Part shown: one piece after another, positions 1 to 40,820 of the stretch
Position numbering within the stretch: the stretch's first letter is position 1
Layout of the letters: every line of letters begins with the position of its first letter
Source of the DNA: Prevotella sp.
GTDB taxonomy: Bacteria > Bacteroidota > Bacteroidia > Bacteroidales > Bacteroidaceae
Length of the DNA: 40,820 bases
Assembly (NCBI GenBank): GCA_017619375.1
Contig: JAFZSL010000019.1
Location: 1-40,820 of the forward strand
Direction: 5' to 3'
Translations under genes and position numbers: made by a program
Notes under the pieces: generated by a model
Databases searched by the model: none
The model's input: the letters and a program-made list of their open reading frames with translations, nothing else
What the model was told of the DNA's origin: nothing

Positions 1-9
1 GGGGCGAAA

Positions 10-148
10 AGACCACAGCCGGGGGTGGAGCCCCCGGTATAGGCGACACACATAATAACCCCGAAGGGGTGACAGAATGATCTGTCACCCCTTCGGGGTT
101 ATTGTATAAACCACTTATTAGCAGGGGTTTCACCCCTGCCTGTGGTCT
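10..148. repeat. Multi-hairpin structured element, possibly REP/RAYT-like
   Basis: Four inverted repeats nest here. A 9-bp outer stem (10-18 with 140-148) encloses three hairpins: 19-25/31-37 (7 bp, 5-nt loop), 54-75/82-103 (22 bp perfect, 6-nt loop) and 121-128/132-139 (8 bp). Each arm of the long hairpin is itself a small palindrome (CCCC GAA GGGG and CCCC TTC GGGG). No ORF overlaps it convincingly. The architecture would suit a non-autonomous REP-like or IS200/IS605-like element, or a structured RNA. There is no T-tract, so it is not a plain terminator. The stems are seen; the class is inference. The stretch 149-289 after it shows nothing recognisable except that 196-204 is an inverted copy of 334-342. 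Confidence 0.6.
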
Positions 149-289
149 GACCAGACCTTCGGCCTTCAAGGTGGGAGACTTCAGTTAATCTATTAAAGTT
201 CCGCAAGTAGGAAAAAATGAGGAGTGAAGGAGGTTTTAAAGAAGTCAGGATTAAATCATTTCCTTTAAAAAAGCTGGAAAAAGTGAGCA

Positions 290-318
290 TATGTCCCTTT
301 AACTCCCCTTTAACTCCT
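290..318 (-). repeat. Short 11-bp tandem array, GAGTTAAAGGG family (2 copies)
   Basis: Read on the minus strand, two AGTTAAA cores sit 11 bp apart. They are preceded by TCAGG and followed by GGGACATAT. The same unit and the same outer borders recur at 22910 (9 copies) and, for the right border, at 27192 (7 copies). It lies just downstream of the leftward serine hydrolase gene. Confidence 0.75.
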
Positions 319-353
319 GAAAGTTGAGTGAATGCGGAACTTGAATTAATCTA

Positions 354-1424
354 TCAAAGCACTGGCAGGAGATATTGCCAGATGAGGTCCATGTAGGGCT
401 GATAGAGCGAGGACGAGGTGGTGAGCACAAGGACGGCATCCTTGTCGGGGAACACCATGATGTATTGTCCTGCGAAGCCGTCGGCACGGAAAGCGTTGTG
501 GCGGCACATCCACATCTGATATCCGTAGCCCTGCACCCATTCATTGTTATCCTTGTTGAGACCTGCTTTCTCCAAGTCCTCGAACCTTGTCCCTGACGGA
601 GCAGAAGGCACCTGGTATTTCGACATTTCCTTCAGCCAGTCGGCAGGGACGATTTGCTTCCCGTTCCATTTGCCTTCTTGGAGGAAGAGTTGTCCCATCT
701 TCGCCATGTCCTCCGTCTTCAACTTCAGTCCCCAACCGCCGCAGTTGATGCCTTGCGGACTCTCTTCCCATTCCGGCTTGGCGATATGAAGAGGTTGGAA
801 GAGGCGTGTGTCGAGGTAGTCGAGGAGTTTCTCTCCCGTCACCTTCTGCACGATGGCAGCGAGCATGTAGGTGCCCACAGAGTTGTAGAGGTAATACTCT
901 CCCGGCTTGTGTGTCACAGGCCATGCCAGGAACCCTTTCACCCAATCCAAGGAGTCTGTATTCTTAGCATTCGGTTCCGTGTCATGGCCGCAAGTCATGG
1001 TGAGCAGGTCGCGCACGGTCATCGCCTTGAGGTTGTCGCTCTGTTCCGCCGGCAGTTTGTCGGGGAAGAAACTCACGACCGGGTCGTCGAGTTTGAGTTT
1101 TCCCTCGTTGATGGCCAGCCCCACGGCAGTGGCGGTGAAGGTCTTGCTGACGGAGAACATCTGGTGTGGCATCTCCGCACTCTGTCCGTTGAACCATTTC
1201 TCGAGCACCACCTTCCCATGTTTGAGTATCATGATGCTGTGAAGGGTGATGGAGTCGGGCTTCACGGGACGTGTCTGTGTAGCATTGACGAAGGAGTCCA
1301 CGGCGGCGACCACCTCAGGAGAGGCATCTGTCCTTGGAAGGTCGATGACATCGACTTCCTTTTTCGCCCTGCAGCCAAACAGCAACAGCATGGCGAGCGC
1401 GAATAACAATGTTGCTTTTTTCAT
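354..1424 (-). CDS. Serine hydrolase lipoprotein, class C beta-lactamase/esterase fold
   Basis: 356-residue protein of the penicillin-binding-protein-like superfamily (Pfam Beta-lactamase, COG1680), which includes esterases, D-aminopeptidases and class C beta-lactamases. A hydrophobic N-terminus ends in a lipobox (LLFGC, Cys18), so it should be a lipoprotein. The catalytic SxxK is Ser91-Val-Ser-Lys94; a YxN motif follows in YLYNSV; a C-terminal HxFxADG stretch takes the place of the KTG triad. I chose the ATG at 1424 rather than 1496 because the signal sequence starts there and the promoter -7 box (1465-1472) lies inside the longer frame. It is monocistronic and divergent from the RG-II operon. 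The substrate cannot be read from sequence, and true beta-lactamase activity is not implied. Confidence 0.9.
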   Translation of the reverse strand: MKKATLLFALAMLLLFGCRAKKEVDVIDLPRTDASPEVVAAVDSFVNATQTRPVKPDSITLHSIMILKHGKVVLEKWFNGQSAEMPHQMFSVSKTFTATAVGLAINEGKLKLDDPVVSFFPDKLPAEQSDNLKAMTVRDLLTMTCGHDTEPNAKNTDSLDWVKGFLAWPVTHKPGEYYLYNSVGTYMLAAIVQKVTGEKLLDYLDTRLFQPLHIAKPEWEESPQGINCGGWGLKLKTEDMAKMGQLFLQEGKWNGKQIVPADWLKEMSKYQVPSAPSGTRFEDLEKAGLNKDNNEWVQGYGYQMWMCRHNAFRADGFAGQYIMVFPDKDAVLVLTTSSSLYQPYMDLIWQYLLPVL

Positions 1425-1464
1425 AAGACAAAAGGTGTAGATGGTGAATGTATGGTATTTGGTG

Positions 1465-1495
1465 CAAAGATAGGAAAAATATTTTACTTTTTCCA
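1465..1495 (-). promoter_or_regulatory. Bacteroidetes-type promoter for the serine hydrolase
   Basis: On the minus strand, TTGG (1492-1495), a 19-bp spacer and TATCTTTG (1465-1472) match the TTTG/TAnnTTTG consensus with one change at -33. This gives a 5' leader of about 35 nt before the ATG at 1424. Confidence 0.75.
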
Positions 1496-1577
1496 AGTTT
1501 GGGCAAAAAAAAACAACATGACAAACATCTTAACTGCTCAGCGAAAACATACTATGATCAAAAAAAAAAGAAAACAT

Positions 1578-1608
1578 TTTGAAGAACCATTTTTTATCAT
1601 TATCTTAG
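1578..1608 (+). promoter_or_regulatory. Promoter of the RG-II enzyme operon
   Basis: TTTG (1578-1581), a 19-bp spacer and TATCTTAG (1601-1608, one mismatch in the -7 box). The start site would be near 1615, leaving a leader of about 90 nt before the ATG at 1705. It is the only such match upstream of the six-gene operon. Confidence 0.65.
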
Positions 1609-1625
1609 CGGCGTGGTAACAATGG

Positions 1626-1643
1626 GTTTCTCCATCGAGAAAC
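1626..1643 (+). other. 5'-leader hairpin of the RG-II operon
   Basis: A 7-bp perfect stem (1626-1632 with 1637-1643) with a 4-nt loop lies inside the predicted leader, 60 nt before the first gene. There is no T-tract. Any regulatory role is speculation. Confidence 0.4.
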
Positions 1644-1704
1644 GTGCCATGACAGATTACATCATTGAAGAATGATGACCATATAAAGAAAGACTGGTCT
1701 ACAA

Positions 1705-4700
1705 ATGCAAAAAAACTTCACCCTCGCGCTGTTGCTGTCGCTTTTTTTTGCGCATGCGCCCGCGCAAGACATTTATGTGTCCACCTCCTTCCACGAGCCA
1801 GCCACCGAAGGGTTGCGCTTCATCTACAGCCACGACGGTGTGCGGTGGGACTCCATCCAGGGTGTGTTCCTCACTCCCGAGGTAGGTGTGCAGCGGGTGA
1901 TGCGCGACCCCTCCATCGTGCGCGGTCCCGATGACACGTTCCATCTCGTGTGGACCAGTTCGTGGCGCGGTGACCGCGGTTTCGGCTATGCCTCTTCCAA
2001 AGACCTCATCCATTGGAGCGAGCAACGTTTCGTGGAAGTGATGTCCGACACGACGACCGTCAACGTATGGGCTCCCGAATTGTTCTACGACGACGAGCGC
2101 CGGCAATACCTTGTGGTGTGGGCCTCCTGCGTCCCCGGGAAGTTTCCCGACCACCAGGAAGACCATCTCAACAACCATCGCCTCTACTATGTCACCACGA
2201 AGGATTTCAGGACCTTCAGCAAAGCCGCCCTTTTCTACGACCCCGGCTATAGCGCCATCGACGCCACCTTGGTGAAGCGTGGAAAAGGCGACTATGTGAT
2301 GGTGGTGAAAGACAACTCCCGTCCGATGCGCAATATCAAGGTGGCCTTCGCCACCTCCCCCTACGGTCCGTGGAGCGACTCCTCCGAACCCTTCACCGAG
2401 TCGTTCACCGAAGGGCCTACGACGGCGAAGGTGGGCGATTGGTGGTACATCTATTACGACTCCTACCGCCACGGCATCTACGGCGCCCACCGCACGAAGG
2501 ACTTCATCCATTTCCAAGACCAGACCGGCGCCGTCGTCTTCCCCCCGGGGCACAAGCACGGCACTGTCTTCATGGCCCCCAAGGAACTGGTGGAAAACCT
2601 GGTGAAGTACAACCGCGACGTGGTGCACTACACCGGCGGCACCATCGCCCGTCCCGAGCGTCACGACGGAGGCCTGAAGCCCGTGGTGGGTGTCCACAGC
2701 ATCCAGACGATGCGTGGCGAGCGCCCTTGGACCTACAATCACCAACCGATGATGGCGTGGTGGAACGGGAAGTTCTACATGCACTATCTCACCAACCCGC
2801 GCCATGAGCACGAACCACCGGGCAAGACGATGCTGCAGACCTCCGACGACGGCTACACCTGGTCAGAACCCGTGGAACTGTTCCCAGAATATCCCGTGCC
2901 CGACGGGTTCGCCAAGGAGAGTCTCCCCGGCGTCACCGCCAGCGACCTGAAGGCCGTCATGCACCAACGCGTGGGCTTTTATGTCGCCCCCAACGGCAAA
3001 CTCATCGCCATAGGCAACTACGGCATCGCCCTCACCCCCAAGGACGACCCCAACGATGGCAACGGCATCGGCCGCGTGGTGCGTGAGGTCAAGTGCGACG
3101 GGACGTTCGGCCCCATTTATTTTGTCTATTACAACCACGACTTCAACGATCGCAACACCCTCTATCCCTGGTACAAACGCTCAAAAGACAAAGCTTTTGT
3201 CAAAGCAGTCGACGCCCTGCTCGCAGACCCCATGCAACGCATGCAGTGGGTGGAGGAGGCCGACCGCAACGACCCGCTCATCCCGTTGAACAAAGCATAC
3301 AAGGCATTCAGCGGTTACACCCTTCCCGACGGTCGCAAGGTGGCCCTGTGGAAACACGCCGTCACCAGCCTCTCCATCGACGGAGGCAACACATGGCGCG
3401 AACCTTGCGACCGAGCCCCCGGCTTCGTCAACGCCAATGCCAAGATCTGGGGTCAGCGACTCACTGACGGCACCTACGCCACCGTCTACAATCCTGCCGA
3501 ATACCGTTGGCCCTTGGCCATCTCGCTCAGCAGCGACGGACTGGAATACACCACCCTCTCGCTGGTGCACGGCGATGTGACACCCCTGCGTCACGGTGGC
3601 AACTACAAGAGTTATGGTCCGCAGTACACCCGTGGCATACAGGAAGGCAATGGCATCCCGCGTGACAGCGACCTATGGGTGACCTACTCGAACAACAAGG
3701 AAGACATGTGGGTGAGCCACATCCCCGTTCCAGTGCGCCTCAACGCCACCACCCACGCCGCACCCTTCAACCCCGACGCCACCCTCGCCAGCCTCAACGA
3801 CTGGAACCTCCACATCCCCGTGCTTTGCCCCATCACCCTTGACGAAGGCCGACTCACCCTCCACGACAGCGACCCCTATGACTACGCCAAGGCGGAGCGC
3901 GTCATCCCCAACACGCAGGAACTCGAGGTGGAGTTCGACCTCACCTTCGACCAAGCCAACCACGGAGAACTGGATGTCGAGTTCGTGGACGACGGCGGCA
4001 ACGTCGCCTCACGCATCGTGGCCGATTCCACCGGCGTCATCCGTGTGAAAGGCGGCGCACGCTACGGCACGCTGCTGAAACGCTACGAGGCCGGTGTCAC
4101 CTACCACGTCAAGGCCATGCTCTCCACTTCGCTCCACCGTGCCGTCTATTACGTCGATGGCAAGAAAGCCTGCGAACGGCAGTTTGACACCCCTGTGGAA
4201 AGCATCTCACGCATTGTCTTCCGCACCGGCCCGCTTTTCGACAAGCCCGACACCGACACCCCTGCCGACCAGGACTTCGACATGCCCCGTGCCGACGAGC
4301 GCGACCCCTCGGCAACCTTCCACATCGCCAACGTTGTCAGCCGTTCCCTCGACGGCGATGCACCCGCCGCAGTGCTGCGCTATGCCGACTTCGCCCATTA
4401 TGCTGAGAGGTTCAACGCCATGGACGACGAACTGACGCCCACCACCATTCCCAACACCCAGGCGTCGGAATGGATGGAACGCAACATCCCCCTCTTCGAC
4501 TGTCCCGACGACGACTTCCGCGAAATCTATTATTTCCGTTGGTGGACTCTCCGCAAACACATCAAGCGCACCCCCGCAGGCTTTGGCATGACAGAGTTCC
4601 TCGTCGACCGCTCCTATGCCGACCGCTACAACCTCATCGCCTGCGCCATCGGCCACCATGTGATGGAAAGCCGCTGGCTGCGCGACACCACTTACATCCA

Positions 4701-5847
4701 CCAGATACTGCGCACCTGGTATTACGGCAACGACGGACAAGCCATGAGCAAGATGAACAAGTTCTCCAGTTGGAACCCTTATGCAGTGCAACAACTTTTC
4801 AAGGTGCAGGGCGACACGGCGTTCGTCCTATCCCTGAGACCACGGTTGGAAGAGGAGTATGCCCGCTGGGAATCGACAAACCGTTTGCCCTCAGGACTCT
4901 ACTGGCAGGGAGACGTGCAAGACGGCATGGAAGAAAGCATCAGCGGTGGACGCAAGAAGCAATATGCGCGTCCCACCATCAACAGTTACATGTGTGGCAA
5001 CGCCGAGGCCCTGGCCTGGATGAACATGCTGGATTACGATGTCGACAAGGCCCGTCTCTACAAAAAGAAAGCAGGTACTCTGCGCAACCTCATTGTGACT
5101 CACCTATGGAATGAGGAAGACAAGTTCTTCGAGACACGTCGCGGCGATGTTGGCGATACGCTGGCTGCAGTGCGCGAGGCGATTGGTTTCATCCCTTGGT
5201 ATTTCAACCTCACATTTACGAATCCGAAATATGATGTGGCATGGCTGCAACTGCTCGACGAGCAGGGATTCTCTGCTCCCTACGGCCTGACCACTGCCGA
5301 GCGCCGACATCCCGAGTTCCGCAGCCATGGTGTGGGAAGATGCGAATGGGACGGTGCCATCTGGCCTTTCGCCACTTCACAAACACTGACCGCCCTGGCC
5401 AACTACCTGAACGACTACCGCACCCCACATGTGGTTGGCGACTCCGTTTTCTTCCGTCAGATGGAGCTATATGTGGAAAGTCAGCACCATCGCGGAAAAC
5501 CTTATATCGGCGAATACCTCGACGAGACCAACGGCGCATGGCTCATGGGCGACCGTGAGCGAAGCTGTTACTATAACCACAGCACCTTCAACGACCTGGT
5601 GATCACCGGTATCGTCGGCCTCAGACCACAAACAGACGGCAGCATCGTGGTCAACCCCCTCCTGCCACACGACAAGTGGAACTTTTTCTGCCTCGACGGC
5701 ATCCGCTACCGAGGACACGACCTCACCATCATCTGGGACAAGGACGGCCAACGCTACCACCAAGGTTCCGGCCTCACCATCCTCATCGACGGCATCCCCC
5801 GCGCCCACCGCCCCGACCTCGGAAAATTGACATACCTGGCCCCCTAA
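1705..5847 (+). CDS. Two-enzyme RG-II glycosidase, GH143-type plus GH142-type (BT1020-like)
   Basis: 1380 residues with a signal peptide ending about residue 20 (HAPAQ). Residues about 22-310 form a five-bladed-propeller domain resembling GH43 (MRDPSIV, VNVWAPEL). Residues about 320-690 hold further propeller-like sequence. Residues about 692-890 look like a laminin-G/concanavalin jelly roll. Residues about 910-1375 form an (alpha/alpha)6 glycosidase with acidic motifs such as GDVQDGMEESISGG and CEWDGAIWPF. This order is that of the Bacteroides RG-II protein BT1020, in which, as I recall, GH143 removes Dha and GH142 removes beta-L-arabinofuranose, so one protein strips side chain D. Secretion to the periplasm is expected. 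First gene of the operon; a 10-bp tandem array starts at its stop codon. The family call rests on architecture and neighbours; a GH43-like N-domain is the alternative. Confidence 0.72.
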   Translation: MQKNFTLALLLSLFFAHAPAQDIYVSTSFHEPATEGLRFIYSHDGVRWDSIQGVFLTPEVGVQRVMRDPSIVRGPDDTFHLVWTSSWRGDRGFGYASSKDLIHWSEQRFVEVMSDTTTVNVWAPELFYDDERRQYLVVWASCVPGKFPDHQEDHLNNHRLYYVTTKDFRTFSKAALFYDPGYSAIDATLVKRGKGDYVMVVKDNSRPMRNIKVAFATSPYGPWSDSSEPFTESFTEGPTTAKVGDWWYIYYDSYRHGIYGAHRTKDFIHFQDQTGAVVFPPGHKHGTVFMAPKELVENLVKYNRDVVHYTGGTIARPERHDGGLKPVVGVHSIQTMRGERPWTYNHQPMMAWWNGKFYMHYLTNPRHEHEPPGKTMLQTSDDGYTWSEPVELFPEYPVPDGFAKESLPGVTASDLKAVMHQRVGFYVAPNGKLIAIGNYGIALTPKDDPNDGNGIGRVVREVKCDGTFGPIYFVYYNHDFNDRNTLYPWYKRSKDKAFVKAVDALLADPMQRMQWVEEADRNDPLIPLNKAYKAFSGYTLPDGRKVALWKHAVTSLSIDGGNTWREPCDRAPGFVNANAKIWGQRLTDGTYATVYNPAEYRWPLAISLSSDGLEYTTLSLVHGDVTPLRHGGNYKSYGPQYTRGIQEGNGIPRDSDLWVTYSNNKEDMWVSHIPVPVRLNATTHAAPFNPDATLASLNDWNLHIPVLCPITLDEGRLTLHDSDPYDYAKAERVIPNTQELEVEFDLTFDQANHGELDVEFVDDGGNVASRIVADSTGVIRVKGGARYGTLLKRYEAGVTYHVKAMLSTSLHRAVYYVDGKKACERQFDTPVESISRIVFRTGPLFDKPDTDTPADQDFDMPRADERDPSATFHIANVVSRSLDGDAPAAVLRYADFAHYAERFNAMDDELTPTTIPNTQASEWMERNIPLFDCPDDDFREIYYFRWWTLRKHIKRTPAGFGMTEFLVDRSYADRYNLIACAIGHHVMESRWLRDTTYIHQILRTWYYGNDGQAMSKMNKFSSWNPYAVQQLFKVQGDTAFVLSLRPRLEEEYARWESTNRLPSGLYWQGDVQDGMEESISGGRKKQYARPTINSYMCGNAEALAWMNMLDYDVDKARLYKKKAGTLRNLIVTHLWNEEDKFFETRRGDVGDTLAAVREAIGFIPWYFNLTFTNPKYDVAWLQLLDEQGFSAPYGLTTAERRHPEFRSHGVGRCEWDGAIWPFATSQTLTALANYLNDYRTPHVVGDSVFFRQMELYVESQHHRGKPYIGEYLDETNGAWLMGDRERSCYYNHSTFNDLVITGIVGLRPQTDGSIVVNPLLPHDKWNFFCLDGIRYRGHDLTIIWDKDGQRYHQGSGLTILIDGIPRAHRPDLGKLTYLAP

Positions 5848-5885
5848 AACATCCTAATATCTCCTATATCCTCCTAAAATCTCCT
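5846..5885 (+). repeat. 10-bp tandem array, CTCCTAAAAT family (4 copies)
   Basis: Four units of exactly 10 bp start at 5846, 5856, 5866 and 5876, each ending in TCCT. They fill the gap between two operon genes, starting on the upstream stop codon and ending 5 bp before the next ATG. The same family recurs at 40611-40676. Confidence 0.8.
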
Positions 5886-5890
5886 ATAAA

Positions 5891-7222
5891 ATGAGAAGAC
5901 TCCTCACCATAGCCCTCCTCTTGTCCACCCTTGGAGCCACGGCCCAGACCTTCGAAGACCACTACACACGTTCCCTGAGCGACGTGATGGGCGATGTGCA
6001 ACGTCGTTTCGGCATCCGCCTGAAATACGACATGGACACCACCGGCCTGAAGGTGCCTTACGCCGACTTCCGCATCCGCCCCTACAGCGTGGAAGAGACG
6101 TTGACCAACATCCTCGCCCCTTTTGACTTCAAACCCGTCTATCAGCAGAAGAACGTATGGAAGGTGAAGCGTTACGAGTATCCCCGCCGCCAACCCACCG
6201 ATGGTGAGAAACTCATTGCATACCTGAGCAGCCTCTATCATGACAAGGCGCAATGGGAGGCACGACGCGACACGCTGCGGCGTGAGGTGGCCGAACGACT
6301 CGGCATCGTTCCACTGCGTCAACTTTGCCTGATAGAAAAGAATGAGTTTGGTGCAGTGCGCAAACACGATGGCTACACCGTGCAAAACTTCCGTCTATCC
6401 ACCGTCAATGGCCATACCGTCTGCGGCAGCATCTATGCCCCTGTCGCTTTAAAATGGAAGAAAAGCCATATCTCCTCTGAACACGAAAAAGGGAAATATC
6501 CTCTCATCATCTGTCCCAACGGCCATTTCAGCGGCGGGCGTTACAATGCCGACCTTCAGAAACGATATGCCACGCTCGCACGCATGGGAGCCGTCTGCGT
6601 GAGTTACGACCTCTGGGGATGGGGCGAAAGCGAGGAAGAACTGGAGGGCGACGCCCACCACACCAGCGAGGCCCATGTGATGCAAGCCTACAACGGTCTC
6701 CGCATCCTCGACTTCATGCTCTTGCACAAGGACATCGACCCACGGCGAGTAGGTGTCAACGGTGGGTCGGGCGGTGGTACGCAAGCCGTGCTGCTCTCCG
6801 TGCTCGATGACAGGTTCACTGCTTGTTGCCCCGTGGTGAGCATGTCATCGTGGTTTGACGGCGGTTGTCCCTGCGAGAGCGGCAAACCCATCCAACTCGC
6901 CGGAGGAGGCACCTGCAACGCCGAACTCGCCGCCATGTTCGCACCCAAGCCGATGATGGTCGTGAGCGACGGAGGCGACTGGACATCCACCACCCCCGAT
7001 GTGGAATATCCCTACCTGCAACGCATCTACGGGTTCTACGGCGCCGCCGACAAGGTGCGCAATGTCCATCTGCCCGACGAGGGCCATGACTTCGGTCCCA
7101 ACAAGCGGCAGGCCGTCTATCAGTTCTTCATCGACACCTTCGGACTCAATGCCTCTAAACTCGATGAGAGCAAAGCGACCATAGAAGACGAGAATACCCT
7201 ACGATTCACCCCAAAACGCTAA
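5891..7222 (+). CDS. Secreted alpha/beta-hydrolase esterase with N-terminal STN-like domain
   Basis: 443 residues. Signal peptide 1-18. Residues about 28-95 follow the STN pattern (secretin/TonB short N-terminal domain), with a leading helix, GIRLKYD, then a second repeat ending WKVKRYEY. Residues about 100-415 form an alpha/beta-hydrolase of the acetyl-xylan-esterase-like type: the nucleophile is probably Ser293 in GGSGGG, an oxyanion region lies near PNGHFSGG, and His399 sits in DEGHDFG. In Bacteroides RG-II loci a protein of this kind (BT1017) removes methyl esters from the galacturonan backbone; assigning that reaction here is inference from neighbours. It starts 43 nt after the GH143/GH142 gene. 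STN normally sits on TonB receptors and FecR partners, so a secreted esterase with STN is odd. Confidence 0.78.
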
Positions 7223-7227
7223 AGCCC

Positions 7228-9663
7228 ATGCCCAACGCCACCCACGACAACGACATCGATTGCCTCTTCACCGAGCGTCCTACCATTGGGCAAGTTGCCC
7301 TCGTGCTGCTTATCCTGCTGTCGGCCATGTATGCCGCATCCGCACAGGCCGGCGGCCCCCACAAGTTATGGTATGACCATCCCGCGCAAAACTGGAACGA
7401 GGCCCTGCCCATCGGCAACGGTCGTCTCGGTGCGATGGTCTTCGGCAACGTCGCGGCAGAGCGGCTCCAACTCAACGAAGAGACCATCTGGGCGGGACGC
7501 CCCAACAACAACGCCAACCCCGAAGCCTTGGAATACCTGCCCAAGGTGCGGCAACTGGTGTGGGAAGGACGCTACAAGGAGGCTCAAGACATGGCCACGC
7601 AACACGTGCAGAGCAACACCAACCACGGTATGCCCTACCAACCGTTTGGCGACCTCTACATCCATTTTCCCGGACAAAGCGGATACACCGATTACCGACG
7701 AGAACTCTCCCTCGACTCCGCCGTGGCCGTCACGCGCTACACCGCCGACGGCATCACCTACCAGCGCGAATACATCGCCTCCTTCTCCGGGAATGTCATC
7801 GCCGTCAGACTCACCGCCGACCGCAAGGGCGCCATCACCTGCAACGCCATCCTCACCTCGCCACACGCCGACGTGGCCATCAACAGCGAGGGCGACGAGG
7901 TGACCCTCAGCGGCACCACCTCCAACCACGAAGGACTGAAGGGCAAGGTGACCTTCACCGGACGACTCACCGCCACCGCCAAGGGAGGAAGCATCGCCTC
8001 CAAGGACGGCGTGCTCAGCATCAGCGGCGCCGACGAGGCCGTCGTTTATGTGGCCATCGCCACCAACTTCAAACATTACGACGACATTAGCGGCAACGAC
8101 ACCATCCTCTCCGAAAACATCCTGCGCGAAGCCCTACGGCAAGACTACGGCACGATGCGCCATCAGCACGTCGCACACTACAGGAAATTCTTCGACCGTG
8201 TCGACTTCGACCTGGGTCCCGACCTTTATCCAGAGATGACCACCGACCGCCGGGTGGAGGAGTTCAAAAACCACCAAGACAACCACCTCGTGGAAACCTA
8301 TTTCCAGTTTGGCAGATATCTCCTCATCTGCACTTCGCAGGAGGGCTGCCAGCCCCCCACCCTGCAAGGCATCTGGAACGACAAGATGTTTCCCAACTGG
8401 GACTCCAAATACACCACGAACATCAACTGCGAGATGAACTACTGGCCGGCGGAGGTCACCAACCTCTCCGACCTCAACGCGCCCCTCTTCTCCCTCATCC
8501 GCGATGTCAGCGAGACGGGTCATGAGACCGCCCGCATCATGTATGGCGCCGATGGATGGGTGCTGCACCACAACACCGACATCTGGCGCGTCACGGGAGC
8601 CATCGACAAGGCCCCCTCAGGACTGTGGCCCACGGGAGGCGCATGGATGTGCCAGCACCTCTGGGAGCATTGGCTCTACACCGGCGACACCAACTTCCTT
8701 CGCGATGTATTCCCCATCATGGAAGGCGCGGCGCGCTTCTTCAACCAGACGATGGTGCAGCACACCTTCGACATCGACGGAAAGCCAGAGACCTACTGGG
8801 TGATATGCCCTTCGCTCTCACCTGAAAACCCACACCTCCATGGCGCCAGCACCGCCGCCGGCGTGACGATGGACAACGAACTCCTCCGCGACCTGTTCTC
8901 CCATGTCATCGAAGCCGCCGACATCCTGGGGCAGCCTCTCGCCTTGAAAGACAGTTTGGAGGAGAAACTCGCAGGACTGCCACCCCTTCACATGGGACGG
9001 TGGGGACAGTTGCAGGAATGGCTTGACGACTGGGACAACCCCGACGACACCCACCGACACGTGTCGCACCTCTACGCTATCTTCCCCAGCAACCAAGTCA
9101 CGCCGCTTCACACTCCAAGACTGGCAGAGGCGGCCAAGACCTCACTCATCCACCGAGGAGACCCCTCCACGGGATGGAGCATGGGGTGGAAGGTGTGCCT
9201 CTGGGCAAGACTCCTCGACGGCAACCACGCCTACAAACTCATCGGCGACCAACTCACCCTCGTGCGAACGGAAAAGAAAAGGGGAGGTACTTATTCCAAC
9301 CTCTTCGACGCACACCCGCCATTCCAAATCGACGGCAACTTCGGTTGCACCGCAGGCATCGCCGAGATGTTGCTGCAGAGCCACGACGGCACCATACACC
9401 TGTTGCCAGCCCTACCCGACGCCTGGGAAAAAGGCAGCATGAACGGACTGAGGGCAAGGGGCAACGCCGAGGTGAATATGGAATGGGAAAACGGACAACT
9501 CCGGCAAGCCCGCATCACCTCCCACCATGGTGGGACACTCCACGTGCGCTCCATCACTCCCCTCAAAGGTCCCAAGATGAAGCACACCATGGAACAAGGC
9601 TACCACCTCTATGACATCAAGACAAAAAAAGGTGAGACCATCACCCTGAAAGCAAAACCATAA
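7228..9663 (+). CDS. GH95 glycoside hydrolase, probable RG-II alpha-L-galactosidase
   Basis: 811 residues, the usual GH95 length. The N-terminus has an unusually long polar lead (about 22 residues) before the hydrophobic signal VALVLLILL, ending at AQA. GH95 landmarks: [21 protein letters not shown] at the N-terminus, [10 protein letters not shown], the (alpha/alpha)6 core with [11 protein letters not shown] (about 398-408), and [13 protein letters not shown] near the C-terminus, the regions holding the catalytic Asn/Asp and general acid Glu. GH95 enzymes cleave alpha-L-fucose or alpha-L-galactose. In this RG-II setting the latter (chain A, as for BT1010) is the more likely substrate; that step is inference. 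It begins 5 nt after the esterase stop and is clearly co-transcribed. Confidence 0.93.
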
Positions 9664-9666
9664 AGA

Positions 9667-9702
9667 GCATAAAGGCCTTAAAGTTCTTAAAGACCCTAAA
9701 AA
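9667..9702 (+). repeat. 9-bp tandem array, CCTTAAAGA family (4 copies, intergenic)
   Basis: Units of 9 bp begin at 9667, 9676, 9685 and 9694 in the 52-bp gap between GH95 and GH140. The same unit family is found in frame inside the GH2 gene of this operon at 15661-15714. Confidence 0.78.
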
Positions 9703-9715
9703 AACCACACCAGAT

Positions 9716-11140
9716 ATGAAAAAAATCCTCACCGGGCTGCTATTGGCCCTCATCGTCACCGCCACACAAGCCACCCCCATCTACAAGCCATGGAAGAACG
9801 GCAGACTCAAAGTGTCTGACAACCAACGCTACCTCGTCCACGAGAACGGCCACCCCTTCTTCTGGATGGGAAACACGGCGTGGCTGTTGCCCGAAAGGCT
9901 CAACCGCGACGAGGTGGAATTCTTCCTCAACAAAGAGCGGGAGGAGGGCTATAACGTAGAACAGATACAAGTGCTCAACGCCATCCCCACCTACAACATC
10001 TACGGCCAAGCCGCCAACGACGAGACCTTCGACTTCACACGATACACCCAACCCGGCAACTACGGCTACTGGGACCATCTCGACTACATCGTCGACATGG
10101 CGGAGGCCAACGGCATCTACATCGCCATGGACTGCATCTGGGGGTCGCAGATAGAGAAAATGGACGAGAAGAAGGCCGCCGCCTACGGGAAGTTCCTCGG
10201 CCAACGCTACAAGGAAAAGCCCAACATCATCTGGATGATCGGCGGCGACATCAAAGGCGACAAGGGCACCGCCTCGTGGGACGCCCTGGCACGAGCCATC
10301 AAGAAGGCCGACCCCAACCACCTGATGACCTTCCATCCACGGGGGCGCACCACCAGCGCCTGGTGGTACAACGACCGCGAGTGGTTGGATTTCAATATGT
10401 TCCAAAGCGGACACAGGAGATACGGGCAACGCAACGGAGACGGCGACTACACCATCAAGGAGAACACCGAGGAAGACAACTGGCGCTATGTGGACATGAG
10501 CGTGGAGAAATCGCCATTGAAACCCGTCATTGACGGTGAACCCTCATACGAGGACATCCCACAAGGATTGCACGACTTCAATGCACCAAGGTGGCAGGAC
10601 TACGACGTGAGGCGTTACGCCTATTGGGCTGTCTTCGCCGGATGCTTCGGACACACCTACGGCCACAACAGCATCATGCAGTTCATGCGACCGGGCGTGC
10701 TCCCCTCCTTCGGGGCGAAAAAGGCCTGGTGGGATGCCATGGAAGACCCCGGCTACCAACAGATGAAATACTTGAAATGGCTGATGCTCGCCCTCCCGTT
10801 CACCGACCGCGTGGCTGACCAGAGCATCGTGGCAGGAGAGAACGGCGAACGCTACGACCGCGTCATCGCCACCAGGGGAAACGACTACCTGATGGCCTAC
10901 AACTATAGCGGAAAGCCGATGCTCATCGACCTCGCCAAGGTCAGTGGAGCAAAGAAAAACGTATGGGTGATGAATCCCTCCGACGGCACGCTCGCCTATT
11001 TAGGCGAATATGACAGCAAGACGACGGAGTTCACTTTCGACGGCGCCTACCTCAGGGGCAGCGACCGCGTGCTCATCGCCATAGACACCCGCGCCAACTA
11101 CCTCGACAAAAACGCCACAAAACTGGAAGAGAAATGGTAA
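9716..11140 (+). CDS. GH140-type apiosidase
   Basis: 474 residues with a signal peptide (cleavage near TQA-TP, about residue 20). It belongs to the DUF4038-containing family recognised as GH140: start strand HPFFWMGNTAW, a TIM barrel with WMIGGDIKGD (Asp178) and VIDGEPSYED (Glu275), which fit the two catalytic carboxylates, and a C-terminal beta domain with RGNDYLMAYNYSG. GH140 (BT1012 of B. thetaiotaomicron) cleaves the apiose-galacturonic acid bond that anchors RG-II side chains A and B to the backbone. It follows GH95 after a 52-bp gap and overlaps the next gene by 7 bp, implying translational coupling. All expected residues are present and the length is normal. Confidence 0.85.
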   Translation: MKKILTGLLLALIVTATQATPIYKPWKNGRLKVSDNQRYLVHENGHPFFWMGNTAWLLPERLNRDEVEFFLNKEREEGYNVEQIQVLNAIPTYNIYGQAANDETFDFTRYTQPGNYGYWDHLDYIVDMAEANGIYIAMDCIWGSQIEKMDEKKAAAYGKFLGQRYKEKPNIIWMIGGDIKGDKGTASWDALARAIKKADPNHLMTFHPRGRTTSAWWYNDREWLDFNMFQSGHRRYGQRNGDGDYTIKENTEEDNWRYVDMSVEKSPLKPVIDGEPSYEDIPQGLHDFNAPRWQDYDVRRYAYWAVFAGCFGHTYGHNSIMQFMRPGVLPSFGAKKAWWDAMEDPGYQQMKYLKWLMLALPFTDRVADQSIVAGENGERYDRVIATRGNDYLMAYNYSGKPMLIDLAKVSGAKKNVWVMNPSDGTLAYLGEYDSKTTEFTFDGAYLRGSDRVLIAIDTRANYLDKNATKLEEKW

Positions 11141-14100
11141 AGAAAACACATTGGGCCGCCATCCTGGCGACCTGCCTTCTCGCCGCCACAATAGCCTTTG
11201 CCGCCCCGCCGACGAAGAAGAAAGGCGATGGGAAAGCCGCCATCCGCGTCACCGACCTGCGTACGGAGCGCATGACACGCCCCATGAGCATCGACACCCC
11301 CACCCCGCGACTGGGATGGGTCATCAACACCGACAAGAAAGACGTGATGCAAACCGCCTACCACCTCATCGTAGCATCCACGAAGGATAAGGCGGAAGCC
11401 CTTGAGGGCGACCTTTGGGATGTGGAAGAAGCCACCGACCAGTCGCAATGGGTGAGGTATGCCGGAAAGCCCCTGCGGGGAAACACCCGTTGCTACTGGC
11501 GAGTGAAAGTGACCACCACGCAAGGAGAGAGCGATTGGAGCGACGTCGCGATGTGGAACGTGGGACTGCTCACCGAGGCGGAATGGCAGGGACAGTGGAT
11601 CGGCTACGACCACGCCATGCCGTGGGATGTCGAGGAAGAACACAGCCAACTGAGCGCTCGCTACCTGCGCACCACCTTCGACACCAGCGATGGCATACGG
11701 CAGGCCACCCTCTACATCAGCGGATTGGGCATGTATGAGGCTTTCATCGATGGGAAAAAGATAGACCTCGATGTCAACGGAAGCCGACAGGTGCTCGCCC
11801 CCTGCCCCACCGACTACCGCAAGACCGTGCTCTACAACGCTTTCGATGTCACGGAGGAATTGAAAGGAACCACCCACGCCCTCGCCGTGGTGTTAGGCAA
11901 CGGTCGCTACTACACCATGCAGCAGAACAAGAAACCTTATAAAATCAACCAGTTCGGCTATCCCAAACTGCGCGCCAACCTCATCATCGAATATGCCGAC
12001 GGCAAACGGAAGGTGGTGTCCACCAACGACAAATGGAAAATCAACCTCGACGGTCCCATCCGCAGCAACAACGAATATGACGGAGAGACCTACGACGCGA
12101 GGAAGACCCTGGACGGATGGACATCGCCCGACTACGACGACAGTGCATGGGGCAATGCCGAACGTGTGGCCATACCCACCGGCACGCTCAGGGGCGCCAT
12201 GACACCCAACATGACCATCGCCAAGGTCATACAACCCAAGGCCATGGAGCGGAAAGGTGACAACGTGGTGGTGGACATGGGGCAGAACATGGCGGGATGG
12301 CTCGCCATCAACATCAGGGAGGCCCACAGCGGAGACACCATACGCCTCAGATTCGCCGAAAGGCTCGACTCCACCGGCAACATCTGGGTGGAGAACTTCC
12401 GACACGCCTGGAGCACCGACACCTACATCGCCAACGGAAAGGAGAACGGCACGATCTGGCGACCCACCTTCGTCTACCATGGGTTCAGATACGTGGAGGT
12501 CAGCGGACTGCGCCAAGCGAATCTCTCCGACTTCACCGGAGAGGTGGTGGAAGACCAGATGGCGGTCAGCGGCACCTTCGCCACCACCGACACCATCCTC
12601 GCCAAGGTGTATCACAACGCCACATGGGGCGTGAGGAGCAACTACAAGGGGATGCCCGTCGACTGTCCGCAACGCGATGAGCGGCAACCGTGGCTCGGCG
12701 ACCGCACACGCGGCTGTTACGGCGAGGCCTTCCTCTACGACAACCAAAACCTCTATGCCAAATGGGTGCGCGACATCGCGGAGGCACAGCGGGAGGACGG
12801 CTGCATCCCCGACGTGGCCCCTGCCTTCTGGAACTACTACTCCGACGACGTCACCTGGCCCGCCGCCCTGCCCATGGCCCTCGACATGCTCTACAGGCAC
12901 TATGGCAACGACGCCCCCATGCGTGCCTTCTATCCCAATGTGAAACGGTGGATGGAACACCTCAAATACCAATATCAAAAAGAAGGCCTCATCACCAAAG
13001 ACAAGTATGGCGACTGGTGCGTGCCACCAGAGGAAGAACACCTCATCCACAGTGAAGACCCTGCCCGCATCACCGACGGCACACTCATCTCCACCGCCTA
13101 CTACCACCGCATCTGCAACATGATGAAGGAGTTTGCCGAACTACAAGGGTTCAAGGCAGATGCTGCCTATTTCGAGGAAGAGGCCGCCCTTACCAAAAAA
13201 GCATTCAACCAGAAATTCCTCACTTTGAAGAAAGGCACCACCAACGTGCCGGGACACATCCTCTACCCCGACAGCACGTTTTATGGCAACAACACCGTCA
13301 CAGCCAACCTCCTGCCGCTCGTCTTCGGCATGGTTGACGACGACTACGTCAAGGAGGAAGTGGGGAAGAACATCGTCAAAACCCTCATCAACCAAAACTT
13401 AGGCACCGTCACCTGCGGAGTCATCGGCATAGGATGGCTCATGCACGGACTCACCGACATGGGACGCACAGACCTCGCCTGGCTCCTCGCCACCAACAAG
13501 AAATACCCCAGTTGGGGATACATGGCCGAACACGGCGCCACCACCATCTGGGAACTATGGAACGGCGACACCGCCAGTCCGGCGATGAACAGCGGCAACC
13601 ATGTGATGCTCCTCGGCGACCTCCTCTCCTGGCTCTATGAGGACGTGGTCGGCATCCAAGCCGCCACACCGGGATTCAAGAAGATACGTTTTCAACCCGA
13701 CTTCTCCGTCGATGAGATGGACGACATCGAGGGCACTTACCAATCCATATACGGCAAGATAGGCAGCAGGTGGAAGAAGGAAGGCGGCCGACTCTTCTGG
13801 CATGTAGAGGTTCCTGCCAACACCACCGCCACGGTGTGCCTGCCGAATGGCGAGATGCGAGAAATAGGGTCGGGCGCCCACGACTTCACCTGCGACCTGC
13901 CCCGACGCGGCCCGCAAGTGGTGACTGATGAGTTCCTTTACAAGAAAGCCTCCTTCCCCGAATGCCATTCCGCCAGCATCGTGGAGACCCGCAAGGGCGA
14001 CCTCGTGGCCACCTATTTCGGAGGCACCAAGGAACGCAACCCCGACGTATGCATCTGGGTGAGTCGCAAACCCAAAGGCAAGAGCGAATGGACGGCTCCG

Positions 14101-14880
14101 CAAATGGTGGCCGACGGCGTGTTCAGCACCGACCACCGCGAGGCTTGTTGGAACCCCGTACTCTATGAGACCCCCGAGGGCGAACTGCTGCTCTACTTCA
14201 AGATAGGACCCAACGTGGCGGGATGGAAAGGATGGATGGTGCGCTCGAAAGACGGCGGCAAGACGTGGAGCAAGCGGGAGCAACTCCCCGACTCGCTCTA
14301 CGGCCCCATCAAAAACAAACCCATCCTGCACGACGGACGGCTCATCTCGCCCACCAGCGACGAGCGTGACGGATGGAAAATCTATTTCGAATACAGCGAC
14401 GACATGGGAAAGACTTGGCGCAGGACACCCTTCGTGGAGGCCGACCCCGGCGTGAAAGCCATACAGCCAACCATCCTCGTGCTCCCCGATGGACGATTGG
14501 AAGCCCTCTGCCGCACGCGCAGCCGACACATTGGCATCACCTTCAGCAGCGACAACGGAGAGACGTGGAGCAAACTGCAACTCATCGACACCCCCAACAA
14601 CAACAGCGGCATCGACGCTGTCAACCTCGAGGACGGGGGTTACGCCCTCATCTGCAATGAATGGCCCATAGAGCCTGACAAGGAGAAAGGGGCGCGCACG
14701 CCACTCTCCATCCTGCGCAGCGACGACGGCATACACTGGAAACACTGGGTCACCCTCGAGGACAGTCCCATCCTGCAATACTCCTATCCCTCCATCATAC
14801 AAAGCCGCGACGGACACCTCCACGCCGTCTACACCTGGAGGCGCCAGCGTGTCAAGCACGTGGAACTGACAACAGAATAA
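11134..14880 (+). CDS. GH78 alpha-L-rhamnosidase fused to a GH33/BNR sialidase-fold domain
   Basis: 1248 residues, signal peptide 1-23. Residues about 30-925 are a complete GH78: N-terminal beta domains, then the (alpha/alpha)6 core with the family motif DCPQRDERQPWLGD (about 509-522) and ATTIWELWNGD (Glu near 805). Residues about 930-1245 form a six-bladed propeller of the BNR_2/GH33 type with four Asp-box-like motifs about 50 residues apart (SKDGGKTW, SDDMGKTW, SSDNGETW, SDDGIHW). RG-II chain C is rhamnose on Kdo. An enzyme pairing rhamnosidase with a GH33-fold Kdo hydrolase would remove both sugars in order; this is known chemistry of RG-II loci, but assigning Kdo to this domain is inference. 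The ATG overlaps the GH140 stop. Confidence 0.86.
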   Translation: MVKKTHWAAILATCLLAATIAFAAPPTKKKGDGKAAIRVTDLRTERMTRPMSIDTPTPRLGWVINTDKKDVMQTAYHLIVASTKDKAEALEGDLWDVEEATDQSQWVRYAGKPLRGNTRCYWRVKVTTTQGESDWSDVAMWNVGLLTEAEWQGQWIGYDHAMPWDVEEEHSQLSARYLRTTFDTSDGIRQATLYISGLGMYEAFIDGKKIDLDVNGSRQVLAPCPTDYRKTVLYNAFDVTEELKGTTHALAVVLGNGRYYTMQQNKKPYKINQFGYPKLRANLIIEYADGKRKVVSTNDKWKINLDGPIRSNNEYDGETYDARKTLDGWTSPDYDDSAWGNAERVAIPTGTLRGAMTPNMTIAKVIQPKAMERKGDNVVVDMGQNMAGWLAINIREAHSGDTIRLRFAERLDSTGNIWVENFRHAWSTDTYIANGKENGTIWRPTFVYHGFRYVEVSGLRQANLSDFTGEVVEDQMAVSGTFATTDTILAKVYHNATWGVRSNYKGMPVDCPQRDERQPWLGDRTRGCYGEAFLYDNQNLYAKWVRDIAEAQREDGCIPDVAPAFWNYYSDDVTWPAALPMALDMLYRHYGNDAPMRAFYPNVKRWMEHLKYQYQKEGLITKDKYGDWCVPPEEEHLIHSEDPARITDGTLISTAYYHRICNMMKEFAELQGFKADAAYFEEEAALTKKAFNQKFLTLKKGTTNVPGHILYPDSTFYGNNTVTANLLPLVFGMVDDDYVKEEVGKNIVKTLINQNLGTVTCGVIGIGWLMHGLTDMGRTDLAWLLATNKKYPSWGYMAEHGATTIWELWNGDTASPAMNSGNHVMLLGDLLSWLYEDVVGIQAATPGFKKIRFQPDFSVDEMDDIEGTYQSIYGKIGSRWKKEGGRLFWHVEVPANTTATVCLPNGEMREIGSGAHDFTCDLPRRGPQVVTDEFLYKKASFPECHSASIVETRKGDLVATYFGGTKERNPDVCIWVSRKPKGKSEWTAPQMVADGVFSTDHREACWNPVLYETPEGELLLYFKIGPNVAGWKGWMVRSKDGGKTWSKREQLPDSLYGPIKNKPILHDGRLISPTSDERDGWKIYFEYSDDMGKTWRRTPFVEADPGVKAIQPTILVLPDGRLEALCRTRSRHIGITFSSDNGETWSKLQLIDTPNNNSGIDAVNLEDGGYALICNEWPIEPDKEKGARTPLSILRSDDGIHWKHWVTLEDSPILQYSYPSIIQSRDGHLHAVYTWRRQRVKHVELTTE

Positions 14881-14890
14881 AAACAATAGG

Positions 14891-14926
14891 AATAGTCCAA
14901 CCAATCCGATTACTCCGACCACTCCG
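14891..14926 (+). repeat. 9-bp tandem array, ATTACTCCG family (4 copies, intergenic)
   Basis: Four 9-bp units start at 14891, 14900, 14909 and 14918 in the 59-bp gap between GH78 and GH2. The last two match the array at 23010-23180 and the intragenic array at 31061-31123. Confidence 0.75.
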
Positions 14927-14939
14927 AAAAAAAGTCATC

Positions 14940-17618
14940 ATGAAGAAAACCATCCTCCCACTTCTCATTCTGCTTTTGGCCGCCCGCGCCGCGGCACAAC
15001 CCGTCTCCGTGGCAGGTTTCTTCCCCTTGGAAGACGCAGGGCGCATCGTCTTCAACTTCAACGAAGGATGGCGTTTCATGACGGGCGATGTCGCTCACGG
15101 CGAGACCGTCACCCTCGACGACTCCTCCTGGCCCGTGGTCTGCGCACCCCATACCGTGCGTCTGGAGCCCTCGGAGGCCAGCGGCTGCCGCAACTACCAA
15201 GGCGTCTGCTGGTATCGCAAGCATTTCACCATGCCACAGGAGATGGAAGGCAAGGAAGTGACACTGCACTTCGAAGCGGTGATGGGCAAGCAGCGCGTCT
15301 ATGTCAACGGCAGGTTGGTGAAAGAGCACCAAGGAGGTTACCTGCCCATCATCGTCAACCTCAACGACCTCGGAGTGAAGGCCGGCGACGACTGCCTCGT
15401 CGCCCTCATGGCCGACAACAGCGACGACAAGGACTACCCTCCGGGAAAGAAGCAGACACAACTCGACTTCGCCTATCACGGCGGCATGTACAGAGACGTG
15501 TGGCTCATCGGCAAGTCATCGCTTCACATCACCGACCCCTTGGAATACGACAACGTGGCTGGCGGCGGTGTCTTTCTCCATTACGACAACATCAGTGAAG
15601 GGAGTGCCGATATCTTCATCGACGTCGAGGTGTGCAACAACAGCGAGCAGTCGGAAGAGTCATTAAAGTCATTAAAGTCCTTAGGGTCCTTAAAGACCCT
15701 AAAGACCTTAAACCCCACCATCGAGGCGCGAGTGAAAGACCATGACGGCAAAGTGGTGAAAACCATCTGGCAGAAAGTGGCAATGCCCGAGGAGATGCCA
15801 GGACTGATGTGCACCGCCACCCTCACCGCCACCTTGAAGAACCCCCGTCTTTGGTCGCCAGAAGACCCTTACCTCTATGACGTGGAGGTAAGAATCTACG
15901 ACGAGAAGCGATGCGTGGACGGCGGCATGGTGAGGATGGGCATCCGCAAGGCGGAATTCAAGGGCAAGGATGGTTTCTGGCTCAACGGCAAGCCCTACCG
16001 CCAACTCGTGGGCGGCAACCGCCACCAGGACTTCGCCTACGTGGGCAATGCCTTGCCCAACAGTCAGCAATGGCGTGACGCCAAGCGGTTGAAGGAGGCG
16101 GGCATGAACATCATCCGTGTGGCCCACTATCCGCAAGACCCGGCGTTCATGGATGCCTGCGATGAACTGGGACTCTTCGTCATCGACGCCACGCCGGGAT
16201 GGCAGTATTGGAACAAAGACCCGGAATGGGGAAAGAAGGTGCATCAAAACACCCGAGAAATCATCCGCCGCGACCGCAACCACCCCTGCGTGCTGATGTG
16301 GGAACCCATCCTCAACGAGACACGTTATCCGAAGGAGTTCGCCCTCGAGGCCTTGCAAATCACACGGGAGGAGTTCCCCTACCCCGGTCGTCCCGTGGCG
16401 GCAGCCGACATGAACTCCGAGGGTGTGAAGGATAATTACGACGTGCTGTATGACTGGGCGGACAACATCGGCAAGACGACACTCGACACCGACAAGTGCA
16501 TCTTCACCCGAGAATGGGGAGAGTATGTGGACGACTGGTATGCCCACAACGCCATCAACAGGGCGGCACGAGGCTGGGGGGAACAAGCCATGCTCACCGC
16601 CGCCCTCTCCCTCGCCGACACCTACGGCATGATGTTCAAGGGAAGGAGGCAGTTCATCGGCGGTTGCCAATGGCATCCCTTCGACCACCAACGGGGCTAC
16701 CACCCAGACGCCTACCTGGGTGGAATATACGATGCCTTCCGTCAGAAGAAATACGCCTTCGAGGCTTTCAGGGCGCAAACAAGTCCTGTTTCTCAGACGG
16801 AGCAGAGTAATCTGACGGAGTCGACGGAGCCGATGGTCTTCATCGCCCATGAGATGACACAATACTCGGGAGGCGACGTCGTGGTGTTCAGCAACTGCGA
16901 CAGCGTGCGGCTCACCGCCTTCGAAGGGGCGAAGACGGCCACCCTGCCCGTGACGCACCCCAAGGACGGTACGCCCAACGCCCCCGTGGTGTTCCAAGGT
17001 TTCTGGGACTTCTGGCAGGCACGTGACTTCAGTTACAGTCAGCGCAACTGGCAAAAAGTGTCGTTGCTGGCCGAGGGCATCATCGGCGGCAAGGTGGTGT
17101 GTACTGAGAAGAAGATGCCGGCACGTCGCAGCACCCGCCTGCGCCTTTATGCCGACGAGATGGGGAAGCCCCTCGTGGCCGACGGCAGCGACTTCATCGT
17201 GGTGGTAGCCGAGGTGACCGACGACAACGGCAACGTGCGGCGCAACGCCCGCGAGCATGTCACTTTCACCGTCGAGGGAGAGGGTGCCGTCATCGGCGAC
17301 GAGAGCATCATGGCCAACCCACGCTTAGTGGAATGGGGCAGCGCTCCCATCTTGGTTAGGAGCACCCACCAGGCAGGCATGATACGCATCATCGCCAAAC
17401 CCACTTTCGAGGGCACCTACGCCCCCGCCGCCGACACCTTGGTGATAGAGAGCGTGCCGTACACGGGGCGCATGTGCCACCGCGACACACCCGTCGTCAA
17501 AGTTTCAGACTACAGGGCAACGTCCACGCCCCCAAACGCGGCCATCTCTGAAGAGGAGCGCCGCAAGAACCTCGAAGAGGTGGAACAGCAGCAACAAGAA
17601 TTCGGCATCCAAAAATGA
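14940..17618 (+). CDS. GH2 exo-beta-glycosidase with two in-frame repeat insertions
   Basis: 892 residues, signal peptide 1-19. GH2 layout: sugar-binding jelly roll (about 40-195, with YRKHFTMP and YHGGMYRDVWL), Ig-like domain (about 200-335), TIM barrel (about 340-610) and C-terminal beta domains. The acid/base is Glu460 in the NE pair of ILNET, and the nucleophile is most likely Glu525 in FTREWGE. Both are present, so it should be active. GH2 covers beta-galactosidases, glucuronidases and galacturonidases; in RG-II loci GH2 enzymes remove uronic acids of chain A, so that is the favoured guess. Residues 241-258 and about 618-632 are encoded by 9-bp tandem repeats, inserted in the Ig-like domain and just after the barrel. 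Last gene of the operon. Confidence 0.87.
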   Translation: MKKTILPLLILLLAARAAAQPVSVAGFFPLEDAGRIVFNFNEGWRFMTGDVAHGETVTLDDSSWPVVCAPHTVRLEPSEASGCRNYQGVCWYRKHFTMPQEMEGKEVTLHFEAVMGKQRVYVNGRLVKEHQGGYLPIIVNLNDLGVKAGDDCLVALMADNSDDKDYPPGKKQTQLDFAYHGGMYRDVWLIGKSSLHITDPLEYDNVAGGGVFLHYDNISEGSADIFIDVEVCNNSEQSEESLKSLKSLGSLKTLKTLNPTIEARVKDHDGKVVKTIWQKVAMPEEMPGLMCTATLTATLKNPRLWSPEDPYLYDVEVRIYDEKRCVDGGMVRMGIRKAEFKGKDGFWLNGKPYRQLVGGNRHQDFAYVGNALPNSQQWRDAKRLKEAGMNIIRVAHYPQDPAFMDACDELGLFVIDATPGWQYWNKDPEWGKKVHQNTREIIRRDRNHPCVLMWEPILNETRYPKEFALEALQITREEFPYPGRPVAAADMNSEGVKDNYDVLYDWADNIGKTTLDTDKCIFTREWGEYVDDWYAHNAINRAARGWGEQAMLTAALSLADTYGMMFKGRRQFIGGCQWHPFDHQRGYHPDAYLGGIYDAFRQKKYAFEAFRAQTSPVSQTEQSNLTESTEPMVFIAHEMTQYSGGDVVVFSNCDSVRLTAFEGAKTATLPVTHPKDGTPNAPVVFQGFWDFWQARDFSYSQRNWQKVSLLAEGIIGGKVVCTEKKMPARRSTRLRLYADEMGKPLVADGSDFIVVVAEVTDDNGNVRRNAREHVTFTVEGEGAVIGDESIMANPRLVEWGSAPILVRSTHQAGMIRIIAKPTFEGTYAPAADTLVIESVPYTGRMCHRDTPVVKVSDYRATSTPPNAAISEEERRKNLEEVEQQQQEFGIQK
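15661..15714 (+). repeat. 9-bp tandem array inside GH2 (6 copies, CCTTAAAGA family)
   Basis: Six consecutive 9-bp units (15661, 15670, 15679, 15688, 15697, 15706) encode a Ser/Thr-Leu-Lys type tripeptide repeat (SLKSLKSLGSLKTLKTL). The unit and even the sequence CCTTAAAGACCCTAAA match the intergenic array at 9667-9702. The frame is preserved because the unit is three codons. Confidence 0.88.
16791..16835 (+). repeat. Second 9-bp tandem array inside GH2 (about 5 copies)
   Basis: Degenerate 9-bp units start at 16791, 16800, 16809, 16818 and 16827. The core GAGTAATCTGACG reads as the reverse complement of the ATTACTCCG/TCAGATTACTC type, so this is that family in opposite orientation. It encodes a Ser/Thr/Glu-rich linker (QTEQSNLTESTEP). 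Confidence 0.65.
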
Positions 17619-17657
17619 GGACCATCTTCAAATCTCTTAGTTTGCACAGCAGCCAAT

Positions 17658-17690
17658 AAGTCACCAACAAGTCACCAACAAGTCACCAAT
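17658..17690 (+). repeat. 11-bp tandem array, AAGTCACCAAC family (3 copies)
   Basis: Units start at 17658, 17669 and 17680, with a decayed fourth at 17691 and an ATCACCAAAAAG echo at 17711. It lies between the GH2 stop and the trp promoter. I see no terminator for the RG-II operon in 17619-17722. Confidence 0.78.
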
Positions 17691-17722
17691 AAGTAGACAA
17701 ATGAAAAAAAATCACCAAAAAG

Positions 17723-17754
17723 TTTGTCAGTTTGAAAGGAAACTCATACCTTTG
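17723..17754 (+). promoter_or_regulatory. trp operon promoter
   Basis: TTTG (17723-17726), a 20-bp spacer and TACCTTTG (17747-17754) are a full match to the Bacteroidetes consensus. The start site would be near 17761, about 25 nt before the leader-peptide ATG. Confidence 0.85.
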
Positions 17755-17785
17755 TCGCCGAATTGAAATTCTAACACAATCGAAT

Positions 17786-17836
17786 ATGGCAAAAGCAACA
17801 TTCTTCTGGTGGTGGCGCAACTCAAGATTCAAATAA
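17786..17836 (+). CDS. trpL: trp operon leader peptide (three tandem Trp codons)
   Basis: A 16-residue ORF, MAKATFFWWWRNSRFK, has three consecutive TGG codons (17807-17815) preceded by two Phe codons, then a TAA stop. It lies 25 nt after the predicted transcription start, upstream of an intrinsic terminator (17884-17923), and directly before trpB. Three Trp in 16 residues at this position is the hallmark of ribosome-mediated attenuation: a ribosome stalled for lack of charged tRNA-Trp would change leader folding and prevent termination. The ORF and terminator are seen; the mechanism is known from other phyla and is inferred here. No Shine-Dalgarno sequence is visible, as is usual in this phylum. 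Confidence 0.92.
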   Translation: MAKATFFWWWRNSRFK

Positions 17837-17883
17837 TCGTGAGAAGATAGCCACGTGCCTAAGAGATTGCTTTAGGAGATATG

Positions 17884-17923
17884 GAGAGGCCTGTCGTTCT
17901 TACGATGGGCCTCTCACTTTTTT
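17884..17923 (+). terminator. trp attenuator (intrinsic terminator in the leader)
   Basis: Stem GAGAGGCC (17884-17891) pairs perfectly with GGCCTCTC (17908-17915). An inner TCGT/ACGA stem (17894-17897 with 17902-17905) carries a TCTT loop. A T6 run follows at 17918-17923. A weaker 5-bp hairpin, CCTAA/TTAGG (17858-17862 with 17872-17876), sits between leader peptide and terminator and could be a pause or competing structure. I could not identify one convincing antiterminator stem by eye; GCCT at 17857-17860 can pair with AGGC at 17887-17890 but only over 4 bp. Confidence 0.9.
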
Positions 17924-17954
17924 GATGCATTCATTAACAAAATCATACAAAGAC

Positions 17955-19160
17955 ATGGGTAAATATCAAGTCAACAAAGACGGTTTCTATGGAGAGTTCG
18001 GCGGAGCATACGTTCCCGAAATCCTCTACAAGTGCGTTCACGACCTCCAGGAAGCCTACCTCCCGATTATCGAGTCGGAAGAGTTCAAATCCACCTACCA
18101 CGCCCTGTTGAAAGACTATGTGGGACGCCCGTCACCCCTCTATTACGCCCAGCGAATGAGCGAGCGTTACGGTTGTCAGTTGTATCTGAAACGCGAGGAC
18201 CTCAACCACACGGGGGCGCACAAGATCAACAACACCATAGGACAGATTCTCTTGGCGAAACAGATGGGCAAGACACGCATCATCGCCGAGACAGGCGCCG
18301 GACAGCATGGCGTGGCCACTGCGACGGTCTGTGCACTGATGGGCATGCAATGCGAGGTGTTCATGGGCGCCACCGATGTGGAGCGACAACACACCAACGT
18401 GGAACGCATGAAGATGCTCGGTGCAGAGGTCCATCCCGTCAGAACGGGCAACATGACTCTCAGCGACGCCTGTTCGGAAGCCATCCGCGACTGGTGCTGC
18501 CACCCTCAGGACACCTTCTACATCGTAGGGTCGACCATGGGTCCCCACCCCTACCCCGACTTGGTGGCGAGGATGCAGAGCGTCATCTCCGAGGAAATCA
18601 AATGGCAGTTGCAGGAGAAGATCGGCCGCGACCACCCCGACTACCTCATCGCCTGCATCGGAGGCGGCAGCAACGCAGCCGGCACCATCTACCACTACAT
18701 GGATGACGAACGGGTGAAAATCGTATTGGCAGAGGCCGGAGGACACGGTTGGGATACCGACCACACCGCAGCCACCATCCACCGCGGCAGCGTAGGCATC
18801 CTTCATGGAGCCAAGATGCTGGTGATGCAGGACAACGACGGCCAGATAGAGGAAGCCTTCACCATCTCCGCTGGTCTCGACTACCCCGGCGTGGGGCCCA
18901 TGCACTGCAACATGGCAAAGCAAGGCAGGACGCAGGTGCTGAGCATCAACGACAACGAAGCCATCTACGGCGGTTACGAACTGACCCGTATGGAGGGCAT
19001 CATCCCGGCGATAGAGTCCGCCCATGCCATAGCCGCCCTGAAGAAACTGACATTCCAGCCCGACGACGTCATCGTGCTCACCGTGAGCGGACGCGGCGAC
19101 AAAGACGTGGAAACCTATCTGAAGAACAAACAAATGGCAAAAGAATATGGAAACTTCTAA
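17955..19160 (+). CDS. trpB: Tryptophan synthase beta subunit
   Basis: 401 residues, normal for TrpB1. It condenses indole with L-serine using PLP, as an alpha2beta2 complex with TrpA. PLP lysine Lys90 lies in HTGAHKINNT; the phosphate-binding GGGSNAAG loop and ETGAGQHGVA are intact. I chose the ATG at 17955 (MGKYQV): the TTG at 17922 and ATG at 17925 lie in or next to the attenuator T-tract, and the shorter start matches the N-terminus of Bacteroides TrpB. First structural gene of the operon, as usual in Bacteroidales; its last 14 bp overlap trpE. Confidence 0.97.
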   Translation: MGKYQVNKDGFYGEFGGAYVPEILYKCVHDLQEAYLPIIESEEFKSTYHALLKDYVGRPSPLYYAQRMSERYGCQLYLKREDLNHTGAHKINNTIGQILLAKQMGKTRIIAETGAGQHGVATATVCALMGMQCEVFMGATDVERQHTNVERMKMLGAEVHPVRTGNMTLSDACSEAIRDWCCHPQDTFYIVGSTMGPHPYPDLVARMQSVISEEIKWQLQEKIGRDHPDYLIACIGGGSNAAGTIYHYMDDERVKIVLAEAGGHGWDTDHTAATIHRGSVGILHGAKMLVMQDNDGQIEEAFTISAGLDYPGVGPMHCNMAKQGRTQVLSINDNEAIYGGYELTRMEGIIPAIESAHAIAALKKLTFQPDDVIVLTVSGRGDKDVETYLKNKQMAKEYGNF

Positions 19161-20571
19161 ATTCAAATTCACGACTTCCAGCAAGACCATTCTCGGCGAC
19201 CTCCACACACCGGTGAGCGTCTACATGCGACTGCGCGACCTCTTCCCGCAGAGTGCGCTGATGGAGAGTTCCGACTATCACGACAGCAACAACTCCCGCT
19301 CGTTCATCGGCATCAACCCTGTCGCCAACGTGGCCATCGGCCATGGCACGGCCACCATCACCCTCCCCGATGGTAGCACAAGGCAGCACGAAGTGAACAA
19401 GGCCTACACATCCGACAAGGCCATCCACGAACTGACCGACCGCATCGAGGTCAGCGGCGACGACGCCAAAGTGAGCGGACTCTTCGGCTATACGAGTTTC
19501 AACGCCGTACGCTATTTCGAGGATATCGACGTGAAGGACGAGACACAAGAGAAGAACGACGCACCCGACATGCTCTATATCCTCTACCAAGTGGTCATCG
19601 TCTTCGACCATCACAACAACACGCTGAAGGTGGTGACGCTGGAAAACGCCGACGGAGCGACACCCATGCGCCAATTCCTGCAAATCGACGACGTGCTGCG
19701 CATGATGAACAAAGCCAATGTGCAGGCATATGACTTCCATCCCGTGGGAGATGTACGGAGCACCCTCACCGACGAGGAGCACAAGGCCAACATCCGCCGT
19801 GGCATCCAGCACTGCAAGCGGGGCGATGTCTTCCAAATCGTACTCAGCAGGAGGTTCATCCAAAGATACGAAGGCGACGATTTCAAACTCTACCGCGCCC
19901 TGCGGAGCATCAACCCCTCGCCCTACCTCTTCTATTTCGACTTCGGCGGTTTCCGCATCTTCGGTTCCTCGCCAGAGACCCACTGCCGCATAGAAGGACG
20001 CAAGGCCTACATCGACCCCATCGCCGGAACGACGAAACGGACTGGCGACGTAGAAGCAGACAAGAAAGGGGCGGAATACCTGCGCAACGACGAGAAAGAG
20101 AACGCCGAACACGTTATGCTCGTGGACCTGGCACGCAACGACCTGAGTCGCAATTGCCACAACGTGACGGTGGACTTCTACAAGGACCTGCAATACTACA
20201 GCCACGTCATACACCTCGTGTCAAGGGTCAGCGGCGAACTCGACGAGGGAGCCGACCCCATCAAGGCTTTCATCGACACCTTCCCCGCCGGAACGCTCTC
20301 CGGTGCCCCGAAGGTGCGCGCCATGCAACTCATCTCTGCCTACGAGCCACACAACCGCGGCGCTTATGGCGGTTGCATCGGCATCATCGGCCTCGACGGG
20401 TCACTCAACCAGGCCATCACCATCCGCACCTTCGTCTCCCGCAACGGAGAGTTGTGGTTCCAAGCCGGCGGAGGCATCGTGGCCAAGAGCGACGAGGAGT
20501 ACGAACTCCAGGAAGTGAACAACAAACTCGGCGCCCTGCGCCGTGCGATATTCATGGCAGAAAAATGGTAA
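19147..20571 (+). CDS. trpE: Anthranilate synthase component I
   Basis: 474 residues. It converts chorismate and ammonia to anthranilate and pyruvate, the committed step of tryptophan synthesis. The chorismate-binding domain shows DPIAGTTKRTGD, HVMLVDLARNDLSR and PAGTLSGAPKVRAMQLI. The N-terminal ALMESSDYH resembles the LLES region that binds feedback-inhibiting tryptophan in other TrpE proteins. It overlaps trpB and is followed at once by the amidotransferase trpG, which favours TrpE over the paralogue PabB. Confidence 0.96.
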   Translation: METSKFKFTTSSKTILGDLHTPVSVYMRLRDLFPQSALMESSDYHDSNNSRSFIGINPVANVAIGHGTATITLPDGSTRQHEVNKAYTSDKAIHELTDRIEVSGDDAKVSGLFGYTSFNAVRYFEDIDVKDETQEKNDAPDMLYILYQVVIVFDHHNNTLKVVTLENADGATPMRQFLQIDDVLRMMNKANVQAYDFHPVGDVRSTLTDEEHKANIRRGIQHCKRGDVFQIVLSRRFIQRYEGDDFKLYRALRSINPSPYLFYFDFGGFRIFGSSPETHCRIEGRKAYIDPIAGTTKRTGDVEADKKGAEYLRNDEKENAEHVMLVDLARNDLSRNCHNVTVDFYKDLQYYSHVIHLVSRVSGELDEGADPIKAFIDTFPAGTLSGAPKVRAMQLISAYEPHNRGAYGGCIGIIGLDGSLNQAITIRTFVSRNGELWFQAGGGIVAKSDEEYELQEVNNKLGALRRAIFMAEKW

Positions 20572-20575
20572 GGAT

Positions 20576-21139
20576 ATGAAAATAGTAATCATCGACAACT
20601 ACGACTCATTCACCTACAACCTAAGTCACATGGTGAAGGAACTGGGCGCCACGGTCACCGTGCTGCGCAACGACCAGTTCGAACTCGCCGACCTGGAAGG
20701 CTACGACAAAATCATCCTCTCGCCAGGTCCCGGCATCCCCTCCGAGGCAGGACTGCTGATAGAAGTCATCCGCCACTACGCCGGCAAGAAACCCATGCTC
20801 GGCGTGTGCCTGGGCCATCAAGCCATCGGCGAAGTGTTCGGCGCACGGTTGGAGAACCTCTCCGATGTGTTCCACGGCGTGGCAACACCCTGCCACATCT
20901 CCGACAACACAGGCATCTTGGAAGGACTGCCCGAAACCATCACCGTGGGGCGCTACCACTCATGGGTCGTCGCCAAAGAAGACTTCCCCTCCTGCCTTGC
21001 CGTCACCGCCTTGAGCGACGAGGGACAGGTCATGGCACTCCGCCATCGCCAACACGACATTTTCGGAATCCAGTTCCACCCGGAGTCCGTCCTCACCCCC
21101 AATGGAAAAGAAATCATCAAAAAATTCATCGAACTATGA
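20576..21139 (+). CDS. trpG: Anthranilate synthase component II (glutamine amidotransferase)
   Basis: 187 residues, class I amidotransferase that supplies ammonia to TrpE. The nucleophile is Cys78 in GVCLGHQ and the His-Glu pair lies in QFHPES. The start is the ATG at 20576 (MKIVIIDNYDSF); the upstream in-frame codons lie within trpE. AAGGA immediately before the ATG is one of the few Shine-Dalgarno-like sequences in the window. The stop overlaps the next start (ATGA), implying coupled translation with trpD. Confidence 0.96.
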   Translation: MKIVIIDNYDSFTYNLSHMVKELGATVTVLRNDQFELADLEGYDKIILSPGPGIPSEAGLLIEVIRHYAGKKPMLGVCLGHQAIGEVFGARLENLSDVFHGVATPCHISDNTGILEGLPETITVGRYHSWVVAKEDFPSCLAVTALSDEGQVMALRHRQHDIFGIQFHPESVLTPNGKEIIKKFIEL

Positions 21140-22134
21140 AAGAAATATTGGCCAAACTCCTCAACCATGAGGAACTCTCCCGCGAGGAGATGAAGACAAT
21201 CCTGATAGGAATCACCCACAGCGAGTATCCCAACGAGCAAATCACCGCCCTGCTCACCTGCCTGCAGATGCGCGGCGTCACCGTGGACGAACTGCTCGGC
21301 TTCCGCGACGGCATCCTGGAGACCGGCGTGCCCGCCATCCTGCAATGCGACCGCTACATCGACGTGGTGGGCACAGGAGGCGACCGCAAAAACACCTTCA
21401 ACATCTCCACCACCGCCTGCTTCGTCATCGCCGGAGCCGGTTACAAGGTGGCGAAGCACGGCAACTATTCCGCCACATCTGTCAGCGGCGCATCGAGCGT
21501 CATCCAACATCACGGAATCAAATTCACCGACGACATCGACCGTCTCAACCGTTCGCTCAACGAGGCAGGCATCGTCTATCTACACGCCCAACTCTTCGCC
21601 AAGGCGATGAAGTTCGTCGGCCCCATACGAAAGGCACTTCCCTTCCCTACCATCTTCAACCTCCTCGGACCCATCGTCAACCCATCCCGACCCCAATGCC
21701 AGTTGCTGGGCGTGGCCAATCTCGACCAGATGCGGTTGTACAACAGTGTCTACCAAAAACTCGGCATCGACTACGGAATCGTCAACTCCATCGACGGCTA
21801 CGATGAAATCTCACTCACCGGCGATTTCAAGGTGACCACCAACGACTACGAGCGCATCTTCAAGCCGCAAGACCTGGGATTCGACATCGCCAAACCCGAG
21901 GAACTCGTCGGCGGTGCCACGGAGGAGGAGGCAGCACAAATCTTTGATGCCGTATTGGAGAACCGTGCCCTGCCCGCACAGAAGAACATCGTGCTGGCCA
22001 ATGCCGCCTTTGGCATCCAGGTGTTGGAGAAAGGCAAGAAGGACATCGAGGAATGCATCGCCATCGCCCGCGAGAGCATCGACAGCGGCAACGCACTAAA
22101 GACATTCCAGAAATTCGTCGAACTCAACTCGTGA
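21136..22134 (+). CDS. trpD: Anthranilate phosphoribosyltransferase
   Basis: 332 residues. It transfers phosphoribose from PRPP to anthranilate. The PRPP/Mg-binding signature VGTGGDRKNTFNIST is present, along with KHGNYSATSVSGASSV and NLLGPIVNP. It starts at the ATG at 21136 overlapping the trpG stop by 4 bp, and trpC begins 5 nt after its stop. It is not fused to TrpG, unlike in E. coli. Confidence 0.96.
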   Translation: MKEILAKLLNHEELSREEMKTILIGITHSEYPNEQITALLTCLQMRGVTVDELLGFRDGILETGVPAILQCDRYIDVVGTGGDRKNTFNISTTACFVIAGAGYKVAKHGNYSATSVSGASSVIQHHGIKFTDDIDRLNRSLNEAGIVYLHAQLFAKAMKFVGPIRKALPFPTIFNLLGPIVNPSRPQCQLLGVANLDQMRLYNSVYQKLGIDYGIVNSIDGYDEISLTGDFKVTTNDYERIFKPQDLGFDIAKPEELVGGATEEEAAQIFDAVLENRALPAQKNIVLANAAFGIQVLEKGKKDIEECIAIARESIDSGNALKTFQKFVELNS

Positions 22135-22139
22135 AGGCC

Positions 22140-22880
22140 ATGCACGACATCTTGCAGGAAATCATCGCACACAAGGAGAAAGAGGTGGCGGAGGTGTACG
22201 CCAAGAAAATCTCGCTCCGCGAAGCGTTGCTCAATAGTGAGACGGGCATCATCGCCGAGTTCAAACGCCGCTCGCCCTCGAAAGGATGGATAAAGGAAGA
22301 CGGTCGTGCTGACGTGATACCCCTCTCCTATCAGCAGAACGGGGCGGCAGCCCTCTCCATCCTCACCGATACGCATTTCTTCGGAGGTTCCGACGACTTC
22401 ATCCGCACGGCACGCCGCTCCGGCGTTACCATCCCCGTGCTTTACAAGAATTTCGTCATCGACGAGGCGCAATTGTATGCCGCCTCACTCTGCGGTGCTT
22501 CTGCGGTGCTTCTCATCGCCGCCTGCCTGACGAAGGCACGGTGCAAGGAACTCATTGGCAAGGCCCATGACCTGGGTCTGGAGGTGCTGTTGGAGATGCA
22601 CGCGGAACATGAACTGGAATATGCGGAGTTGGAACCCGACCTCTGCGGCATCAACAACCGCAACCTCGGTTCGTTTGTCACAGACGTGGAAAACAGTTTT
22701 CGACTGGCAGAGCGACTACCAAAAGACACGGTGAAGGTCAGCGAGAGCGGCATCTCCAATCCCGACACCGTCAATGCGCTGCGCGCTGCTGGCTTCCGTG
22801 GCTTCCTCATCGGCGAAAACTTCATGAAGACCCCCGACCCGGGACTGGCATTGCAAGAATTTATCAGAAAATTGAAATGA
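22140..22880 (+). CDS. trpC: Indole-3-glycerol phosphate synthase
   Basis: 246 residues, the length of a single-domain IGPS. It closes the indole ring on CdRP. AEFKRRSPSKG (Lys42 region), VLYKNFVIDEAQ, LLEMHAEHELEYA, INNRNLGSF and VSESGI are the standard motifs. There is no C-terminal PRAI domain, so the TrpF step is not provided by fusion. A GTG at 22131 is an alternative in-frame start. After its stop, trpF would normally follow in Bacteroidales; tandem arrays lie there instead. Confidence 0.96.
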   Translation: MHDILQEIIAHKEKEVAEVYAKKISLREALLNSETGIIAEFKRRSPSKGWIKEDGRADVIPLSYQQNGAAALSILTDTHFFGGSDDFIRTARRSGVTIPVLYKNFVIDEAQLYAASLCGASAVLLIAACLTKARCKELIGKAHDLGLEVLLEMHAEHELEYAELEPDLCGINNRNLGSFVTDVENSFRLAERLPKDTVKVSESGISNPDTVNALRAAGFRGFLIGENFMKTPDPGLALQEFIRKLK

Positions 22881-22909
22881 TTAAGTTTCGAATTCGTTTA
22901 ACTATCAGG

Positions 22910-23008
22910 AGTTAAAGGGAAGTTAAAGAGGAGTTAAAGGGGAGTTAAAGAGGAGTTAAAGAGGAGTTAAAGGGGAGTTAAAGGGGAGTTAAAGGGGAGT
23001 TAAAGGGA
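22910..23008 (+). repeat. 11-bp tandem array, AGTTAAAGGGG family (9 copies)
   Basis: Cores AGTTAAA start at 22910, 22921, 22932, 22943, 22954, 22965, 22976, 22987 and 22998, a perfect 11-bp period. The left border reads TCAGG and the right border GGGACATTA. It lies inside the trp transcript, between trpC and trpA, and is followed with no gap by a second array of a different family. Confidence 0.95.
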
Positions 23009-23009
23009 C

Positions 23010-23180
23010 ATTACTCTGATTACTCTGATTACTCTGATTACTCCGATTACTCTGATTACTTCAATTACTCTGATTACTCCGATTACTCCAATCACTCCGA
23101 TTACTCCGATTACTCCAATTACTCCGATTACTCCAATTACTCCGATTACTTCAATCACTCCGATTACTCCAATTACTCCA
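23010..23180 (+). repeat. 9-bp tandem array, ATTACTCCG family (19 copies)
   Basis: Nineteen consecutive 9-bp units run from 23010 to 23180. They vary only at a few positions (ATTACTCTG, ATTACTCCG, ATTACTCCA, ATTACTTCA, ATCACTCCG). This is the largest array in the window and ends 15 bp before the trpA ATG. On the minus strand it is open in one frame as a Gly-Val-Ile repeat, which I regard as fortuitous. Confidence 0.95.
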
Positions 23181-23195
23181 AAATTACCCCCATCC

Positions 23196-23975
23196 ATGAA
23201 CAAAATCAACAAACTTTTCACAAATAGCAAAGACGAAAAACTCCTTTCGCTCTATTTCTGTGCAGGCTGCCCCACCCTCGACAGTACCACGGATGTCATC
23301 CTCGCCATGCAACGGCGCGGCATAGCAATGATCGAGGTAGGCATACCCTTCAGCGACCCATTAGCCGATGGTCCCGTCATCCAAAGTGCCGCCACCAAGG
23401 CCTTGAAAAACGGGATGACACTGAAGAAACTGTTCGGCCAACTGCAGTCCATCAAGGAACAAGTGCACATCCCCCTCGTGCTGATGGGTTATCTCAATCC
23501 CATCCTCCACTACGGCATAGAGGCATTCTGTCAGTCGTGTGTGGAAGCCGGCGTCAGCGGCGCCATCATCCCCGACCTGCCCTTCGACGACTACCTGAAC
23601 GTGGTGAAGCCCGTGGCCGACCGCTACGACCTGCGCATCATCATGCTCATCACGCCGGAAACAAGCGAGGAACGCATAAGGTTCATCGATGACAACACCG
23701 ACGGATTCATCTATATGGTCAGTTCCGCTTCCATCACTGGTACCCAAAAGAGTTTCGATGAACAGAAGAAGGCGTATTTCCGTCGCATCGACGCCATGCA
23801 CCTCCGCAACCCTCGCATGATAGGCTTCGGCATCAGCAACGCACAAACGCTCAAGGCCGCCCAAGACAATGCCGCAGGAGCCATCATCGGCTCAAAGTTC
23901 GTCACCTTGCTGAACGAGACAGAGGGCGACACCGATGCCGCCCTCGACCGGCTGTTTGAAGCGTTAAACAATTGA
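23196..23975 (+). CDS. trpA: Tryptophan synthase alpha subunit
   Basis: 259 residues. It cleaves indole-3-glycerol phosphate to indole, which tunnels to TrpB. Catalytic Glu47 and Asp58 lie in MIEVGIPFSDPLADGP. FIYMVSSASITG and the glycine-rich phosphate loop near GFGISNAQ are intact. It is separated from trpC by 315 bp of tandem arrays. A 33-bp stretch of its 3' end (23926-23958) recurs exactly at 26579-26611, where the reading frame would end differently (VAQEE stop rather than EALNN stop). The present C-terminus may therefore be a recombinant end; the core enzyme is complete. Confidence 0.96.
   Translation: MNKINKLFTNSKDEKLLSLYFCAGCPTLDSTTDVILAMQRRGIAMIEVGIPFSDPLADGPVIQSAATKALKNGMTLKKLFGQLQSIKEQVHIPLVLMGYLNPILHYGIEAFCQSCVEAGVSGAIIPDLPFDDYLNVVKPVADRYDLRIIMLITPETSEERIRFIDDNTDGFIYMVSSASITGTQKSFDEQKKAYFRRIDAMHLRNPRMIGFGISNAQTLKAAQDNAAGAIIGSKFVTLLNETEGDTDAALDRLFEALNN
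23926..23958 (+). repeat. 33-bp direct repeat, copy 1 (in trpA 3' end)
   Basis: Identical over 33 bp to 26579-26611, lying 2,653 bp apart. It encodes the DTDAALDRLF part of TrpA. It flanks the segment that carries the aminotransferase remnant and the GH30-like gene. Confidence 0.95.
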
Positions 23976-24070
23976 TAAAAATCCAAAAAGACGCCAGAAA
24001 TTGAAAGTAAAACAGATAGATTACTGACATCGTATCTGACAATGAAATGTCAGACAAATGTCAAACAGTT

Positions 24071-24103
24071 TTTCGATGAAAAGGTAATCTCTTCATACCT
24101 TCG
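24071..24103 (+). promoter_or_regulatory. Candidate promoter downstream of trpA
   Basis: TTTC (24071-24074), a 21-bp spacer and TACCTTCG (24096-24103) match the consensus with one change in each box. Just upstream is a 6-bp hairpin (24036-24041 with 24048-24053). It would transcribe the short ORF at 24121. Confidence 0.5.
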
Positions 24104-24120
24104 CAGCAAAAATGCAGGAT

Positions 24121-24201
24121 ATGAAGAGATTATTGTTTTGCTTGGACTGCCTGCATCTTGACCACAACAAATCAAGATACAGAAATGACAGTCACTCTTG
24201 A
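24121..24201 (+). CDS. Small ORF, 26 codons, unknown, behind a promoter-like site
   Basis: It starts 18 nt after a promoter-like -7 box and encodes 26 residues beginning MKRLLFCLDCLHLDHNKSRY, rich in Leu, Cys and His. Flanking 7-nt sequences (24112-24118 and 24150-24156) could pair across its start. It has the position of a leader peptide or a gene remnant, but I recognise no family and there is no terminator downstream. A second overlapping ORF (24186-24293, 35 codons) is equally anonymous. Treat as tentative. Confidence 0.25.
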   Translation: MKRLLFCLDCLHLDHNKSRYRNDSHS

Positions 24202-24344
24202 TGAAGGACAGTCAAGGGCATGTGCTGGCTATACGCCCATGTGGGCCGATGGCAGGAAAGTGAAATCATCCTACAAAAGTTTTATCTTTTGATGTATATG
24301 TCATCTTTTTCCTGACTTGCGTCGCATATTGTTTTAATTTTTCA

Positions 24345-24352
24345 TATCTTTG
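24345..24352 (+). promoter_or_regulatory. Isolated -7 box
   Basis: TATCTTTG is a perfect -7 element but no TTTG lies 19-21 bp upstream. It precedes the aminotransferase remnant by about 40 nt and could have been that gene's promoter, or may now serve the GH30-like gene about 285 nt downstream. Confidence 0.5.
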
Positions 24353-24390
24353 CAAAACACAATCAATAACATCCATCGACAACCGGCAAT

Positions 24391-24516
24391 TGTTTTTTCC
24401 GCGAAGACGTGAGGCACCTCATCCGGTTCCATTTCGCCAAGAAAGACGAGACGCTGACGGCAGCCCTCGACCGCCTGTCTGAACTGAATGCCAAGGCAAG
24501 ACTATATGTAGAGTAA
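24391..24516 (+). pseudogene. C-terminal remnant of a PLP-dependent aminotransferase
   Basis: An open frame of 41 codons ending in TAA at 24514-24516 reads EDVRHLIRFHFAKKDETL followed by AALDRLSELNAKA. The IRFxFAKKDETL pattern is the typical C-terminal end of class I/II aminotransferases of the methionine/kynurenine aminotransferase type. No start codon, PLP lysine region or N-terminal domains precede it, so more than 300 residues are missing. Part of it (near 24460-24483) resembles the trpA 3' end at DNA level (about 21 of 24 bases), a possible site of recombination. The rest of 23976-24637 shows only short anonymous ORFs. Confidence 0.7.
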
Positions 24517-24637
24517 ACAGGATGTCAACAGACACAGCGGGAAATACGCCAAGGAGTATAAGATTCCGACTTCAAAATAAAAATAAGCGGCAAGGCCGAT
24601 GAGCAAGTCATCCCCTTCAAATCAAATATCTAATGGC

Positions 24638-26476
24638 ATGAAAAGAATCATCGCATTTGTCATTTTGACAATTCAATGTGTTTGGGTGATGGCCCAAAGC
24701 AATATGGAGAATACAGTACATTCCGAGGTGATGGCATGGAGCAATATCACGGGAGTGAGGATGGATGGCGAACTCATCGATTTCGAGTCTGCCCTGTGCG
24801 TAGGCATTCCTGGCGGAAATATGGAAAAGACCGGACGAGAACGGCAAAGCAATGTCAGGTATCACCGCAATGGGCATACGCAGATCGTGGACATCCCACT
24901 GCATGGCGCTCATTTCCATCAGGAGGTGACAGACAGCAACCTGCAGGTCAGGATAAAGCTGAGTGCCGAAGCCGACGAGACGCTTCAAGAGGGTGCCTTT
25001 TTCAGCATGGCTTTCACTCCCAAGTACTATTCCGATGCAAAGTTCAAAACATCGGGGAAGAAGATAACAGTGAGAGCCAAGGAGCGCAACCTGACTTTGG
25101 AATTCAACAAGAAAGTGACGTCGGCGGTAAGGCAAGAAAATGGTAACAAAGTGCTTTACGTCACACTGATGCCGACTCTGAAAAAAGGAGAGAAGGCGGA
25201 CCTTGAAGCATTGCTCACCGTCGATGGCACCCGTCACGACGAAACAGCCAACATCCATCTGGACCTGATGAAGCCCGGGGCTCGTTTTGCCGGCTTCGGT
25301 GGCAACTTTCGTATCCAGAATCCCGAGAAGGACCCGGAGGTGATAGACTACTGCTTGAAGAACATGCGCGTGGCCATGGGGCGTGTGGAGTTTCCCTGGG
25401 CATCATGGGCGGAATTAGCCAAGTGCGACCATCATGTAAATGAGAGTGCTCAGATGGCTGCACGGCTGAAGCGTATCGGCATACCGGTGGTCGTCAGCTG
25501 CTGGTTTCCTCCGCAGTGGGCTTTGGAGCCCGGGCTGCAACGTGGAAAAGGTGGCGTGGCCGCCCTCCGGCTCGACAAAACGAAACAAGACCGCATCTTT
25601 GAGTCAATGGTGTCGTTTCTTGAATTCCTGAGAGACGACTATGGCGTGGAAGCTGATTATTTCTCGTTCAATGAGTCTGACATCGGCATAGACGTGTTGC
25701 ATACCCCACAGGAGCACTGTGATTTCATCAAGTCCTTCGGACAGGTGCTTGCCGAACATCACCTGCCGACGAAGATGCTTTTGGGTGACAACAGCGATGC
25801 GACGACAATAGACTTCATCAAGCCTGCACTGGAGGACAAGGATGCCCAAAGGTATATCGGCGCCGTATCATTCCACTCCTGGCGGGGATGCGACGACGAG
25901 ACGTTGCGGCGATGGCGTGACGCCGCCCGTAGCATCAACGTGCCGCTCATCGTGGGCGAGGGAAGCACCGACGCGGCCGCCTGGCGTTATCCGGATATTT
26001 TCAAGGAGTCCACCTTCGCCCTGAATGAAATCAACCTCTACACCCGTCTTTGCGCCATCTGTCAACCTCTGAGCATCTTGCAATGGCAACTCACTGCCGA
26101 CTACTCCTTGCTTCAAGGCAATGGCATATTGGGTGATGATGGCCCTTTGCGTCCCACCCAACGGTTCTACAATCTCCAGCAACTGGCAATGACTCCCGCT
26201 GATGCATTCGCCATTCCCTTGACCGTGGATAAGGAAAACGTGAACGCGGCAGCATTCTACAACATCGTCAGAAGAGAGGGGGCTTTGCATATCGTCAACA
26301 ACGGAGCGGCTTGTGAAACATTCATAACAGGTCTGCCTCCCGTTGACTCGGCTGTCGTCTTTGTGACCAACACAAACCAAAAAGCAGAGAAATCGGAAGT
26401 TGAAGTGTCTATGGGAATGACAGAGATTGACATGCCGGCAGAGAGTTTCATCACCGTGCTGTTCTCTTTTAAATAG
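24638..26476 (+). CDS. Secreted GH30-like glycoside hydrolase
   Basis: 612 residues with signal peptide MKRIIAFVILTIQCVWVMAQ. Residues about 25-200 form a beta-rich N-terminal domain of unknown type. Residues about 205-525 fit a clan GH-A barrel of GH30 type, with FAGFGGNFR at its start, the acid/base Glu346 in FNESD and the nucleophile Glu441 in VGEGST, 95 residues apart. A beta domain closes the protein. The barrel motifs are clear; the exact family and substrate are not. I chose the ATG at 24638 over 24599 because the signal peptide begins there. The gene stands alone inside a segment bounded by a duplicated piece of trpA, which suggests it arrived or was rearranged into the end of the trp operon. 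Confidence 0.75.
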   Translation: MKRIIAFVILTIQCVWVMAQSNMENTVHSEVMAWSNITGVRMDGELIDFESALCVGIPGGNMEKTGRERQSNVRYHRNGHTQIVDIPLHGAHFHQEVTDSNLQVRIKLSAEADETLQEGAFFSMAFTPKYYSDAKFKTSGKKITVRAKERNLTLEFNKKVTSAVRQENGNKVLYVTLMPTLKKGEKADLEALLTVDGTRHDETANIHLDLMKPGARFAGFGGNFRIQNPEKDPEVIDYCLKNMRVAMGRVEFPWASWAELAKCDHHVNESAQMAARLKRIGIPVVVSCWFPPQWALEPGLQRGKGGVAALRLDKTKQDRIFESMVSFLEFLRDDYGVEADYFSFNESDIGIDVLHTPQEHCDFIKSFGQVLAEHHLPTKMLLGDNSDATTIDFIKPALEDKDAQRYIGAVSFHSWRGCDDETLRRWRDAARSINVPLIVGEGSTDAAAWRYPDIFKESTFALNEINLYTRLCAICQPLSILQWQLTADYSLLQGNGILGDDGPLRPTQRFYNLQQLAMTPADAFAIPLTVDKENVNAAAFYNIVRREGALHIVNNGAACETFITGLPPVDSAVVFVTNTNQKAEKSEVEVSMGMTEIDMPAESFITVLFSFK

Positions 26477-26578
26477 TGTTCCCCATCATCTGAATAGACT
26501 TCATAAGACAAGAAGCAACCATGAGGTTGTTTCAATAAACGATATGAGTTGCTCAATTCTTTAAAACGAAACGTTGAT

Positions 26579-26611
26579 GCGACACCGATGCCGCCCTCGA
26601 CCGGCTGTTTG
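26579..26611 (+). repeat. 33-bp direct repeat, copy 2 (displaced trpA 3' end)
   Basis: Exact copy of 23926-23958. Read in the trpA frame it continues VAQEE and stops at 26625-26627, a plausible natural TrpA C-terminus. Upstream, weak similarity to trpA (AACGA-AC) continues for about 20 bp with one indel. It looks like the original or an alternative end of trpA separated from the gene by 2.65 kb. The rest of 26477-26750 is non-coding. Confidence 0.92.
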
Positions 26612-26676
26612 TTGCACAGGAGGAATAGTTGAAGATACAACCACATCCTTCGGGTTGCAAATTCCTCAAATTAACT

Positions 26677-26718
26677 TCAGGCAGGTTTGCAAACGCATCT
26701 ATTTGCAAATCCGCCTGA
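26677..26718. other. Long hairpin between convergent genes
   Basis: A 17-bp stem (26677-26693 with 26702-26718) with one mismatch and one G-U pair carries an 8-nt loop and includes TTTGCAAA on both arms. It lies between the ends of the rightward GH30-like gene and the leftward secreted protein gene. Without a T-tract on either strand it is a poor intrinsic terminator; it could block exonucleases or be a repeat-element end. Confidence 0.6.
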
Positions 26719-26750
26719 ACATCCTTAAGGAAGAGGCTATAAGGCAACCA

Positions 26751-27179
26751 TCACCCCGCGGTGATATTGAAAGCATATGTCATATAGATGCCCAACTTGA
26801 GTGAATAGTCGAAATCACCCACTTGGTTCCAAGGAGCGTTGTAATAGCGCACCTCTTTCAACATGACATCGTTCTTGTCATAGTATTTCTTGGAAACGAT
26901 GCGATAGGTGAGCAACGGTTCGTCATACTCATAGAGCACTTCAGCCCTTACGGGTTTGCCGATTACGCCATCGCGTTTTGCATCTTTCTTGCAAACTTTC
27001 ATGGCCTTGTAGTCATAACGCACCCATAACAGGTAGTTGCTGCGCAAGCGGTCGACACAGTCGCTGGCATTCACCACCATCGTATCATTTTCCACCACTG
27101 CCTTGAATGTTTTCACCTGTGCGAATGTCGCAACATTGCACAACATCATCAAAAACAAAGAAACAAACAATTTTTTCAT
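26751..27179 (-). CDS. Small secreted protein, unknown function
   Basis: 142 residues. A clear signal peptide (MKKLFVSLFLMMLCNVATFAQ) predicts export. The mature part is beta-rich with many Tyr, Lys and Asp residues, two Cys (about 42 and 63), and a C-terminus ending FNITAG; no conserved domain is recognised. It stands alone. Its upstream region is remarkable: a 7-copy 11-bp tandem array begins 13 bp before the start codon, so the array occupies the 5' leader. No promoter consensus is visible beyond the array. Function unknown. Confidence 0.75.
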   Translation of the reverse strand: MKKLFVSLFLMMLCNVATFAQVKTFKAVVENDTMVVNASDCVDRLRSNYLLWVRYDYKAMKVCKKDAKRDGVIGKPVRAEVLYEYDEPLLTYRIVSKKYYDKNDVMLKEVRYYNAPWNQVGDFDYSLKLGIYMTYAFNITAG

Positions 27180-27191
27180 TTTTAAAAAGGG

Positions 27192-27268
27192 AGTTAAAAG
27201 GGAGTTAAAAGGGAGTTAAAGAGGAGTTAAAAGGGAGTTAAAGAGGAGTTAAAGAGGAGTTAAAGGGA
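27192..27268 (-). repeat. 11-bp tandem array abutting a start codon (7 copies)
   Basis: AGTTAAA cores on the plus strand begin at 27192, 27203, 27214, 27225, 27236, 27247 and 27258, an exact 11-bp period. The array ends with GGGACATAT like those at 290 and 22910. It lies immediately upstream of the leftward gene starting at 27179, so in that transcript it reads as repeated TTTAACTCC. Confidence 0.95.
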
Positions 27269-27336
27269 CATATGTCTGTTTGTTATGGGAGTTTAAGGAA
27301 CGATTGTCAAACAAGTTGAATGCATAGTCATTTTGT

Positions 27337-28107
27337 TTACTTCTGCTCTCGCTGCTCCAAAAATCCAATTTTCAATTTAAGAAATTCTTCCGCTCTTTGA
27401 AGGTCTTCCAGGGTGTCGATGCCGACCGTCTCGAAATGTGTGACAGCCACCTTGATGCGGTATCCGTTTTGCAACCACCGTAGTTGTTCAAGGCTTTCGG
27501 CTTTCTCCAATGACGATTGCGGCAGACGTGTGACCTCGCCAAGAACCTCCTTGCGATAGGCGTAAAGCCCAAGGTGCTTGAGGAAAGGGAATTCGCCCAA
27601 CCAAGCATCGCGCTGCACGCCTCGGATGAAAGGGATGACGCTCCTGCTGAAATACAATGCAAAGCCTTGGTTGTCGACCACGATTTTAGGTGAATTGGGA
27701 TTCTCCACCGCCTGCATGTCCTCAAAAGGCTTGCCCAAGGTGGCAATCTGCGTCTCAGCATTGTCGAAGCAGCGGCACAACGCCTCTATCTGTTCACGGC
27801 GCACGAAAGGTTCGTCACCTTGCACATTGAGCACCACATCGAAGTCTCCTTCGATTTTCCCTGCGGCCTCCGCAATGCGGTCGGTGCCACTCTTGTGGTC
27901 GGGCGAGGTCATCACACAGCGGCCGCCAAAGGCGGTCACCGCATCAAAAATACGATTGTCGTCGGTGGCCACATAAGTGTCGTGCACCACGGAGGCCACC
28001 TGCGTATACACCCTTTCTATGACTGTCTTGCCTCCAAGGATGGCCAACGGCTTGCCCGGAAAACGGGTGGAGGCATACCTTGCCGGGATGATGGCTACAA
28101 ATCTCAT
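27337..28107 (-). CDS. kdsB: 3-deoxy-manno-octulosonate cytidylyltransferase (CMP-Kdo synthetase)
   Basis: 256 residues, normal length. It activates Kdo with CTP to CMP-Kdo for lipopolysaccharide inner-core synthesis, in the cytoplasm. N-terminal nucleotide-binding IPARYASTRFPGKPL, then TSPDHKSGTDRIAEA and LNVQGDEPF are diagnostic. It appears to be transcribed alone; the 156-bp gap upstream (28108-28263) shows no clear promoter, and 27270-27336 downstream has no terminator. Confidence 0.96.
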   Translation of the reverse strand: MRFVAIIPARYASTRFPGKPLAILGGKTVIERVYTQVASVVHDTYVATDDNRIFDAVTAFGGRCVMTSPDHKSGTDRIAEAAGKIEGDFDVVLNVQGDEPFVRREQIEALCRCFDNAETQIATLGKPFEDMQAVENPNSPKIVVDNQGFALYFSRSVIPFIRGVQRDAWLGEFPFLKHLGLYAYRKEVLGEVTRLPQSSLEKAESLEQLRWLQNGYRIKVAVTHFETVGIDTLEDLQRAEEFLKLKIGFLEQREQK

Positions 28108-28263
28108 CTTGATTTATTCTTTTATTGATGTTTTTTCTATTTTTCGTAGTGGCTATAGTTTTCATCATTGCTCCGAGAGAATCTTCAAGGAAAACCATAG
28201 CGTCGTTTCATATCGTAAGCACGAAGTTATCGTGTGACAACACCAAGAATCATCCGCAAAGAC

Positions 28264-29043
28264 CTACTCTGCCTTATGATGCTGCTCGTTCACCATGGAG
28301 GAGCGCATTTCCTTGAGCAGGTCGCTGGCGAAGATGAAGTCGGTGAGGTGCTTGTTGGTGGATTCCATGATCTCGCTGCTGCATCCCTGCCAGTCCTTGT
28401 GACCTTTGTAGATGAAAAGGATGTTCTCACCAATGCCCATCACGGAATTCATGTCGTGTGTGTTGATGATGGTGGTGGTGTTGTATTCCTTGGTGATGCT
28501 GCTGAGCAGGTCGTCGATGACCAAGGAGGTCTTGGGGTCAAGCCCGGAATTGGGCTCGTCGCAGAAGAGGTAGCTGGGGTTGAGGGCGATGGCCCTGGCA
28601 ATGGCGACACGTTTCTGCATGCCACCGGAAATCTCCCCGGGGAATTTCTTCTCAGCACCGACGAGATTGACGCGGTCGAGGCACTCCATCGCCCGCTTCA
28701 CCCGTTCCCGATAGTTCATGGATGAAAACATGTCAAGCGGGAACATCACATTCTCCAATACGGAGAGGGAGTCGAACAACGCCGCGCTTTGGAATATCAT
28801 CCCCATCTCGCGTCTCAGCCTCACCTTCTCACGCTTGCTCATCGCCACGAAGTCGCGCCCGTCGTAAAGCACCTGTCCGCTGGTGGGGTCGAGGAGTCCG
28901 ACGAGGTTCTTCATCAGCACCGTCTTTCCCGAACCACTCTGGCCTATGATCAGGTTGGTCTTCCCATTCTCGAACACAGCGCTGACATCGTGCAGCACCT
29001 CCTTGTCCTCAAATGATTTGCACAGGTTCTTGATTTCTATCAT
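28264..29043 (-). CDS. mlaF: Mla-type phospholipid ABC transporter ATPase
   Basis: 259 residues. Walker A GQSGSGKT, signature SGGMQKR and Walker B YLFCDEPNSGLDP are intact. MlaF-type ATPases power lipid transport between outer and inner membranes and keep the outer membrane asymmetric. The ATG at 29043 (MIEIKNLCKSF) is chosen; a longer frame to 29253 would run through the permease gene. It lies 20 bp after the MlaE-like gene, as in Mla operons. No MlaD/MCE gene is in the window; in many Bacteroidetes it lies elsewhere. Confidence 0.9.
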   Translation of the reverse strand: MIEIKNLCKSFEDKEVLHDVSAVFENGKTNLIIGQSGSGKTVLMKNLVGLLDPTSGQVLYDGRDFVAMSKREKVRLRREMGMIFQSAALFDSLSVLENVMFPLDMFSSMNYRERVKRAMECLDRVNLVGAEKKFPGEISGGMQKRVAIARAIALNPSYLFCDEPNSGLDPKTSLVIDDLLSSITKEYNTTTIINTHDMNSVMGIGENILFIYKGHKDWQGCSSEIMESTNKHLTDFIFASDLLKEMRSSMVNEQHHKAE

Positions 29044-29063
29044 CGCAACAAGATATGGCGGGG

Positions 29064-29810
29064 TTATGATAACAACTGGGTGAGGAATACGTCGGAAAAC
29101 AAAATCAACACGCTGCTGGACACCACGGCGTTGGTGCTCGACTTTCCTACCTCCACGGAACCTCCTTCCACGGAATAACCGTAATAGGACGACACGCTGG
29201 AAATGATGAACGCAAAGAAAAGGCTTTTGATGATGCTCATCCACATGAACCAAGCATTGAAATCATGCTGCAAACCGACAGTCAAGTCATCGGGACTGAT
29301 CACATGACCGATGTAGGCCGTGGCGTAGGCTCCCAGGATGCCCGTGGCGGCACTGAAAACCACCAGGAACGGCATGATGGTGACCATCCCTATGATCTTG
29401 GGCAGGATGAGGTAACTGGCAGAATTGACCCCCATGATTTCCAACGCGTCTATCTGCTGCGTCACACGCATCGTACCCAACTCCGAAGCGATGTTGGACC
29501 CCACCTTTCCCGCCAGAATCAAACACATGATGGAAGAAGAAAACTCCAAAAGCATGATCTCACGGGTGGTGTAGCCTGTCACAAACTTCGGCATCCACGG
29601 ACTTTGAATGTTCAGTTTCATCTGGATGCAGATGACCGCGCCGATGAAAAAGGATATGAGAAGCACGATGCCAATGGAGTCGACACCCAGTGCCGACATC
29701 TCCTTCACGTACTTCTTCATAAACATCCTCATGCGCTCCGGCCGTGAGAACGTCTTCCCCATCAGCAGCAGATATTCACCGAAAGCTTGAAGAAACTTGA
29801 TGATGAGCAT
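29064..29810 (-). CDS. mlaE: MlaE-type phospholipid ABC transporter permease
   Basis: 248 residues, normal for the MlaE/DUF140 family, with five or six membrane segments. The family signature GSNIASELGTMRVTQQIDAL (central cytoplasmic loop) is present. It forms the membrane channel with MlaF. It sits between a small membrane protein gene (31 nt upstream) and mlaF (20 nt downstream), so the three are one operon. Confidence 0.92.
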   Translation of the reverse strand: MLIIKFLQAFGEYLLLMGKTFSRPERMRMFMKKYVKEMSALGVDSIGIVLLISFFIGAVICIQMKLNIQSPWMPKFVTGYTTREIMLLEFSSSIMCLILAGKVGSNIASELGTMRVTQQIDALEIMGVNSASYLILPKIIGMVTIMPFLVVFSAATGILGAYATAYIGHVISPDDLTVGLQHDFNAWFMWMSIIKSLFFAFIISSVSSYYGYSVEGGSVEVGKSSTNAVVSSSVLILFSDVFLTQLLS

Positions 29811-29841
29811 GCAACGACCGTTTTATGCCATACAATGACCG

Positions 29842-30162
29842 TCAGGCATGGGTAAGACGACGGCGGTAGGTGAGGGCAAGGGCGACACACAACGCAAGTG
29901 CTGCCATAACCGCCAATGCCGTCAACAGCAACATTGAGGAATTGTCATCGCCTGTGCCGACGAACCCGCTCGACTGCATATTGGAAACGGTGTCCGTGGC
30001 ATTTTTCTCAAGGTTGAGCAACGAGTCCCTTACAATGAGGAAAGAGTCCTTGGCCTGCTCGAAATGATCCTCTACCACATCAGGCTTGATAATGCGAGGC
30101 CGACGCGTCCAATTAGAGCCTGGGTCGGGAGCTATGTCCAATAAAAAATGTGTCAATGTCAT
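29842..30162 (-). CDS. Small protein with one C-terminal membrane helix, unknown
   Basis: 106 residues. The N-terminal 75 residues are soluble and charged, with a heptad-like stretch (EDHFEQAKDSFLIVRDSLLNL). Residues about 78-98 form one membrane helix followed by YRRRLTHA, so it is a tail-anchored-like protein. No family recognised. A good promoter lies just upstream and mlaE follows 31 nt downstream, so it is the first gene of the Mla operon and may assist that transporter. Confidence 0.7.
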   Translation of the reverse strand: MTLTHFLLDIAPDPGSNWTRRPRIIKPDVVEDHFEQAKDSFLIVRDSLLNLEKNATDTVSNMQSSGFVGTGDDNSSMLLLTALAVMAALALCVALALTYRRRLTHA

Positions 30163-30199
30163 ATTTCCTATATTTTAATATCCTTATATTTTGATGGCA

Positions 30200-30230
30200 C
30201 AAAGATAGATATAATTTCGGAATTATGAAA
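30200..30230 (-). promoter_or_regulatory. Promoter of the Mla operon
   Basis: On the minus strand, TTTC (30227-30230), a 19-bp spacer and TATCTTTG (30200-30207): perfect -7 box, one change in the -33 box. It is about 30 nt upstream of the 106-residue protein gene. Confidence 0.75.
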
Positions 30231-30284
30231 AAGACGAATCTTAAAAATTGAAAATTGGAGATTTACAATCCTCAACCATGCCAT

Positions 30285-30623
30285 TTAAAGGAATGAAATC
30301 TTCCATACCAGTTGCACCAAAAGTCCGAAAAGACAACTGGCGGCATTGCAAAGCAGGCTGTAAACCAAGGCTTGTGAGATATTCCTGACAAAGACATGAT
30401 ACCAAACAGCCTCCACCAGCACCACCAACGACTCTCCCACCATGAAAGTCATCCATCCCCCATCGACATGAAGCATGTAGAGGTTGAGCGGGATGTTGGT
30501 CAAGACGTTGACCACGATGGAGGCAAGGAGCACCTTGCGCCTCTTCTCCCCCATCAGCAACAGCATCCCGTATTCCACCAGGATGGTGAAGAGGAGCGCG
30601 AATGTCATCCAACCCAAATGCAT
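30285..30623 (-). CDS. Small integral membrane protein, unknown
   Basis: 112 residues with about four hydrophobic segments (starting at MTFALLFTILVEYGMLLL) and short loops. No family recognised with confidence. The ATG at 30623 is preferred to a GTG one codon upstream. It begins 10 nt after the MFS transporter stop and so belongs to the same leftward operon as era-der. Immediately downstream (30231-30284) nothing is recognisable. Confidence 0.65.
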   Translation of the reverse strand: MHLGWMTFALLFTILVEYGMLLLMGEKRRKVLLASIVVNVLTNIPLNLYMLHVDGGWMTFMVGESLVVLVEAVWYHVFVRNISQALVYSLLCNAASCLFGLLVQLVWKISFL

Positions 30624-30633
30624 CACGACAACG

Positions 30634-31647
30634 TCAATTAACCGCCAACAGATAACCGGGAATCAATGCAGCGGCAAGGAGGCCGAAGGCAAGCCCTTCC
30701 CTCCCTTCCAACACCATATTGGCCAGATAGAGCGTGACTGGCATCGTGCAGTTGATCATGAAAATTCCCGTCAAGAGTATCGCAAGGTTCGTCCCACCTA
30801 CGATGAAACACACCGCCACCAATACCAAGACGACCACCATCGAAGGCACGATGCCGAACCACTTGGCCAACCATCCCCCCGCCATCTTTCCAAGCATCGC
30901 AATGGCCCCCATGAGCAACACCACCACCTGGGTCTTGTGGACGCCGGCACTTGAAGAAAAAATCTCACCTGTAAAGGAACGAAACAGCACGAAAGCCACC
31001 AAAGCCACCATGGACAACAGCACAAAGCCCATGCCATGACGCGAAGCAGGCTTCGCACCTCTCTGAACATTCTGAAAACTCTGATTTTCCTGATTACTCC
31101 GACCACTCAGATTACTCCGACCATCCATGTTCACATAGGCCATGGCCAACAGGCACAAGACCAACAGAAACACTTGGAGGAAACCCCATGAATGAAACAC
31201 CACACCCAAGGAAAGGCCCAAGGCGCCGGTGGAAACAAACACACCCATGGCCGGCATATCGTTGCCATGGGTGACGACAGTCTGTTTGCCACCCCACACA
31301 TGGAAGAGGGAATTTCCCAATCCCAGCAAGACCGCTACGGCTAACATTCCCACTCGTGGGGTTTTCACCGCCACAACCAGCGATGCTGCGAGAACTGCCA
31401 AGGCAAGAAACGACAGGGATACAAGCAGCACCCAATGGCGCCGTTGCAACCTATCGACCAGCATCCCCGTGAACGGCTGTGTCATGAAAGCAAGGACGTT
31501 GTAGGTGAGGAACACGCCCACGAGACCACCGAGACAGGATGCTTCAGCCATCAGGTAAAGGCAACACACACAAAGGCCATCGACCAACAGGTGCATGGCC
31601 GCACTGAGACCCAACATCATCCCCGGATGCTTCAGAGTGGATGGCAT
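30634..31647 (-). CDS. MFS-type transporter with a repeat-encoded central loop
   Basis: 337 residues from the ATG at 31647 (a start at 31707 would overlap the upstream stop). About 11-12 membrane helices in two halves; FMTQPFTGMLVDRLQRRHW in the first half matches the MFS loop 2-3 region. The substrate is unknown. Residues about 175-196, the cytoplasmic loop between the two halves, are encoded by 9-bp tandem repeats and are polar (GRSNLSGRSNQENQSFQ). The insertion keeps the frame and sits at the most tolerant place of the fold. It is last but one in the leftward operon. Confidence 0.8.
   Translation of the reverse strand: MPSTLKHPGMMLGLSAAMHLLVDGLCVCCLYLMAEASCLGGLVGVFLTYNVLAFMTQPFTGMLVDRLQRRHWVLLVSLSFLALAVLAASLVVAVKTPRVGMLAVAVLLGLGNSLFHVWGGKQTVVTHGNDMPAMGVFVSTGALGLSLGVVFHSWGFLQVFLLVLCLLAMAYVNMDGRSNLSGRSNQENQSFQNVQRGAKPASRHGMGFVLLSMVALVAFVLFRSFTGEIFSSSAGVHKTQVVVLLMGAIAMLGKMAGGWLAKWFGIVPSMVVVLVLVAVCFIVGGTNLAILLTGIFMINCTMPVTLYLANMVLEGREGLAFGLLAAALIPGYLLAVN
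31061..31123 (-). repeat. 9-bp tandem array inside the MFS gene (about 7 copies)
   Basis: Units start at 31061, 31070, 31079, 31088, 31097, 31106 and 31115. ATTACTCCG and ACCACTC units match the intergenic arrays at 14891-14926 and 23010-23180. In the gene it forms the central cytoplasmic loop. Confidence 0.85.
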
Positions 31648-31691
31648 AAGTTTTTGATTTGATGGATTAACAACAGTGGGAAGGGATGACC

Positions 31692-32090
31692 TCACCTCAT
31701 CAACCACAACTTGTCGCGCTCCACCATGGGCACCACCACCTCTTCAGAGGTGCTGTCGCCATAGCAGAAGACAAGGTAGGCATTAGCGGCATGGTTCTGT
31801 TCGTCCACCTCAGCCCTGGACACCAGTATGCTGGCAATGCCCTTATGGTCCTTCTCCTGTTGGCGCAAGAACATCTTTGCATTGGCACGCAACTGCTCCT
31901 TGTAGGCGGGAGAAGGAGAAAGATGATGATCCATTCCTTCCACGAAATCATCATATTTGCCGTCGAGCAAGTACTGATAGTAAAGTTGAGCCGTGGTGGC
32001 CACGAGTTGCTCTTGGTCGACGGACTCGCTCCCGCACGACACCAGCATCGCTGCCACCACGGCCATCCTTAGTAAACGACCTCGCCCCAT
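31692..32090 (-). CDS. Small lipoprotein, unknown function
   Basis: 132 residues. Signal with lipobox LVSC (Cys19) predicts membrane anchoring. The mature part is an alpha+beta domain with LVATTAQLYYQYLLDGKYDDFVEGM and a final strand VVVPMVERDKLWLMR, suggestive of a DUF4878/NTF2-like small fold but not diagnostic. It starts 6 nt after the der stop, so it is co-transcribed with era-der. Confidence 0.75.
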   Translation of the reverse strand: MGRGRLLRMAVVAAMLVSCGSESVDQEQLVATTAQLYYQYLLDGKYDDFVEGMDHHLSPSPAYKEQLRANAKMFLRQQEKDHKGIASILVSRAEVDEQNHAANAYLVFCYGDSTSEEVVVPMVERDKLWLMR

Positions 32091-32096
32091 GTCCTG

Positions 32097-33407
32097 CTAT
32101 TTCTGACGGATGAAAACATGGATGGGGCAACCCGTCATCTGCCAGTTCTCACGAATCTTGTTCTCCAGGAAGCGTCGGTAAGGCTCCTTCACATATTGCG
32201 GAAGATTGGCGTAGAACACAAAGGTGGGAACCTGCGTATCCGGCACCTGCATGCAATATTTGATCTTGATGTACTTACCCTTCACCGATGGTGGCGGGAA
32301 AGCCTCGATAAGAGGCAGCATCACCTCGTTGAGCTTCGACGTACCCACCCTGGCCGTACGGTTGAGATACACCTGCTTGGCTGTCTCGAGCACCTTGTAG
32401 ATGCGCTGCTTGGTGACTGCAGAAGCGAATACGATGGGGAAGTCGGTGAATGGTGCCATACGGTCGCGGATGGCATTCTCAAAGGTCTTGACGACAATCT
32501 GGTCCTTGTCCTCAACCAAGTCCCATTTGTTGACGACGACGACAAGAGACTTGTTGTTGCGCTGGATGAGTTGGAAGATATTCATATCCTGCGCCTCTAT
32601 GCCCCTGGTGGCATCGATCATGAGGATGCACACGTCGGAATTCTCTATCGCGCGGATGCTACGCATGACGGAATAGAACTCCAGGTCTTCCGTCACCTTG
32701 TTCTTCCGGCGGATGCCGGCGGTGTCGACGAGATAGAAGTCGAAACCGAACTTGTCGTACCTTGTATAAATGCTGTCACGCGTGGTGCCGGCGATTTCCG
32801 TGACGATATGGCGGTCCTCGCCGATGAAAGCATTGATGAGGCTGCTCTTGCCTGCGTTGGGTCTGCCCACGACGGCGAAACGGGGAATGCCTTCCTCCAC
32901 CAATTCGCCTTTGTCATCCTTCAGTTTCTCTACCACGATGTCGAGAAGGTCGCCAGTCCCGCTTCCTGTGGCGGAACTGATGCAGATGGGGTCGCCCAAG
33001 CCGAGTTTGTAAAACTCCGCCGCCTCGTAATACTGGTCGAAATTGTCGGCCTTGTTGACCACGAGGAGCACGGGGAGCTTTGCCCTTCTGAGAATGAGGG
33101 CCACATCCTCGTCCCAATCGGTCAGTCCGGTGGTGAGATCGACGAGGAAGAGCACGAGGTCGGCTTCCTCCGTGGCGATGATGACTTGCTTGCGTATCTC
33201 CTCTTCGAAGATATCGTCTGACTTGACGACCCATCCTCCGGTGTCGACGACGGAGAACTCGCGCCCGTTCCATTCACATTTGCCATATTGTCTGTCGCGG
33301 GTGGTTCCGGCTTCGTCGCTGACGATGGCCTTGCGAGACTTGGTGAGTCTGTTGAAAAGTGTGGACTTGCCCACATTGGGCCGTCCGACAATTGCTACTA
33401 ATGCCAT
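32097..33407 (-). CDS. der: Ribosome assembly GTPase Der (EngA)
   Basis: 436 residues, normal. Two tandem GTPase domains are visible, with P-loops GRPNVGKST near residue 8 and GRPNAGKSS near 180, G3 motifs DTGG and DTAG, and G4 motifs NKAD and NKWD. A C-terminal KH-like domain follows. Der is needed for 50S subunit maturation. The ATG at 33407 ([11 protein letters not shown]) is chosen, 41 nt after the era stop. Confidence 0.97.
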
Positions 33408-33448
33408 ATTGTAGTTGTATTGTTGAGGGTGTGATGTCTGGACCCTTC

Positions 33449-34333
33449 CTATTCCGGATTGTAGCCGAAATGGTCGAGTTCTTTCTGCGAGGACCTCCAT
33501 CCTTTGTCCACCTTGACGAAGGTTTCGAGGAAAATGCTTTTGCCGAAGAAACGCTCGAGGGCCTTCCTCGCCTCCGTGCTCACTTTTTTGAGGGCATATC
33601 CCCGGTGGCCGATGATGATGCCTTTCTGGGAATCGCGCTCCACGTAAATGACGGCGCTGATGCGGATGATGTCCTCTTCCTCCTTGAACTGCTCCACGGC
33701 GACTTCGACGGAATAGGGGATTTCCTTGTCGTAGTAGAGGAGAATCTTCTCGCGTATGATTTCGCTGACAAAGAATCTCGCCGGCTTGTCGGTGAGTTGG
33801 TCCTTGTCGAAATAGGGAGGGCTGTCAGGAAGAAGTTCCTTGATGCGCTTGAGGATGAGGTCGGTGCCGAATTTGTTGAGAGCCGAGATGGGGAGGATTT
33901 CTGAGTCGGGGAGTAGCGTGTGCCATTTCTCCACCACTTGATTGAGCCCTTTCTGGTCGGTGAGGTCGATCTTGTTGATGAGCAGCAGCACGGGCACCTT
34001 CAACGTCCTCACTTTGTCGAGGAAGTCGAGGTTTTTCTCCGGGTTCTCCACCACGTCGGTGACATAGAGTAGCACATCGGCATCGGCCAATGCCGACTCA
34101 GAGAAGGCGAGCATCGACTCCTGCAGTTTGTAGTTGGGCTTGAGCACGCCGGGCGTGTCAGAGAAGACGATTTGCATGTCCTCGGTGTTGACGATGCCCA
34201 TGATGCGGTGCCTGGTGGTTTGGGCCTTGAAGGTGGCGATGGAAATCCGCTCGCCCACGAGTTGGTTCATGAGCGTGCTCTTCCCCACATTGGGGTTCCC
34301 CACGATGTTGACAAATCCTGCCTTGTGTTGCAT
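33449..34333 (-). CDS. era: GTPase Era
   Basis: 294 residues. The N-terminal GTPase domain shows [13 protein letters not shown] and NKID. The C-terminal KH domain shows [20 protein letters not shown]. Era binds the 3' end of 16S rRNA and assists 30S assembly. It lies downstream of a terminator (34357-34391) that separates it from fabH, so it probably has its own promoter or depends on read-through. No -7 consensus is evident in the 22 bp between. Confidence 0.97.
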
Positions 34334-34356
34334 ATTGTTGAAGGTCGTTGAATGAC

Positions 34357-34391
34357 AAAAAAACGCATCTCATATCATTAGGATGCGTTTT
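34357..34391 (-). terminator. Intrinsic terminator after fabH
   Basis: A 10-bp perfect stem (34360-34369 with 34382-34391) with a 12-nt loop, ending on the minus strand in a run of seven T. It lies 18 bp past the fabH stop and before era. Confidence 0.85.
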
Positions 34392-34408
34392 GATGAAGTG
34401 TTGCAGGT

Positions 34409-35428
34409 TTATTTCTTGGGAGTGACGCTGTTGCCATCATACGCCCATTTGAGATAGGATGCCCCGTGGACGAATCCCGCCCCGAATGCTGTGAGTATGA
34501 TGTTGTCACCTTTTCTCAACCTGTTTTCATAATCCCATAAGGCAAGAGGGATGGTGGCTGCGCTGGTGTTTCCGTAACGCTCGATGTTGACCATCACTTG
34601 CTCCATGGGCAGTTCCAGCCGCTTGGCCACCGCCTCGATGATGCGCATGTTGGCCTGATGAGGCACCACCCATGTGATGTTGCTCTTGTCGAGGCCGTTG
34701 CGCTTGGCGATGAGTGAGCAGTCGTCGCTCATGTTGGTCACCGCATAGCGGAAGACTGTGCGTCCCTCTTGATAGAGGAAGTGGAGTCTGTGGTCTACGG
34801 TGAAATGCGATGGAGGGCATACGGAGCCTCCTGCCTTCATATGCAGGAAAGGCAAGCCATTCCCATCGGTACGCAGGTAGGAGTCGACATACCCCACACC
34901 TTCTTCCTCAGTGGCTTCGACAAGCACGGCCCCCGCCCCGTCTCCGAAGAGCGGGCAGGTGGCGCGGTCGGTGTAGTCGACCATCGACGACATCTTGTCG
35001 GCCCCCACAACGAGGATTTTCTTGTATCTTCCACTCTCTATGAGGCAAGCCGCCGTATCCAGGGAGTAGAGGAATCCGCAACAAGCCCCCCAGAAGTCGA
35101 AGGCGTGTGCGTTCTTCAAACCCAGTTTGCCAAGTACGATCGACGCAGTGGATGGGAATTGGTAGTCAGCGGTGGATGTGGTGACGATGAGTGCGTCGAT
35201 GGTGTCAGGGTCGACACCAGTCTTCTTCACCACCATCTTGGCAGCCTTGCGGGCCATATAGGAAGTGCCAAGCCCCTCTTCGGTGAGGATGCGGCGCTCC
35301 TTGATGCCCACACGCGTCATGATCCACTCGTCGTTGGTCTCCACCATCCTCGACAGTTCCTCATTGTTGAGGACATAGTCGGGGACATAGCCGCCCAATC
35401 CAGTGATGATCGCTCTGACTTTGCCCAT
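34409..35428 (-). CDS. fabH: Beta-ketoacyl-ACP synthase III
   Basis: 339 residues. It starts fatty-acid synthesis by condensing an acyl-CoA with malonyl-ACP. The catalytic triad is present: Cys116 in GACCGFLYSL, His in PHQANMR and Asn in GNTSAAT. The residues before Cys (DFWGAC) differ from the more common AAC context, with a second Cys next to it. It is third in the yceD-rpmF-fabH cluster, an arrangement common across bacteria; only 2 bp separate it from rpmF. Confidence 0.95.
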   Translation of the reverse strand: MGKVRAIITGLGGYVPDYVLNNEELSRMVETNDEWIMTRVGIKERRILTEEGLGTSYMARKAAKMVVKKTGVDPDTIDALIVTTSTADYQFPSTASIVLGKLGLKNAHAFDFWGACCGFLYSLDTAACLIESGRYKKILVVGADKMSSMVDYTDRATCPLFGDGAGAVLVEATEEEGVGYVDSYLRTDGNGLPFLHMKAGGSVCPPSHFTVDHRLHFLYQEGRTVFRYAVTNMSDDCSLIAKRNGLDKSNITWVVPHQANMRIIEAVAKRLELPMEQVMVNIERYGNTSAATIPLALWDYENRLRKGDNIILTAFGAGFVHGASYLKWAYDGNSVTPKK

Positions 35429-35430
35429 TC

Positions 35431-35616
35431 CTACTCAGTGGTTTCCATTACGATGGCGACTTTGCCCCTATAGTAACCACATGCCGAGCACACGGTGTGG
35501 TATACATAGTAAGCGCCGCAGTTGGGACAGACGGCCAGTGTTGGTGCGATGGCCTTGTCGTGGGTTCTTCTCTTCAGTGTACGAGTCTTTGACTGTCTTC
35601 TTTTAGGATGTGCCAT
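35431..35616 (-). CDS. rpmF: 50S ribosomal protein L32
   Basis: 61 residues, normal. The lysine/arginine-rich start MAHPKRRQSKTRTLKRRTH is followed by the zinc-binding CPNCGAYYVYHTVCSACGYY. All four Cys are present, so this is the zinc-containing form. It lies 6 nt after the yceD stop. Confidence 0.97.
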   Translation of the reverse strand: MAHPKRRQSKTRTLKRRTHDKAIAPTLAVCPNCGAYYVYHTVCSACGYYRGKVAIVMETTE

Positions 35617-35622
35617 TTTGTT

Positions 35623-36147
35623 TTATTCTTTAAATGTTGATTTGATTTTTTCCAGTTCGCTCCATCGTGGGTCGATGGCGGAATCGCTTTCACCAAGACC
35701 GACGGAGAGTTCCTCCAACTTGCCCAGCATGGCAGGGTCGCAACCACCATCCTCATGGACATGACGGGTGGGAATGGTCAACACGGCCATCTCGTAGATG
35801 AGCCAAGCTGCATCCAGCACTCCATCGTCTTCAGGGATGGTGACAGAATCCTCGTCTTCAGCGTAGGTGTCGCCAAGACGCACCATAACCTTCCCCGTGG
35901 TCTCCACCGGGAGGGACATATTGCCAAGACAAATGTCACAGGAAACAACAACATCGCCCGAAACATTGAAGTTCAGCACGTAGGTATCCTGGACTTTCCT
36001 CACTTCCACCGTGGCACGCAAGTCGCCGCCCTTGACCTCCGTAGCCTCCACGGCCTCGAAATAGTCATTGCCTAACTCGCACTTGTAGGTGGCTGTCTCG
36101 CCTGTCATTCCTTTCAAGTCGATCAGAAATCTATCTTGACCACACAT
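35623..36147 (-). CDS. DUF177/YceD-family protein
   Basis: 174 residues. The family feature is the CxxC pair in VSCDICLGNMSLPV followed by an acidic stretch and a hydrophobic helix (DAAWLIYEMAVLTIPTRH). YceD proteins nearly always precede rpmF and are implicated in 23S rRNA processing/accumulation, known mainly from E. coli and plants. The promoter at 36233-36265 starts the three-gene operon. Confidence 0.88.
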   Translation of the reverse strand: MCGQDRFLIDLKGMTGETATYKCELGNDYFEAVEATEVKGGDLRATVEVRKVQDTYVLNFNVSGDVVVSCDICLGNMSLPVETTGKVMVRLGDTYAEDEDSVTIPEDDGVLDAAWLIYEMAVLTIPTRHVHEDGGCDPAMLGKLEELSVGLGESDSAIDPRWSELEKIKSTFKE

Positions 36148-36232
36148 TTTTCTCTATGGTGAAATGCGCCAACGGGTAAGTAGTGAAACAGTTATTCTGC
36201 CATCCGTAAGGCATTAAATTCCTTTTGGGGTG

Positions 36233-36265
36233 CAAAGTTACGAATTTTATTTTGAATTGTGGAAA
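36233..36265 (-). promoter_or_regulatory. Promoter of yceD-rpmF-fabH
   Basis: On the minus strand, TTTC (36262-36265), a 21-bp spacer and TAACTTTG (36233-36240). The -7 box is perfect. It leaves a leader of about 80 nt. The remaining 36266-36463 shows nothing recognisable. Confidence 0.72.
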
Positions 36266-36463
36266 TAAATATGGAAAAACTTTGGTTGCAATTGACAATT
36301 GGGCTGTGTCTGTAGTGGCATCACCTGCGGAGCTTCTTCCTCGCTCGTGCAAAAACAAACAAATTCCAACTGGATTTCTTGTTCACGACAACAAGAAGGC
36401 ATCATCACAAGAGGCCCTGTCCTTTGATTCCATACAATGGTGTAACATGGGCAACGAAGGATG

Positions 36464-37627
36464 TCATTTTTTCAACTCAATCCTGAACGTAGTGCCTTTT
36501 CCTACTTCGGAACTCTTCACATAAATCTTTCCCTTGTGGTACTCCTCCACAATTCTCTTGGCAAGCGACAAACCCAACCCCCACCCTCTTTTCTTGGTAG
36601 TGAAGCCCGGGGTGAACACGTTGCGCAAATCTTTTTTCTTGATACCCTTGCCCGTATCCGTGACATCGATGACGACCTTGCCTTCCAACCGCTCAAGATG
36701 AAGGGTGATGGACCCTTCTCCTTCCATCGCATCGACGGCATTCTTGCAAAGGTTTTCAATCACCCATTCAAAGAGTGAAGGGTTGATGTCGGCAATGACG
36801 TTCTCTTCTGGCAGCTCGGTGTGCATTACCACCTTGGCTGAGGTGCGACGGTTCATGTATTCCACCACATGCCCCATCACATCAGAGAGATTCGTTGGAG
36901 TGAGTTCGGGCATCGAACCGATTTTAGAGAATCGGTCAGCAATGAGTTGTAGACGCCGCACATCCTGGTCCATTTCTGGCAGCAGGTCATCGTCGGGATA
37001 GGTTTCCTTGAGGATTTCCGTCCATGCCATCAGACTCGAGATGGGGGTTCCCAACTGATGTGCCGTTTCCTTCGACAACCCCACCCACACCTTGTTTTGC
37101 TCCGCTCGCTTGGAGGTGAGCAAGGCGAAGATGGCCACCACGACAAACACCATGACAATGCCGAGTTGGATGTAGGGCCAAGAATGCAAGCGCTTGATCA
37201 TGACGGAGTCGTCGTAGCACACATAGATGAAATCGTCCGTGCCATTCTCATCAAGGTAAATCTTGACAGCGTTGCCGGCCTTCAACATGGATTGACCCTT
37301 TTCCGCCGCGCAACGCATGCTGTCCTCATAGTCCTTGCCTTCCAAACTGATGTTGCGGAAAGTGCTGGCCTCCCCATCCTTGTCCAATACGATGACGGGG
37401 ATGGTGTTGTTGCCGTCGATGACCTTGAGCACAAGATTGAGGTCTGTGTTCTCGTCGGCGTTGTTGAGCGAACGCATGGCTTCAGCCCACACCTCCATCT
37501 TGTGCCTTTCCTCGATGGAGAGGTCACGCACAAGGTATTGGGAGATGAAGAGCGAGGCCACGGAGATGAGCACGGCGGCCACGACGAGGATGATTTTCAC
37601 CTGTCTGATCCTATCTGTCCATTGCAT
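36464..37627 (-). CDS. Sensor histidine kinase (orphan)
   Basis: 387 residues. TM1 about 10-30, an extracytoplasmic sensor of about 120 residues with no named domain, TM2 about 151-171. The H-box is KETAHQLGTPISSL with phospho-acceptor His190. N-box NLCKNAVDAMEG, G1 DTGKGI, F-box FTPGFTTK and G2 GLGLSLAK are all present, so the kinase should work. The H-box has QLGTP where HELRTP is usual, a variant common in Bacteroidetes kinases. No response regulator is adjacent and I see no promoter. The signal is unknown. Confidence 0.9.
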   Translation of the reverse strand: MQWTDRIRQVKIILVVAAVLISVASLFISQYLVRDLSIEERHKMEVWAEAMRSLNNADENTDLNLVLKVIDGNNTIPVIVLDKDGEASTFRNISLEGKDYEDSMRCAAEKGQSMLKAGNAVKIYLDENGTDDFIYVCYDDSVMIKRLHSWPYIQLGIVMVFVVVAIFALLTSKRAEQNKVWVGLSKETAHQLGTPISSLMAWTEILKETYPDDDLLPEMDQDVRRLQLIADRFSKIGSMPELTPTNLSDVMGHVVEYMNRRTSAKVVMHTELPEENVIADINPSLFEWVIENLCKNAVDAMEGEGSITLHLERLEGKVVIDVTDTGKGIKKKDLRNVFTPGFTTKKRGWGLGLSLAKRIVEEYHKGKIYVKSSEVGKGTTFRIELKK

Positions 37628-37737
37628 GGGCTTGATGGTCTGTTAAACTCCAAAGACTCCGTTTTTCCGGTAAAGGAAACCGGTTGTTCCTTGAAACAAT
37701 GTAAAAAGACGAATCACTTATCCCATTGATAACGGAC

Positions 37738-39123
37738 TCACATAGGATTTATTGTCATTTTCGGGATATCATTCAATGAAATAACAGTGAAGATGTCTTT
37801 TGCCTCTTCATCTGTGGCAGATGATTTCTGAATGTATTCGGTTGTGGCAGCGCCCTTGTCGATGTCATTTTTTTCTTGAGGTGTCCCGCCATCCAACGGG
37901 AAGAAGAAATAGCTGAAGAAAACCGCTGCAATCATGCCGGCAATGTCGGCGGTGAGACCGCACTTGACAGCATAACGGTATTTCTTGATTCCAACGCTTC
38001 CGAAATAGACGGCAAGGATGTAGAACGTGGTGTCGGTGCATCCCTGAAGCACGCTTGAAAGATGCCCCACGAAACTATCCACGCCGAAATGGGAGAAATT
38101 CTCCAGCATCATGCCACGAGCGCCTGGTCCGCTTAGCGGTTTCATCAGCGCCACGGGCAGCGCACCGACAAAATCGGAGTTCAGTCCCAAGGCCTCCACG
38201 CCACTGGACACGGCGTCCTGCAACATCTGCAGTCCGCCTGACGCCCTGAACACTCCTACGGCAACCAATATGGCCACCACATACGGAATAAGAGTGACAG
38301 CGACATTGAATCCTCCCTTAGCCCCTTCGATGAAAGAATTGTAAACGTTGATTTTCTTCCATGCTCCAGACAAGATGAATATCATGATGGCTCCGATAAT
38401 CATGACGCTGGTGAGAACGCGGCAGAACTGCTGAATCTCTTTCTCGTTCATTCCCGCCATACATGCGAAAAGGCCTGCCACAAAAGCAGCGATGACGAAG
38501 AACATCAGGAAGATATAGCGGTTGAAGAGGTTGATGCGCTGGATGGCTGAGCAGACGAGCAACCCTACAATGGTGGAGCACAACGAGGTGAGCAGCAAGG
38601 GGATGAACACGTCTGTAGGGTCTAACGCACCATTCGACGCCCGGTAAGACATGATGGAGATGGGTATGATGGTGATGCCCGACGTGTTGAGCGTGAGGAA
38701 CATGATCATGGAGTTGCTAGCCGTGTCCTTCTCCTTGTTCACACTCTGCAACTCCTGCATGGCCTTGAGGCCCATCGGCGTTGCGGCATTGTCGAGTCCA
38801 AGCATGTTGGCCGACATGTTCATGAAGATGGAGCCAAGAGCCGGATGCCCCTTGGGAATCTCAGGAAAGAGTCGCGTGAGCACCGGACTGAGAAAACGTG
38901 CGAGGCGGTTGATCAAACCGCTGTCGTCACCAATCTTCATCAACCCCATCCACAAGGTTAGTGTTCCTGTCAGACCCAGGCACATCTCAAAAGCATCCTT
39001 CGACATGTTGAAGGTGGAGTCCATCATGGCTGGCAGGGCCTCGGTGTCGCCAAGGATGAGTTTCACCACACCCACCAGGAAACCGAGGACAAAGAGTGCT
39101 ATCCAAATGTAATTGAGAGCCAT
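37738..39123 (-). CDS. SpmA-SpmB-like nucleoside-recognition (Gate) membrane protein
   Basis: 461 residues with about ten membrane helices. The N-terminal half resembles SpmA (LGLTGTLTLWMGLMKIGDDSG, NMSANMLGLDNAATPMG) and the C-terminal half SpmB (LIPYVVAILVAVGVFRASGG, GCTDTTFYILAVYFG), i.e. two Gate domains fused. In sporulating Firmicutes these are separate proteins; fused forms are known in Bacteroidetes, and their transport substrate is not established. A 45-residue acidic cytoplasmic tail follows the last helix. It starts 15 bp after the L,D-transpeptidase gene stop, so the two are co-transcribed with the SH3 protein. Confidence 0.88.
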   Translation of the reverse strand: MALNYIWIALFVLGFLVGVVKLILGDTEALPAMMDSTFNMSKDAFEMCLGLTGTLTLWMGLMKIGDDSGLINRLARFLSPVLTRLFPEIPKGHPALGSIFMNMSANMLGLDNAATPMGLKAMQELQSVNKEKDTASNSMIMFLTLNTSGITIIPISIMSYRASNGALDPTDVFIPLLLTSLCSTIVGLLVCSAIQRINLFNRYIFLMFFVIAAFVAGLFACMAGMNEKEIQQFCRVLTSVMIIGAIMIFILSGAWKKINVYNSFIEGAKGGFNVAVTLIPYVVAILVAVGVFRASGGLQMLQDAVSSGVEALGLNSDFVGALPVALMKPLSGPGARGMMLENFSHFGVDSFVGHLSSVLQGCTDTTFYILAVYFGSVGIKKYRYAVKCGLTADIAGMIAAVFFSYFFFPLDGGTPQEKNDIDKGAATTEYIQKSSATDEEAKDIFTVISLNDIPKMTINPM

Positions 39124-39138
39124 GGGCCTGAGGAATGT

Positions 39139-39900
39139 TTAGTTGTTCAAAATCTTGTCAGGGTCGAAATAACGCTTACGGTCGATTTTCTGCTTGTGCA
39201 TCGCCTTGATTTCAAAGGGGAAGTCACCCAACTTCTCATCCTTGATGATCACTTTCATATTCACTCTGGCGAAGAACTTTTGCAAGGTGATGATATCGGC
39301 ATCTTTCAAGCGGATGCATCCCTCGCTGGCACGTCCCGGCACGCTCTCGGCATTGTTGGTGCTGCCATGGATGCCTATGCCGCTATGCCCTGGTGTCACC
39401 AACCTGAGGAACCAGTTGCCATAAGCTTTGATGTTGCCACGGCCATCCTTGAAATCATGGCGCCAAGTGGAAGCGTCCTGAATTTGGGAGATGTAGAAGG
39501 CATTAGCGTAGGCATTGGCGAAGGTTTTCATGATGTTGCAGCTGCTTGGTGTTTTCTTGTCACCTCGTTTCTGCTTGTTGCCCACGTGCTGGCCGAAGCA
39601 ACAGTCGAAACGTGCCAGCAAGACGGTGTCGGCACCTTGATCCTCATACACATAAAGATAATAATCCTTTTTCGATATGACGATGAAACATTTGGAGCGG
39701 TCTTTCATCAAACCATCAAAGACAAGACTCTCGTCTGACTCTGTTCTGACACAAGTATTGCCATGGTCATTCACCTTTCTCTCCTCCACATTGGTGGAAT
39801 AGAGGAAAGGACTGTAGTCACCTTTACCTTTTTGTTGGGCTTGTACGACGCCAAACATCATCGTGGCAAGCGTCGCTAATAAAATAGTTTTCGTTTTCAA
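39139..39900 (-). CDS. L,D-transpeptidase (YkuD domain), exported
   Basis: 253 residues, signal peptide ending near VQAQ (residue 21). The YkuD catalytic signature is complete: His178 in IGIHGST and Cys195 in GRASEGCIRL. These enzymes make 3-3 peptidoglycan cross-links or attach proteins to the wall, in the periplasm. There is no LysM or other binding domain, so substrate targeting must come from the catalytic domain or partners. It lies 35 nt after the SH3 protein gene. Confidence 0.92.
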   Translation of the reverse strand: MKTKTILLATLATMMFGVVQAQQKGKGDYSPFLYSTNVEERKVNDHGNTCVRTESDESLVFDGLMKDRSKCFIVISKKDYYLYVYEDQGADTVLLARFDCCFGQHVGNKQKRGDKKTPSSCNIMKTFANAYANAFYISQIQDASTWRHDFKDGRGNIKAYGNWFLRLVTPGHSGIGIHGSTNNAESVPGRASEGCIRLKDADIITLQKFFARVNMKVIIKDEKLGDFPFEIKAMHKQKIDRKRYFDPDKILNN

Positions 39901-39935
39901 TTGACAGTTGCTTTTGAGTGTTTATTGAATGTAGG

Positions 39936-40520
39936 TCACTCCACCAAATAGGTGAATTGCTTTGACATATAATATTTCTTTCCTTGATATACCACTTGAT
40001 ACCAGTCTCCATCCTCACCGACACATTCCAGTTGGGTGCCTTTTTTCACCGACTTGGTGGCACCTTTCTCATCCTTGAGGTAGTTGGCTTTCAAACTGGG
40101 TCCAAAACGAAGGCGGACACCTTCGCCATTGACCACCACGCGCTGGGATTTCTTGGCATCATACACCACCTTTCCGTCATTCTTGACCTCTTCCTCAGGC
40201 ACCTTCACCTTCGTGGTGTCGGGCGCCTGTTCCTCGTCTTCGACGTACGATTTCATGGAGCTATAATGATAGATGCCTCCTAAAATGAGCAACAAGACAA
40301 GGAGTGCGATGATATAGAAGAGAAGCTTCTTGTCGCCACTTGGACGAGGAGATTTAGGAGTCTGTATCGGCTCATCCTTTTCCTCCTCCTTCTCAGGGGC
40401 AGCGACGTCTTTTTCCTCAAGAACTTCCTTTTGTTGGAACTGCTTGATAGACAAGCCACAATAAGGGCAGAGGTTAGCGTCGTATGGAATCTGCTTCCCG
40501 CAATGTTGACACGTAATCAT
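39936..40520 (-). CDS. Zinc-ribbon, single-pass membrane protein with external SH3b domain
   Basis: 194 residues. N-terminal zinc ribbon CQHCG...CPYCG (residues about 4-21), an acidic Lys/Glu linker, one membrane helix (about 66-84, LLFYIIALLVLLLILGGIYH), a second acidic linker, and a C-terminal SH3b-type domain (about 125-194: VVNGEGVRLRFGPSL, GDWYQVVYQGKKYYMS). The ribbon faces the cytoplasm and the SH3b domain the periplasm, where it may bind peptidoglycan; the next gene is a cell-wall cross-linking enzyme. The ATG at 40520 is chosen because the promoter -7 box overlaps the longer start at 40544; 40529 is the only other option. Confidence 0.78.
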   Translation of the reverse strand: MITCQHCGKQIPYDANLCPYCGLSIKQFQQKEVLEEKDVAAPEKEEEKDEPIQTPKSPRPSGDKKLLFYIIALLVLLLILGGIYHYSSMKSYVEDEEQAPDTTKVKVPEEEVKNDGKVVYDAKKSQRVVVNGEGVRLRFGPSLKANYLKDEKGATKSVKKGTQLECVGEDGDWYQVVYQGKKYYMSKQFTYLVE

Positions 40521-40541
40521 AATTCTCATTTGTATGGAAAG

Positions 40542-40572
40542 CAAAGGTAAAACAATTTTTCCAAATGAGAAA
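40542..40572 (-). promoter_or_regulatory. Promoter of the SH3-L,D-transpeptidase-Gate operon
   Basis: On the minus strand, TTTC (40569-40572), a 19-bp spacer and TACCTTTG (40542-40549). The start site would be near 40535, leaving a leader of only about 15 nt and fixing the start codon at 40520 or 40529. Confidence 0.75.
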
Positions 40573-40610
40573 AAGCCAGTCGCAAAAATATGTTAAGGGA
40601 TAGAAAATAG

Positions 40611-40676
40611 AAGCCTCTCCTAAACCCTCCTACTTGCTCCTAAAAACTCCTTTTCGCTCCTAAGACCTCCTATCCC
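40611..40676. repeat. 10-bp tandem array, CTCCTAAAA family (6 copies)
   Basis: Units start at 40611, 40621, 40631, 40641, 40651 and 40661 (partial seventh at 40671); each ends in CTCC. Same family as 5846-5885. It lies just beyond the terminator of the rRNA operon. The rest of 40573-40690 shows nothing else. Confidence 0.82.
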
Positions 40677-40680
40677 CCGA

Positions 40681-40719
40681 AAACGACAAAGCCCCGCCGC
40701 TCGATGAGCGACGGGGCTG
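40681..40719 (-). terminator. rRNA operon terminator
   Basis: A strong hairpin (40691-40703 with 40707-40719, 12 of 13 pairs, 3-nt loop) is followed on the minus strand by TTGTCGTTTT. It lies about 12 bp past the 3' end of 5S rRNA. Confidence 0.85.
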
Positions 40720-40730
40720 TCTTCTAAAGG

Positions 40731-40820
40731 AGGCGGCGACCTACTCTCCCGCATTGCATTGCAGTACCATCGGCGCAGGCGGGCTTAACTTCTCTGTTCG
40801 GGATGGGAAGAGGTGGGACC
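40731..40820 (-). rRNA. rrf: 5S ribosomal RNA, 3' part (cut by the window end)
   Basis: The reverse complement shows the conserved 5S core CCCGAACAGAGAAGTTAAGC and the closing GGGAGAGTAGGTCGCCGCC. About 90 nt are present; the 5' 20 or so nucleotides lie beyond the window. A 23S gene is expected further right. The 3' end position is approximate within about 3 nt. Confidence 0.93.

Follow-up and report, generated by a model that had tools for sequence, protein, structure and literature searches.

Repeats in the intergenic DNA of bacteria are usually attributed to slippage or to transposon debris. Cyanobacteria carry STRR sequences, families of short tandem units, heptamers, located at many intergenic sites, and on this general description the arrays analysed here are alike in forming short tandem unit families at many intergenic sites. 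Another comparable system is BrickBuilt, a MITE of Porphyromonas gingivalis that encloses a minisatellite (PMC4596501). The likeness extends to the Bacteroidales host, the intergenic location, the inverted ends, the variable number of tandem units within a mobile-like element and a unit in which some sites are conserved and others are not, whereas the BrickBuilt unit comprises 23 nt and differs in sequence from the 11-nt unit found here. Direct repeats of TAACTGA, reported in marine Beggiatoaceae, Cyanobacteria and some Bacteroidetes, have been proposed as the binding site of a post-transcriptional regulator (PMC4679880). Like the arrays described here, they form many short intergenic sets of direct repeats of a single motif with a patchy taxonomy, but they have a plain 7-nt unit located mostly just before start codons, whereas our units combine a core with a drifting linker, belong to several families and periods and are most enriched in convergent spacers; the TAACTGA unit itself did not appear among the 113 listed arrays of our sample. 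Finally, long simple sequence repeats with units of 5–11 nt (Mrazek et al. 2007, as told in PMC4679880) share the unit size range, an above-chance length and the preference for multiples of three in coding DNA, and the tandem runs found here do exceed chance length, the property by which such repeats are recognised. They are defined by length, and that retelling does not treat cores, linkers or MITE spread. No account of these arrays in Prevotella was found among the matches listed from the open-licence literature.

The window, that is, the whole 40,820-nt stretch of Prevotella DNA analysed, was scanned over its full length with Tandem Repeats Finder at a score of 30. The twelve arrays listed by the initial annotation were all recovered, with a row at or near each position (295, 5852, 9657, 14896, 15658, 16814, 17653, 22908, 23010, 27185, 31061/31096 and 40617). 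Eight of them scored at least 40, the weaker four being those at 9657, 14896, 16814 and 31061. The features of the window are as follows.

193–345, + strand: MITE-like element with 13-bp inverted ends, TTAAAGTTCCGCA ... TGCGGAACTTGAA, delimited by alignment with other copies
295–317, + strand: 11-bp array CCCTTTAACTC, 2.1 copies, within the MITE-like element (Tandem Repeats Finder)
5852–5886, + strand: 10-bp array, CTCCTA core plus 4-nt linker; same family in the same spacer of both sister species
9657–9700, + strand: 9-bp array of CCTTAAAGA type in the GH95 / apiosidase-like gene spacer, score 39
14896–14927, + strand: 9-bp array of CTCCGACCA type in the rhamnosidase / GH2 gene spacer, score 36
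15658–15712, + strand: 9-bp array encoding SLK/TLK repeats, in frame within the GH2 gene
16789–16840, + strand: weak 9-bp array (score 33), in frame within the GH2 gene
17653–17694, + strand: 11-bp array CCAACAAGTCA, 3.8 copies, 3' of the GH2 gene
22883–23011, − strand: 11-bp array (22908–23007) with one inverted end, upstream of trpA
23010–23179, + strand: 9-bp array ATTACTCCG, 18.9 copies, stopping 17 bp 5' of the trpA start
27185–27274, − strand: 11-bp array with a CATATGTCCC end
31061–31123, − strand: 9-bp array encoding RSN/RSD repeats, in frame within an MFS-like gene and of a different length in the sister species
40617–40672, + strand: 10-bp array, CTCCTA core with varied 4-nt linkers, adjoining the 5S rRNA gene; reported by the repeat finder as a 20-bp double unit

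In a sample of 440,820 bases, made up of the window and 20 stretches of three large contigs, 113 arrays were detected as compared with 12 in one dinucleotide shuffle (periods to 60), and 76 as compared with one at a score of 50. Array numbers thus lie above chance, and the proposal of dispersed families is borne out, with units recurring at unrelated loci and each recurrent unit keeping its fixed period throughout the sample, as had been claimed for the window. Periods of 7, 12, 14, 18 and 20 appeared besides 9, 10 and 11; helical phasing was considered as the shared cause and rejected as a general rule, since periods of 7, 9, 10, 11 and 12 all recur. Convergent spacers bore arrays most often, in 16 of 29 cases; the proportion was 31 of 165 for tandem spacers and 6 of 29 for divergent ones. 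The initial annotation had also set out a rule of reading frame. This holds for the coding arrays of the window (15658–15712, 16789–16840 and 31061–31123), all in frame, and becomes only a tendency in the sample, where the period was divisible by three in 31/38 coding and 25/70 intergenic arrays. The same counts support the proposed selection on reading frame, and arrays inside genes appear to persist mainly if their period preserves it. Two corrections concern location: 9-bp arrays also occur between genes, at 9657, 14896 and 23010, and 11-bp arrays are not all intergenic, a short perfect repeat of 2.3 copies at 22489–22513 lying inside a coding stretch.

The 11-bp unit consists of TTTAACTCC plus two variable bases. 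Its pattern matched the genome 231 times with up to three mismatches, and CATAYGTCCCTTTAACTCC 94 times with up to two, while the reversed controls gave no match in either case. The element at 193–345 is bordered on both sides by TTAATCTAT, a 9-bp duplication, and encloses the array at 295–317. Nine two-ended elements of 142–244 bp were found among 23 end loci, with 13-bp ends at no more than two mismatches from the reference end. An exact target duplication of 8–10 bp, a shift of ±2 being allowed at each end, bordered seven of these nine copies and was not found at the other two (L146 and L151), as compared with three of four BrickBuilt copies with duplications of varying length (PMC4596501). 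The 11-bp family combines three features of a MITE, namely terminal inverted repeats, target site duplication and a short length without a transposase gene of its own. Neither a transposase domain nor an autonomous parent was found among 10 proteins from seven end loci, in agreement with the earlier remark that no transposase was evident. These features show, at the level of sequence, that the 11-bp family rides in a putatively non-autonomous MITE-like element. The view that no described mechanism was at hand is not borne out as worded, given this element and the description of a MITE with a minisatellite in another Bacteroidales species (PMC4596501). Transposition, to which the ends and duplications point, would scatter the element, and 11-bp units would then be gained and lost. 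The element accounts for part of the 11-bp loci, with 94 array ends against nine two-ended copies, and the array at 22883–23011 is read as a probable remnant of it. The 11-bp arrays were oriented 21 versus 5 in the pattern loci and 3 versus 3 in the sample.

Two-part units characterise other families: CTCCTA plus a 4-nt linker at 10 bp, ACTCCGA or ATTACTC plus 2 nt at 9 bp, and TTCAAT plus 1 nt at 7 bp. In the sample, the hexamer most often repeating at +10 near a CTCCTA was CTCCTA itself (15, runner-up 3), and among all hexamers at period 7 TTCAAT, as ATTGAA, ranked first (27, runner-up 7). When gaps of 1–9 were permitted between CTCCTA triplets in the own genome, both gaps were exactly 4 in 48 of 51 (control, 0). 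A pattern that held the core constant and left the linker open gave identical neighbouring linkers in 3/30 pairs of the own genome (13 arrays in 30 loci retained from 51 matches), in 63/156 pairs of Bacteroidales-type loci and in 77/80 pairs elsewhere in a pattern of the same kind. Such tests overstate independence, because the units of an array have a common descent and many of the loci come from the same genomes. The 49-locus group of this comparison takes in one bacterium assigned to Bacteroidetes without an order, and the 28-locus comparison group contains Myroides and a Saprospiraceae bacterium, Bacteroidota outside Bacteroidales. CTCCTA is not the sole core at period 10, since the reversed "control" motif matched 15 times in genome G216 and 10 times in G112. 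At the end of the array at 5848, a single spacer, 0/18 core and 3/12 linker sites differed between the own genome and G065. For the 11-bp and ATTACTC types the column split was modest. The phase test of the 10-bp family gave a weak result in the sister stretches (CTCCTA 6, CCTCCT 5); as this test blends between-array with within-array linker differences, more weight was given to the own-genome linker pairs and the +10 hexamer counts. A neutral column scan was noisy and ran past the true array ends.

These observations bear on whether plain slippage would suffice, with neutral VNTRs resized by replication slippage and selection acting on the reading frame alone. Slippage predicts perfect repeats, as nearly always observed for the CTCCTA pattern elsewhere, and it fits the different copy numbers that sister species show in a shared spacer, the CCTTAAAG-type 9-bp family, whose five arrays have no core/linker split, and the frequency of arrays in three further members of the genus, which is not far below that of the own genome (15.8, 17.1 and 20.7 versus 25.8 per 100 kb). 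Nevertheless, the 10-bp family combines a constant core with a drifting linker, the same cores recur at unrelated loci, and periods 9 and 10 make up 22/62 intergenic arrays in the own stretches versus 1/48 in the three other genomes, so that we regard plain slippage as a rather unlikely explanation of the whole. The earlier contention that slippage is insufficient is partly borne out, by the cores and linkers of the 10-bp family.

The comparison with two sister species (one genome each; one doubtful gene call excluded and the MFS-like gene added manually) showed that the array family was kept in both at five of the eight array spacers having orthologues in both, with changed copy number; two of the ten array-free window spacers measured 20 bp or less, below the reach of the repeat finder. 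The array at 5852–5886 takes up almost all of the 43-bp spacer separating two genes. The arrays at 9657–9700, where the own spacer alone was not flagged, and at 14896–14927 had 10.2 and 6.2, and 3.1 and 5.1 copies, respectively, in the sister species, and both are better supported because the same unit type occurs in both species (spacers 9664–9715 and 14881–14939). Likewise, whole-residue length differences in the sister species lend support to the weak coding arrays at 16814 and 31061, the GH2 gene having nine extra residues in both species at 16789–16840. Among the 11-bp arrays, that at 27185–27274 was missing from both species at the corresponding spacer, and for 17653–17694 a spacer pair was found in one sister only, at 2,178 bp with no array flagged. 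The 10-, 9- and 7-bp arrays would often be older and sited in fixed gene–gene spacers. With sister positions mostly kept, copy number differing between related species and the families rare genus-wide (the 11-bp family in 4/40 and the 10-bp family in 12/299 genomes of the wider genus), the arrays are not invariant in position across distant relatives. A system that copies units by templated synthesis or gene conversion, seeding and homogenising the arrays much as the initial annotation had proposed, might produce lineage-specific families that recur at unrelated sites, and the units of the trp spacer do differ among the three species. The 11-bp part of that spacer is accounted for by the MITE-like remnant and linkers in the own genome are not homogenised, which makes such a system very improbable.

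Inverted partners within the same spacer were found for 12 of 69 intergenic arrays at a score of 11, as compared with 1.6 when flanks were swapped, and for 13 at a score of 9 (4.8 with swapped flanks). In several spacers the 7-bp arrays lie directly against a hairpin sequence that is itself dispersed. Together with the origin of part of the 11-bp family, both findings would agree with every family being a decayed MITE-like or hairpin element with its own array, the cores being old transposase-binding sites. Against this, the 13 cases of 10-bp arrays inspected by eye had no shared flanks, except for two adjoining the same hairpin as the rRNA end of the window, and, unlike recent insertions, most arrays stay in place from one species to another; we hold a decayed origin of all families to be doubtful. 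In RNA folding the trp spacer did not stand out (z −0.2); three inverted pairs, chosen for their high scores, folded strongly (z −4.1, −9.4 and −4.8).

The reading that we favour, at about even confidence, is that of two layers of intergenic repeats, the MITE-like element carrying the 11-bp family and the other families being under selection on their cores. Most likely, copies arise by slippage, one family is dispersed by the MITE-like element and the cores are maintained by selection. In the second layer, slippage or unequal exchange would presumably alter copy number from species to species, while the core stays constant and the linker drifts, a pattern clearest in the 10-bp family and whose cause we infer to be purifying selection exerted through a putative nucleic-acid-binding factor that uses the cores as multi-copy sites close to operon junctions and the ends of genes. 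That different species have a constant core beside a drifting linker at corresponding gene borders suggests that the cores are kept for a reason. A more specific and tentative possibility is that the two-part units (CTCCTA + 4, ACTCCGA + 2, TTCAAT + 1 and TTTAACTCC + 2) are lineage-specific, fixed-pitch putative binding sites, recognised at many gene borders of the Prevotella-type clade by a system devoted to them that binds DNA or RNA sequence-specifically, other clades of the genus having other cores and pitches (e.g. 22 bp). The genome itself presents, side by side, a family inside a transposon-like element and others whose cores stay in place at the same gene borders as linkers and copy number vary. 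This offers a simple setting, in a genus common in the gut, in which selection on short repeat arrays can be tested, and it calls for caution in strain typing and automatic UTR annotation of such genomes.

As for strand, a transcript-sense motif was considered and is weakened by a negative GC skew in 11 of 11 two-kb steps (2,001–24,000) with the called genes on the + strand, as well as by the enrichment of convergent spacers. Of 30 tandem spacers whose neighbouring genes were known, 23 had the 10-bp core in sense orientation (23 versus 7), orientation counts that dropped 14 of 53 arrays (unknown neighbour or in-gene) and six own loci; this strand bias may follow the C-rich coding strand.

Short tandem arrays are dispersed in this genome (4.26 Mb, 78 contigs), in which the window (C32, 40,820 bases) represents one entire contig, with genes that include glycoside hydrolases, trp genes, MlaE-type transport and two GTPases. 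The initial annotation had listed twelve micro-tandem arrays with periods of 9, 10 or 11 bp, all of which were recovered in the window, eight with a Tandem Repeats Finder score of at least 40. Across the window and a further 400 kb, drawn as stretches at fixed steps, 113 arrays were counted at score 40 and 76 at score 50, versus 12 and 1, respectively, in the single shuffle used as control; such arrays may be misassembled in draft genomes. Each recurrent unit showed a period of its own.

Recurrent units and their periods (phased hexamer counts)
GTTAAA and AACTCC: period 11
CTCCTA: period 10
AGTAAT and CCTTAA: period 9
ATTGAA: periods 7 and 14
GTCACA: period 12

The array families are lineage-specific. 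Allowing at most one mismatch, the 11-bp pattern was present in four of 40 sampled genus genomes, with 281 matches in this genome, 58 in G043, six in G047 and three in G019; outside that sample, the window's 11-bp part also matched the sister species G065 and G216 many times. The 10-bp pattern occurred in 12 of 299 genomes (48 matches here, 36 in G216, 11 in G065 and 1–3 in nine others), its reversed control giving 15 matches in G216, 10 in G112 and one each in G075 and G139. Array density reached 25.8 per 100 kb, versus 15.8–20.7 in three other genus members (400 kb), and periods 9 and 10 accounted for 22 of 62 intergenic arrays against 1 of 48 in those members. Of their 48 intergenic arrays, 17 had a period of 22 bp, versus 2 of 62 here. 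Many of these 22-bp loci have a distinct core (some palindromic) and a variable linker, and are placed mid-spacer in longer spacers.

Examples of 22-bp arrays in other genus members
L285:6348-6427
L288:5921-6006
L296:13036-13118
L297:2479-2526
L300:5983-6064
L302:16527-16588

Part of the 11-bp family is carried in a MITE-like element. The array end CATAYGTCCCTTTAACTCC, common to 11-bp arrays, had 94 genome matches versus none for the reversed control (at most two mismatches), and the alignment of several element copies extends about 150 bp around the array. A 14-base element-end pattern matched 23 loci versus one in the control (at most one mismatch); pairing ends within these loci at 60–600 bp separation yielded nine two-ended elements of 142–244 bp. 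Exact flanking duplications of 8–10 bp were found in seven of the nine when each end was allowed to shift by two bases, and none at the other two, L146 and L151. No transposase domain was detected among ten proteins at seven end loci, some of these loci being chance pattern matches within genes.

11-bp arrays and element copies in the window
193-345: MITE-like element copy, flanked on both sides by TTAATCTAT
22908-23007: trp 11-bp array retaining a single element end, read as a remnant of the element
27185: 11-bp array carrying the end motif

If slipped copies alone were responsible for the arrays, variation should be uniform across unit positions, and the 10-bp family departs from uniformity, showing a constant core. 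Among hexamers recurring at +10 near CTCCTA in the sample, CTCCTA itself was found 15 times and the runner-up, TCCTAT, three. Both gaps were exactly 4 in 48 of 51 CTCCTA triplets of this genome, gaps of 1–9 being permitted, and adjacent linkers were identical in 3 of 30 cases in arrays with at least three cores. A scan of named genomes returned 77 stretches, 35 labelled Prevotella or Prevotellaceae and 48 Bacteroidales by manual count; with a single pattern in which the core was fixed and the linker free, adjacent linkers were identical in 63 of 156 pairs at 49 Bacteroidales-type loci versus 77 of 80 at the other 28. Where the 5848 array ends, this genome and G065 were identical at all 18 core sites compared and differed at 3 of the 12 linker sites. 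The phase test, which does not separate within-array from between-array changes, agreed with the core/linker split, giving 15 of 148 for CTCCTA (other phases 0–2), 27 of 262 for TTCAAT (other phases 4–7) and 20–28 for TTTAACTCC hexamers (other phases 3–8). In sister stretches it was clear for ACTCCGA (19–20 versus 0–3) and weak for CTCCTA (6 versus 5 for CCTCCT). In a noisy column scan, the 10-bp family had 12–24 changes in its core columns and 33–40 in its linker columns; the split was modest in the ATTACTC type and in the 11-bp one, and absent from the CCTTAAAG type. Slippage or unequal exchange would be the source of array copies, and the cores may be under selection via a putative binding factor. 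Among the cases in the literature consulted, BrickBuilt (PMC4596501) and the TAACTGA direct repeats (PMC4679880) come closest.

Apart from the 11-bp family, array positions are mostly retained across species, with altered copy number. Both sisters are largely syntenic with the window (81–91% identity across long matches), and orthologous spacers were matched by gene pair in the window and one further 20 kb stretch, L071. With one genome per species and estimated contamination of 7 and 10% in the sisters, the same unit family was found by eye in both sisters in five of the eight array spacers with orthologues in both.

Array spacers compared with both sisters
Window 5848, 9664, 14881; L071 4923, 7249: family kept in both
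Window 22881: family in G216 only
Window 27150; L071 9365: family in neither

Copy number varies among the three species (3.5, 2.9 and 8.0 at 5848). The array at 27185 is absent in both sisters, where a different dispersed sequence occupies the spacer. None of ten array-free window spacers with both orthologues showed a flagged array in a sister. Of three such spacers in L071, 17943 had no array in either sister; at 18345, G216 had 5.5 copies of a 10-bp unit and G065, by eye, a weak array; and at 12865 the sister spacers are more than 1.4 kb longer and hold other arrays.

Spacers of convergent genes carried an array in 16 of 29 cases, compared with 31 of 165 between tandem genes and 6 of 29 between divergent ones (Fisher p 0.014 for convergent versus divergent), gene calls in the sample being the output of a simple codon-usage script. 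In tandem spacers the 10-bp core was sense-oriented in 23 of 30 cases; 11-bp arrays were so oriented in 21 of 26 cases at pattern loci and in three of six in the sample, the coding strand being C-rich regardless. An inverted partner lay within the same spacer for 12 of 69 intergenic arrays, versus 1.6 with swapped flanks (score 11); the convergent spacer at L071 4923 holds, in all three species, a terminator-like hairpin followed by two oppositely oriented arrays. Arrays in genes show a frame preference, 31 of 38 having a period divisible by 3, and interspecies length differences in the window's GH2 and MFS arrays correspond to whole residues.

Several arrays of this genome form or adjoin hairpins. 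Between convergent genes at L064:18650-18740 lies a near-perfect hairpin (folding z -9.4) with arms formed by mirrored-order 7-bp arrays and a GC-rich loop. A dispersed hairpin sequence of AGCAGACCAAGCTTGCTT type adjoins 7-bp arrays; both sisters have a sequence of this kind in the spacer that corresponds to 27150-27336 of the window.

Hairpins of AGCAGACCAAGCTTGCTT type and the window's rRNA end
L064, about 18735-18805: hairpin
L065:7828-7888: hairpin
L073:18710-18751: hairpin
Window 40728-40820, minus strand: partial 5S rRNA gene at the contig end

The 10-bp array at 40617 lies directly downstream of this partial gene, and at two other loci of this genome, L173 and L192, a 10-bp array adjoins the same hairpin as at the window's rRNA end. 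Finally, L076:18149-18514 and L086-L088 are intergenic mosaics of several repeat modules, with CAGACATACGTCCC-type sequence at many junctions.
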